Program-made: the position numbers and the translations under genes
Shown here: positions 1-64,000 of the stretch, one piece after another
Layout: each line of letters starts with the position of its first letter
Position numbering within the stretch: position 1 is the stretch's first letter
The notes under the pieces: model-generated
Databases searched by the model: none
What the model was told of the DNA's origin: nothing
What the model saw: only the letters and a program-made list of their open reading frames with translations
Source of the DNA: Megaustenia siamemsis
Taxonomy: Eukaryota > Mollusca > Gastropoda > Stylommatophora > Ariophantidae
DNA: 64,000 nucleotides
Assembly (NCBI GenBank): GCA_032433765.1
Contig: JAVIAB010000092.1
Location: 34,386,034-34,450,033 of the forward strand
Direction of reading: 5' to 3'

Positions 1-485
1 GCTCCCCCCACGCAACTAATTCACCTCACCCTCTGTAATCAGCAATTAACGTAGTTCTGAAGTACGCTGCTTTTTATGCTCTGTTCACAGCACACCTCTG
101 TATCTAGACGCTGGCGATATTCTGAAAATATATCTTCTCTTCCGGGTTTGTCATACAATTACTCTTTGTATTGTAAATCTTAAAAAAAGGGATGGTCGGG
201 ACAGATTTATTGTGTAACTAATTCAAGACGAATTATGTTATCTGCACTTTTCAGCGCGATATCTATTTTCAGGTGGTAGAAAATGGAATTTAAAATGTGT
301 AAAATATGACTATAGAGAATAAAGTACGGAGTTTTAAAATGTAGTTAACATTTTTTTTTAAATTTAATATCAATATATAAATATTTGAAAATATTTTGTG
401 CTTAGTGTTGTTGTTCAATCAATCTGCTAAAGACAGCTTGTTAGAACACACATTTAACTTCCTAATAAGAATATTTTCTTGACAG
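1..485. other. Unit 1 left flank, intronic sequence upstream of TS1
   Basis: Non-coding flank repeated almost exactly before TS1, TS2, TS4, TS5 and TS6, but not before TS3. It ends in the splice acceptor ttttcttgacag. I see no exon or promoter in it. The window's first base coincides with the first base of the repeat unit (gctcccccca), which may mean that a contig begins here. Confidence 0.7.
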
Positions 486-2639
486 AAACAACTACCACAT
501 CAAGCACAACAACAACAACAAAATCAAGCACATCAACAACACAAGGTTCAACAACCGCAAGCTCATCAACAACACCAGTTTCAACAACCTCAAGCACAAG
601 AACAACACCAGTTTCAACAACCTCAAGCTCATCAACAACCCCTGTTTCAACAACCACAAGTACAGCAACAACAGCAGGTTCAACAACCTCAAGCACAGCA
701 ACAACACCAGGTTCATCAACTTCAAGCACATCAACAACAGCAGGTTCAACAACTTCAAGCACAGCAACAACACCCGGTTCAACAACCTCAAGCACAGCAA
801 TAACTCCGGGTTCAACAACCTCAAGCTCATCAACAACCCCAGGTTCAACAACCTTAAGAACAGCAACAACGTCAGGTTCAACAACCTCAAGCACAGCAAT
901 AACTCCGGGTTCAACAACCTCAAGCTCATCAACAACACCAGGTTCAACAACCCTAAGAACAGCAACAACACCAGGATTAACAACCTCAAGCACAGCAACA
1001 ACACCAGGTTCAACAACCTCAAGCACATCAATAACACAAGGATCAACAACCTCAAGCACATCAACAACACCAGGTTCAACAACCTCAAGCACAGCAACAA
1101 CACCAAGTTCAACAACCTCAAGCACATCAACAACCCCAGGTTCAACAACCACAATCACATCAACAACCCCAGGTTCAATAACCACAAGCACATCAACAAC
1201 ACCAGGATCAACAACCTCAAGCACATCAACAACACAAGGATCAACAACCTCTAGCTCAACAACAACACTAGGTTCAACAACCTCAAGCACAGCAACAACA
1301 CCAAGTTCAACAACCTCAAGCACATCAACAACCCCAGGTTCAACAACCACAATCACATCAACAACACCAGGATCAACAACCTCAAGCAAAGCAACAACAC
1401 CATTTTTAACAACCTCAAGCACATCAACAACATCGGGTTCATCAACCTCAAGCACTTCAACAACACCAGGATCAACAACCTCAAGCTCATCAACAACCTC
1501 AGGTTCAACAACCCCAAGCACATCAACAATCTCAGGTTCAACAACCACTAGCGCATCAACAACACCAGGATCAACAACCTCAATCACATCAACAACACCA
1601 GGATCAACAACGTCAAGCTCATCAACAACCTCAGGTTCAACAACCCCAAGCACATCAACAATCTCAGGTTCAACAACCTCTAGCACATCAATAACACCAG
1701 GATCAACAACATCAAGCACATCAATAACACAAGGTTCAACAACCTCAAGCTCATCAACAACACCAGGATCAATAACCTCAAGCACAGCAAAAACACCAGG
1801 TTCAACAACCTCAAGCACATCAACAACACCAGGTTTAACAACCTCAAGCACAGCAACAACACCCGGTTTAACAACCTCAAGCACAGCAACAACCTCAAGC
1901 ACGTCAACAACATCAGGATCAACAACATCAAGCACATCAACAACAATAGGATCAACAACCTCAAGCTCATCAACAACACCAGGATCAATAACCTCAAGCA
2001 CAGCGACAACACCAGGTTCAACAACCTCAAGCACATCAACAACACCAGCTTTAACAACCTCAAGCACAGCAACAACACCCGGTTTAACAACCTCAAGCAC
2101 AGCAACAACACTAGGTTCAACAACCTCAATCACATCAACAACACCAGGATCAACAACCTCAAGATCATCAACAACCTCAGGTTCAACAACCCCAAGCACA
2201 TCAACAATCTCAGGTTCAACAACCTCTAGCACATCAACAACACCAGGTTTAACAACCTCAATCACATCAACAACACCAGGTTTAACAACCTCAAGCACAG
2301 CAACAACACCAAGATCAACAACATCACGGAGCTCAACTGAGACACCAAGCACATATGAAACCCCAAGCACACCAGAAACCCCAAGCTTTCCAGAGGCTCC
2401 AAGCTCAACTGAAGTCCCAAGCACACCAGAAACACCAAGTACACCTGAATCTCCAAGCACACCTATAACTCCAAGCTCACCTCAAGTGCCCAGTACGCCA
2501 AAAACACCCAGCACTCCACGTACTCCTAGCACAAAAACAACCCCCAGCACAACAACCCTAAGCGTAACAACCGCCCCTGGCACATCAACAACCCTAGGAA
2601 CATCATCAACCGTCAGCACATCAACAACCCCAGGCTCAG
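486..2639 (+). CDS. TS1: Thr/Ser-rich mucin-like exon, type A
   Basis: This internal exon of 2154 nt (718 codons) lies between acceptor ttttcttgacag and donor ggtaat, phase 1 at both ends. It encodes an almost pure Thr/Ser/Pro/Gly array built on an 11-residue unit such as [11 protein letters not shown] (33 bp). A C-terminal stretch of about 95 residues changes to Pro-rich [12 protein letters not shown] spacing, with acidic residues first and basic residues later. No Cys and no folded domain are visible. The composition is that of a heavily O-glycosylated mucin domain, so an extracellular or membrane-tethered role is inferred. The next exon in the chain is TS2. The exon is open throughout, and a long antisense frame is only a by-product of the repeat. 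Silk-like, cell-wall-like or mucin-like annotations would all fit on composition alone. Confidence 0.75.
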
Positions 2640-2864
2640 GTAATATTGGTAGCTTGCTTATAGTTGTTTACTCATTCAGCCCTTTGTGACTGTCACTAAT
2701 GTAGTATCACATAGATAAAGAATAGGTACACAAATGTGAAGTGAGGTTGTGGATAAATTTAAGGATCATTTTTCCAAGTACTTTGTACCTACTTCAGTGT
2801 TGTTGTTTTTTTTAAATTTCTTTTCTCATGCTATGTATCGAAAAAGAGAATGAGATGTTAACTT
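2640..2864 (+). other. Intron start after TS1, type A
   Basis: This short intronic stretch runs between the TS1 donor and a SINE insertion. It carries the motif ccctttgtgactgtcacta at 2680. It is clearly paralogous to the start of the intron after the type B exons, sharing the blocks gtggataaatt and gagaatgagatgttaact, which shows that type A and type B exons descend from one ancestor. Confidence 0.6.
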
Positions 2865-3120
2865 GGGGGGCTGATTGGTCTCGAGGCAAGTCGCTGGTCT
2901 GGGACAAAGAGTTTAAAAGTTGAAATCCCGATTTCACCAGTTTGGATTGTTGTTTGTGATTTCTCTCTGCGGCAACTACCCCTGGTCTCAGCAGCGAGGT
3001 CAGACTTTAAACGTTAATTACTCAACGACGGAAAAAGTATGAATACCTCAGAAGACTGCGTTAATTTGCCTAAACGGCGAGGGAAGCCTGTACACACGAC
3101 TGGCAGGGAAAATATGGTTT
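2865..3120 (+). mobile_element. SINE-1 (tRNA-derived), old copy
   Basis: The head ggggggctgattggtctcg is followed by a degenerate B-box-like gaaatcccg and then by a body shared with the SINE at 8358: a block around gatttctctctgcggc and another around actcaacgacggaaaaa. Divergence from that copy makes this an older insertion. It sits in the same place in units 1, 3, 4 and 5, so it predates their duplication. Confidence 0.6.
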
Positions 3121-3189
3121 AACACGCAAAATTCAGTTCCTTGTATCTTGGGACCTCACAAGAGGTTAAAACTGACGAATGCAAAAAAG

Positions 3190-4200
3190 ACGACAAATTA
3201 ATGCCTACCTCATTTGCTTTTTCGCAATCAAGGTGAGATAATAATTTGTGGTCTTTTCCTCTTCTGTGGACCTCTGCTAAGTCTAGTTGTTCATAGAGTA
3301 TATCACTTGGTATGCAGCCACTATTTTAAGTGACCAAACCACTAATCTACGTTGATGAGCAGTGTGTAGATATTCGGGAGTCCTGTGAGAGTCATGGCAA
3401 TCACTTTTGTCACGTTGTCCATCCAACTGATAGCTAGAATACAGCGCAGACATTACGCATGGAATGCCTTTTGCCTTCTCTCCTGCTTTGCATAAGCTAT
3501 CCATGATTCGCTGCCACACAGAAGGATACTAATGATGCAGGCATTGTAAACTACGGCCTTTGTCAGTTTGCTGTTTTGCCAAAAATAGCCTAGAAAGTCG
3601 GTCGAAGGTGGTTGCAGCTTTAGCAATGCTAGTGTCAATTTTTGTGTTTAAAGATAGTTTGTCGTTGATGATGGACCCGCGGTCGTTTATGTCGTGTAAA
3701 TTGTCAAATAGGCCAGCTTGCATGTTGCGCGCATACCTGCAACACAATCGTAGGTTACAATTTGTTATTGTTGATTTCTCTTGCATGGCTGGCGTGGAAT
3801 GCAACAGTCTGCTATTCGAATTTTCCTTATCCTCATACACCAAATCGGGAAAGCAGACCTTGGCGAGACTGTAGTTGATAGGGACTGCCCCTCTTTAGAG
3901 GGCGGTAGCAATCCAGGAAGTCGATATACTTTTCCCAACGTTGAAAGCAGCCCCGGGCGTCGTGCCCTGCACTCAATTTGCAGATTGACTTATAGCGGTT
4001 GGCTACTGCTTCCCGTGTTGTGTTAACATCAAATGATGAAGCTGGAGTGTCCTCTCCAGGGCGTGACCTTGAGCAGCTAAAGAAAGAATTAAATTGTTAC
4101 CCTTGCAACATATTTCTTGTCTCCACGCAGCCGACAGATCTAACAGTGGAAGAACAGTCTGGTGCCAAATGCGTCCCATGAATTGTCTGTACAACGTTTA
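3190..4200 (-). mobile_element. Degenerate LINE fragment in unit 1, reverse-transcriptase C-terminal region
   Basis: Read on the minus strand in shifting frames, the sequence gives recognisable non-LTR reverse transcriptase C-terminal motifs: SIINDKLSLNTKID, IAKAATTFDRLSR, KAVVYNACIISILLCGSESW and YAKQERRQKAFHA. Stops and frameshifts break it, so it is dead. The same fragment is present in units 3, 4 and 5. Here it holds the empty target site of the DNA transposon found in units 4 and 5: the TA at 3530-3531 is uninterrupted. Confidence 0.75.
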
Positions 4201-4931
4201 AATCAATACTGAACCGCCTTAGGGACTCCATCTCCGGATTTTCCATCAGGGTTTACTACCGAAGTCTATTGCATGAACGGGTAAGCCTGCTGGACAGTAG
4301 GAATTAATAATCGGAGTCGACCTTCTCCTAGATGAGTTCCGATTTTTATACTAAAGGCTAGCATCTATTCGAGGACGAGGTTATGGCGCCACCGACTCGA
4401 CGGTGACAACGGCATAGGTCATTTAATTGATTTGATAGAATTGGCTCCCCCACGCAACTAATTCACCTCACCCTCTGTAATCAGCAATTAACGTAGTTCT
4501 GAAGTACGCTGCTTTTTATGCTCTGTTCACAGCACACCTCTGTATCTAGACGCTGGTGATATTCTGAAAATATATCTTCTTTTCCGGGTTTGTCATACAA
4601 TTACTCTTTGTATTGTAAATCTTAAAAAAAAGGGATGGTCGGGACAGATTTATTGTGTAACTAATTCAAGACGAATTATGTTATCTGCACTTTTCAGCGC
4701 GATATCTATTTTCAGGTGGTAGAAAATGGAATTTAAAATGTGTAAAATATGACTATAGAGAATAAAGTACGGAGTTTTAAAATGTAGTTAAAATTAAAAA
4801 AAAAAAAATTTAATATCAATATATAAATATTTGAAAATATTTTGTGCTTAGTGTTGTTGTTCAATCAATCTGCTAAAGACAGCTTGTTAGAACACACATT
4901 TAACTTCCTAATAAGAATATTTTCTTGACAG
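4201..4931. other. Unit 1/unit 2 junction and left flank of TS2
   Basis: The end of unit 1 (gatagaattg) meets the start of unit 2 (gctcccccacgc) at 4443/4444. The flank then repeats that of TS1 with small differences, including five C instead of six, ggtgat instead of ggcgat, and a longer A run near 4796. It ends in the acceptor ttttcttgacag. I see no gene in it. Confidence 0.65.
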
Positions 4932-6982
4932 AAACAACTACCACATCAAGCACAACAACAACAACAAAATCAAGCACATCAACAACACAAGGTTCAACAA
5001 CCGCAAGCTCATCAACAACACCAGTTTCAACAACCTCAAGCACAAGAACAACACCAGTTTCAACAACCTCAAGCTCATCAACAACCCCTGTTTCAACAAC
5101 CACAAGTACAGCAACAACAGCAGGTTCAACAACCTCAAGCACAGCAACAACAGCAGGTTCATCAACTTCAAGCACATCAACAACACCAGGTTCAACAACC
5201 TCAAGCACAGCAACATCACCCGGTTCAACAACTTCAAGCACAGCAATAACTCCGGGTTCAACAACCGCAAGCTCATCAACAACATCAGTTTCAACAACCT
5301 CAAGCACAAGAACAACACCAGTTTCAACAACCTCAAGCACAAGAACAACACCAGTTTCAACAACCTCAAGCTCATCAACAACCCCTGTTTCAACAACCAC
5401 AAGTACAGCAACAACAGCAGGTTCAACAACCTCAAGCACAGCAACAACACCAGGTTCATCAACTTCAAGCACATCAACAACACCAGGTTCAACAACTTCA
5501 AGCACAGCAACAACACCCGGTTCAACAACCTCAAGCACAGCAATAACTCCGGGTTCAACAACCTCAAGCTCATCAACAACCCAGGTTCAACAACCTTAAG
5601 AACAGCAACGTCGTCAGGTTCAACAACCACAAGCACAGCAACAACACCAGGTTCAACAACCTCAAGCACATCAATAACACAAGGATCAACAACCTCAAGC
5701 ACAGCAACAACACCAAGTTCAACAACCTCAAGCACATCAACAACCCCAGGTTCAAAAACCACAATCACATCAACAACCCCAGGTTCAACAACCACAAGCA
5801 CATCAACAACACCAGGATCAACAACCTCAAGCACATCAACAACACAAGGATCAACAACCTCAAGCTCAATAACAACACTAGGTTCAACGACCTCAAGCAC
5901 AGCAACAACACCAAGTTCAACAACCTCAAGCACATCAACAACCGCAGGTTCAACAACCACAATCACATCAACAACACCAGGATCAACAACCTCAAGCAAA
6001 GCAACAACACCATTTTTAACAACCTCAAGCACATCAACAACATCGGGTTCATCAACCTCAAGCACATCAACAACCCCAGGTTCAACAACCACAATCACAT
6101 CAACAACACCAGGTTCAACAACCACAAGCACATCAACAACACCAGAATCAACAACATCAAGCACATCAACAACACCAGGATCAACAACATCAAGCACATC
6201 AACAACACAAGGTTCAACAACCTCAAGCTCATCAACAACACCAGGATCAATAACCTCAAGCACAGCAACAACACCAGTTTCAATAACCTCAAGCTCATCA
6301 ACAACACCAGGTTCAACAACCTCAAGCACATCAACAACACCAGGTTCAACAACCTCAAGCACATCAACAACACCAGGTTTAACAACCTCAAGCACATCAA
6401 CAACACCCGGTTTAACAACCTCAAGCACAGCAACAACACTAGGTTCAACAACCTCAAGCACATCAACAACATCAGGATCAACAACATCAAGCACATCAAC
6501 AACACTAGGATCAACAACCTCAAGCTCATCAAGAACACCAGTTTCAACAACCTCAATCACAGCAACAACACTAGGATCAACAACCTCAAGCACAGCAACA
6601 ACACTAGGTTCAACAACCTCAAGCACATCAACAACATCAGGATCAACAACACCAGTTTTAACAACCTCAAGCACAGCAACAACACTAGGTTCAACAACCT
6701 CAAGCACATCAACAACACCAGGTTTAACAACCTTTAGCACAGCAACAACACTAGGTTCAACAACACCAAGCATATCGCCAACCCTAAGTTCAGCATCCCC
6801 AAGAACATCTACAACACCAGGTGCAACAACCCTAAGCACATCAACAACCCCAGGTTCTACAATCTCAAGCGCAACAGCAACCCCGAGCACATCTGCAACT
6901 CCAACCACATCAGCAACACCAAGAACATCAACAATCCCAAGCCAATCAACAACCCCTAGCATATCAACAACCTCAAGTGCAG
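4932..6982 (+). pseudogene. TS2: mucin-like exon, type B, with a 1-bp frameshift
   Basis: The acceptor and flank are the same as for TS1, but the 3' part differs. The last 70 or so residues are a distinct Ser/Thr/Ala tail, and the donor is ggtgat. The exon is 2051 nt, two more than a multiple of three, whereas the other five TS exons are exact multiples. The cause is visible near 5580: unit 1 reads aacaaccccagg and this copy reads aacaacccagg, so one C is missing. In the incoming phase 1 frame this gives a TAA at 5597-5599. TS6, its duplicate in unit 6, has a deletion across that stretch and stays open. Because the exon is phase 1-1, skipping it would leave the frame TS1 to exon a intact. A sequencing error in the repeat is the main alternative. 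Confidence 0.65.
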
Positions 6983-7640
6983 GTGATTTTCGAATCTTAA
7001 TATATGTAATAATAATAATAGTATAATAATAGTTGTATTATTATGCATCTCTTTGTGACAGACAGTAATATAACATCACATGAATGATGATAGATATGGT
7101 TATAGTATGCCCCCGTATCTGTGTAAACGATGGTCATACGAGGCCTACTCCAGTATAATCACCCGAATTAATATCTCATCTCCCAAACAAAGAAAAGTAG
7201 CAGCAGTCCACATAATATAAATTATGTGAATACCTTCATCTGTTCCCCGTGATACGATATCTTCATTCATTGTAAGCAATCGGAATATCGAAACACGATC
7301 AAAACGGATGAAAAGCACAGCTCACGGTGGGCACAGAGCATTTAACTCAGTAGCTCCGGTATGAAGCCGGAATTGGCATTTGAGGAATCTGCAACAAGGA
7401 ACAATTTTAAGACACAGCCTCTAGCGTTCCCTGTCGCCTATCCACCATATTGAACGGGAGTCCAGCACATGAATGAACAATGGAATAAAAATGAGGAGAG
7501 CGATTGTGGTTAAATTTAGGGATGACACCATGTATTTTGAGCCTGCTATGTGATGCTTAACTTTTAATTTCTCCTAATGTTATGCAACAATGAAGAGAAT
7601 GAGGCGTTAACTTTAATTTATTTACACAAAATCTAATTTA

Positions 7641-7691
<51 letters not shown>

Positions 7692-8150
7692 TACGTACAT
7701 TATGCATATGTTTAAATATAAAATGAAAGGAACCATTGTATACATATATTAGCAGCAGGAGAAAATGCGATCATTAGAAATGAATTCCATCGACCAAGTT
7801 TATCAGCCTTTTGGTTTCTTGGCATTAAGTGGAAAATGTAAGTGGTTAGATCATGATTCATATGTTTCTATCTCCTGCTTCATTTCAACTGGAAAGTTAA
7901 CAATATGTTGAGTTTGCAATGGAAGTCACTGGTCTATAGAAAACTCTGTCTTCTCCCACGCTCTGATGACAAATATGCTTCTTATAAGGGCTTAATGAAC
8001 GTTTGCTCTTGAAAACTAACTAATTAATACAAATCATCATCATCATGGGCCATACTTTTTGGCGTTCGCTATATCTCTCATTAAATATCACTTGGTCGTT
8101 TATGCATGTCATATTTTGAATATTTTTAGTTGGTAATCTTTTATTGTCCC
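6983..8150 (+). other. Intron after TS2, no gene seen
   Basis: Intronic sequence with a TAA/TAG-rich start, the motif tctttgtgacagacagtaat near 7050, and blocks near 7500-7620 paralogous to the intron after TS1. A pure (AT)n microsatellite lies at about 7643-7690. No coding or RNA gene is visible. The duplicate at 45517-46850 carries an extra 166 bp. Confidence 0.6.
7643..7690. repeat. (AT)n microsatellite
   Basis: Uninterrupted alternating A and T. The matching array in the second long copy (about 46340-46393) is slightly longer, so the array has changed since the duplication. Confidence 0.9.
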
Positions 8151-8159
8151 ATTTCAAAA

Positions 8160-8700
8160 AGCTGTTAAATATTTTTTTTTTTAATTTCGTTTTCCCCTAT
8201 TCTCTTTCTCTTCATTCTCTCTGTTGTTATAGTATTCTCGATGCCTCCTTTTCCCATGACATGTCCAATAATTGTAGATTGTCCCTTCCTTATAATTGTG
8301 ATGAAGTTTATGTTTTCTCCAACTTGTTTTAAACCTTCTTCATTTGTAATTGTAATTTGGGGGACTGGTTGGTCTCGAGGCAAGATGCCGGCGTCGAGAC
8401 AGAGAGGTTGTGGGTTCCCGGTTGGTTGGGATTTTTATTTATGATTTCTCTCTGCGGCACCAATTACTCATCGACGGAAAAAAATGTGAGTACCTCAGAA
8501 GTCGGAGTTACCTGCCTGTGCCGCGAGGAACCCCGTGTAAAAAAAAAAATTGTAATTGTTGCTATCCACGTGATTCGTAGCATTCTTCTGATAAACCACA
8601 TCTCATTTTCTCAAATATTCTTCTCGTTGCCTTGCTTGTCTTCCAACTCACTTCCATAGAATAGAACTGGTTCGGAGTAGCACTTTAGGACACGTTTTCT
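8160..8700 (-). mobile_element. LINE fragment (RT C-terminus) split by a SINE
   Basis: On the minus strand the pieces on either side of the SINE join into a typical LINE C-terminal reading: MWFIRRMLRITWIA, then TNEEGLKQVGENINF, then TIIGHVMGKGGIENTI and TTERMKRKRIGEN. The join works only when the SINE at 8358-8548 and one target duplication are removed. The fragment is truncated and inactive. Confidence 0.75.
8358..8548 (+). mobile_element. SINE-1 (tRNA-derived), younger copy with 9-bp target duplication
   Basis: The sequence runs from tggggg through the tRNA-like head (ggactggttggtctcgagg; B-box-like gttgtgggttcccgg) to an A-rich tail after ccccgtgt. The direct repeat attgtaatt flanks it at 8349-8357 and 8549-8557. 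It interrupts an antisense LINE fragment whose frame is restored when it is removed. Confidence 0.75.
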
Positions 8701-9390
8701 AACATTAATTGACTAAAATTTATTCACTAGTGACTAATTGATTGAATGAATGATTTGTTACATATTATGTTTTTTTTCATTCTAGGGAATAATTCACTCT
8801 TAAGCTTTTTCTCTTCTGCATCTAATTTCTGCACGGTATCTGCCGCCTGATGTTATAACTGATTTCAAATATTAGAATTTCCTAAATTGTTTCGGAATGT
8901 TTTCATTTAGTATAACTCTACACTCCTGTGTGTTTGACTCTTTATTTGTAATGTTATCATAGTTTATGTCTTTTTATTTTGAAGGAAAGGCTTTTTGTTC
9001 ACTTTCTGTCACAATTTCATCTAATAGATTGCGTACACAAAAAATAGATCTCCTGACAATACACACATCTGTCACACTCTTTGTCTTATTTGTTAATAAT
9101 CTCCACGTTTATTTTCAAATCCAATAGCTGGCTGCGACTTGTTTCCAAGAAACATGTTTAATTTTTTAATGTTTAGTATATGTATAATATTTCCGCATAC
9201 ATAATCCTATATGGAGATGACTAATCATTTAAAGTTATCGTAGACTATGTTTGCGGTGCTTGAACATTTAAGTGCTGAATAAAAACTATGAATAAATCGG
9301 ATATATTTTATTTATAATCGCTCATGTGGCATGAGAGGAATCTTCTTCTACTTCTCCACTTTTCTCTTTCACTGATACCTAAAAGGTGTC
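8700..9390. other. Intronic stretch, no gene seen
   Basis: AT-rich sequence with short open frames only. I recognise no splice-bounded exon, RNA gene or repeat family here. Confidence 0.5.
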
Positions 9391-9395
9391 GTGAT

Positions 9396-9705
9396 TTATA
9401 TCATTTGTCGTTCTTGTGCTGCTCGAATTGTCTGAATTAGTGATTTTCCTTTGTTGTTACATGTCTCTGTCACTGCATCTATCCATCTTCTTCTGGGTCT
9501 TCCTCTTGGTCTTTTTCCATGCATTCTCGAGAAGAACGCCCTTGATGGTGATTGGTGAGGATTCATTCTGACCAGGTGGCCGAACCATTTAAGTTGTTGT
9601 TGTTCTATATATTCTAGGCAGGGTTTTGTTGCTACCATTTTTCTTATGGTTTCATTTGGTATTCTATCTCTTCTTGTGTTGTTTGTTACTTTGAGAGGAA
9701 TACTT
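9396..9705 (-). mobile_element. LINE 3' end fragment (endonuclease-RT C-terminus)
   Basis: The minus-strand translation contains YIEQQQLKWFGHLVRMNPHQ followed by KRPRGRPRRRWIDAV and IRAAQERQMI. This is the WxGHxxRM and RGRPRxxWxD signature at the end of many non-LTR reverse transcriptase proteins. It ends about 45 bp before exon a, so a host exon survived very close to an insertion. Confidence 0.8.
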
Positions 9706-9748
9706 ACTGAGAGGAATATGAACATTAATTTGCAATCTTTTATTACAG

Positions 9749-9912
9749 CTCCTCCCACACCCTGTGCGGAATATGAAAAGAATCACATCGTCGAGCATAC
9801 AAAACCCGTGTCACCATCAACACTTAATTTAGTTGAAATAGAAACAACAAATGATACTTCAGTCAAAGTTGATAATGGTACTGCATGGGAACTTGTACCT
9901 TTTAATAAGACA
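9749..9912 (+). CDS. Exon a of the 161-residue glyco-module
   Basis: This 164-nt exon lies between acceptor cttttattacag and donor gtaagt, entering in phase 1 and leaving in phase 0. It follows directly from the phase 1 donor of TS2. It reads PPTPCAEYEKNHI at the start and GTAWELVPFNKT at the end. It holds the first Cys of the module and three N-X-S/T sequons (NDT, NGT, NKT). No transmembrane segment is present. The order of an N-terminal Cys, a Trp-containing strand and then the IVAVRFIA strand of exon b is faintly like a galactose-binding (F5/8 C, fucolectin) beta-sandwich, but I cannot confirm that. Exon b follows after 5.7 kb and fits its phase. Confidence 0.7.
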
Positions 9913-10303
9913 GTAAGTTTTTTTTTGTACATGCATGAACTTAAAGTATATATGTGTGTGTATGTGAATTATACACTTTGTTAGTGTTGTCAAATTCGCG
10001 CACTCACTCACGTATCTAATCACTCACTCACTCACTAATTCACTATTTGATACTAATAAATATATGTGATCAGAATATGAGAATAGTTCTTAGTATTTAA
10101 TAGAACTATATCAAGTGAAACGAAACCTAACAATATTATAATATAACCATTACTTTTGTTTTATCACCATTCAAACTAAGACTTTTCTTGTTGATTTCTT
10201 TTACTATAAAGTCTATCATTTTAATATTTATTAGTCTTATTATTACTTTTATTATCTATCCCTTATTGACATCTCACTATTTTCTCAGTCTCAGGGGTGC
10301 CTG

Positions 10304-10348
<45 letters not shown>

Positions 10349-11035
10349 ATTAGTAAAACTTCTTGAATTAAATTTAATATAATTTTATACTAAATATTCA
10401 TCCTTTCGAAAGTTCACAAATGTAATTGACAATAGTTTTTATTCCCAGTGTCCCTTTGTGACAGTCACTAGCTAATTTACTTCTTGATGTATATCTTCCT
10501 ATTACTTTATATTCACCTGTCCATAATATCTGTACTTTGAGTTATATGTCAAACTGTCTGCCTGGTCTAGCAATGATCTGGCTATTCTTAGATAGGCCCA
10601 ACGTGAAACGATGAGATGCGTGAACAAATTCACATACTAATTTTTGTTTATTCTAAATTATCATAGAGAGGTTTAGGTAATTACACATTGGCTTTTCGAT
10701 AACTCCAGAAAATCTTCTGATCAAGCCCTTCTCAAGGTTTCATCCAAAATCTGTTTGCTAAAAATGTCAATTCTTCTAAAATTAAAAGCGCATGGCTAAA
10801 TTTTGCTAGGTAACAGCCTTCTTTGACATTTCGAACTATGGGTTATGATTCCATTGTACTTGCCCTAAATTTAACATAATTCTACCTTTTTTTGTGCGAC
10901 AATGAGTGCTCACTTGCCAACATTGAAAAAATGTATTCACTGGATCTATCTTTCATGATGCAATCGATATTCCTCAATCTAGAGTCTTATACTGTTATAT
11001 ATGTGTATATATATACATATATGTAAAATCAGCAT
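9913..11035 (+). other. Intron a, first part
   Basis: It contains a small antisense LINE scrap at about 10165-10250 (similar to 18785-18840), a (CT)n array at 10303-10349, and a block at 10435-10475 whose tccctttgtgacagtcacta matches the intron start after the TS exons. No host exon is visible. Confidence 0.5.
10303..10349. repeat. (CT)n microsatellite
   Basis: CT repeats with one TA interruption. The second copy at about 49006-49046 is shorter. Confidence 0.9.
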
Positions 11036-11039
11036 AATC

Positions 11040-11815
11040 ATTGAGTGCCTTTCCGCAACGGAAACCATGGAGCGCCATTATACTCTGTCTCTTGCTTTGA
11101 TGGCGCAGGTTGTCATAGGCTGATTTGTCTATCATTTGATATTACTCGTCCATGTTAGTCTTGGTCTGCTGTGCCTCTTTTACCTTTTATTTTGCCCACC
11201 AGGATTACTTTTAGTAGGCTGTTGTGTCTTTTAACATGGCCCAAAAATCGCATTTGCCTTGTTTGAATTGTGCTTAGTAGTTCTCTTTTCATTTTTAGTT
11301 GTTTTAAGACTTCATCGTTTGTTTTCTTTTCCTTCCATCCAATTCTACCTATTCTTATATATATCCACATTTCATAGGCTTCAATTCTCTGGTCTGTTTT
11401 CTTCTCTAATGTCCATGTTTCTGCACCATAAAGGAATATTGAGAAGATGTAACATGTTGCTATTCTTAGTTTTAGCCCTGGTGTTATTTGTTTTGATGTT
11501 AGTATGTTCTTCATGACATTAAAATTACTTTTTCCCATTCCTAATCTTTTGTTTATATCAGTTTTGCATTTCCCATCACTGGTTATAGTATGTCCAAGGT
11601 AGTTGTAGTTCTGAACTGTCTCCAGGTCTATTCCTTCAATTTTGATATCCACTTGTAGATTTTGAGTATTTTCTTGGTTTATGTCCATAGTTTTAGTCTT
11701 TTTGATATTCATATCTAGTCCATAGTTTTTGCTTGTCATGTTTATTTCATTAAGTAATTGTTGTAGATCTTTAGGATTTTCGTCTAGTAGTACAGTATCG
11801 TCAGCATATCTTAGG
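11040..11815 (-). mobile_element. LINE fragment, reverse transcriptase with YADD box
   Basis: The minus strand reads from [20 protein letters not shown] through YNYLGHTITSDGKCKTDI, IFLYGAETWTLEKKTDQR and RFLGHVKRHNSLLKVIL. These are the RT catalytic YADD, the YLG motif and the C-terminal GHVKR region of an endonuclease/reverse-transcriptase LINE (RTE-like in style). It is truncated at its 5' end against a (TA)n array and lacks the endonuclease. The same family recurs at 16971-18281 and 24605-25660. The duplicate at 49739-50510 has an added stop just before the YADD end. Confidence 0.85.
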
Positions 11816-11854
11816 TATATGTAAAATACATATACATATATAATATCCATCTAC

Positions 11855-11859
<5 letters not shown>

Positions 11860-11920
<61 letters not shown>

Positions 11921-11955
11921 ACATGTATATATGTATAAATGTATATATGTATAAA

Positions 11956-12010
<55 letters not shown>
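11860..12010. repeat. (AT)n compound microsatellite
   Basis: Two long AT tracts separated by a gtatacatg / gtataaatg stretch. The second copy (about 50556-50692) has different lengths for both tracts. Confidence 0.9.
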
Positions 12011-12012
<2 letters not shown>

Positions 12013-12079
12013 AATATCTCAAGCTCGGGAGTAAGGTTATATGATGAAACTACCAAAGGTAGGATCTACTATGTACAAC

Positions 12080-12221
12080 ATTACACTGAAATTATGCTGT
12101 AATCAGTGCCAGAAAAATGCTAAGCAAATTCATTATGGATAGACTAAAAGGGGCGGCAGTGAAACATTTGAGAGATGAATAATCAGATTTTAGGAAAAAC
12201 AGATCTTGCACCGATCAAACA
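12080..12221 (+). mobile_element. LINE RT scrap, remainder deleted
   Basis: Frames give LSKFIMDRLKGAAVKHLRD and SDFRKNRSCTDQT, which match the start of a LINE reverse transcriptase domain. Its continuation after the SINE is missing here but present in the second copy at 51264-51790. Confidence 0.6.
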
Positions 12222-12234
12222 CTTCCCTTACGTA

Positions 12235-12548
12235 AAGGTAAGGTAAAGTACAAGACATGAACCGGCGTCTTAGCACGCGAGTTTACACCCATATATGCTC
12301 GGCCGCCTATCCAGAAATGTTCGGATATTTCTGTATAGTGTAGCCTCAAGCATCGAAACTCAGATGCGAAGCGACATTCCTCACCTTCCCAGGATAATAC
12401 CCTGGTACCCATTTCTGCCAACGGCTGGGTCGACCGTGGGGGTAATTTTTTTTAAAATTTCCAACCACGAGTACAATTCACACTGCTCCCAGCGGGAATC
12501 GAACACGGGTTGTCCGAACGTCGGTAGTCTAGTCGGGTGGTTTTCCTA
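12235..12548 (-). mobile_element. SINE-3 (tRNA-derived, antisense), tRNA head deleted
   Basis: An antisense SINE begins after the target duplication cttcccttacgta (12222-12234). Its body includes aaccctggtacccattt-like and ggctgggtcgaccgtgg blocks, then the reverse of a B box (gggaatcgaacacggg). The sequence breaks at ggttttcc. The A-box end and second target duplication present in the other copy (51225-51263) are absent here, removed by a deletion of about 0.58 kb. Confidence 0.75.
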
Positions 12549-12549
12549 A

Positions 12550-12890
12550 AAATTAGTATTAAAAAAAAGAGACTTCTCTTCAGCGCTTGCTTGTGACTGG
12601 GTAATAACGAAATGAGCCTGGAAGTCAAGTGGTCACGAGGGAAATGAGCCTGACTAGGAATGGATGAGCGAACACGCTGCTGGAATGCTGGTCCGCATGT
12701 ACAGAAAAGAAAGGATGTCATAGCAGTGTCTACAATAATTTCCCGGTTGTGGGATATGTTGCAATGGATCTAAGATGATTAGCAAAGACGTGCAGAGGAA
12801 ATGTGATTGCTATGTAGCTTCTAATTAAGATAACACGGTAGTCAAGTAGACAGTATGCAGTGTTTTTGTTCTTTTTTATTATAAGTGATA
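12550..12890. other. Intronic stretch, no gene seen
   Basis: It begins at the deletion junction taaaaattagtatt. It may include more LINE-derived sequence (GHEGNEPD-like reading), but I cannot support a call. Confidence 0.4.
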
Positions 12891-12894
12891 TAGC

Positions 12895-13240
12895 AGCCCT
12901 GTATTACATTAAAGTCAGACGACACTATTTTAATTGTATCTTGTCACATATTCGTGCTCTGGAAGTCCTCTCAATATCGGCAAGAGAGCAAATGCCAGCT
13001 GTTTTTGCCTCTCGCCTATGTGCTCATTTGAGAGTTTTTCTAGGTCTGCCTCTTTTACCTGCAGGTTTCCATATGATGGTTTGCTTTCATATTCTCTTGT
13101 TGTCTCTTCTCATCACATGACCAACAAACGCCCACCTTCTTTTTTTGAAAGATAAATGATATTTTTGTATGCTTTGTCGTTTCTCTCACTTTTTAACACT
13201 TGAATTCATTCCATGGCATGCGAAGTGTTTTCCTGACGCA
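12895..13240 (-). mobile_element. LINE C-terminal fragment
   Basis: The minus strand reads KRRWAFVGHVMRRDNKRI, then KPAGKRGRPRKTLK and SLADIERTSRARI with stops between. This is a decayed LINE tail with the VGHVMRR and RGRPRKTL motifs. The duplicate lies at 52175-52520. Confidence 0.7.
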
Positions 13241-13893
13241 TTTATTTCAATTTATGTTTTATTTCTTTCATTGGTTTCTAGCTCTCACTTGCAAAAGTAA
13301 GGGTGGATAACATCCATTACTCTTCAGTATACTGTGCTGCAATCGCGGAACAATACTCACAAAGAAAGTAATACAAATCGCAATATTGTCTTTACTTAAA
13401 TTGTTCATCTGTTGAAACTTCACGGAAGAGACATTGCAAAAGATTAAATCAAATCTTTCGAAGAATTGGCATCTTCCAAGATATGTAACAATTTTGTTTT
13501 ATTTCTGTGATGCCTTTCCATTGCAATGCATTCATTCTTTCATTACTGAACGAGGCCTACTATTTAAAATGTAAAAACTTGTAATTGCTTTTTGTAATAA
13601 GCTGCAAAAAATAAATTTTAGTAAAGTAGCCAGAATAGAACAGAAAAATGCAAACAAATATTTTCAAGCACTAGATGAGCCCAAGTGAGTGTGATAAAGA
13701 AACATAGTGAAGAGCAAAACATGTCTGTAAATATACAGTACAATTAAAATAGTGTCCACCGACAATAAATATATGGTTGTAATTCATGGACAATCTCACT
13801 AACAATGAAGAAAAATGGTTCATCCGATACAACATTCTATAGAAAAATCATTACGATCCCTTGGATAATGTAATTCTTGGTCGTTTTGTGCAG
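13240..13893 (+). other. Intronic stretch before the EGF relic
   Basis: AT-rich, with no open frame of note. It ends at the acceptor-like ttttgtgcag. The duplicate region (52520-53462) contains a private 288-bp SINE insertion at the position corresponding to about 13667-13682. Confidence 0.5.
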
Positions 13894-14324
13894 TGTGTAG
13901 TGGGTGTAGCAAAGGCGGCAACGTCATCAACGGTACCTGTCACGGCAAATGTTCACATGGGATCTATGGACACGACTGCTCCAGGTCTTGTCTCAGTGTA
14001 TGTCCTTTATGTGAGTAAAAGTCCGGGAAATGCCTACAATGTAAACATCCTGGCTATACCTGTAATGACACTTGTCCCGATGGTAATTTTGGGCTACAGT
14101 GCGAACAGACGTGTTCTGATGGTTGTGACATCATATGTGACCCGGAAAGTGGTAACTGTATGTGCAAGGAAACGTACTACGGATCAGACTGCACTCTCAA
14201 ATATCCGGACAACTGGTTCAATGACACCTGTGAACAGTCAACCGAGAACTGTACATGCAAGAGAACGTTCTGTGGGTCATACTGCACTCTCAAATCTCCG
14301 GACAACTGTTTAACGAACCTGTGA
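13894..14324 (+). pseudogene. EGF-like (multiple-EGF / CED-1 type) relic exon
   Basis: After the acceptor ttttgtgcag, phase 1 gives a Cys-rich reading: CSGCSKGGNVINGTCHGKCS, HGIYGHDCSRSCLSVCPLCE, TAA stop (14016-14018), then KSGKCLQCKHPGYTCNDTCP, DGNFGLQCEQTCSDGCD, CMCKETYYGSDC and CKRTFCGSYC, ending at TGA 14322-14324. The cysteine spacing is that of short EGF repeats in MEGF10/CED-1-like or mollusc EGF-receptor-phosphatase ectodomains. The frame and cysteines continue past the TAA, so one codon was lost. The stop overlaps a perfect donor (gtgagt at 14011), which would define a 117-nt phase 1-1 exon. It sits between exons a and b, which join in phase 0, so it cannot be read in that transcript. 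The duplicate has the same stop. Confidence 0.75.
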
Positions 14325-14417
14325 ACAGATAATCGGGGCCTGCGACTCGTATGTCGATGATTCTCACGTTAAGAAGAGTCTACCGACTACAACAAACCCA
14401 AGCATATGGATACCTTA

Positions 14418-14895
14418 ATGTGTTTCTGTGCTAGACATGATTCATTTCTTGGTGTTTTTCCGCGAAACCATGGCTCATATCTTAATGTGTTTCTGTGCTA
14501 GCCATGGATCATATCTTGGTGTGTTTCTGTGCTATCCATGGCTCATATCCTAGCTTGTGTGTGTGTGCTGACCATGGCTCATATCTTGGTGTGTCCGTGT
14601 TAATCATGTCTCATATCTTTATGTGTGTATGTGTTTAGTCATATCTCATATCTTAGTGTGTATCTGTGTTAGTCATGTGTCATGTATTTGTGTGTGCATG
14701 TCTGGGTTAGTGATATCTCATACCTTTGTGTGCATGTCTATGTTAGTCATATCTGATATCTTTCTGTGCATGCATATGTTAGGCATGTGTCATATCTTAG
14801 TGCGTGCCTGTCTATGTCAGTCATATCTCGTATCGTTGTGTGCATGTCTGTGTTAGTCACATCACATATCTTTGAGTGGGCATGTCTGTGTTAGT
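14418..14895. repeat. About 34-bp degenerate minisatellite
   Basis: About 13 diverged copies of a unit like catatcttggtgtgtttctg followed by tgctagccatgg. Spacing is 34-36 bp. Open frames across it are chance products. The duplicate is at 53987-54464. Confidence 0.75.
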
Positions 14896-14899
14896 CACC

Positions 14900-15231
14900 T
14901 CTAGTGACTCGGGTATATGGTGCTCGTAAATCTGGGAGGGCCGACCATCTAAGGGCAGAATCCCCCTACAGAAAAGACAATCTGCTGCCTTGCAGGAAGA
15001 TTGGGGACAATCAAAGGCTAAGGAAAGCAAACCTGAATAAAATGCTGGCTGAAATCGGATGCACTGGGCCACTGGCGCAGAACACAGTGCAACGTTTTAA
15101 CGGGTGTTCAATCAGAGTGGATGTGGTAGACTCTAATTGTGATGTTATGCATGTGGGGGCGATCAATACACTTAACCTGACTGCTGACGTAATGTGAGAG
15201 TCTGGAATCCTACTCAGATTGAGCCCTGATC

Positions 15232-15232
<1 letters not shown>
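14900..15232 (+). other. Unrecognised open stretch
   Basis: A 97-codon frame (14904-15197) reads MTRVYGARKSGRADHL and continues to NTLNLTADVM. GC content is higher than in its surroundings, which suggests a captured or transposon-derived piece. I do not recognise it, and no splice sites frame it convincingly. It is unchanged in the duplicate at 54473-54766. Confidence 0.3.

Positions 15233-15274
<42 letters not shown>
15233..15274. repeat. (GA)n microsatellite
   Basis: Perfect GA dinucleotides. The duplicate is at about 54803-54842. Confidence 0.9.
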
Positions 15275-15276
<2 letters not shown>

Positions 15277-15597
15277 TAATGTAAAAGAGAAATAAAGACG
15301 AGACAGAGGCAGACCAAGAAGAAGTTGTTTTTTCAAGACATCAATGAAATCTTCATATGTCAACGATAGAAGTGAAAGAACTGGCTAGAGGTAGTGAAGA
15401 TTGATATATTGTGCCTACTCTCACCTGGATTATCCCATTACTCAAAGCAGTTACCAAATATGTGGTCATAAGAAAATGTGGTACTATGTTTGAATGCATT
15501 AAATATTGATATATTACAATGATTTTACTAACATGCTAGAAATTATTCTTGCTTTGAAAAATAAAATGCATAATGTATATGATCATTGCTATTTCAG

Positions 15598-15643
15598 GCG
15601 TTGACTAGCACTGAACGAATTGTGGCTGTTAGATTTATAGCTG
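15598..15643 (+). CDS. Exon b of the glyco-module
   Basis: A 46-nt micro-exon between acceptor tgctatttcag and donor gtatgt. It enters in phase 0, matching exon a, and leaves in phase 1. It encodes ALTSTERIVAVRFIA, a hydrophobic beta-strand-like segment. On its own it would not be convincing. The support is the exact phase fit on both sides and complete conservation in the duplicate. Confidence 0.6.
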
Positions 15644-16590
15644 GTATGTACACACGATTTTACTCTCTTTTTTACAAATCACCAAATAGACAAATTGAAA
15701 ATAAAAACATTTTTCAGTATAACAGTTCTTTTAATGAAAGTAAATAATGTGTTTGGTAGTTTTACTGGATGAGATGTTTGTGGAAAGCGCTTGAAGTAGC
15801 TTCAGATAAGAAAGAGATTGAACATTGAATCACTCTTGCAAACTACACCAAAATATAAAATGGTACACTCACCTGAAAAGAATGCTAAGAGATTCTATAG
15901 CATAGAAAACATGTACTGCAAGATGAGATGGAAGAAGTGCACTTGGGAGACTCAGAGTAAGATGAAATCTCAACATCCGAGAAACACTACCACGACATCA
16001 ATCGACAATAGTTGAGGCTGCCAGGAGAGCAGAAACTAAAACTGTGTAAATACATTTAACACCCGAAAGTGTATAAGAATAGATGCTGTGCAAATTGATT
16101 CCGTAATTTGAAAATAATTTTTAATGCAATAAATAATTCTTCAACTATGGTATATTTACAGATAATAGATTGTTGGTTCTTACTGATGTACCCACTTTCC
16201 TTCCTTTCTTTCCATCTCATAACAATAGAAGTGTGATAGTGTGAAGTGGGTTTGTCAAGGAGGGAGAGTGAATCATTAAAAAACTGTGATTTTATTCATT
16301 GTAATTAGAGTGATGAAATAGTCTCTCTCTCTCTCTCTTTCTCTTTCTCACTCGCTTACAAACACACCAATATATACACATCTATGTTTGTATATATACA
16401 ATCATCCCATCTGACATTCTAAACTTGGTTTCAGATTTTTAATTTCATTTGGACTTATTCTGTTACGAAATGTAGCTTGTTGGATTAAGCCTTCCTGAAT
16501 GTGAGGTTTTATATCTTTGCGTGATATTCAAACTAATTAAAACAATTTCTTGAGAATCTAAATCAATCACTGGTGTTAAATACTATGAGA
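15644..16590 (+). other. Intron b, first part
   Basis: No gene recognised. A 65-codon frame at 15818-16015 has no splice context. A short (CT)n tract lies at 16321-16350. Confidence 0.45.
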
Positions 16591-16594
16591 TCAC

Positions 16595-16703
<109 letters not shown>

Positions 16704-16799
16704 CATATGAGCCGCGGCGGGCCCTAAGGGCATACACCCAGATACTCTTATCTTTTTCTAAATTTTCTTTTCTTCTTTAGCACGAAATTAATATTATCA

Positions 16800-18895
16800 T
16801 TATGTTGACGTAGATGATCATTTCCTTATACAATCTTATATCCACCACATCGTATCAATTCTGTTGTTGATTGTTTTCCATGCCATGACACCAGGCTATC
16901 TAGTATGTTGTCCCTTTGTCGTCTGCAATTTCACTTTCCCTGTATTTTGCCAGTTGTAACCACGTATTAATGGGGCAGTTGAATGCAGTGACTTCAGAAC
17001 AATAAGCCTAATGAGCCAGGTAACACAAATTTTACTAAAAGTTATACAAGGAAGGATTCAGAATAAAATCAATACTGAAATAGATGAGCAACAATTTGGA
17101 TTCAGGAAAAACACTGGGACAAAAGAAGTCATATTCAGCATGAGAACATTGATTGAAAAGTACAGATAAGTAAACAAACCAATATATGCCTGCTTTATAG
17201 ACTACACCAAAGCTTTCGATAGAATACACCTTAAACAACTTATAGACTGCCTAAAAGATATAAATCTAGACGACGCAGACATACGACTAATATGTAATTT
17301 GTACTGGGAGCAAACAGCAATACTAAGATATAACAAGGATAACTCTACACCCATGGACAAAAAAAGAGGAGTAAGACAAGGATGCATCCTATCACCAAGC
17401 TTATTCAATCTATACACTGAGAAAATCTTTAAAAACATCTCAGAGATACCAGGGGTAAACATTAATGGAAAAATAATCCATAACCTGAGATATGCTGATG
17501 ATACAGATCTGCTAGCAGAAAATCTTAAAGACCTACAACAATTGCTCAATGTGATAAACATAACAAGCAAAAAATATGGACTAGAAATGAATATCAAAAA
17601 GACTAAAACTATGATCATTAACAATGAAAATTCTCAAGAACTACAATTAAATATCACAGATGAGGGAATACATCTTGAGACAGTCCAGAGTTACAACTAT
17701 CTGGGACATACTATAACTAATGATGGAAAATGCAAAACTGAAATTAAAAAAAAAAGAATAGGTAGGGCAAAAAGTAATTTAAATGCCATGAAAAATATAC
17801 TAACAATAAAACAAATATCAACAGGGCTGAAACTAAGAATGGCACAATGTTACATCTTCTCAATATTCCTGTATGGTGCAGAAACATGGACATTAGACAA
17901 GAAAACAGAACAGAAAATTGAAGCCTTTAAAATGTGGATTTATAGATGAATAGGTAGAATTGGATGGAAACAAAAGATAACAAACGATAAAGTTTTATAA
18001 CAACTGAAATTAAAAAGAGAACTACTAAATACAATTAATGACAAGACAAATGAAATTTTTGGGGCATGTTAAAAGACACAACAGCCTACTAAAAGTAATA
18101 TTGGAAGGAAAAATACAAGGTAAAAGTGGCAGAGGCAGACCAAGACTAACATGGACGAGTAACATCGAAAGATGGCCAAGTCAATCTATGACAGCCTGCA
18201 CCAACAAAGCAAGAAACAGAGCAGAATGGCGTTCCATGGTAGCCAACCTTCGTTGCGGAGAAGGCACACGATGATGATGATTAACCACGTATTAAAACTT
18301 TCCTCTTCTCATGATGTGACAGAAAAATGTTAATTGTTGCTTTCTGATGATTCTTAGGAGCTCCCTTTTTTGTGTTGGCCTCTTTGAGAGTTTCCTCGTT
18401 AGTATTTTTAGCTATCCGGGGAACTTTAACAATTCTTCTGAGAAATCCCATCTCTGTTGACTCTAATCGTCATTTCATTGTTTGTATACCGTCCATGATT
18501 CGCTTTCATAGGTCACAATTGGCTCTATATAGCACCGATGAATTTTTCCTTCTCACTTCTATTGACATAGATTTGTTGCATAAGACGTATTTAATTTTCT
18601 GAAATGCTAAATTGGGCCTCAGTAATTCTGCTTTTTATTTCTGTGGTGCATCTTCCATCTGATGATATTATTGCGCATAAGTATTTGACGCGTTGCACTT
18701 CTTTCAGATTTGTCTTGTTTAGTTTTATGCTGCATGATGGGGATGATTGTTTCTTCAATATGACCATTACTTCAGTTTTCTTTCTATTCAGACTGAGACT
18801 TTTCTTGTTGCTTTCTTGTAATATTATGTCTATCATTTCTTGTAGTTTATTATATGTCTTTGCTATTAAGACTGATTAAATTAATATGTTATTAA
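16800..18895 (-). mobile_element. Older antisense LINE fragment, split by a younger LINE
   Basis: On the minus strand the right part (18296-18895) reads MIDIILQESNKKSLSLNRKK, KYLCAIISSDGRCTTEIKSR and CHIMRRG. The left part (16800-16956) reads GKVKLQTTKGQHTR. Both belong to a decayed LINE C-terminal region. The sense LINE at 16971-18281 sits inside it. Confidence 0.65.
16971..18281 (+). mobile_element. 5'-truncated LINE with 14-bp target duplication
   Basis: The direct repeat taaccacgtattaa flanks the element at 16957-16970 and 18282-18295. Inside, the RT reads in order EQQFGFRKNTGTKE, ACFIDYTKAFDRIHLKQL, GVRQGCILSPSLFNLYTEKI, LRYADDTDLLAENLKDLQQL, YNYLGHTITNDGKCKTEI, FLYGAETWTLDKKTEQ and GRGRPRLTWTSNIERW. 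The catalytic F-x-D and YADD boxes are present. The 3' end is a short ATG tandem (acgatgatgatgat). In-frame stops at several places, including one after LIEKYR, show it is dead. Family: endonuclease/RT LINE, RTE-like by motif style. Confidence 0.9.
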
Positions 18896-18982
18896 TTAAT
18901 ATGTCAGAATAACATTGTATTTATCTAATTTCTCCATGCTTTCATACATATGTTAAAAGTTTTATTGATTCTTACATTGCAG

Positions 18983-19027
18983 ATAAGGAGGAATATACAG
19001 GTTTAAACAGCTCTCTATCCAAACTTA
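18983..19027 (+). CDS. Exon c of the glyco-module
   Basis: A 45-nt micro-exon between acceptor ttacattgcag and donor gtaagt, phase 1-1. It encodes DKEEYTGLNSSLSKL with one sequon (NSS). Only one synonymous change (aag/aaa) separates it from the duplicate at 58539. It fits exon b before it and exon d after it. Confidence 0.6.
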
Positions 19028-19648
19028 GTAAGTGTTTTTTTTTAAAATTTCAATTTGTAATATTACTGTAATCTTAACACTCAAAATTGCGTTTATTTTA
19101 CACACAGAGACTATGCCGTATAAATTTTAAACTATTACTAGTCGTTGTCATCTTTTATTTCTCAATAGTATTACGTGATTAAACTTGCGTTGTTTAAAAG
19201 CTTAAAAAAATATGTATTTAATATTTAGTCTTTTTTTATGATTGCATTCACCTTATGTTCAATATATTAACACTTAAATTACCAAAAACACATAATTAAA
19301 TATTGCATTATAATGTCAGTGTGCTACACGTAGAAAAATATAAACAAGTATTTTGATTTCATGTGTACGTGTTCCAGTTCTCTAATAAATAAATAAGAGC
19401 GTCACCTAAATCAATATATCTCCTGGAGCAGTAAATGTGAAATAAATAAAGGTGATTTTTGTAATACCTGTAATGTCATGCAGCCAGGTTTTAGATGTTG
19501 ACAATTAAGTGTGATATTTGAAATGTGTAAACTTTAAAGAAAAAAAGGAACATTAAAGAAAACAAAGCAACTAATGGATTAAACTTTACAAATACCAGTA
19601 TTCTCCACAATTATAATTTATTACTATGCATTCAATTTATTGACACAG
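19028..19648 (+). other. Intron c
   Basis: About 620 bp of AT-rich intron. No other feature seen. Confidence 0.6.
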
Positions 19649-19779
19649 GAAATACAACCATATATATAACCAAGAAATTTCAGAACGGTTCAAGGGAAGT
19701 ATTAGTAACCTTCACACCAAATGGGACTAAAACTGATAATAACATATTTCCAAAGGATAGCACATACTATCGCGCGGAA
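19649..19779 (+). CDS. Exon d of the glyco-module
   Basis: A 131-nt exon between acceptor attgacacag and donor gtaagt, entering in phase 1 and leaving in phase 0. It reads RNTTIYITKKFQNGSREVLV, then TFTPNGTKTDNNIFPKDS and TYYRAE. It holds three sequons (NTT, NGS, NGT) and alternating hydrophobic strands, consistent with an extracellular beta-rich domain. Confidence 0.72.
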
Positions 19780-20630
19780 GTAAGTATTCATTTTTTTCAA
19801 AATGTTAAATGTATAATCGTTGCTTATCATAAGAATTTACTGTAATGCTCATGGAGCCATTTAGTACGATCTTGAAATTCACTATTATGTTTACAGTACC
19901 TTATATACAAAGCATACAAGCAATTGCTTTATTTGATTACATCCACCTTGCATGCATTTCACTAGGGATTTGCACAATGACATGGTAACAAATCTGAGCT
20001 ATGGAATTGGCATATTCGTATTTAAGAAAATGTTAAAGATCAAATTAGCTGCTGCTGTAGTCCTGCCACGTGCTTTCTCTTAGAATTATTCTATAGTTTC
20101 TTCGCTATAACAATCTTATGGAATATGAACAAGTAAACCATATATTAATTGAGCAGTCACCACAAGAAGCACATCTTGAAGTAGATCGATAGTAACAAAT
20201 TAAAAGACAAAAATATCAAAGGACAATTTAATCTAGAATTCAGCAAATGAAGTGAATATAGGCGAACTATGAAATATTCACAACACACTGCAATGTTGAT
20301 ATCAGCTGAATTAAGTGATCGATTTAAGGAAACTGAAAAAAAAGCATGGATCTCAGACATCATTTGGAGACATCTAAAATAGACGTGAAGCCACGCTAGC
20401 CTTGTTAAATGAGTTAGGTAAAATCCTAGGCAAAGCAGCATATAAAGACCTTGATAATAAGTTAAAAACTCAGCAAGATGTGATAAAAGCACACATATAG
20501 ATAACCTGGCATTTGAAGCAGAAATAGCATCCAGAACTGGAAACAGGTATTATATTATATATACATAAATAACTAACAGGCTCCTTCACACCAAACGACG
20601 GACATGTTCTGCGTAAAGATGACACCTTAT
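19780..20630 (+). other. Intron d, first part
   Basis: No recognised gene. The stretch 20150-20500 has a longish minus-strand frame and a broken plus-strand reading (LSDRFKETEKKAWISDI) that could be old transposon sequence. I cannot assign it. Confidence 0.4.
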
Positions 20631-20635
20631 TATAG

Positions 20636-22395
20636 TTCGGTCCGAAATTTGTGCCAATAGAGTTTATTAACTATCTCGGAAACTGTTTTATGAATTTCAG
20701 TAATTATTTTTCATTAAATCTTATTTTTTCATCGACCTTAAGTCCGATTTTTTCCCCTACTGTCATGCATTTAGAAAATATTTTTATTTCTTTGAGGTAT
20801 ATAAAAATATGATTTTCTTGGTTGTCATAATGTTTAGAAGTATACAATACATACATTTGTTGTAATCAGATCATCGTTTAAAAGAAGCAACTTGTTTCAC
20901 GTGTTCTCCGCACAATCTTAGCACCATCTCGCACGTACTGAACCGTAAATTGTAAGTCGCGCCATTGAGAAATTTATTTTGTCATTTCCGATTTCTTGTT
21001 AAATAGGTTCAGAGGCGTATTTTGACAAGCTATTTATTATTAATGTATATTCTCTTATATGTGATAATGTGTATGCTATAGTGAAGTGACTACTTGCTTT
21101 TTAAAATCATGAAGTGTTTAAAGTGTAAATTCATCACTATGCAAAAGATAAATGTTTTATTGTACAGACACTTTTGCAAGGGATCTAAAAGAGGTCGGTT
21201 ATATTACGATATTAAAATAAAACAGAAAAAAACAACAAGAACAGCTCTAAATATAGATAGAAAGTCTTTAAATGGATGGTTAGGACAGAACTTTGAATCT
21301 GCAGAGGCGACGGTCAAGCAAGGGAGAAAAATGAAAGTTGATGTTTTTGACAAAGATGTTATTAGACGTGAGATTTTGAACATTTTTGAATCGAATCAGC
21401 TTGTTACACTGCGCAAACTTAAAGTTCGACTGCAATTAGAATATTATACTGAACTATCAAAAACGACTCTGTGGAAGATCGTAAGAGGCGTTGGTTTAAC
21501 TTTTCCGAAATCTACTAGTGGTAGAACTATTGTTTTTTTTTAAAACCACACTTGATTACTGTCCGAAGCAAATAATTGAGGCAGATCAGTGAGCGACGAA
21601 TGGAAGGCTAAGATATAGTGAATTTGGATGAAACATGGATCAATGCTCTTCATACATATGAAAAAGAATGGCAATCAGTTGACAGAGAAAATAAAAGAAG
21701 CATTCCAAGCAGCAAAGGACAACGCAATATATTAGTACATGCTGGTAGTATAAAGAATGGACTTCTTAATGACGCACAACTTATTTTTTCAATCAAAGTC
21801 TACAGATGGTATGAACTACCATACTGAAAAGAATGGACGAATTTTCATAGACTGGATAGAGAACACTCTACTCCCCATTCTGGATTGACCTTCATGCCTT
21901 GTAATGAACAATGCATCCTATCATAATGCGGTAGCACTGGAGAACAAAGATCTTAATTCGTCAAGCACAAAAGATCAAATCAGCACATGGCTTAGAAAAG
22001 ATTTTTTTCCTTTCACACCATCCAGTAAAAACTAGAGTTATTGCAACTTGTTAGACAGACTAAGAAGACAACGTTATATCAAATTGATAAAAAAATTGCA
22101 AATTAGGGCCACACATCTCTTTGCCTCCCACCTTATCATTCGGACCCCAACCAAATAGAACTTGCGTGGGCTAAAGTCAAAGGCCAAGTTGCTGCGCAGA
22201 ACAGGACGTTTAAAATGGGTTCTGTTAAAGAATTGACGCGAATGCCTTCTCAATGATAGACATTGAGTACTTGAGAAAATGTGACGACCATGTGCTCAGA
22301 GAAGAGGAACAATACTGACGACGAGATGGATTGCAGTTTGCCCAACCGATAACAATTGTTAACCTCTTAGAGACTTTTCTGATTCTGAATGAGGT
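20636..22395 (+). pseudogene. Dead Tc1/mariner-superfamily transposase, relative of the intact one
   Basis: The first part (21109-21543) reads MKCLKCKFITMQKINVLLYR, LVTLRKLKVRLQLEYYTELS and KTTLWKIVRGVGLTF. It aligns along its length with the N-terminal half of the transposase at 33118. After stops and frameshifts, LDETWIN (near 21622), VMNNASYHNAV (near 21903) and PNQIELAWAKVKGQVAAQN (near 22150) follow. The middle catalytic Asp has become Asn (VMNNAS for VMDNAS), and the frame is broken many times. The ends are not resolved: gttcggtccgaaatttg near 20636 may be an old terminal repeat. Confidence 0.75.
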
Positions 22396-23393
22396 ATGTC
22401 GGACATGAACACAATTTTTTGTTGATGGCACACTTACTATTTGATGACTATGTGAGTTTGCAGTTCTGGTCGTTCCATATATTTTTGTTGATGACACGAC
22501 TTATAATTGGCGACTATGTGTGTTTGATACCTTGGTCAAAGTTTACATATCTCTATGACAAGGATAAAAATCAAATGAAAAATTGTGCCCTCTTCAAAGT
22601 GGTAAGGATACGCCTTTGACATGCATTGTTAGAAAACCAAAGTAATTTAAAGTCACATCACAAGTCAGATGTTTCTTTATTTGTTTTCAATATAATTGTT
22701 CTTATGCAATCTGTAATTTCTTTTTAGTACGTTCTAATAGCACATATAAATGTTTATTAGTATCTTAGATTATTTTAATGAAGAAAACAATCAGCCAGCT
22801 AACATCTTCAATTGTATTATTTACAAAAGTATACTCTTGCTGACCAAAGAATAAAAATTAAAATGCCACTGACATGACTCACGTCGGACAGGCCTTGTTA
22901 AGACCATTATACAGGGCACAGTAATATGGTAAAGAAAACAAGACAGAGCGAGAAAGCGGCTGGATGACAAAATCAAATAAAAAGATAAGATTAGCATCGA
23001 CAAGCGTTCCCCATTGACTACCATTGTTACTGGAATAATACTGATGAAGATAATTTTGTCGTTGAATCTATAAAAGTACTACTTTTACATTTATGTTTAA
23101 ATAATCAATTCGTGCTGTTAATTTAGAATAGGGATGTTTGAATTATCTACAAAAGATGGATGTGAAAAGTGAAAATTGTAGTTAAATTTGTTCTTATGAA
23201 AGTTGATGGACTGATTTTCTAAAACATCTATTTTTGTAAAAGGTGTTATTGTCGTGTAACTTTTAAATTGTAATTGCAATATTATTAAAATGTTGCAATT
23301 TTGTTGTAGATACTTAAATCGCTGCTTCACTATTTTGTATCCCCTTTGTGATATTTTATTTTCTACTTCCATACCATAAATTTTCTTTTACAG
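22396..23393 (+). other. Intron d, last part
   Basis: No gene or repeat recognised. It ends in the acceptor of exon e. Confidence 0.5.
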
Positions 23394-23490
23394 AAATTCC
23401 CAACAGGAAGTGATATTAGAACAGATACGGTATCTACTATGCGCTTACTAGTAAATAACAACGCAACAGCTTCTTATAAGTCATGCTCAG
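23394..23490 (+). CDS. Exon e of the glyco-module
   Basis: A 97-nt exon between acceptor ttttcttttacag and donor ggtaga, entering in phase 0 and leaving in phase 1. It reads KFPTGSDIRTDTVSTMRLL and then VNNNATASYKSCS. The last Cys closes the module (the first is in exon a), and one sequon (NAT) is present. Its phase 1 exit matches the phase 1 entry of TS3, so the chain can continue into the next mucin exon. Confidence 0.7.
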
Positions 23491-24080
23491 GTAGAAATTA
23501 TCCGTATTGTTCAATTTTTGTGGTTAATAAATAACGGTGGCTTGTTAAATGTGGCTGGTTATTCTATATTGTGGTCTTAAATATAAAAAAATAACTACAT
23601 ACACAGGTTCCACACTAAAAATAATAGCATTTACGTAACGATAGAAGTCCATATTATGCGAAAGTATCTAACATGGTGTCTATTACTAGGGATTATAATG
23701 TAAGATAATGTATGTGATGTAGAGTAGAAATGTTAAACATATAAAGAAGATATCTTAGTCATGTTCACACAATTATTTATAAAGCTGAAAAAAATGTATG
23801 TAGTAAGAACCTTAACATATCGCTCTTGAAATGGTAAATGAATCAAGCAGAAAGTTTGAGTCTTCCCACTAAAAGACCTCAGATGTGAAGTTTTGACATT
23901 AATTACCTTAGCTATTAACGCATTGTAAAAGATATAAATGAAAATAACAGAAATGATTGCTTTTATGTCTATTATAAAGTGACATTTGATGTACGTCTAC
24001 AAGAAAATGTTTGTTTTATTTGACATTAGTAAATAAAACTAAAATTCTCATTTGTCTAGTAAAAAATATTCTATTAACAG
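23491..24080 (+). other. Intron e
   Basis: AT-rich. No feature seen apart from the acceptor at its end. Confidence 0.5.
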
Positions 24081-24286
24081 AGCCAACAAGAAGGTGGCAG
24101 ACAAAAAATTACGGAATTAATTTACATTTCGAAAAAAAAGAAAGAAAGAAGAAAGAAAGAAAAAAAGAAAAGAAAGAAGGAAAGAAAGAAAAAAAGAAAG
24201 GAAAAAAAAAAAGAAAGAAAGAAAGAAAGAAAAGAAAGAAAGAAAGAAAGAAAGAAAGAAAAAGAAAGAAAGAAAGAAAAAAATGA
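24081..24286 (+). pseudogene. Relic of a TS-type exon start, overrun by AAAG repeats
   Basis: The acceptor tctattaacag is followed in phase 1 by EPTRRWQTKNYGINLHFEKK and then a Lys/Arg/Glu run encoded by a microsatellite. The 60 bp before and at the acceptor match the sequence before TS3 (25780-25842): gtctaNtaaaaa, then acag, then aNccaaca. It looks like the start of an ancestral mucin exon whose repeat was lost or replaced. Confidence 0.4.
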
Positions 24287-24524
24287 AAGAAAAAAGGAAA
24301 GAAAAAAAAAAAAAAGAAAGAAAGAAAGAATGAGAGAAAGAAAGAAAGAAAGAAAGAAAAAAAGAAAAAAAGAAAAAAAGAAAAATGAAAGAAAGAAAAA
24401 AAAGAAAGAAAGAAAGAAAGAAAAAAAGAAAAAAAGAAAAAAGAAAGAAAGAAAAAAAAAAGAAAGAAAGAAAGAAAGAAAAAAAGAAAGAAAGAAAGAA
24501 AGAAAGAAAAAAAGAAAAAAAAAA
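24128..24524. repeat. (AAAG)n array, imperfect
   Basis: About 400 bp of AAAG with variable A runs. The second copy (from 63689) is more regular and reaches the window end. Long frames on both strands are artefacts of the repeat. Confidence 0.95.
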
Positions 24525-24604
24525 CATGACAGAAATCTTACGGACTGCAAGATAATAAGCTATGCTATATTTTTTAAATTAGAAAAAACAGATATTGATG
24601 GAGC

Positions 24605-25660
24605 ATAAATATTTATTCATTGAGTGCCATCACCGCATCGAAGGTTGGCTACTATGGACGCCACTCCGATCTGTCTCTTGCTTAGATGGTGCAGGTTGTC
24701 ATATGCTGTCTTAACCATCTTTTGATGTTACTCGTCCTCGCTAGTTTTGGTCTGCCTCTGCCTCCATTATCCTGTATTTTCCCTTCTAATATTACATTTA
24801 CTAGGCTTTTGTGTCTTTTAACATGCCCCAAAAAGTGTAATTTTCTTGTTCTAATTGTGTTTAGCAGTTCTTTTCTAATTTTTGGTTGTTTAAAAACGTC
24901 ATCATTTATTCTCTTTTCTTTCTATCCAATTTTGCCAATTCTTAAATAAATCCTGGGAGTCGCGGTGGTTAGTGAACTGAACTACAAGAGCTAGGGTTCT
25001 ATCCAAACAGACGGCTTCCGGGTTCACCCAGCCTTAAATGGATACAGGATTTTTTTTTCTGGGAAAGTAAAGCGGCGCGGGCGTAGTACCGACCACATTA
25101 CCCCAAAAATTATGTGCTGAAGGTCTGTAAAATATATGGTCACTAACACCATATTCCCTATACGCCACTTGGCGCGACGGGGGTGCTTTACTATTTTACT
25201 TTCATAAATCCACATTTCAAAAGCTTTAATTTTCTGTTCTGTTTTCTTGTCTAATGTCCATATATCTGCACCACACAGGATTATTGAGACATTTTTAACA
25301 TTCTTAGTTTTAGCCCTTTAGTTATTTGTTTTGATGTTAGTATACTTTTCATGGCATTAAAATTTCTTTTTGCCATTCCTATTCTTTTGTTTATTTTAGT
25401 TTTACATTTTCGATCACTGGTTATAGTATGTCCAAGATAGTTATAGCTCTGAACTGTATCCAGGTCTATTCCTTCAACTTTATATTCACTTGTAGGTTTT
25501 GAGTATTATCCTTGCTAATGATCATAGTTTTAGTCTTTTTGGTACTCATATCTAATCCATATTTTTTGCTTATCATGTTTATTTCATTAAATAATTGTTG
25601 TAGAATGTTAGGATTTTCTGCTAGTATTACAGTATCACCAGCACAGCTTATGTAGGTTAT
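24605..25660 (-). mobile_element. LINE fragment (same family as 11040 and 16971), split by a SINE
   Basis: The minus strand reads RKLHFLGHVKRHKSLVNVIL, EGKIQDNGGRGRPKLARTSN and, past the SINE, a degraded YLGHTI and a region near the YADD box (acagtatcaccagcacagc). It is a decayed sister of the element at 16971-18281. It belongs to the spacer between the first long copy and TS3, and has no counterpart elsewhere in the window. Confidence 0.75.
24954..25203 (+). mobile_element. SINE-2 (tRNA-derived) inserted in the LINE
   Basis: The head tgggagtcgcggtggttagt and the body (cccagccttaaatgg, accgaccacattac, gctgaaggtctgtaaaatat, cgccacttggcg) match the SINE at 52965-53236. The direct repeat ataaatcc flanks it at 24946-24953 and 25204-25211. 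Confidence 0.75.
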
Positions 25661-25830
25661 TGATTATTTTCTAGCATAAGTATATCTCTATATTATTTCT
25701 TTTCTAAAAACCTAATTCTAATGATTGTATTCCTTCTAGAACATGTTTTTTTCATTTTTTTTTTTTTTGCCTTTCGTAAAAATAGTTAGGTAAAACTCCT
25801 TTCTGTCTAATAAAAACATTTTGTTCACAG

Positions 25831-27144
25831 AACCAACAGCAACCCCAAGCACAATAACGCCAGGTTCAACAACCTCAAGCACATCAACAACCCCAAGCCC
25901 ATCAACTACCCCAAGTTCAACAACATCAAGCACATCAACAACCTCAGGTTCAACAACCCCAAGCCCATCAACTACCCCAAGTTCAACAACCTCAAGCACA
26001 TCAACAACACCAGGTTCAACAACCTCAAGCTCATCAACAACAACAAGTTCAACAACCTCAAGCTCCTCAACAACAGCAGGTGCAACAACATCAAGCACGT
26101 CAACAACACCAGGTTCAACAACACTAACCACGTCAACAACACCAGAATCAACAACATCAAGCACACCAACAACACCAGGATCAACAACTCCAGGATCAAC
26201 AACTTCAGGCACATCAACAACCCCAGGTTCAACAACATCAAGCGTATCAACAACACCAGGTTCGACAACCCGAAGCACATCAACAAGTTCAACAACCTCA
26301 AGCTCCTCAACAACAACGCTATCAACAACCCCAAGCACATCAACAACACCAGGATCAACAACCTCAAGCACATCAACAATCTCAGGTTCAACAACCTCTA
26401 GCACATCAACAACACCAGGATCAACAACAACAAGCACATCAACAACACAAGGTTCAACAACCTCAAGCTCATCAACAACACCAGGATCAATAACCTCAAG
26501 CACAGCAACAACACCAGGTTCAACAACCTCAAGCACATCAACAACACCAGCTTTAACAACCTCAAGCACAGCAACAACACGCGGTTTAATAACCTCAAGC
26601 ACAGCAACAACACTAGGTTCAACAACCTCAATCACATCAACAACAGCAGGATCAATAACCTCAAGATCATCAACAACCTCAGGTTCAACAACCCCAAGCA
26701 CATCAACAATCTCAGGTTCAACAACCTTTAGCACATCAACAACACCAGGTTTAACAACCTCAATCACATCAACAACACCAGGTTTAACAACCTCAAGCAC
26801 AGCAACAACACCAAGATCAACAACATCACGGAGCTCAACTGAGACACCAAGCACATATGAAACCCCAAGCACACCAGAAACCCCAAGCTTTCCAGAGGCT
26901 CCAAGCTCAACTGAAGTCCCAAGCACACCAGAAACACCAAGTACACCTGAATCTCCAAGCACACCTATAACTCCAAGCTCACCTCAAGTGCCCAGTACGC
27001 CAAAAACACCCAGCACTCCACGTACTCCTAGCACAAAAACAACCCCCAGCACAACAACCCTAAGCGTAACAACCGCCCCTGGCACAACATCAACAACCCT
27101 AGGAACATCATCAACCGTCAGCACATCAACAACCCCAGGCTCAG
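25831..27144 (+). CDS. TS3: Thr/Ser-rich mucin-like exon, type A
   Basis: This 1314-nt (438-codon) exon lies between acceptor ttgttcacag and donor ggtaat, phase 1-1 and fully open. The first third is its own variant, with units such as [11 protein letters not shown] and [13 protein letters not shown], and its acceptor flank is unlike the other TS exons. The last two thirds and the Pro-rich tail match TS1 ([16 protein letters not shown] and following). It is the shortest of the six and may be nearest to the ancestral state, since its flank matches the relic at 24081. In the chain it would follow exon e. Confidence 0.75.
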
Positions 27145-28943
27145 GTAATATTGGTAGCATGCTTATAGTTGTTTACTCATTCAGCCCTTTGTGACTGTCA
27201 CTAATGTAGTATCATATAGATAAAGAATAGGTACACAAATGTAAAGTGAGGTTGTGGATAAATTTAGGGATCATTTTTCCAAGTACTTTGTACCTACTTC
27301 AGTGTTGTTTTTTTTTAAATTTCTTTTCTCATGCTATGTATCGAAAAAGAGAATGAGATGTTAACTTGGGGGGCTGATTGGTCTCGAGGCAAGTCGCTGG
27401 TCTCGGGACAAAGAGTTTAAAAGTTGAAATCCCGATTTCACCAGTTTGGATTGTTGTTTGTGATTTCTCTCTGCGGCAACTACCCCTGGTCTCAGCAGCG
27501 AGGTCAGACTTTAAACATTAATTACTCAACGACGGAAAAAGTATGATTACCTCAGAAGACTGCGTTAATTTGCCTAAACGGCGAGGGAAGCCTGTACACA
27601 CGACTGACAGGGAAAATATGGTTTAACACGCAAAATTCAGTTCCTTGTATCTTGGGACCTCACAAAAGGTTAAAACTGACGAATGCAAAAAAGACGACAA
27701 ATTAATGCCTACCTCATTTGCTTTTTCGCAATCGAGGTGAGATAATAATTTGTGGTCTTTTCCTCTTCTGTGGACCTCTGCTAAGTCTAGTTGTTCATAG
27801 AGTATATCACTTGGTATGCAGCCACTATTTTAAGTGACCAAACCACTAATCTACGTTGATGAGCAGTGTGTAGATATTCGGGAGTCCTGTGAGAGTTATG
27901 GCAATCACTTTTGTCACGTTGTCCATCCAACTGATAGCAAGAATACAGCGCAGACATTACGCATGGAATGCATTTTGCCTTCTCTCCTGCTTTGCATAAG
28001 CTATCCATGATTCGCTGCCACACAGAAGGATACTAATGATGCAGGCATTGTAAACTACGGCCTTTGTCAGTTTGCTGTTTTGCCAAAAATAGCCTAGAAA
28101 GTCGGTCGAAGGTGGTTGCAGCTTTAGCAATGCTAGTGTCAATTTTTGTGTTTAAAGATAGTTTGTCGTTGATGATGGACCCGCGGTCGTTTATGTCGTG
28201 TAAATTGTCAAATAGGCCAGCTTGCATGTTGCGCGCATACCTGCAACACAATCGTAGGTTACAATTTGTTATTGTTGATTTCTCTTGCATGGCGGGCGTG
28301 GAATGCAACAGTCTGCTATTCGAATTTTTCCTTATCCTCATACACCAAATCGGGAAAGCAGACCTTGGAGAGACTGTAGTTGCTAGGGACTGCCCATCTT
28401 TAGAGGGCGGTAGCAATCCAGGAAGTCGATATACTTTTCCCAACGTCGAAAGCAGCCCCTGGCGTCATGCCCTGCACTCAATTTGCATATTGACATATAG
28501 CGGTTGGCTACTGCTTCCCGTGTTGTGTTAACATCAAATGATGAAGCTGGAGTGTCCTCTCCAGGGCGTGACCTTGAGCAGCTAAAGAAAGAATTAAATT
28601 GTTACCCTTGCAACATGTTTCTTGTCTCCACGCAGCCGACAGATCTAACAGTGGAAGAACAGTCTGGTGCCAAATGCGTCCCATGAATTGTCTGTACAAC
28701 GTTTAAATCAATACTGAACCGCCATAGGGACTCTATCTCCGTATTCTCCATCAGGGTTTACTACTGAAGTCTATTGCATGAACGGGTAATCCTGCTGGAC
28801 AGTAGGAATTAATAATCGGAGTCGACTTTCTCAAAGTTCCGATTTTTATACTAAAGGCTAGCATCTATTCGAGGACGAGGTTATGGCGCCACCGACTCGA
28901 CGGTGACAACGGCATAGGTCATTTAATTGATTTGATAGAATTG
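27145..28943. mobile_element. Intron after TS3: SINE-1 (27368-27624) and antisense LINE fragment (27695-28700)
   Basis: This is the same layout as after TS1: a paralogous intron start, an old SINE-1, then the decayed minus-strand LINE fragment with KAVVYNACIISILLCGSESW. The transposon target TA at 28034-28035 is empty, as in unit 1. Unit 4 begins at 28944. Confidence 0.7.
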
Positions 28944-29429
28944 GCTCCCCCCACGCAACTAATTCACCTCACCCTCTGTAATCAGCAATTAACGTAGTTC
29001 TGAAGTACGCTGCTTTTTATGCTCTGTTCACAGCACACCTCTGTATCTAGACGCTGGCGATATTCTGAAAATATATCTTCTCTTCCGGGTTTGTCATACA
29101 ATTACTCTTTGTATTGTAAATCTTAAAAAAAGGGATGGTCGGGACAGATTTATTGTGTAACTAATTCAAGACGAATTATGTTATCTGCACTTTCCAGCGC
29201 GATATCTATTTTCAGGTGGTAGAAAATGGAATTTAAAATGTGTAAAATATGACTATAGAGAATAAAGTACGGAGTTTTAAAATGTAGTTAACATTTTTTT
29301 TTAAAATTTAATATCAATATATAAATATTTGAAAATATTTTGTGCTTAGCGTTGTTGTTCAATCAATCTGCTAAAGACAGCTTGTTAGAACACACATTTA
29401 ACTTCCTAATAAGAATATTTTCTTGACAG

Positions 29430-31799
29430 AAACAACTACCACATCAAGCACAACAACAACAACAAAATCAAGCACATCAACAACACAAGGTTCAACAACC
29501 GCAAGCTCATCAACAACACCAGTTTCAACAACCTCAAGCACAAGAACAACACCAGTTTCAACAACCTCAAGCTCATCAACAACCCCTGTTTCAACAACCA
29601 CAAGTACAGCAACAACAGCAGGTTCAACAACCTCAAGCACAGCAACAACACCAGGTTCACCAACTTCAAGCACATCAACAACAGCAGGTTCAACAACTTC
29701 AAGCACAGCAACAACACCCGGTTCAACAACCTCAAGCACAGCAATAACTCCGGGTTCAACAACCTCAAGCTCATCAACAACCCCAGGTTCAACAACCTTA
29801 AGAACAGCAACAACGTCAGGTTCAACAACCTCAAGCACAGCAATAACTCCGGGTTCAACAACCTCAAGCTCATCAGCAACACCAGGTTCAACAACCCTAA
29901 GAACAGCAACAACACCAGGATTAACAACCTCAAGCACAGCAACAACACCAGGTTCAACAACCTCAAGCACATCAATAACACAAGGATCAACAACCTCAAG
30001 CACATCAACAACACCAGGTTCAACAACCTCAAGCACAGCAACAACACCAAGTTCAACAACCTCAAGCACATCAACAACCCCAGGTTCAACAACCACAATC
30101 ACATCAACAACCCCAGGTTCAATAACCACAAGCACATCAACAACACCAGGATCAACAACCTCAAGCACATCAACAACACAAGGATCAACAACCTCTAGCT
30201 CAACAACAACACTAGGTTCAACAACCTCAAGCACAGCAACAACACCAAGTTCAACAACCTCAAGCACATCAACAACCCCAGGTTCAACAACCACAATCAC
30301 ATCAACAACACCAGGATCAACAACCTCAAGCAAAGCAACAACACCATTTTTAACAACCTCAAGCACATCAACAACTTCGGGTTCATCAACCTCAAGCACT
30401 TCAACAACACCAGGATCAACAACCTCAAGCTCATCAACAACCTCAGGTTCAACAACCCCAAGCACATCAACAATCTCAAGTTCAACAACCACTAGCGCAT
30501 CAACAACACCAGGATCAACAACCTCAATCACATCAACAACACCAGGATCAACAACGTCAGGCTCATCAACAACCTCAGGTTCAACAACCCCAAGCACATC
30601 AACAATCTCAGGTTCAACAACCTCTAGCACATCAATAACACCAGGATCAACAACATCAAGCACATCAATAACACAAGGTTCAACAACCTCAAGCTCATCA
30701 ACAACACCAGGATCAATAACCTCAAGCACAGCAACAACACCAGGTTCAACAACCTCAAGCACATCAACAACACCAGGTTTAACAACCTCAAGCATAGCAA
30801 CAACACCCGGTTTAACAACCTCAAGCACAGCAACAACCTCAAGCACGTCAACAACATCAGGATCAACAACATCAAGCACATCAACAACAATAGGATCAAC
30901 AACCTCAAGCTCATCAACAACACCAGGATCAATAACCTCAAGCACAGCGACAACACCAGGTTCAACAACCTCAAGCACATCAACAACACCAGGTTTAACA
31001 ACCTCAAGCACAGCAACAACACCCGGTTTAACAACCTCAAGCACAGCAACAACCTCAAGCACGTCAACAACATCAGGATCAACAACATCAAGCACATCAA
31101 CAACAATAGGATCAACAACCTCAAGCTCATCAACAACACCAGGATCAATAACCTCAAGCACAGCGACAACACCAGGTTCAACAACCTCAAGCACATCAAC
31201 AACACCAGCTTTAACAACCTCAAGCACAGCAACAACACCCGGTTTAACAACCTCAAGCACAGCAACAACACTAGGTTCAACAACCTCAATCACATCAACA
31301 ACACCAGGATCAACAACCTCAAGATCATCAACAACCTCAGGTTCAACAACCCCAAGCACATCAACAATCTCAGGTTCAACAACCTCTAGCACATCAACAA
31401 CACCAGGTTTAACAACCTCAATCACATCAACAACACCAGGTTTAACAACCTCAAGCACAGCAACAACACCAAGATCAACAACATCACGGAGCTCAACTGA
31501 GACACCAAGCACATATGAAACCCCAAGCACACCAGAAACCCCAAGCTATCCAGAGGCTCCAAGCTCAACTGAAGTCCCAAGCACACCAGAAACACCAAGT
31601 ACACCTGAATCTCCAAGCACACCTATAACTCCAAGCTCACCTCAAGTGCCCAGTACGCCAAAAACACCCAGCACTCCACGTACTCCTAGCACAAAAACAA
31701 CCCCCAGCACAACAACCCTAAGCGTAACAACCGCCCCTGGCACATCAACAACCCTAGGAACATCATCAACCGTCAGCACATCAACAACCCCAGGCTCAG
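29430..31799 (+). CDS. TS4: Thr/Ser-rich mucin-like exon, type A, longest copy
   Basis: This 2370-nt (790-codon) exon has the same acceptor, donor and phases as TS1 and is open throughout. Compared with TS1 it has 72 extra codons: a block beginning [20 protein letters not shown] and ending with [11 protein letters not shown] is present twice in tandem (about 30840-31055 and 31056-31270). The Pro-rich tail has SYPEAPS where TS1 has SFPEAPS. It is a mucin-like ectodomain segment, with TS5 next in the chain. Confidence 0.78.
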
Positions 31800-33117
31800 G
31801 TAATATTGGTAGCTTGCTTATAGTTGTTTACTCATTCAGCCCTTTGTGACTGTCACTAATGTAGTATCACATAGATAAAGAATAGGTACACAAATGTGAA
31901 GTGAGGTTGTGGATAAATTTAGGGATCATTTTTCCAAGTACTTTGTACCTACTTCAGTGTTGTTTTTTTTTTAATTTCTTTTCTCATGCTATGTATCGAA
32001 AAAGAGAATGAGATGTTAACTTGGGGGGCTGATTGGTCTCGAGGCAAGTCGCTGGTCTCGGGACAAAGAGTTTAAAAGTTGAAATCCCGATTTCACCAGT
32101 TTGGATTGTTGTTTGTGATTTCTCTCTGCGGCAACTACCCCTGGTCTCAGCAGCGAGGTCAGACTTTAAACGTTAATTACTCAACGACGGAAAAAAGTAT
32201 GATTACCTCAGAAGACTGCGTTAATTTGCCTAAACGGCGAGGGAAGCCTGTACACACGACTGGCAGGGAAAATATGGTTTAACACGCAAAATTCAGTTCC
32301 TTGTATCTTGGGACCTCACAAGAGGTTAAAACTGACGAATGCAAAAAAGACGACAAATTAATGCCTACCTCATTTGCTTTTTCGCAATCAAAGTGAGATA
32401 ATAATTTGTGGTCTTTTCCTCTTCTGTGGACCTCTGCTAAGTCTAGTTCTTCATAGAGTATATCACTTGGTATGCAGCCACTATTTTAAGTGACCAAACC
32501 ACTAATCTACGTTGATGAGCAGTGTGTAGATATTCGGGAGTCCTGTGAGAGTCATGGCAATCACTTTTGTCACGTTGTCCATCCAACTGATAGCTAGAAT
32601 ACAGCGCAGACATTACGCATGGAATGCCTTTTGCCTTCTCTCCTGCTTTGCATAAGCTATCCATGATTCGCTGCCACACAGAAGGATACTATAGGTCGTT
32701 TCAAAATATTTTGAAGGTGTTTAAAATTCCATATCTCTGCAACCAATTGATTGATAATGCTGAAATTGTGCATATGGTCTTGTGATTTGTTGGTCCCAAG
32801 AAGTACATTCATTTCCTCACCAACAAACGTATAGTTTTAAATATTCTTTATTTGAAGTATACAAATTTAAGGCATTTTGGTCAAACCATATATTTGGAGG
32901 AATTACCGCTTCATATGAGTGAGCACCCACGGACTTGTCATCTTGAACGTAATGCGCGCCAATTTCCCTGTTTTAAGCACTAAAAAACACATAAAACGCG
33001 TCATAGTTATAATTTTATATCCGGTGCATCCCATTTCCTGTCGTTTTGTTCTGATTTATGTGCAACGGAGTATCCTAATTATTGGGTAATTTCGTTAAAT
33101 TTGTGATCTGTTAGTCA

Positions 33118-34398
33118 ATGGGCATAAAAGTAAAGTTCCTTACATTGCAATCAGTGGCAATAAAGGTGTATAAATATTTTTGCATAGAAGCTAAGCGTGG
33201 AAAACTGTATCGAAGCATCTCAAAGCCAGAAAAGAGAACTATTCACGCATTGGGTATAAGCAAACGCTTTTTCAAACAAGTGCTTAAAGCTAACGGAGTG
33301 TCCAGTTCAATCAAGACTAGGACGCTAGGAAGAAAGAAAGTAGTAGATAGTTTTGACAAGGAAGTGATTAGAAGAGCAATTTGTAAAATGTTCGATTCCA
33401 AAGAAACTGTGACTTTAAGAAAACTGAAAATTCGACTGAGAGCAGAAAATGACATTGTTGTGTCGAAAACAACATTATGGAGAACTGTTAGAAGCATCGG
33501 TTTTACGTTTAGAAAGTACGATAGTGGTAGAAATGTCATCTGCGAGAAGCCGCACTTAGTTTCTATGAGGAGTAAATATTTACGTGAAGTACGGGAAATG
33601 CGTAACCAAGGTTATGATATTGTATTTCTAGATGAATCTTGGATAAATTCTCACCACACAAGTGCAAAGGAATGGCAGTTATCAGATGGAAGTATTAAAA
33701 GATGTGTACCCACTGGAAAAGGACAGCGTATTATAATGGCACATGCAGGCAGCCGAAAAGAAGGGTTGGTGAAAAATGCAGAACTTATATTCACCTCTAA
33801 TTATACTGACAACAGGGACTATCACACCGAGATGAATGGCCATATATTTAGAGAGTGGATTGAAAATACTCTTCTTCCAATTCTAGACAGACCATCCTGT
33901 CTGGTAATGGACAACGCGTCGTACCACAACGCTGTGGCAGAAGAAGACAAAATTCCTACATCTACCAGTACAAAAGATGTTATAAAGATTTGGCTAAGAA
34001 AGGAAGGAATTCCATTTAACGAGGAATTTTTGAAACCTGAATTACTGTCACTTGTTAAGAAATCGCAAAAGACCAAAGTATTCCAAATAGACAAAATCAT
34101 TCAACAGCATGGTCATACGTGCTTGAGACTGCCCCCTTATCATCCACAATTAAACCCCATTGAACTCGTTTGGGCAAAAATTAAAGGGCAGGTGGCAGCT
34201 GAGAATACAAGTTTTAAACTATGCGATATAAAAGGACTGACATATGCTGCTCTATCACAGATTGACAAAGATTTTTGGTGCAAATGTGAAGATCATGTCT
34301 TAAAAGAAGAAAATGACTATTGGAAAAAAAGATGGACTATCGTTCGTTCAGCCCAGATTATAGTAATCAATATGTTAGACTCCTCTGATTCAGAATAA
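33118..34398 (+). CDS. Transposase, IS630/Tc1/mariner superfamily, DDE with long D-E spacing
   Basis: A 426-residue intact protein that cuts and joins the element's ends. The N-terminal 140 residues are DNA-binding, with a helix-turn-helix-like SKTTLWRTVRSIGFTF at 116-131. The catalytic core has LDESWIN (Asp172), VMDNASYH (Asp265) and LPPYHPQLNPIELVW (Glu349). There are 83 residues between the second Asp and the Glu, far more than the 34-39 of ordinary Tc1 and mariner enzymes. The published DD82E ('Sailor') group is the nearest class I know of, but I have not compared sequences. Intact reading frame and terminal repeats suggest recent activity. Confidence 0.92.
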   Translation: MGIKVKFLTLQSVAIKVYKYFCIEAKRGKLYRSISKPEKRTIHALGISKRFFKQVLKANGVSSSIKTRTLGRKKVVDSFDKEVIRRAICKMFDSKETVTLRKLKIRLRAENDIVVSKTTLWRTVRSIGFTFRKYDSGRNVICEKPHLVSMRSKYLREVREMRNQGYDIVFLDESWINSHHTSAKEWQLSDGSIKRCVPTGKGQRIIMAHAGSRKEGLVKNAELIFTSNYTDNRDYHTEMNGHIFREWIENTLLPILDRPSCLVMDNASYHNAVAEEDKIPTSTSTKDVIKIWLRKEGIPFNEEFLKPELLSLVKKSQKTKVFQIDKIIQQHGHTCLRLPPYHPQLNPIELVWAKIKGQVAAENTSFKLCDIKGLTYAALSQIDKDFWCKCEDHVLKEENDYWKKRWTIVRSAQIIVINMLDSSDSE

Positions 34399-34815
34399 AT
34401 GAAATAATAATGGACGTTTTTATATGTCCGCATGATCAATCTTTAGCTAAAGTTGATAACGTTTTGAAAATGTAAAGATTCTTGATATGTGTACTGCAGG
34501 CATGCAAAGAAACTAAATCACTTTCATATGTCTTGTTTACGTAAAATAATGAAAGTCACATGGAAAGACATAAAACGAACAATGTAGCTCTTTACAGTGA
34601 AGAGGATCCCGTGCTTACATCGGACTCTTTAGTCACATGCGTACCCATAAACAATAACTTTGCTTGATATGTCATGCTCGTTATCGCTCGCAACGGATAA
34701 TTAATTTTTTAAAATGTATTCTTTGTTGTATATTGTTTAAATAGTTTTCATTAATGGAACTGTTTATACGCTGATTTGTTTTAGACCGTCTGTAAAGGCT
34801 ATAACATTGACATTC

Positions 34816-35127
34816 TCATAGTATTTTAAAGAAAGTAAACAATAGAAAGTAAACAGTTGATAAACGCCTCCAACTTTCAAGTTGTGTAGAGACGCCTATG
34901 TCGAGAAGCTGATTTCCATTAATGTACGGTAAATTATTTTCTCCAGGAGCAAAAAGATCCGCAAATTCACTGAGATCAAAGGAAAGTGCTGCTTCATGAT
35001 GAAGCATACTTCCTACATCATTAAATTTTGTGAAATCGGTGGGACCTTGGAAAAACAAGGCCAGATGCAAAAAATCAAGTTTGTAAGTGCAGGGAAAGAG
35101 GAGATATTTCATGTTAATCGTGAACAT
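34816..35127 (-). CDS. 103-codon frame inside the transposon, opposite strand
   Basis: It starts at the inner edge of the right terminal repeat and runs toward the transposase. It contains ALFFQGPTDFTKFNDVGSML and LSEFADLFAPGENNLPY, with balanced, protein-like composition. It is unchanged in the second copy. It may be a passenger gene, a captured host exon (an acceptor-like tttttccaag precedes the coding-looking part) or chance. I recognise no family. Confidence 0.3.
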   Translation of the reverse strand: MFTINMKYLLFPCTYKLDFLHLALFFQGPTDFTKFNDVGSMLHHEAALSFDLSEFADLFAPGENNLPYINGNQLLDIGVSTQLESWRRLSTVYFLLFTFFKIL

Positions 35128-35148
35128 TTAGATTTGAAACGACCAATA

Positions 35149-36546
35149 ATGATGCAGGCATTGTAAACTACGGCCTTTGTCAGTTTGCTGTTTTGCCAAA
35201 AATAGCCTAGAAAGTCGGTCGAAGGTGGTTGCAGCTTTAGCAATGCTAGTGTCAATTTTTGTGTTTAAAGATAGTTTGTCGTTGATGATGGACCCGCGGT
35301 CGTTTATGTCGTGTAAATTGTCAAATAGGCCAGCTTGCATGTTGCGCGCATACCTGCAACCCAATCGTAGGTTACAATTTGTTATTGTTGATTTCTCTTG
35401 CATGGCTGGCGTGGAATGCAACAGTCTGCTATTCGAATTTTCCCTTATCCTCATACACCAAATCTGGAAAGCAGACCTTGGCGAGACTGTAGTTGATAGG
35501 GACTGCCCCTCTTTAGAGGGCGGTAGCAATCCAGGAAGTCGATATACTTTTCCCAACGTTGAAACCAGCCCCGGGCGTCGTGCCCTGCACTCAATTTGCA
35601 GATTGACTTATAGCGGTTGGCTACTGCTTCCCGTGTTGTGTTAACATCAAATGATGAAGCTGGAGTGTCCTCTCCAGGGCGTGACCTTGAGCAGCTAAAG
35701 AAAGAATTAAATTGTTACCCTTGCAACATATTTTTTGTCTCCACGCAGCCGACAGATCTAACAGTGGAAGAACAGTCTGGTGCCAAATGCGTCCCATGAA
35801 TTGTCTGTACAACGTTTAAATCAATACTGAACCGCCTTAGGGACTCCATCTCCGGATTTTCCATCAGGGTTTACTACCGAAGTCTATTGCATGAACGGGT
35901 AAGCCTGCTGGACAGTAGGAGTTAATAATCGGAGTCGACCTTCTCCTAGATGAGTTCCGATTTTTATACTAAAGGCTAGCACCTATTCGAGGACGAGGTT
36001 ATGGCGCCACCGACTCGACGGTGACAACGGCATAGGTCATTTAATTGATTTGATAGAATTGGCTCCCCCACGCAACTAATTCACCTCACCCTCTGTAATC
36101 AGCAATTAACGTAGTTCTGAAGTACGCTGCTTTTTATGCTCTGTTCACAGCACACCTCTGTATCTAGACGCTGGTGATATTCTGAAAATATATCTTCTTT
36201 TCCGGGTTTGTCATACAATTACTCTCTGTATTGTAAATCTTAAAAAAAGGGATGGTCGGGACAGATTTATTGTGTAACTAATTCAAGACGAATTATGTTA
36301 TCTGCACTTTCCAGCGCGATATCTATTTTCAGGTGGTAGAAAATGGAATTTAAAATGTGTAAAATATGACTATAGAGAATAAAGTACGGAGTTTTAAAAT
36401 GTAGTTAACATTTTTTTTTAAAATTTAATATCAATATATAAATATTTGAAAATATTTTGTGCTTAGCGTTGTTGTTCAATCAATCTGCTAAAGACAGCTT
36501 GTTAGAACACACATTTAACTTCCTAATAAGAATATTTTCTTGACAG
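35149..36546. other. Rest of unit 4 LINE fragment and flank of TS5
   Basis: The antisense LINE fragment resumes after the transposon to about 35815. The unit end and the start of unit 5 (36062) follow. The flank of TS5 switches from unit 6-like to unit 4-like variants between about 36228 and 36310. Confidence 0.6.
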
Positions 36547-38883
36547 AAACAACTACCACATCAAGCACAACAACAACAACAAAATCAAGCACATCAACAA
36601 CACAAGGTTCAACAACTGCAAGCTCATCAACAACACCAGTTTCAACAACCTCAAGCACAAGAACAACACCAGTTTCAACAACCTCAAGCTCATCAACAAC
36701 CCCTGTTTCAACAACCACAAGTACAGCAACAACAGCAGGTTCAACAACCTCAAGCACAGCAACAACACCAGGTTCACCAACTTCAAGCACATCAACAACA
36801 GCAGGTTCAACAACTTCAAGCACAGCAACAACACCCGGTTCAACAACCTCAAGCACAGCAATAACTCCGGGTTCAACAACCTCAAGCTCATCAACAACCC
36901 CAGGTTCAACAACCTTAAGAACAGCAACAACGTCAGGTTCAACAACCTCAAGCACAGCAATAACTCCGGGTTCAACAACCTCAAGCTCATCAGCAACACC
37001 AGGTTCAACAACCCTAAGAACAGCAACAACACCAGGATTAACAACCTCAAGCACAGCAACAACACCAGGTTCAACAACCTCAAGCACATCAATAACACAA
37101 GGATCAACAACCTCAAGCACATCAACAACACCAGGTTCAACAACCTCAAGCACAGCAACAACCCCAGGTTCAACAACCACAATCACATCAACAACCCCAG
37201 GTTCAATAACCACAAGCACATCAACAACACCAGGATCAACAACCTCAAGCACATCAACAACACAAGGATCAACAACCTCTAGCTCAACAACAACACTAGG
37301 TTCAACAACCTCAAGCACAGCAACAACACCAAGTTCAACAACCTCAAGCACATCAACAACCCCAGGTTCAACAACCACAATCACATCAACAACACCAGGA
37401 TCAACAACCTCAAGCAAAGCAACAACACCATTTTTAACAACCTCAAGCACATCAACAACTTCGGGTTCATCAACCTCAAGCACTTCAACAACACCAGGAT
37501 CAACAACCTCAAGCTCATCAACAACCTCAGGTTCAACAACCCCAAGCACATCAACAATCTCAAGTTCAACAACCACTAGCGCATCAACAACACCAGGATC
37601 AACAACCTCAATCACATCAACAACACCAGGATCAACAACGTCAGGCTCATCAACAACCTCAGGTTCAACAACCCCAAGCACATCAACAATCTCAGGTTCA
37701 ACAACCTCTAGCACATCAATAACACCAGGATCAACAACATCAAGCACATCAATAACACAAGGTTCAACAACCTCAAGCTCATCAACAACACCAGGATCAA
37801 TAACCTCAAGCACAGCAACAACACCAGGTTCAACAACCTCAAGCACATCAACAACACCAGGTTTAACAACCTCAAGCATAGCAACAACACCCGGTTTAAC
37901 AACCTCAAGCACAGCAACAACCTCAAGCACGTCAACAACATCAGGATCAACAACATCAAGCACATCAACAACAATAGGATCAACAACCTCAAGCTCATCA
38001 ACAACACCAGGATCAATAACCTCAAGCACAGCGACAACACCAGGTTCAACAACCTCAAGCACATCAACAACACCAGGTTTAACAACCTCAAGCACAGCAA
38101 CAACACCCGGTTTAACAACCTCAAGCACAGCAACAACCTCAAGCACGTCAACAACATCAGGATCAACAACATCAAGCACATCAACAACAATAGGATCAAC
38201 AACCTCAAGCTCATCAACAACACCAGGATCAATAACCTCAAGCACAGCGACAACACCAGGTTCAACAACCTCAAGCACATCAACAACACCAGCTTTAACA
38301 ACCTCAAGCACAGCAACAACACCCGGTTTAACAACCTCAAGCACAGCAACAACACTAGGTTCAACAACCTCAATCACATCAACAACACCAGGATCAACAA
38401 CCTCAAGATCATCAACAACCTCAGGTTCAACAACCCCAAGCACATCAACAATCTCAGGTTCAACAACCTCTAGCACATCAACAACACCAGGTTTAACAAC
38501 CTCAATCACATCAACAACACCAGGTTTAACAACCTCAAGCACAGCAACAACACCAAGATCAACAACATCACGGAGCTCAACTGAGACACCAAGCACATAT
38601 GAAACCCCAAGCACACCAGAAACCCCAAGCTATCCAGAGGCTCCAAGCTCAACTGAAGTCCCAAGCACACCAGAAACACCAAGTACACCTGAATCTCCAA
38701 GCACACCTATAACTCCAAGCTCACCTCAAGTGCCCAGTACGCCAAAAACACCCAGCACTCCACGTACTCCTAGCACAAAAACAACCCCCAGCACAACAAC
38801 CCTAAGCGTAACAACCGCCCCTGGCACATCAACAACCCTAGGAACATCATCAACCGTCAGCACATCAACAACCCCAGGCTCAG
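36547..38883 (+). CDS. TS5: Thr/Ser-rich mucin-like exon, type A
   Basis: This 2337-nt (779-codon) exon is phase 1-1 and open. It equals TS4 except for loss of exactly one 33-bp unit near 37155: TS4 has [20 protein letters not shown] where TS5 has SSTATTPGS. It carries the same 72-codon internal duplication and the same SYPEAPS variant as TS4. TS6 follows. Confidence 0.78.
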
Positions 38884-40201
38884 GTAATATTGGTAGCTTG
38901 CTTATAGTTGTTTACTCATTCAGCCCTTTGTGACTGTCACTAATGTAGTATCACATAGATAAAGAATAGGTACACAAATGTGAAGTGAGGTTGTGGATAA
39001 ATTTAGGGATCATTTTTCCAAGTACTTTGTACCTACTTCAGTGTTGTTTTTTTTTTAATTTCTTTTCTCATGCTATGTATCGAAAAAGAGAATGAGATGT
39101 TAACTTGGGGGGCTGATTGGTCTCGAGGCAAGTCGCTGGTCTCGGGACAAAGAGTTTAAAAGTTGAAATCCCGATTTCACCAGTTTGGATTGTTGTTTGT
39201 GATTTCTCTCTGCGGCAACTACCCCTGGTCTCAGCAGCGAGGTCAGACTTTAAACGTTAATTACTCAACGACGGAAAAAAGTATGATTACCTCAGAAGAC
39301 TGCGTTAATTTGCCTAAACGGCGAGGGAAGCCTGTACACACGACTGGCAGGGAAAATATGGTTTAACACGCAAAATTCAGTTCCTTGTATCTTGGGACCT
39401 CACAAGAGGTTAAAACTGACGAATGCAAAAAAGACGACAAATTAATGCCTACCTCATTTGCTTTTTCGCAATCAAGGTGAGATAATAATTTGTGGTCTTT
39501 TCCTCTTCTGTGGACCTCTGCTAAGTCTAGTTGTTCATAGAGTATATCACTTGGTATGCAGCCACTATTTTAAGTGACCAAACCACTAATCTACGTTGAT
39601 GAGCAGTGTGTAGATATTCGGGAGTCCTGTGAGAGTCATGGCAATCACTTTTGTCACGTTGTCCATCCAACTGATAGCTAGAATACAGCGCAGACATTAC
39701 GCATGGAATGCCTTTTGCCTTCTCTCCTGCTTTGCATAAGCTATCCATGATTCGCTGCCACACAGAAGGATACTATAGGTCGTTTCAAAATATTTTGAAG
39801 GTGTTTAAAATTCCATATCTCTGCAACCAATTGATTGATAATGCTGAAATTGTGCATATGGTCTTGTGATTTGTTGGTCCCAAGAAGTACATTCATTTCC
39901 TCACAAACAAACGTATAGTTTTAAATATTCTTTATTTGAAGTATACAAATTTAAGGCATTTTGGTCAAACCATATATTTGGAGGAATTACCGCTTCATAT
40001 GAGTGAGCACCCACGGACTTGTCATCTTGAACGTAATGCGCGCCAATTTCCCTGTTTTAAGCACTAAAAAACACATAAAACGCGTCATAGTTATAATTTT
40101 ATATCCGGTGCATCCCATTTCCTGTCGTTTTGTTCTGATTTATGTGCAACGGAGTATCCTAATTATTGGGTAATTTCGTTAAATTTGTGATCTGTTAGTC
40201 A

Positions 40202-41482
40202 ATGGGCATAAAAGTAAAGTTCCTTACATTGCAATCAGTGGCAATAAAGGTGTATAAATATTTTTGCATAGAAGCTAAGCGTGGAAAACTGTATCGAAGC
40301 ATCTCAAAGCCAGAAAAGAGAACTATTCACGCATTGGGTATAAGCAAACGCTTTTTCAAACAAGTGCTTAAAGCTAACGGAGTGTCCAGTTCAATCAAGA
40401 CTAGGACGCTAGGAAGAAAGAAAGTAGTAGATAGTTTTGACAAGGAAGTGATTAGAAGAGCAATTTGTAAAATGTTCGATTCCAAAGAAACTGTGACTTT
40501 AAGAAAACTGAAAATTCGACTGAGAGCAGAAAATGACATTGTTGTGTCGAAAACAACATTATGGAGAACTGTTAGAAGCATCGGTTTTACGTTTAGAAAG
40601 TACGATAGTGGTAGAAATGTCATCTGCGAGAAGCCGCACTTAGTTTCTATGAGGAGTAAATATTTACGTGAAGTACGGGAAATGCGTAACCAAGGTTATG
40701 ATATTGTATTTCTAGATGAATCTTGGATAAATTCTCACCACACAAGTGCAAAGGAATGGCAGTTATCAGATGGAAGTATTAAAAGATGTGTACCCACTGG
40801 AAAAGGACAGCGTATTATAATGGCACATGCAGGCAGCCGAAAAGAAGGGTTGGTGAAAAATGCAGAACTTATATTCACCTCTAATTATACTGACAACAGG
40901 GACTATCACACCGAGATGAATGGCCATATATTTAGAGAGTGGATTGAAAATACTCTTCTTCCAATTCTAGACAGACCATCCTGTCTGGTAATGGACAACG
41001 CGTCGTACCACAACGCTGTGGCAGAAGAAGACAAAATTCCTACATCTACCAGTACAAAAGATGTTATAAAGATTTGGCTAAGAAAGGAAGGAATTCCATT
41101 TAACGAGGGATTTTTGAAACCTGAATTACTGTCACTTGTTAAGAAATCGCAAAAGACCAAAGTATTCCAAATAGACAAAATCATTCAACAGCATGGTCAT
41201 ACGTGCTTGAGACTGCCCCCTTATCATCCACAATTAAACCCCATTGAACTCGTTTGGGCAAAAATTAAAGGGCAGGTGGCAGCTGAGAATACAAGTTTTA
41301 AACTATGCGATATAAAAGGACTGACATATGCTGCTCTATCACAGATTGACAAAGATTTTTGGTGCAAATGTGAAGATCATGTCTTAAAAGAAGAAAATGA
41401 CTATTGGAAAAAAAGATGGACTATCGTTCGTTCAGCCCAGATTATAGTAATCAATATGTTAGACTCCTCTGATTCAGAATAA
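40202..41482 (+). CDS. Transposase, second copy
   Basis: A 426-residue protein identical to the first copy except Glu303Gly (FNEEFL to FNEGFL), in the long insert between the second Asp and the catalytic Glu. All catalytic residues are kept (Asp172, Asp265, Glu349). Confidence 0.92.
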   Translation: MGIKVKFLTLQSVAIKVYKYFCIEAKRGKLYRSISKPEKRTIHALGISKRFFKQVLKANGVSSSIKTRTLGRKKVVDSFDKEVIRRAICKMFDSKETVTLRKLKIRLRAENDIVVSKTTLWRTVRSIGFTFRKYDSGRNVICEKPHLVSMRSKYLREVREMRNQGYDIVFLDESWINSHHTSAKEWQLSDGSIKRCVPTGKGQRIIMAHAGSRKEGLVKNAELIFTSNYTDNRDYHTEMNGHIFREWIENTLLPILDRPSCLVMDNASYHNAVAEEDKIPTSTSTKDVIKIWLRKEGIPFNEGFLKPELLSLVKKSQKTKVFQIDKIIQQHGHTCLRLPPYHPQLNPIELVWAKIKGQVAAENTSFKLCDIKGLTYAALSQIDKDFWCKCEDHVLKEENDYWKKRWTIVRSAQIIVINMLDSSDSE

Positions 41483-41900
41483 ATGAAATAATAATGGACG
41501 TTTTTATATGTCCGCATGATCAATCTTTAGCTAAAGTTGATAACGTTTTGAAAATGTAAAGATTCTTGATATGTGTACTGCAGGCATGCAAAGAAACTAA
41601 ATCACTTTCATATGTCTTGTTTACGTAAAATAATGAAAGTCACATGGAAAGACATAAAACGAACAATGTAGCTCTTTACAGTGAAGAGGATCCCGTGCTT
41701 ACATCGGACTCTTTAGTCACATGCGTACCCATAAACAATAACTTTGCTTGATATGTCATGCTCGTTATCGCTCGCAACGGATAATTAATTTTTTTTAAAT
41801 GTATTCTTTGTTGTATATTGTTTAAATAGTTTTCATTAATGGAACTGTTTATACGCTGATTTGTTTTAGACCGTCTGTAAAGGCTATAACATTGACATTC

Positions 41901-42212
41901 TCATAGTATTTTAAAGAAAGTAAACAATAGAAAGTAAACAGTTGATAAACGCCTCCAACTTTCAAGTTGTGTAGAGACGCCTATGTCGAGAAGCTGATTT
42001 CCATTAATGTACGGTAAATTATTTTCTCCAGGAGCAAAAAGATCCGCAAATTCACTGAGATCAAAGGAAAGTGCTGCTTCATGATGAAGCATACTTCCTA
42101 CATCATTAAATTTTGTGAAATCGGTGGGACCTTGGAAAAACAAGGCCAGATGCAAAAAATCAAGTTTGTAAGTGCAGGGAAAGAGGAGATATTTCATGTT
42201 AATCGTGAACAT
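41901..42212 (-). CDS. 103-codon frame inside the transposon, second copy
   Basis: Same protein as at 34816-35127 with no residue change seen. Function unknown, possibly non-coding. Confidence 0.3.
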   Translation of the reverse strand: MFTINMKYLLFPCTYKLDFLHLALFFQGPTDFTKFNDVGSMLHHEAALSFDLSEFADLFAPGENNLPYINGNQLLDIGVSTQLESWRRLSTVYFLLFTFFKIL

Positions 42213-43629
42213 TTAGATTTGAAACGACCAATAATGATGCAGGCATTGTAAACTACGGCCTTTGTCAGTTTGCTGTTTTGCCAAAAATAGCCTAGAAAGT
42301 CGGTCGAAGGTGGTTGCAGCTTTAGCAATGCTAGTGTCAATTTTTGTGTTTAAAGATAGTTTGTCGTTGATGATGGACCCGCGGTCGTTTATGTCGTGTA
42401 AATTGTCAAATAGGCCAGCTTGCATGTTGCGCGCATACCTGCAACCCAATCGTAGGTTACAATTTATTATTGTTGATTTCTCTTGCATGGCTGGCGTGGA
42501 ATGCAACAGTCTGCTATTCGAATTTTCCCTTATCCTCATACACCAAATCTGGAAAGCAGACCTTGGCGAGACTGTAGTTGATAGGGACTGCCCCTCTTTA
42601 GAGGGCGGTAGCAATCCAGGAAGTCGATATACTTTTCCCAACGTTGAAACCAGCCCCGGGCGTCGTGCCCTGCACTCAATTTGCAGATTGACTTATAGCG
42701 GTTGGCTACTGCTTCCCGTGTTGTGTTAACATCAAATGATGAAGCTGGAGTGTCCTCTCCAGGGCGTGACCTTGAGCAGCTAAAGAAAGAATTAAATTGT
42801 TACCCTTGCAACATATTTTTTGTCTCCACGCAGCCGACAGATCTAACAGTGGAAGAACAGTCTGGTGCCAAATGCGTCCCATGAATTGTCTGTACAACGT
42901 TTAAATCAATACTGAACCGCCTTAGGGACTCCATCTCCGGATTTTCCATCAGGGTTTACTACCGAAGTCTATTGCATGAACGGGTAAGCCTGCTGGACAG
43001 TAGGAGTTAATAATCGGAGTCGACCTTCTCCTAGATGAGTTCCGATTTTTATACTAAAGGCTAGCACCTATTCGAGGACGAGGTTATGGCGCCACCGACT
43101 CGACGGTGACAACGGCATAGGTCATTTAATTGATTTGATAGAATTGGCTCCCCCACGCAACTAATTCACCTCACCCTCTGTAATCAGCAATTAACGTAGT
43201 TCTGAAGTACGCTGCTTTTTATGCTCTGTTCACAGCACACCTCTGTATCTAGACGCTGGTGATATTCTGAAAATATATCTTCTTTTCCGGGTTTGTCATA
43301 CAATTACTCTCTGTATTGTAAATCTTAAAAAAAAGGGATGGTCGGGACAGATTTATTGTGTAACTAATTCAAGACGAATTATGTTATCTGCACTTTTCAG
43401 CGCGATATCTATTTACAGGTGGTAGAAAATGGAATTTAAAATGTGTAAAATATGACTATAGAGAATAAAGTACGGAGTTTTAAAATGTAGTTAAAATTTA
43501 AAAAAAAAATTTAATATCAATATATAAATATTTGAAAATATTTTGTGCTTAGTGTTGTTCAATCAATCTGCTAAAGACAGCTTGTTAGAACACACATTTA
43601 ACTTCCTAATAAGAATATTTTCTTGACAG

Positions 43630-45516
43630 AAACAACTACCACATCAAGCACAACAACAACAACAAAATCAAGCACATCAACAACACAAGGTTCAACAACC
43701 GCAAGCTCATCAACAACACCAGTTTCAACAACCTCAAGCACAAGAACAACACCAGTTTCAACAACCTCAAGCTCATCAACAACCCCTGTTTCAACAACCA
43801 CAAGTACAGCAACAACAGCAGGTTCAACAACCTCAAGCACAGCAACAACAGCAGGTTCATCAACTTCAAGCACATCAACAACACCAGGTTCAACAACCTC
43901 AAGCACAGCAACATCACCCGGTTCAACAACTTCAAGCACAGCAATAACTCCGGGTTCAACAACCGCAAGCTCATCAACAACATCAGTTTCAACAACCTCA
44001 AGCACAAGAACAACACCAGTTTCAACAACCTCAAGCATAAGAACAACACCAGTTTCAACAACCTCAAGCTCATCAACAACCCCTGTTTCAACAACCACAA
44101 GTACAGCAACAACAGCAGGTTCAACAACCTCAAGCACAGCAACAACACCAGGTTCATCAACTTCAAGCACATCAACAACACCAGGTTCAACAACTTCAAG
44201 CACAGCAACAACACCCGGTTCAACAACCTCAAGCACATCAATAACACAAGGATCAACAACCTCAAGCACAGCAACAACACCAAGTTCAACAACCTCAAGC
44301 ACATCAACAACCCCAGGTTCAACAACCACAAGCACATCAACAACCCCAGGTTCAACAACCACAAGCACATCAACAACACCAGGATCAACAACCTCAAGCA
44401 CATCAACAACACAAGGAACAACAACCTCAAGCTCAATAACAACACTAGGTTCAACGACCTCAAGCACAGCAACAACACCAAGTTCAACAACCTCAAGCAC
44501 ATCAACAACCGCAGGTTCAACAACCACAATCACATCAACAACACCAGGATCAACAACCTCAAGCAAAGCAACAACACCATTTTTAACAACCTCAAGCACA
44601 TCAACAACATCGGGTTCATCAACCTCAAGCACATCAACAACCCCAGGTTCAACAACCACAATCACATCAACAACACCAGGTTCAACAACCACAAGCACAT
44701 CAACAACACCAGAATCAACAACATCAAGCACATCAACAACACCAGGATCAACAACATCAAGCACATCAACAACACAAGGTTCAACAACCTCAAGCTCATC
44801 AACAACACCAGGATCAATAACCTCAAGCACAGCAACAACACCAGTTTCAATAACCTCAAGCACATCAACAACACAAGGTTCAACAACCTCAAGCACATCA
44901 ACAACACCAGGTTTAACAACCTCAAGCACATCAACAACACCCGGTTTAACAACCTCAAGCACAGCAACAACACTAGGTTCAACAACCTCAAGCACATCAA
45001 CAACATCAGGATCAACAACATCAAGCACATCAACAACACTAGGATCAACAACCTCAAGCTCATCAAGAACACCAGTTTCAACAACCTCAATCACAGCAAC
45101 AACACTAGGATCAACAACCTCAAGCACAGCAACAACACTAGGTTCAACAACCTCAAGCACATCAACAACATCAGGATCAACAACACCAGTTTTAACAACC
45201 TCAAGCACAGCAACAACACTAGGTTCAACAACCTCAAGCACATCAACAACACCAGGTTTAACAACCTTTAGCACAGCAACAACACTAGGTTCAACAACAC
45301 CAAGCATATCGCCAACCCTAAGTTCAGCATCCCCAAGAACATCTACAACACCAGGTGCAACAACCCTAAGCACATCAACAACCCCAGGTTCTACAATCTC
45401 AAGCGCAACAGCAACCCCGAGCACATCTGCAACTTCAACCACATCAGCAACACCAAGAACATCAACAATCCCAAGCCAATCAACAACCCCTAGCATATCA
45501 ACAACCTCAAGTGCAG
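43630..45516 (+). CDS. TS6: Thr/Ser-rich mucin-like exon, type B
   Basis: This 1887-nt (629-codon) exon has acceptor ttttcttgacag and donor ggtgat, phase 1-1, and is fully open. It duplicates TS2 but lacks its frameshift. The stretch that contains the missing C in TS2 has been removed here by an in-frame repeat contraction. The tail PSISPTLSSASPRTS and following is the type B ending, distinct from the Pro-rich type A tail. It leads in phase to exon a of the second cassette. Confidence 0.78.
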
Positions 45517-46336
45517 GTGATTTTCGAATCTTAATATATGTAATAATAATAATAGTATAATAATAGTTGTATTATTATGCATCTCTTTGTGACAGACAGT
45601 AATATAACATCACATGAATGATGATAGATATGGTTATAGTATGCCCCCGTATCTGTGTAAACGATGGTCATACGAGGCCTACTCCAGTATAATCATTGAC
45701 GTTTCGGCTCAAATCTGTGTCGTCTATTAATCACGTAGAGCTTCTAACATACCATTTTTTATTTTTTTTTCAATTTTTCCTCGAGTTCAGCTTTACTGCA
45801 GCTTCGCATTTTTATGCATTCATTTGCATTTCTTTGCCTTAACCCCTTTCCAGTATAATCACCCGAATTAATATCTCATCTCCCAAACAAAGAAAAGTAG
45901 CAGCAGTCCACATAATATAAATTATGTGAATACCTTCATCTGTTCCCCGTGATACGATATCTTCTTTCATTGTAAGCAATCGGAATATCGAAACACGATC
46001 AAAACGGATGAAAAGCACAGCTCACGGTGGGCACAGAGCATTTAACTCAGTAGCTCCGGTATGAAGCCGAAATTGGCATTTGAGGAATCTGCAACAAGGA
46101 ACAATTTTAAGACACAGCCTCTAGCGTTCCCTGTCGCCTATCCACCATATTGAACGGGAGTCCAGCACATGAATGAACAATTGGAATAAAAATGAGGAGA
46201 GCGATTGTGGTTAAATTTAGGGATGACACCATGTATTTTGAGCCTGCTATGTGATGCTTAACTTTTAATTTCTCCTAATGTTATGCAACAATGAAGAGAA
46301 TGAGGCGTTAACTTTAATTTATTTACACAAAATCTA

Positions 46337-46394
<58 letters not shown>

Positions 46395-46860
46395 TACGTA
46401 CATTATGCATATGTTTAAATATAAAATGAAAGGAACCATTGTATACATATATTAGCAGCAGGAGAAAATGCGATCATTAGAAATGAATTCCATCGACCAA
46501 GTTTATCAGCCTTTTGGTTTCTTGGCATTAAGTGGAAAATGTAAGTGGTTAGATCATGATTCATATGTTTCTATCTCCTGCTTCATTTCAACTGGAAAGT
46601 TAACAATATGTTGAGTTTGCAATGGAAGTCACTGATCTATAGAAAACTCTGTCTTCTCCCACGCTCTGATGACAAATATGCTTCTTATAAGGGCTTAATG
46701 AACGTTTGCTCTTGAAAACTAACTAATTAATACAAATCATCATCATCATGGGCCATACTTTTTGGCGTTCGCTATATCTCTCATTAAATATCACTTGGTC
46801 GTTTATGCATGTCATATTTTGAATATTTTTAGTTGGTAATCTTTTATTGTCCCATTTCAA
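45517..46860 (+). other. Intron after TS6
   Basis: Counterpart of 6983-8150. It contains the private insertion at 45696-45848 and an (AT)n tract at about 46340-46393. No gene seen. Confidence 0.55.
45696..45848. mobile_element. 153-bp insertion with 13-bp direct repeats, second copy only
   Basis: The repeat tccagtataatca is present at 45683-45695 and 45849-45861, and once only at the corresponding site in the first copy (near 7150-7162). The insert begins ttgacgtttcggctc and has a T-rich middle. The flanking duplication suggests a retroposed piece. I do not recognise the family. Confidence 0.6.
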
Positions 46861-46864
46861 AAAG

Positions 46865-47400
46865 CTGTTAAATATTTTTTTTTTAAATTTCGTTTTCCCC
46901 TATTCTCTTTCTCTTCATTCTCTCTGTTGTTATAGTATTCTCGATGCCTCCTTTTCCCATGACATGTCCAATAATTGTAGATTGTCCCTTCCTTATAATT
47001 GTGATGAAGTTTATGTTTTCTCCAACTTGTTTTAAACCTTCTTCATTTGTAATTGTAATTTGGGGGACTGGTTGGTCTCGAGGCAAGATGCCGGCGTCGA
47101 GACAGAGAGGTTGTGGGTTCCCGGTTGGTTGGGATTTTTATTTATGATTTCTCTCTGCGGCACCAATTACTCATCGACGGAAAAAAATGTGAGTACCTCA
47201 GAAGTCGGAGTTACCTGCCTGTGCCGCGAGGAACCCCGTGTAAAAAAAAAAATTGTAATTGTTGCTATCCACGTGATTCGTAGCATTCTTCTGATAAACC
47301 ACATCTCATTTTCTCAAATATTCTTCTCGTTGCCTTGCTTGTCTTCCAACTCACTTCCATAGAATAGAACTGGTTCGGAGTAGCACTTTAGGACACGTTT
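46865..47400 (-). mobile_element. LINE fragment split by SINE-1 (47061-47251)
   Basis: Duplicate of 8160-8700, with the same attgtaatt target duplication around the SINE and the same minus-strand LINE reading on either side. Confidence 0.75.
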
Positions 47401-48095
47401 TCTAACATTAATTGACTAAAATTTATTCACTAGTGACTAATTGATTGAATGAATGATTTGTTACATATTATGTTTTTTTTTCATTCTAGGGAATAATTCA
47501 CTCTTAAGCTTTTTCTCTTCTGCATCTAATTTCTGCACGGTATCTGCCGCCTGATGTTATAACTGATTTCAAATATTAGAATTTCCTAAATTGTTTCGGA
47601 ATGTTTTCATTTAGTATAACTCTACACTCCTGTGTGTTTGACTCTTTATTTGTAATGTTATCATAGTTTATGTCTTTTTATTTTGAAGGAAAGGCTTTTT
47701 GTTCACTTTCTGTCACAATTTCATCTAATAGATTGCGTACACAAAAAATAGATCTCCTGACAATACACACATCTGTCACACTCTTTGTCTTATTTGTTAA
47801 TAATCTCCACGTTTATTTTCAAATCCAATAGCTGGCTGCGACTTGTTTCCAAGAAACATGTTTAATTTTTTAATGTTTAGTATATGTATAATATTTCCGC
47901 ATACATAATCCTATATGGAGATGACTAATCATTTAAAGTTATCGTAGACTATGTTTGCGGTGCTTGAACATTTAAGTGCTGAATAAAAACTATGAATAAA
48001 TCGGATATATTTTATTTATAATCGCTCATGTGGCATGAGAGGAATCTTCTTCTACTTCTCCACTTTTCTCTTTCACTGATACCTAAAAGGTGTCG
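47400..48095. other. Intronic stretch, no gene seen
   Basis: Duplicate of 8700-9390. Nothing recognised. Confidence 0.5.
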
Positions 48096-48099
48096 TGAT

Positions 48100-48409
48100 T
48101 TATATCATTTGTCGTTCTTGTGCTGCTCGAATTGTCTGAATTAGTGATTTTCCTTTGTTGTTACATGTCTCTGTCACTGCATCTATCCATCTTCTTCTGG
48201 GTCTTCCTCTTGGTCTTTTCCCATGCATTCTCGAGAAGAACGCCCTTGATGGTGATTGGTGAGGATTCATTCTGACCAGGTGGCCGAACCATTTAAGTTG
48301 TTGTTGTTCTATATATTCTAGGCAGGGTTTTGTTGCTACCATTTTTCTTATGGTTTCATTTGGTATTCTATCTCTTCTTGTGTTGTTTGTTACTTTGAGA
48401 GGAATACTT
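48100..48409 (-). mobile_element. LINE 3' end fragment
   Basis: Duplicate of 9396-9705, with GHLVRMNPHQ and RPRGRPRRRWIDAV on the minus strand. Confidence 0.8.
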
Positions 48410-48452
48410 ACTGAGAGGAATATGAACATTAATTTGCAATCTTTTATTACAG

Positions 48453-48616
48453 CTCCTCCCACACCCTGTGCGGAATATGAAAAGAATCACATCGTCGAGC
48501 ATACAAAACCCGTGTCACCATCAACACTTAATTTAGTTGAAATAGAAACAACAAATGATACTTCAGTCAAAGTTGATAATGGTACTGCATGGGAACTTGT
48601 ACCTTTTAATAAGACA
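48453..48616 (+). CDS. Exon a, second cassette
   Basis: Duplicate of 9749-9912: 164 nt, phase 1 in, phase 0 out, same splice sites. I see no residue difference. It follows TS6. Confidence 0.7.
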
Positions 48617-49007
48617 GTAAGTTTTTTTTTGTACATGCATGAACTTAAAGTATATATGTGTGTGTATGTGAATTATACACTTTGTTAGTGTTGTCAAATT
48701 CGCGCACTCACTCACGTATCTAATCACTCACTCACTCACTAATTCACTATTTGATACTAATAAATATATGTGATCAGAATATGAGAATAGTTCTTAGTAT
48801 TTAATAGAACTATATCAAGTGAAACGAAACCTAACAATATTATAATATAACCATTACTTTTGTTTTATTACCATTCAAACTAAGACTTTTCTTGTTGATT
48901 TCTTTTACTATAAAGTCTATCATTTTAATATTTATTAGTCTTATTATTACTTTTATTATCTATCCCTTATTGACATCTCACTATTTTCTCAGTCTCAGGG
49001 GTGCCTG

Positions 49008-49040
<33 letters not shown>

Positions 49041-49735
49041 TCTCTCATTAGTAAAACTTCTTGAATTAAATTTAATATAATTTTATACTAAATATTCATC
49101 CTTTCGAAAGTTCACAAATGTAATTGACAATAGTTTTTATTCCCAGTGTCCCTTTGTGACAGTCACTAGCTAATTTACTTCTTGATGTATATCTTCCTAT
49201 TACTTTATATTCACCTGTCCATAATATCTGTACTTTGAGTTATATGTCAAACTGTCTGCCTGGTCTAGCAATGATCTGGCTATTCTTAGATAGGCCCAAC
49301 GTGAAACGATGAGATGCGTGAACAAATTCACATACTAATTTTGTTTATTCTAAATTATCATAGAGAGGTTTAGGTAATTACACATTGGCTTTTCGATAAC
49401 TCCAGAAAATCTTCTGATCAAGCCCTTCTCAAGGTTTCATCCAAAATCTGTTTGCTAAAAATGCCAATTCTTCTAAAATTAAAAGCGCATGGCTAAATTT
49501 TGCTAGGTAACAGCCTTCTTTGACATTTCGAACTATGGGTTATGATTCCATTGTACTTGCCCTAAATTTAACATAATTCTACCTTTTTTTGTGCGACAAT
49601 GAGTGCTCACTTGCCAACATTGAAAAAATGTATTCACTGGATCTATCTTTCATGATGCAATCGATATTCCTCAATCTAGAGTCTTATACTGTTATATATG
49701 TGTATATATATATACATATATGTAAAATCAGCATA
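48617..49735 (+). other. Intron a, second copy, first part
   Basis: Duplicate of 9913-11035, with a shorter (CT)n at about 49006-49046. It keeps the tccctttgtgacagtcacta block. No gene seen. Confidence 0.5.
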
Positions 49736-49738
49736 ATC

Positions 49739-50510
49739 ATTGAGTGCCTTTCCGCAACGGAAACCATGGAGCGCCATTATACTCTGTCTCTTGCTTTGAT
49801 GGCGCAGGTTGTCATAGGCTGATTTGTCTATCATTTGATATTACTCGTCCATGTCTTGGTCTGCTGTGCCTCTTTTACCTTTTATTTTGCCCACCAGGAT
49901 TACTTTTAGTAGGCTGTTGTGTCTTTTAACATGGCCCAAAAATCGCATTTGCCTTGTTTGAATTGTGCTTAGTAGTTCTCTTTTCATTTTTAGTTGTTTT
50001 AAGACTTCATCATTTGTTTTATTTTCCTTCCATCCAATTCTACCTATTCTTATATATATCCACATTTCATAGGCTTCAATTCTCTGGTCTGTTTTCTTCT
50101 CTAATGTCCATGTTTCTGCACCATAAAGGAATATTGAGAAGATGTAACATGTTGCTATTCTTAGTTTTAGCCCTGGTGTTATTTGTTTTGATGTTAGTAT
50201 GTTCTTCATGACATTAAAATTACTTTTTCCCATTCCTAATCTTTTGTTTATATCAGTTTTGCATTTCCCATCACTGGTTATAGTATGTCCAAGGTAGTTG
50301 TAGTTCTGAACTGTCTCCAGGTCTATTCCTTCAATTTTGATATCCACTTGTAGATTTTGAGTATTTTCTTGGTTTATGTCCATAGTTTTAGTCTTTTTGA
50401 TATTCATATCTAGTCCATAGTTTTTGCTTGTCATGTTTATTTCATTAAGTAATTGTTGTAGATCTTTAGGATTTTAGTCTAGTAGTACAGTATCGTCAGC
50501 ATATCTTAGG
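49739..50510 (-). mobile_element. LINE fragment, RT with YADD region
   Basis: Duplicate of 11040-11815, with a few substitutions and one extra stop next to the DENPKDL region. (AT)n arrays follow at about 50556-50692. Confidence 0.85.
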
Positions 50511-50549
50511 TATATGTAAAATACATATACATATATAATATCCATCTAC

Positions 50550-50591
<42 letters not shown>

Positions 50592-50626
50592 ACATGTATA
50601 TATGTATAAATGTATATATGTATAAA

Positions 50627-50695
<69 letters not shown>

Positions 50696-50774
50696 AATAT
50701 CTCAAGCTCGGGAGTAAGGTTATATGATGAAACTACCAAAGGTAGGATCTACTATGTACAACATTACACTGAAA

Positions 50775-51800
50775 TTATGCTGTAATCAGTGCCAGACAAA
50801 TGCTAAGCAAATTCATTATGGATAGACTAAAAGGGGCGGCAGTGAAACATTTGAGAGATGAATAATCAGATTTTAGGAAAAACAGATCTTGCACCGATCA
50901 AACACTTCCCTTACGTAAAGGTAAGGTAAAGTACGAGACATGAACCGGCGTCTTAGCACGCGAGTTTACACCCATATATGCTCGGCCGCCTATCCAGAAA
51001 TGTTCGGATATTTCTGTATAGTGTAGCCTCAAGCATCGAAACTCAGATGCGAAGCGACATTCCTCACCTTCCCAGGATAATACCCTGGTACCCATTTCTG
51101 CCAACGGCTGGGTCGACCGTGGGGGTAATTTTTTTTTTTAATTTCCAACCACGAGTACAATTCACACTGCTCCCAGCGGGAATCGAACACGGGTTGTCCG
51201 AACGTCGGTAGTCTAGTCGGGTGGTTTTCCCAACTAGGCTACCGAGGCCCCTTCCCTTACGTATAATAGTTGAACGTTTCCCCACTTTATATCGGATTAA
51301 TAGATTATGAAAAGACATTTGATAGTTTTGGAATAGGAATACTTTGGACGTTGCTAAGTTATTATACCTGCAAAGTCTATTAACCTGATAAAAACAATGT
51401 ATGATAGAATGCAATTCAGTGATTTACATGAAGTATAGCTTACATAAGCATTTGAAATAAGAACAGTAAGGACGGAATGTCTTCTATCTCTATTTATCTT
51501 TATTTCTGATGAGCATCGATTGGTTTATGACAATAATAGAGAGCAACAGAAATGGAATCCACGGATCAATGATCAGGCAATTTGATGACCTAGGCTTGCT
51601 GATGACAAAGCTCTCCAAGGCTGCTGTAAAGGTGATGATGAATGTGAAAAGAAGGCGGCAAGTTATGCTTACAGTTTTATGTAAGTAAAGTAGAAGACAA
51701 TCGAACAACGTTTTGACTCAATAGACTTTCAGATGGAACTGTGGACAACACATACTCACACGGATATAACAGCAGATGAAAGAAACTCTCTATTGTAAAA
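50775..51800 (+). mobile_element. LINE RT fragment interrupted by SINE-3
   Basis: Before the SINE: LSKFIMDRLKGAAVKHLRD and SDFRKNRSCTDQT. After it, in shifting frames, come ERFPTLYRIN and a decayed stretch with SIDWFMTIIESNRNGI and a DDLGLLMTK-like remnant of the YADD area. Only this copy keeps the second half. Confidence 0.65.
50918..51250 (-). mobile_element. SINE-3, complete, antisense, with 13-bp target duplication
   Basis: Flanked by cttcccttacgta at 50905-50917 and 51251-51263. Read on the minus strand, the tRNA head starts ggggcctcggtagcctagtt (A box tagcctagttgg) and has the B box gtgttcgattccc. The tail toward 50918 is a short run of accttt-like repeats. This intact copy shows what was lost from 12235-12548. 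Confidence 0.85.
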
Positions 51801-52170
51801 TATATATTAAAAAAAAGACAATACTATTAAAAATTAGTATTAAAAAAAGAGACTTCTCTTCAGCGCTTGCTTGTGACTGGGTAATAACGAAATGAGCCTG
51901 GAAGTCAAGTGGTCACGAGGGAAATGAGCCTGACTAGGAATGGATGAGCGAACACGCTGCTGGAATGCTGGTCCGCATGTACAGAAAAGAAAGGATGTCA
52001 TAGCAGTGTCTACAATAATTTCCCGGTTGTGGGATATGTTGCAATGGATCTAAGATGATTAGCAAAGACGTGCAGAGGAAATGTGATTGCTATGTAGCTT
52101 CTAATTAAGATAACACGGTAGTCAAGTAGACAGTATGCAGTGTTTTTGTTCTTTTTTATTATAAGTGATA
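51801..52170. other. Intronic stretch, no gene seen
   Basis: Duplicate of 12550-12890, continuous here across the site deleted in the first copy. Confidence 0.45.
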
Positions 52171-52174
52171 TAGC

Positions 52175-52520
52175 AGCCCTGTATTACATTAAAGTCAGAC
52201 GACACTATTTTAATTGTATCTTGTCACATATTCGTGCTCTGGAAGTCCTCTCAATATCGGCAAGAGAGCAAATGCCAGCTGTTTTTGCCTCTCGCCTATG
52301 TGCTCATTTGAGAGTTTTTCTAGGTCTGCCTCTTTTACCTGCAGGTTTCCATATGATGGTTTGCTTTCATATTCTCTTGTTGTCTCTTCTCATCACATGA
52401 CCAACAAACGCCCACCTTCTTTTTTTGAAAGATAAATGATATTTTTGTATGCTTTGTCGTTTCTCTCACTTTTTAACACTTGAATTCATTCCATGGCATG
52501 CGAAGTGTTTTCCTGACGCA
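52175..52520 (-). mobile_element. LINE C-terminal fragment
   Basis: Duplicate of 12895-13240, with VGHVMRRDNKRI and KRGRPRKTLK on the minus strand. Confidence 0.7.
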
Positions 52521-52964
52521 TTTATCTTCAATTTATGTTTTATTTCTTTCATTGGTTTCTAGCTCTCACTTGCAAAAGTAAGGGTGGATAACATCCATTA
52601 CTCTTCAGTATACTGTGCTGCAATCGCGGAACAATACTCACAAAGAAAGTAATACAAATCGCAATATTGTCTTTACTTAAATTGTTCATCTGTTGAAACT
52701 TCACGGAAGAGACATTGCAAAAGATTAAATCAAATCTTTCGAAGAATTGGCATCTTCCAAGATATGTAACAATTTTGTTTTATTTCTGTGATGCCTTTCC
52801 ATTGCAATGCATTCATTCTTTCATTACTGAACGAGGCCTACTATTTAAAATGTAAAAACTTGTAATTGCTTTTTGTAATAAGCTGCAAAAAATAAATTTT
52901 ACTAAAGTAGCCAGAATAGAACAGAAAAATGCAAACAAATATTTTCAAGCACTAGATGAGCCCA

Positions 52965-53236
52965 TTCGATATTATCGTAATCCTGGCGAGGACACCTGGG
53001 TTTTACTAATTCCCTAAAAATTAGTAGGAGCCGCGATAGCTCAGTGGTTAGTGAACTGGACTACTACGGACTCGATCCCAACCGACACCCAGCCTTAAAT
53101 GGGTACCGGATTTTTTCTGGGAAAGTAAAAGCAGCACGGGCGTAATACCGACCACATTACAAAAATCATGTGCTGAAGGTCTGTAAAATATAGGGTCACT
53201 AACACCATATTTATACGCCACTTGGCGTGACGGGGG
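52965..53236 (+). mobile_element. SINE-2 insertion with 16-bp target duplication, second copy only
   Basis: The repeat gcactagatgagccca flanks it at 52949-52964 and 53237-53252. The first copy has a single uninterrupted site near 13667-13682. The tRNA head ggagccgcgatagctcagtg lies at about 53028 (A box tagctcagtggttag, B-box-like ggactcgatccc). The SINE body matches 24954-25203. About 60 bp of extra sequence precede the head, perhaps a 5' transduction. Confidence 0.85.
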
Positions 53237-53462
53237 GCACTAGATGAGCCCAAGTGAGTGTGATAAAGAAACATAGTGAAGAGCAAAACATGTCTGTAAA
53301 TATACAGTACAATTAAAATAGTGTCCACCGACAATAAATATATGGTTGTAATTCATGGACAATCTCACTAACAATGAAGAAAAATGGTTCATCCGATACA
53401 ACATTCTATAGAAAAATCATTACGATCCCTTGGATAATGTAATTCTTGGTCGTTTTGTGCAG

Positions 53463-53893
53463 TGTGTAGTGGGTGTAGCAAAGGCGGCAACGTCATCAAC
53501 GGTACCTGTCACGGCAAATGTTCACATGGGATCTATGGACACGACTGCTCCAGGTCTTGTCTCAGTGTATGTCCTTTATGTGAGTAAAAGTCCGGGAAAT
53601 GCCTACAATGTAAACATCCTGGCTATACCTGTAATGACACTTGTCCCGATGGTAATTTTGGGCTACAGTGCGAACAGACGTGTTCTGATGGTTGTGACAT
53701 CATATGTGACCCGGAAAGTGGTAACTGTATGTGCAAGGAAACGTACTACGGATCAGACTGCACTCTCAAATATCCGGACAACTGGTTCAATGACACCTGT
53801 GAACAGTCAACCGAGAACTGTACATGCAAGAGAACGTTCTGTGGGTCATACTGCACTCTCAAATCTCCGGACAACTGTTTAACGAACCTGTGA
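53463..53893 (+). pseudogene. EGF-like relic exon, second copy
   Basis: Duplicate of 13894-14324, with the same TAA (53585-53587) overlapping the gtgagt donor and the same final TGA. I see no difference, so the break came before the duplication. Confidence 0.75.
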
Positions 53894-53986
53894 ACAGATA
53901 ATCGGGGCCTGCGACTCGTATGTCGATGATTCTCACGTTAAGAAGAGTCTACCGACTACAACAAACCCAAGCATATGGATACCTTA

Positions 53987-54464
53987 ATGTGTTTCTGTGC
54001 TAGACATGATTCATTTCTTGGTGTTTTTCCGCGAAACCATGGCTCATATCTTAATGTGTTTCTGTGCTAGCCATGGATCATATCTTGGTGTGTTTCTGTG
54101 CTATCCATGGCTCATATCCTAGCTTGTGTGTGTGTGCTGACCATGGCTCATATCTTGGTGTGTCCGTGTTAATCATGTCTCATATCTTTATGTGTGTATG
54201 TGTTTAGTCATATCTCATATCTTAGTGTGTATCTGTGTTAGTCATGTGTCATGTATTTGTGTGTGCATGTCTGGGTTAGTGATATCTCATACCTTTGTGT
54301 GCATGTCTATGTTAGTCATATCTGATATCTTTCTGTGCATGCATATGTTAGGCATGTGTCATATCTTAGTGCGTGCCTGTCTATGTCAGTCATATCTCGT
54401 ATCGTTGTGTGCATGTCTGTGTTAGTCACATCACATATCTTTGAGTGGGCATGTCTGTGTTAGT
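53987..54464. repeat. About 34-bp minisatellite, second copy
   Basis: Duplicate of 14418-14895 with the same number of units. The unrecognised 97-codon stretch (54473-54766) and a (GA)n tract (54803-54842) follow. Confidence 0.75.
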
Positions 54465-54800
54465 CACCTCTAGTGACTCGGGTATATGGTGCTCGTAAAT
54501 CTGGGAGGGCCGACCATCTAAGGGCAGAATCCCCCTACAGAAAAGACAATCTGCTGCCTTGCAGGAAGATTGGGGACAATCAAAGGCTAAGGAAAGCAAA
54601 CCTGAATAAAATGCTGGCTGAAATCGGATGCACTGGGCCACTGGCGCAGAACACAGTGCAACGTTTTAACGGGTGTTCAATCAGAGTGGATGTGGTAGAC
54701 TCTAATTGTGATGTTATGCATGTGGGGGCGATCAATACACTTAACCTGACTGCTGACGTAATGTGAGAGTCTGGAATCCTACTCAGATTGAGCCCTGATC

Positions 54801-54845
<45 letters not shown>

Positions 54846-55166
54846 TAATGTAAAAGAGAAATAAAGACGAGACAGAGGCAGACCAAGAAGAAGTTGTTTT
54901 TTCAAGACATCAATGAAATCTTCATATGTCAACGATAGAAGTGAAAGAACTGGCTAGAGGTAGTGAAGATTGATATATTGTGCCTACTCTCACCTGGATT
55001 ATCCCATTACTCAAAGCAGTTACCAAATATGTGGTCATAAGAAAATGTGGTACTATGTTTGAATGCATTAAATATTGATATATTACAATGATTTTACTAA
55101 CATGCTAGAAATTATTCTTGCTTTGAAAAATAAAATGCATAATGTATATGATCATTGCTATTTCAG

Positions 55167-55212
55167 GCGTTGACTAGCACTGAACGAATTGTGGCTGTTA
55201 GATTTATAGCTG
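55167..55212 (+). CDS. Exon b, second cassette
   Basis: Duplicate of 15598-15643: 46 nt, phase 0 to 1, same residues and splice sites. Confidence 0.6.
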
Positions 55213-56170
55213 GTATGTACACACGATTTTACTCTCTTTTTTACAAATCACCAAATAGACAAATTGAAAATAAAAACATTTTTCAGTATAACAGTTCTTT
55301 TAATGAAAGTAAATAATGTGTTTGGTAGTTTTACTGGATGAGATGTTTGTGGAAAGCGCTTGAAGTAGCTTCAGATAAGAAAGAGATTGAACATTGAATC
55401 ACTCTTGCAAACTACACCAAAATATAAAATGGTACACTCACCTGAAAAGAATGCTAAGAGATTCTATAGCATAGAAAACATGTACTGCAAGATGAGATGG
55501 AAGAAGTGCACTTGGGAGACTCAGAGTAAGATGAAATCTCAACATCCGAGAAACACTACCACGACATCAATCGACAATAGTTGAGGCTGCCAGGAGAGCA
55601 GAAACTAAAACTGTGTAAATACATTTAACACCCGAAAGTGTATAAGAATAGATGCTGTGCAAATTGATTCCGTAATTTGAAAATAATTTTTAATGCAATA
55701 AATAATTCTTCAAACATGGTATATTTACAGATAATAGATTGTTGGTTCTTACTGATGTACCCACTTTCCTTCCTTTCTTTCCATCTCATAACAATAGAAG
55801 TGTGATAGTGTGAAGTGGGTTTGTCAAGGAGGGAGAGTGAATCATTAAAAAACTGTGATTTTATTCATTGTAATTAGAGTGATGAAATAGTCTCTCTCTC
55901 TCTCTCTTTCTCTTTCTCACTCGCTTACAAACACACCAATATATACACATCTATGTTTGTATATATACAATCATCCCATCTGACATTCTAAACTTGGTTT
56001 CAGATTTTTAATTTCATTTGGACTTATTCTGTTACGAAATGTAGCTTGTTGGATTAAGCCTTCCTGAATGTGAGGTTTTATATCTTTGCGTGATATTCAA
56101 ACTAATTAAAACAATTTCTTGAGAATCTAATTCAATCATTGGTGTTAAATACTATGAGATCACAAACACA

Positions 56171-56260
<90 letters not shown>

Positions 56261-56513
56261 CATATGAGCCGCGGCGGGCCCTAAGGGCATACACCCAGAT
56301 ACTCTTATCTTTTTCTAAATTTTCTTTTCTTCTTTAGCACGAAATTAATATTATCATTATGTTGACGTAGATGATCATTTCCTTATACAATCTTCTATCC
56401 ACCACATCGTATCAATTCTGTTGTTGATTGTTTTCCATGCCATGACACCAGGCTATCTAGTATGTTGTCCCTTTGTCGTCCGCAATTTCACTTTCCCTGT
56501 ATTTTGCCAGTTG
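55213..56513 (+). other. Intron b, second copy
   Basis: Duplicate of 15644-16956. It includes the (CA)n(TA)n(GA)n array at about 56163-56260 and the left part of the old antisense LINE. No gene seen. Confidence 0.5.
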
Positions 56514-56527
56514 TAACCACGTATTAA

Positions 56528-57839
56528 TGGGGCAGTTGAATGCAGTGACTTCAGAACAATAAGCCTAATGAGCCAGGTAACACAAATTTTACTAAAAGTT
56601 ATACAAGGAAGGATTCAGAATAAAATCAATACTGAAATAGATGAGCAACAATTTGGATTCAGGAAAAACACTGGGACAAAAGAAGTCATATTCAGCATGA
56701 GAACATTGATTGAAAAGTACAGATAAGTAAACAAACCAATATATGCCTGCTTTATAGACTACACCAAAGCTTTCGATAGAATACACCTTAAACAACTTAT
56801 AGACTGCCTAAAAGATATAAATCTAGACGACGCAGACATACGACTAATATGTAATTTGTACTGGGAGCAAACAGCAATACTAAGATATAACAAGGATAAC
56901 TCTACACCCATGGACAAAAAAAAGAGGAGTAAGACAAGGATGCATCCTATCACCAAGCTTATTCAATCTATACACTGAGAAAATCTTTAAAAACATCTCA
57001 GAGATACCAGGGGTAAACATTAATGGAAAAATAATCCATAACCTGAGATATGCTGATGATACAGATCTGCTAGCAGAAAATCCTAAAGACCTACAACAAT
57101 TGCTCAATGTGATAAACATAACAAGCACAAAATATGGACTAGAAATGAATATCAAAAAGACTAAAACTATGATCATTAACAAAGAAAATTCTCAAGAACT
57201 ACAATTAAATATCACAGATGAGGGAATACATCTTGAGACAGTCCAGAGTTACAACTATCTGGGACATACTATAACTAATGATGGAAAATGCAAAACTGAA
57301 ATTAAAAAAAAAAGATTAGGTAGGGCAAAAAGTAATTTAAATGCCATGAAAAATATACTAACAATAAAACAAATATCAACAGGGCTGAAAATAAGAATGG
57401 CACAATGTTACATCTTCTCAATATTCCTGTATGGTGCAGAAACATGGACATTAGACAAGAAAACAGAACAGAAAATTGAAGCCTTTAAAATGTGGATTTA
57501 TAGATGAATAGGTAGAATTGGATGGAAACAAAAGATAACAAACGATAAAGTTTTATAACAACTGAAATTAAAAAGAGAACTACTAAATACAATTAATGAC
57601 AAGACAAATGAAATTTTTGGGGCATGTTAAAAGACACAACAGCCTACTAAAAGTAATATTGGAAGGAAAAATACAAGGTAAAAGTGGCAGAGGCAGACCA
57701 AGACTAACATGGACGAGTAACATCGAAAGATGGCCAAGTCAATCTATGACAGCCTGCACCAACAAAGCTCGAAACAGAGCAGAATGGCGTTCCATGGTAG
57801 CCAACCTTCGTTGCGGAGAAGGCACACGATGATGATGAT
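56528..57839 (+). mobile_element. 5'-truncated LINE with 14-bp target duplication, second copy
   Basis: Same element as 16971-18281. The repeats taaccacgtattaa are at 56514-56527 and 57840-57853. An extra A in the run near 56925 adds a frameshift before GVRQGCILSP. The older antisense LINE continues to about 58450. Confidence 0.9.
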
Positions 57840-58538
57840 TAACCACGTATTAAAACTTTCCTCTTCTCATGATGTGACAGAAAAATGTTAATTGTTGCTT
57901 TCTGATGATTCTTAGGAGCTCCCTTTTTTGTGTTGGCCTCTTTGAGAGTTTCCTCGTTAGTATTTTTAGCTATCCGGGGAACTTTAACAATTCTTCTGAG
58001 AAATCCCATCTCTGTTGACTCTAATCGTCATTTCATTGTTTGTATACCGTCCATGATTCGCTTTCATAGGTCACAATTGGCTCTATATAGCACCGATGAA
58101 TTTTTCCTTCTCACTTCTATTGACATAGATTTGTTGCATAAGACGTATTTAATTTTCTGAAATGCTAAATTGGGCCTCAGTAATTCTGCTTTTTATTTCT
58201 GTGGTGCATCTTCCAACTGATGTTATTATTGCGCATAAGTATTTGACGCGTTGCACTTCTTTCAGATTTGTCTTGTTTAGTTTTATGCTGCATGATGGGG
58301 ATGATTGTTTCTTCAATATGACCATTACTTCAGTTTTCTTTCTATTCAGACTGAGACTTTTCTTGTTGCTTTCTTGTAATATTATGTCTATCATTTCTTG
58401 TAGTTTATTATATGTCTTTGCTATTAAGACTGATTAAATTAATATGTTATTAATTAATGTCAGAATAACATTGTATTTATCTAATTTCTCCATGCTTTCA
58501 TACATATGTTAAAAGTTTTATTGATTCTTACATTGCAG

Positions 58539-58583
58539 ATAAAGAGGAATATACAGGTTTAAACAGCTCTCTATCCAAACTTA
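58539..58583 (+). CDS. Exon c, second cassette
   Basis: Duplicate of 18983-19027: 45 nt, phase 1-1, one synonymous difference. Confidence 0.6.
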
Positions 58584-59205
58584 GTAAGTGGTTTTTTTTT
58601 AAATTTCAATTTGTAATATTACTGTAATCTTAACACTCAAAATTGCGTTTATTTTACACACAGAGACTATGCCGTATAAATTTTAAACTATTACTAGTCG
58701 TTGTCATCTTTTATTTCTCAATAGTATTACGTGATTAAACTTGCGTTGTTTAAAAGCTTAAAAAAATATGTATTTAATATTTAGTCTTTTTTTAATGATT
58801 GCATTCACCTTATGTTCAATATATTAACACTTAAATTACCAAAAACACATAATTAAATATTGCATTATAATGTCAGTGTGCTACACGTAGAAAAATATAA
58901 ACAAGTATTTTGTTTTCATGTGTACGTGTTCCAGTTCTCTAATAAATAAATAAGAGCGTCACCTAAATCAATATATCTCCTGGAGCAGTAAATGTGAAAT
59001 AAATAAAGGTGATTTTTGTAATACCTGTAATGTCATGCAGCCAGGTTTTAGATGTTGACAATTAAGTGTGATATTTGAAATGTGTAAACTTTAAAGAAAA
59101 AAAGGAACATTAAAGAAAACAAAGCAACTAATGGATTAAACTTTACAAATACCAGTATTCTCCACAATTATAATTTATTACTATGCATTCAATTTATTGA
59201 CACAG

Positions 59206-59336
59206 GAAATACAACCATATATATAACCAAGAAATTTCAGAACGGTTCAAGGGAAGTATTAGTAACCTTCACACCAAATGGGACTAAAACTGATAATAAC
59301 ATATTTCCAAAGGATAGCACATACTATCGCGCGGAA
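59206..59336 (+). CDS. Exon d, second cassette
   Basis: Duplicate of 19649-19779: 131 nt, phase 1 to 0, no residue difference seen. Confidence 0.72.
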
Positions 59337-60189
59337 GTAAGTATTCATTTTTTTCAAAATGTTAAATGTATAATCGTTGCTTATCATAAGAATTTACTGT
59401 AATGCTCATGGAGCCATTTAGTACGATCGTGAAATTCACTATTATGTTTGCAGTACCTTATATACAAAGCATACAAGCAATTGCTTTATTTGATTACATC
59501 CACCTTGCATGCATTTCACTAGGGATTTGAACAATGACATGGTAACAAATCTGAGCTATGGAATTGGCATATTCGTATTTAAGAAAATGTTAAAGATCAA
59601 ATTAGCTGCTGCTGTAGTCCTGCCACGTGCTTTCTCTTAGAATTATTCTATAGTTTCTTCGCTATAACAATCTTATGGAATATGAACAAGTAAACCATAT
59701 ATTAATTGAGCAGTCACCACAAGAAGCACATCTTGAAGTAGATCGATAGTAACAAATTAAAAGACAAAAATATCAAAGGACAATTTAATCTAGAATTCAG
59801 CAAATGAAGTGAATATAGGCGAACTATGAAATATTCACAACACACTGCAATGTTGATATCAGCTGAATTAAGTGATCGATTTAAGGAAACTGAAAAAAAA
59901 GCATGGATCTCAGACATCATTTGGAGACATCTAAAATAGACGTGAAGCCACGCTAGCCTTGTTAAATGAGTTAGGTAAAATCCTAGGCAAAGCAGCATAT
60001 AAAGACCTTGATAATAAGTTAAAAACTCAGCAAGATGTGATAAAAGCACACATATAGATAACCTGGCATTTGAAGCAGAAATAGCATCCAGAACTGGAAA
60101 CAGGTATTATATTATATATACATAAATAACTAACAGGCTCCTTCACACCAAACGACGGACATGTTCTGCGTAAAGATGACACCTTATTA

Positions 60190-61955
60190 TAGTTCGGTCC
60201 GAAATTTGTGCCAATAGAGTTTATTAACTATCTCGGAAACTGTTTTATGAATTTCAGTAATTATTTTTCATTAAATCTTATTTTTTCATCGACCTTAAGT
60301 CCGATTTTTTCCCCTACTGTCATGCATTTAGAAAATATTTTTATTTCTTTGAGGTATATAAAAATATGATTTTCTTGGTTGTCATAATGTTTAGAAGTAT
60401 ACAATACATACATTTGTTGTAATCAGATCATCGTTTAAAAGAAGCAACTTGTTTCACGTGTTCTCCGCACAATCTTAGCACCATCTCGCACGTACTGAAC
60501 CGTAAATTGTAAGTCGCGCCATTGAGAAATTTATTTTGTCATTTCCGATTTCTTGTTAAATAGGTTCAGAGGCGTATTTTGACAAGCTATTTATTATTAA
60601 TGTATATTCTCTTATATGTGATAATGTGTATGCTATAGTGAAGTGACTACTTGCTTTTTAAAATCATGAAGTGTTTAAAGTGTAAATTCATCACTATGCA
60701 AAAGATAAATGTTTTATTGTACAGACACTTTTGCAAGGGATCTAAAAGAGGTCGGTTATATTACGATATGAAAATAAAACAGAAAAAAACAACAAGAACA
60801 GCTCTAAATATAGATAGAAAGTCTTTAAATGGATGGTTAGGACAGAACTTTGAATCTGCAGAGGCGACGGTCAAGCAAGGGAGAAAAATGAAAGTTGATG
60901 TTTTTGACAAAGATGTTATTAGACGTGAGATTTTGAACATTTTTGAATCGAATCAGCTTGTTACACTGCGCAAACTTAAAGTTCGACTGCAATTAGAATA
61001 TTATACTGAACTATCAAAAACGACTCTGTGGAAGATCGTAAGAGGCGTTGGTTTAACTTTTCCGAAATCTACTAGTGGTAGAACTATTGTTTTTTTTTAA
61101 AACCACACTTGATTACTGTCCGAAGCAAATAATTGAGGCAGATCAGTGAGCGACGAATGGAAGGCTAAGATATAGTGAATTTGGATGAAACATGGATCAA
61201 TGCTCTTCATACATATGAAAAAGAATGGCAATCAGTTGACAGAGAAAATAAAAGAAGCATTCCAAGCAGCAAAGGACAACGCAATATATTAGTACATGCT
61301 GGTAGTATAAAGAATGGACTTCTTAATGACGCACAACTTATTTTTTCAATCAAAGTCTACAGATGGTATGAACTACCATACTGAAAAGAATGGACGAATT
61401 TTCATAGACTGGATAGAGAACACTCTACTCCCCATTCTGGATTGACCTTCATGCCTTGTAATGAACAATGCATCCTATCATAATGCGGTAGCACTGGAGA
61501 ACAAAGATCTTAATTCGTCAAGCACAAAAGATCAAATCAGCACATGGCTTAGAAAAGATTTTTTTCCTTTCACACCATCCAGTAAAAACTAGAGTTATTG
61601 CAACTTGTTAGACAGACTAAGAAGACAACGTTATATCAAATTGATAAAAAAATTGCAAATTAGGGCCACACATCTCTTTGCCTCCCACCTTATCATTCGG
61701 ACCCCAACCAAATAGAACTTGTGTGGGCTAAAGTCAAAGGCCAAGTTGCTGCGCAGAACACGACGTTTAAAATGGGTTCTGTTAAAGAATTGACGCGAAT
61801 GCCTTCTCAACGATAGACATTGAGTACTTGAGAAAATGTGACGACCATGTGCTCAGAGAAGAGGAACAATACTGACGACGAGATGGATTGCAGTTTGCCC
61901 AACCGATAACAATTGTTAACCTCTTAGAGACTTTTCTGATTCTGAATGAGGTATG
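60190..61955 (+). pseudogene. Dead Tc1/mariner-superfamily transposase, second copy
   Basis: Duplicate of 20636-22395, broken in the same places (first frame ends after TSGRTIVFF, then LDETWIN in a new frame). The inactivation came before the duplication. Confidence 0.75.
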
Positions 61956-62951
61956 TCGGACATGAACACAATTTTTTGTTGATGGCACACTTACTATTTG
62001 ATGACTATGTGAGTTTGCAGTTCTGGTCGTTCCATATATTTTGTTGATGACACGACTTATAATTGGCGACTATGTGTGTTTGATACCTTGGTCAAAGTTT
62101 ACATATCTCTATGACAAGGATAAAAATCAAATGAAAAATTGTGCCCTCTTCAAAGTGGTAAGGATACGCCTTTGACATGCATTGTTAGAAAACCAAAGTA
62201 ATTTAAAGTCACATCACAAGTCAGATGTTTCTTTATTTGTTTTCAATATAATTGTTCTTATGCAATCTGTAATTTCTCCTTTAGTACGTTCTAATAGCAC
62301 ATATAAATGTTTATTAGTATCTTAGATTATTTTAAATGAAGAAAACAATCAGCCAGCTAACATCTTCAATTGTATTATTTACAAAAGTATACTCTTGCTG
62401 ACCAAAGAATAAAAATTAAAATGCCACTGACATGACTCACGTCGGACAGGCCTTGTTAAGACCATTATACAGGGCACAGTAATATGGTAAAGAAAACAAG
62501 ACAGAGCGAGAAAGCGGCTGGATGACAAAATCAAATAAAAAGATAAGATTAGCATCGACAAGCGTTCCCCATTGACTACCATTGTTACTGGAATAATACT
62601 GATGAAGATACTTTTGTCGTTGAATCTATAAAAGTACTGATTTTACATTTATGTTTAAATAATCAATTCGTGCTGTTAATTTAGAATAGGGATGTTTGAA
62701 TTATCTACAAAAGATGGATATGAAAAGTGAAAATTGTAGTTAAATTTGTTCTTATGAAAGTTGATGGACTGATTTTCTTAAACATCTATTTTTGTAATAG
62801 GTGTTATTGTCGTGTAACTTTTAAATTGTAATTGCAATATTATTAAAATGTTGCAATTTTGTTGTAGATACTTAAATCGCTGCTTCACTATTTTGTATCC
62901 CCTTTGTGATATTTTATTTTCTACTTCCATACCATAAATTTTCTTTTACAG

Positions 62952-63048
62952 AAATTCCCAACAGGAAGTGATATTAGAACAGATACGGTATCTACTATGC
63001 GCTTACTAGTAAATAACAACGCAACAGCTTCTTATAAGTCATGCTCAG
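62952..63048 (+). CDS. Exon e, second cassette
   Basis: Duplicate of 23394-23490: 97 nt, phase 0 to 1, same residues. The phase 1 exit implies a further phase 1 exon beyond the window. Confidence 0.7.
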
Positions 63049-63638
63049 GTAGAAATATGCCGTATTGTTCAATTTTTGTGGTTAATAAATAACGGTGGCT
63101 TGTTAAATGTGCCTGGTTATTCTATATTGTGGTCTTAAATATAAAAAAATAACTACATACACAGGTTCCACACTAAAAATAATAGCATTTACGTAACGAT
63201 AGAAGTCCATATTATGCGAAAGTATCTAACATGGTGTCTATTACTAGGGATTATAATGTAAGATAATGTATGTGATGTAGAGTAGAAATGTTAAACATAT
63301 AAAGAAGATATCTTAGTCATGTTCACACAATTATTTATAAAGCTGAAAAAAATGTATGTAGTAAGAACCTTAACATATCGCTCTTGAAATGGTAAATGAA
63401 TCAAGCAGAAAGTTTGAGTCTTCCCACTAAAAGACCTCAGATGTGAAGTTTTGACATTAATTACCTTAGCTATTAACGCATTGTAAAAGATATAAATGAA
63501 AATAACAGAAATGATTGCTTTTATGTCTATTATAAAGTGACATTTGATGTACGTCTACAAGAAAATGTTTGTTTTATTTGACATTAGTAAATAAAACTAA
63601 AATTCTCATTTGTCTAGTAAAAAATATTCTATTAACAG

Positions 63639-63717
63639 AGCCAACAAGAAGGTGGCAGACAAAAAATTACGGAATTAATTTACATTTCGAAAAAAAAGAA
63701 AGAAAGAAAGAAAGAAA

Positions 63718-63777
<60 letters not shown>

Positions 63778-63778
63778 A

Positions 63779-63811
<33 letters not shown>

Positions 63812-63952
63812 AATGAAAGAAAGAAAGAAAGAAAAAAGAAAGAAAGAATGAAGAAAGAAAGAAAGAAAGAAAGAAAAAAGAAAGAAAGAAAGAAAAAAGA
63901 AAGAAAGAAAGAAAGAAAGAAAGAAAAAAGAAAGAAAGAAAAAGAAAAGAAA

Positions 63953-63984
<32 letters not shown>

Positions 63985-64000
63985 AAAGAAAGAAAGAAAA
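63639..64000 (+). repeat. TS-type exon-start relic followed by (AAAG)n array to the window end
   Basis: Acceptor tctattaacag with the same EPTRRWQTKNYG reading as at 24081, then AAAG repeats from 63689 that run off the window. The array is more regular than in the first copy. Confidence 0.8.

Follow-up and report, generated by a model that had tools for sequence, protein, structure and literature searches.

A candidate modular mucin-type gene with duplicated class 1-1 exon blocks, probably from a mollusc

Duplication of class 1-1 modules through recombination in introns is a principle long known, and in-frame growth by such modules and by repeated mucin exons has been described (PMC8001218, PMC2576457, PMC3431878). 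For SmPoMuc of Schistosoma mansoni, a mucin-coding exon is reported to be tandemly repeated together with its flanking introns, with polypurine tracts between the repeats, and unequal crossing-over and gene conversion were proposed (PMC2576457). MUC16/CA125 is a Ser/Thr-rich giant mucin with repeats of 156 amino acids, each encoded by five exons (PMC3431878). Trefoil domains in mucins are likewise folded class 1-1 modules.

Here we analyzed a 64-kb stretch of DNA (the window) that contains six Thr/Ser/Pro exons (TS1-TS6) and, in duplicate, a five-exon cassette (a-e) predicted to encode a 161-residue module. As in class 1-1 modular proteins, the blocks other than TS2 have lengths divisible by three, are flanked on both sides by predicted phase 1 introns, were duplicated without loss of frame, and are of extracellular-type composition. 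They differ from class 1-1 folded-domain proteins in that duplication has been most frequent among low-complexity Thr/Ser exons and that five exons share the coding of the module. The resemblance to SmPoMuc, a mucin exon tandemly repeated with its flanking introns, is one of layout: there the repeated exon has 27 bp and the unit ~1 kb, whereas here exons of 1.3-2.4 kb recur in units of about 7 and 39 kb and a five-exon module is present besides. The module resembles the MUC16 repeat in having 161 amino acids over five exons; it differs in that the MUC16 repeats are SEA domains whose cysteine loop lies at 59/79, while the module has its cysteines at 6 and 160 and belongs to no Pfam family that we could detect.

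Thr/Ser/Pro exons and their reading frame

All six TS exons are bordered by an AG acceptor and a GT donor:

486..2639, + strand: TS1, 2154 bp, phase 1-1, open
4932..6982, + strand: TS2, 2051 bp, with phase 1 ends and an internal frameshift
25831..27144, + strand: TS3, 1314 bp, phase 1-1
29430..31799, + strand: TS4, 2370 bp, phase 1-1
36547..38883, + strand: TS5, 2337 bp, phase 1-1
43630..45516, + strand: TS6, 1887 bp, phase 1-1

Five of the six (TS1 and TS3-TS6) are open, divisible by three and of phase 1-1. They encode 438-790 residues each in 33-bp (11-residue) repeat units, with a Thr, Ser and Pro content of 80-81%, and so form the long Pro/Thr/Ser tandem-repeat regions by which mucins are defined. 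The acceptor flank of TS3 is unrelated to those of the other TS exons (48-49% identity), as are the donor flanks of TS2 and TS6 (46-51%); both types of acceptor flank and both types of donor flank are phase 1 throughout.

The sequence-only reading had assigned phase 1-1 to all six exons and held that every junction in the array fits. This stands for the five open exons and breaks down at TS2 as assembled. TS2 has phase 1 ends, but its 2051 bp leave a remainder of two on division by three, and 19 stops lie in its starting frame. A net shift of one base occurs near 5.53-5.65 kb, where the Thr/Ser frame changes between the 60-bp windows beginning at 5531 and 5591. Its near-copy TS6 is open. The rule of phase 1 ends and a length divisible by three holds for TS1, TS3-TS6 and both cassettes.

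That the TS exons are coding is well supported, because stops and TCA-to-stop changes are absent and their gaps stay in frame while those of introns mostly do not. The five open exons contain no stop in the Thr/Ser frame, against 14-30 and 2-9 in the other two forward frames. None of the 47 internal gaps in the ten TS pairs without TS2 is off-frame, compared with 34 of 37 in intron pairs (the rows overlap and are not independent). TCA codons changed 16 times to TTA and never to TAA or TGA, whereas other xCA codons (GGA omitted) gave 40 A/G and 41 T variants; the contrast has a Fisher p of 1.2e-4, with repeat units that are not independent.

The antisense frames of the TS exons are also long, as a result of composition. 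This, together with the ability of 33-bp slippage to preserve any frame, would suit an interpretation of the arrays as noncoding minisatellites with incidental open frames, the cassette then being a chance chain. The lack of a third-position substitution excess in TS pairs without TS2 (70, 65 and 61 by codon position for TS1/TS6; 112, 69 and 82 for TS3/TS6) also agrees with it, as does a cassette chain that is unremarkable by splice score and phase. We nonetheless judge this interpretation very improbable, given that the absence of stops and off-frame gaps is frame-specific and that TCA did not mutate to stops. Moreover, 196 random substitutions placed on TS6 produced a mean of 7.3 stops and never zero in 2000 trials.

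The five-exon cassette and its module

The two cassette copies consist of:

9749..9912, + strand: exon a, 164 nt, phase 1-0
15598..15643, + strand: exon b, 46 nt, phase 0-1
18983..19027, + strand: exon c, 45 nt, phase 1-1, with the weakest donor score of the set
19649..19779, + strand: exon d, 131 nt, phase 1-0
23394..23490, + strand: exon e, 97 nt, phase 0-1
48453..48616, + strand: exon a, copy 2
55167..55212, + strand: exon b, copy 2
58539..58583, + strand: exon c, copy 2, one synonymous change relative to copy 1
59206..59336, + strand: exon d, copy 2
62952..63048, + strand: exon e, copy 2

As had been proposed, the phases run 1-0, 0-1, 1-1, 1-0 and 0-1, making the cassette 1-1 as a whole; in both copies the exons are 164, 46, 45, 131 and 97 nt long, have AG/GT borders and total 483 nt, or 161 codons. 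The predicted module has only two cysteines, at positions 6 and 160, and eight N-glycosylation motifs, compared with 3.1 in shuffled sequences (p 0.003).

Support for the cassette is weaker than for the TS exons, because phase-fitting chains also occur on the opposite strand, the copies are too alike to reveal selection, and no relative was found. We counted five-exon chains that fit in phase, taking the weakest cassette splice sites as thresholds and exons of 40-200 bp. Between TS2 and TS3 there are 26 such chains on the + strand and 190 on the opposite strand; around copy 2 the numbers are 26 and 182, and eight Markov sequences gave 0-6. With the greater number on the opposite strand, phase fit alone does not make the cassette significant. 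The earlier argument that the fit of all exons is unlikely by chance therefore carries for the TS exons, through the gap, stop and TCA tests, and not for the cassette by phase alone. The copies differ at 1 of 483 exon sites, where the intron mismatch rates predict about two, and this likeness leaves no signal of selection.

Searches of the spliced module against Pfam, NCBIfam, PDB and a protein collection returned no significant match, and the check proposed in the sequence-only reading, a protein search with the joined module for multi-copy relatives with mucin spacers, brought up none in that collection. The first protein-collection search, with the 161-residue query handicapped by a length filter, yielded 22 candidates. 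A repeat with the module as residues 630-790 of the TS6-module product yielded 351, none at E values up to 10, in a search that would miss relatives longer than about 1400 residues or sharing no exact five-residue word. The best PDB match, interleukin-10 receptor beta chain (E 0.17, residues 36-109), is no better than chance and we set it aside. In Pfam no family was found at E up to 1, and for want of such a match membership in SEA and FN3, considered on the basis of their motifs, was dropped. The module thus shows no SEA repeat of the MUC16 type at that level, a very remote SEA relation being possible by sequence. Nor does it have a Pfam match to trefoil, and it is not cysteine-rich. In gel-forming mucins (MUC2/MUC5 type), von Willebrand D, C8 or CK domains flank the PTS region; the Pfam scan, which covered nine chosen proteins of a window with no identified gene end, gave no match for the module. 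Exon a alone had no relative in viral and prokaryote contigs, as expected for an animal gene, and Rfam and tRNA scans of the window gave nothing. With no relative found in these collections, the module is a candidate new extracellular domain.

Architecture of the putative gene

The locus is best read as coding for a modular ectodomain of mucin type. We consider it fairly probable that the window, in which no 5' or 3' gene end was identified, comes from the interior of a very large modular gene for a secreted or surface mucin from an animal, probably a mollusc. The predicted protein would alternate long Thr/Ser/Pro stalks, presumably O-glycosylated, with the 161-residue module, and may serve in mucus or in the cell coat. 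Each stalk would correspond to one class 1-1 exon and each module to a class 1-1 cassette, joined by splicing across blocks in a common transcript. Cysteines 6 and 160 could close the module end to end through a disulphide.

The end of exon e bears on whether this is one gene. If exon e is read past its donor, which has a low score of 1.2 (only that of exon c is lower), its frame closes within 45 nt at a stop that an AATAAA overlaps. Each unit could then be a separate mucin gene in a tandem row, ending in exon e read through to this stop, with TS3 following the 5' exons of the next gene. We regard this arrangement as unlikely, though it deserves weighing. The repeat period of about 39 kb would suit it, and a frame at 24686-24946, between e and TS3, opens with a signal-peptide-like hydrophobic run, but by eye appears to be an antisense LINE. 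Against it, the copies carry three adjacent mismatches 9-11 nt beyond the donor of e and a single one in the 483 nt of cassette exon, as if the tail were noncoding, although the three may be a single event. The end of exon e and the start of TS3 also share the same phase, a one-in-three match that argues against separate genes.

Block duplications and a shared transposon

At least two rounds of block duplication have occurred. TS1 and TS4 are 99.7% identical with a 216-bp gap, and a single mismatch and one 33-bp unit separate TS4 from TS5. The match between TS4 and TS5 extends through the introns that follow them and includes a transposon:

32692..35146, + strand: Tc1/IS630-like transposon, within the intron between TS4 and TS5, flanked on each side by TA, with a 12-bp terminal inverted repeat
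39776..42231, + strand: its second copy, within the intron between TS5 and TS6

The copies occupy the same TA site and differ by three mismatches in 2458 aligned positions; neither the TS1-TS2 intron nor the TS3-TS4 intron contains the transposon. As it lies inside both blocks, the copying of TS4-intron to TS5-intron came after its insertion. TS2-cassette recurs as TS6-cassette with a period of about 39 kb, and aligned blocks of the cassette introns show 98.4-100% identity between the two.

Such similarity may raise the concern that TS2-cassette and TS6-cassette are two alleles of one locus assembled in series, which would remove the 39-kb repeat and leave the gene model standing. The cassette introns have 0-0.6% mismatches, including a 1914-bp stretch with none, and two introns of copy 2 contain additional sequence, as may be seen between alleles. 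This haplotype error, which we think rather doubtful, cannot explain TS4 and TS5 with their common transposon, nor the 1.5-2.1% divergence of the TS3-TS4 and TS4-TS5 introns within one copy.

The sequence-only reading had also proposed growth by whole blocks in frame. The TS4-intron/TS5-intron and TS2-cassette/TS6-cassette copies bear this out, with the reservations that TS2 is frameshifted and that the principle is not new. Misaligned recombination between near-identical introns, that is unequal crossing-over, would add or remove whole blocks, which would stay in frame because stalks and cassette are each class 1-1. As a tentative extension, more doubtful than not, the locus may be a single giant gene in the form of a higher-order tandem repeat of kilobase stalk exons and an orphan two-cysteine, N-glycosylated module. 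Individuals would then differ by whole stalks and modules, and their mucus or cell-coat proteins would be polymorphic in length. The frame would be buffered because the skipping or loss of any block, even the frameshifted TS2, would leave the other blocks in frame.

The locus offers a concrete, ordered example of in-frame mucin-type growth by duplication of whole exons with their introns, in which a transposon inserted before the copying labels one step. Should the array prove real and polymorphic, it would allow the speed of length change in mucus proteins to be measured. The frame of transposon copy 1 (33115-34395) encodes 427 residues with a DDE_3 domain. Among the best 120 of 288 matches to this transposase, the highest that carries an organism name is from the land snail Bradybaena similaris at 56%, and other contigs come closer, up to 91%. 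The molluscan assignment is taken from this transposase and is a lead only, as transposons can cross species.

Exon anatomy and the frame of TS2

The 64-kb window is AT-rich, with abundant simple repeats and mobile elements. We located AG/GT borders at all six long Thr/Ser/Pro blocks (TS1-TS6) and at both copies of a five-exon cassette (a-e), and recomputed lengths and phases. The sequence-only reading, which proposed a phase-1 modular mucin gene, gave only the outer coordinates 486 and 63048, and these match TS1 and the second exon e.

486-2639, +, TS1
4932-6982, +, TS2
9749-9912, 15598-15643, 18983-19027, 19649-19779, 23394-23490, +, exons a-e, copy 1
25831-27144, +, TS3
29430-31799, +, TS4
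36547-38883, +, TS5
43630-45516, +, TS6
48453-48616, 55167-55212, 58539-58583, 59206-59336, 62952-63048, +, exons a-e, copy 2

Exons a-e measure 164, 46, 45, 131 and 97 bp. Entered in phase 1, they run 1-0, 0-1, 1-1, 1-0, 0-1, as had been claimed, and encode 161 stop-free codons. The cassette exons of the two copies differ at one of 483 sites, synonymously. All six TS exons had been described as phase 1-1, with every junction fitting. This is correct for five of them and fails at TS2, which is 2051 bp long (two bases more than a multiple of three) and is frameshifted between phase-1 ends. The starting frame of TS2 contains 19 stops, and its Thr/Ser frame switches between the 60-bp windows starting at 5531 and 5591. 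The alignments to TS1, TS4 and TS5 contain one single-base gap; that to the close copy TS6 contains gaps of 131 and 33 bp. Since both ends of TS2 are phase 1, a reading of the borders alone misses the shift, which may be a consensus error in the repeat or a real lesion.

Coding potential of the Thr/Ser exons and the cassette

TS1 and TS3-TS6 contain no stops in the Thr/Ser frame, compared with 14-30 and 2-9 in the two remaining forward frames. In the ten TS pairs without TS2, 47 of 47 internal gaps are divisible by three, an off-frame gap occurs in all five pairs that include TS2, and 34 of 37 intron gaps are off-frame (twelve gap-containing rows from a subset of intron pairs, leaving out a transposon row nested in another row and two exon rows); these counts are not independent, as rows and TS pairs share sequence, and gaps in repeats can be placed in more than one way. 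Slippage by 33 bp, which preserves any frame, explains part of the contrast with introns, but TS gaps of 3, 6, 15, 18 and 51 were also found. In 1652 codons, taken from TS4, TS6 and 700 bp at the start of TS3, TCA became TTA 16 times and never TAA or TGA, versus 40 A/G and 41 T variants of other xCA codons, with GGA, natively a glycine codon, excluded (Fisher p = 1.2e-4, optimistic because the repeat units are related). Comparing TCA with ACA gave 0/358 versus 17/529 (p = 1.9e-4). TS pairs without TS2 showed no third-position excess of substitutions, which counts against simple purifying selection and fits a TS domain constrained in composition, not sequence. We consider noncoding minisatellites the least likely alternative.

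The coding status of the cassette is less certain. To enumerate exon chains, we admitted exons of 40-200 bp whose splice sites scored no lower than the weakest ones in the cassette. Between TS2 and TS3 there were 25 distinct candidate exons on the + strand and 40 on the opposite strand, forming 26 and 190 phase-fitting five-exon chains, of which 15 and 43 had total scores near or above the observed one. The copy 2 region gave 26 and 182 chains (15 and 67 at that score), and eight Markov sequences gave 0-6 each. As similar chains occur on both strands, the phase fit of the cassette alone proves nothing. Thus, the argument that the fit is unlikely by chance holds for the TS frames, through the stop, gap and TCA tests, and not for the cassette phases. 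Several sequence features favor a coding cassette: only two cysteines in the 161-residue spliced module, at positions 6 and 160; N-glycosylation motifs numbering eight against 3.1 in shuffles (p = 0.003); and flanking Thr/Ser exons in matching phase. The predicted product would be expressed from spliced transcripts, glycosylated and disulphide-bonded. A search for relatives of the joined module, the check suggested by the sequence-only reading, returned nothing significant in Pfam, NCBIfam, PDB and the protein collection, and exon a alone had no relative in prokaryote and viral contigs.

Duplication history and known systems

The TS-TS introns form one family. Mismatches amount to 1.88% between the TS1-TS2 and TS3-TS4 introns, and to 0.32% between the TS4-TS5 and TS5-TS6 introns. 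The latter two contain the same 2.46-kb transposon, bounded by a 12-bp terminal inverted repeat, which the former two lack. As it occupies the same TA site in both, a block of exon and intron was copied once the element was in place. One mismatch and one 33-bp unit separate TS4 from TS5. Apart from this, TS2-cassette recurs nearly unchanged as TS6-cassette at a distance of about 39 kb, with introns 98.4-100% identical in aligned blocks (0-0.6% mismatches). The 39-kb repeat may instead reflect a haplotype error, a less likely alternative under which the gene model would still stand. A tandem row of separate genes, each ending at e, is another less likely alternative; exon e ends, and TS3 begins, in phase 1, a one-in-three match. 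To the left of TS1, the sequence matches the end of the TS3-TS4 intron at 99.4%, and the stretch beyond the second exon e, up to the window end, matches the one beyond the first at 95%. Thus, the array probably extends beyond both ends.

We interpret the locus, with moderate confidence, as part of a modular mucin-type gene that grows as its class 1-1 blocks are duplicated in frame. Blocks may have been copied by unequal crossing-over, and recombination between similar introns would add class 1-1 blocks with the frame kept. The TS1-TS2 intron shares no stretch of at least 150 bp with the introns before and after the cassette (two comparisons), suggesting that such recombination would add TS blocks one at a time and a cassette only as part of the whole unit. 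The proposed growth route agrees with the duplications and with the phases of TS1, TS3-TS6 and the cassette; TS2, as assembled, breaks the frame.

This kind of gene growth is already known, and the unplaced module is the most novel part. In excerpts of the literature, symmetrical class 1-1 modules are an established currency of animal exon shuffling (PMC8001218), MUC16 repeats comprise 156 aa in five exons (PMC3431878), and frog mucins contain class 1-1 trefoil modules (PMC7350206). The excerpted SmPoMuc paper describes repeats of a mucin exon and its introns, with polypurine tracts in between, and discusses unequal crossing-over and gene conversion (PMC2576457); similarly, a GAAA-type tract follows exon e here. 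Excerpts of two snail mucus papers (PMC10475054, PMC8542881) describe no such gene, and titles and abstract openings among the listed matches on mucin exon phase, snail mucins and mucin gene duplication do not report the arrangement.

Mobile elements and other intron features

13869-14321, a-b intron, EGF-like coding stretch (MEGF-type by eye), one in-frame stop
17170-17946, b-c intron, reverse transcriptase frame (RVT_1, E 6e-27)
21085-22300 and from 60642, d-e intron, broken frames, transposase-like by eye
24132-24524 and 63690-64000, long GAAA-type polypurine tract, in copy 1 between exon e and the next TS block
32692-35146 and 39776-42231, Tc1/IS630-like transposon, open 427-aa transposase frame

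The transposase frame matches DDE_3 (Pfam E 6e-18). Among the best 120 of 288 matches, its closest in the protein collection is 91% identical, and the best with an organism name is from the land snail Bradybaena similaris (56%). This hints at a molluscan origin of the window, though transposons can cross species. The d-e intron piece 21085-21540 has no transposase match in Pfam. LINE-like pieces were seen by eye at 9396-9782 (no Pfam match) and 11155-11850, on the minus strand. The EGF-like stretch matches laminin-EGF in Pfam weakly and below threshold (E 0.028) and recurs in copy 2 within 53237-55166, the containing block being 100% identical between copies. Within the stretch, the 117 bp at 13894-14010 are bordered by AG and GT and are 3n and phase 1-1; this part could not fit between exons a and b, because a ends and b starts in phase 0. 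Copy 2 contains segments that the aligned blocks of copy 1 lack, at 45696-45848 (TS6-a intron) and at 51234-51827 and 52965-53236 (a-b intron). Between exon e and TS3, a frame at 24686-24946 opens with a signal-peptide-like hydrophobic run and is probably antisense LINE sequence. Retention of TS introns of both donor types would give short hydrophobic tails followed by a stop (2640-2686, 6983-7026 and other TS ends), which T-rich intron starts probably explain.
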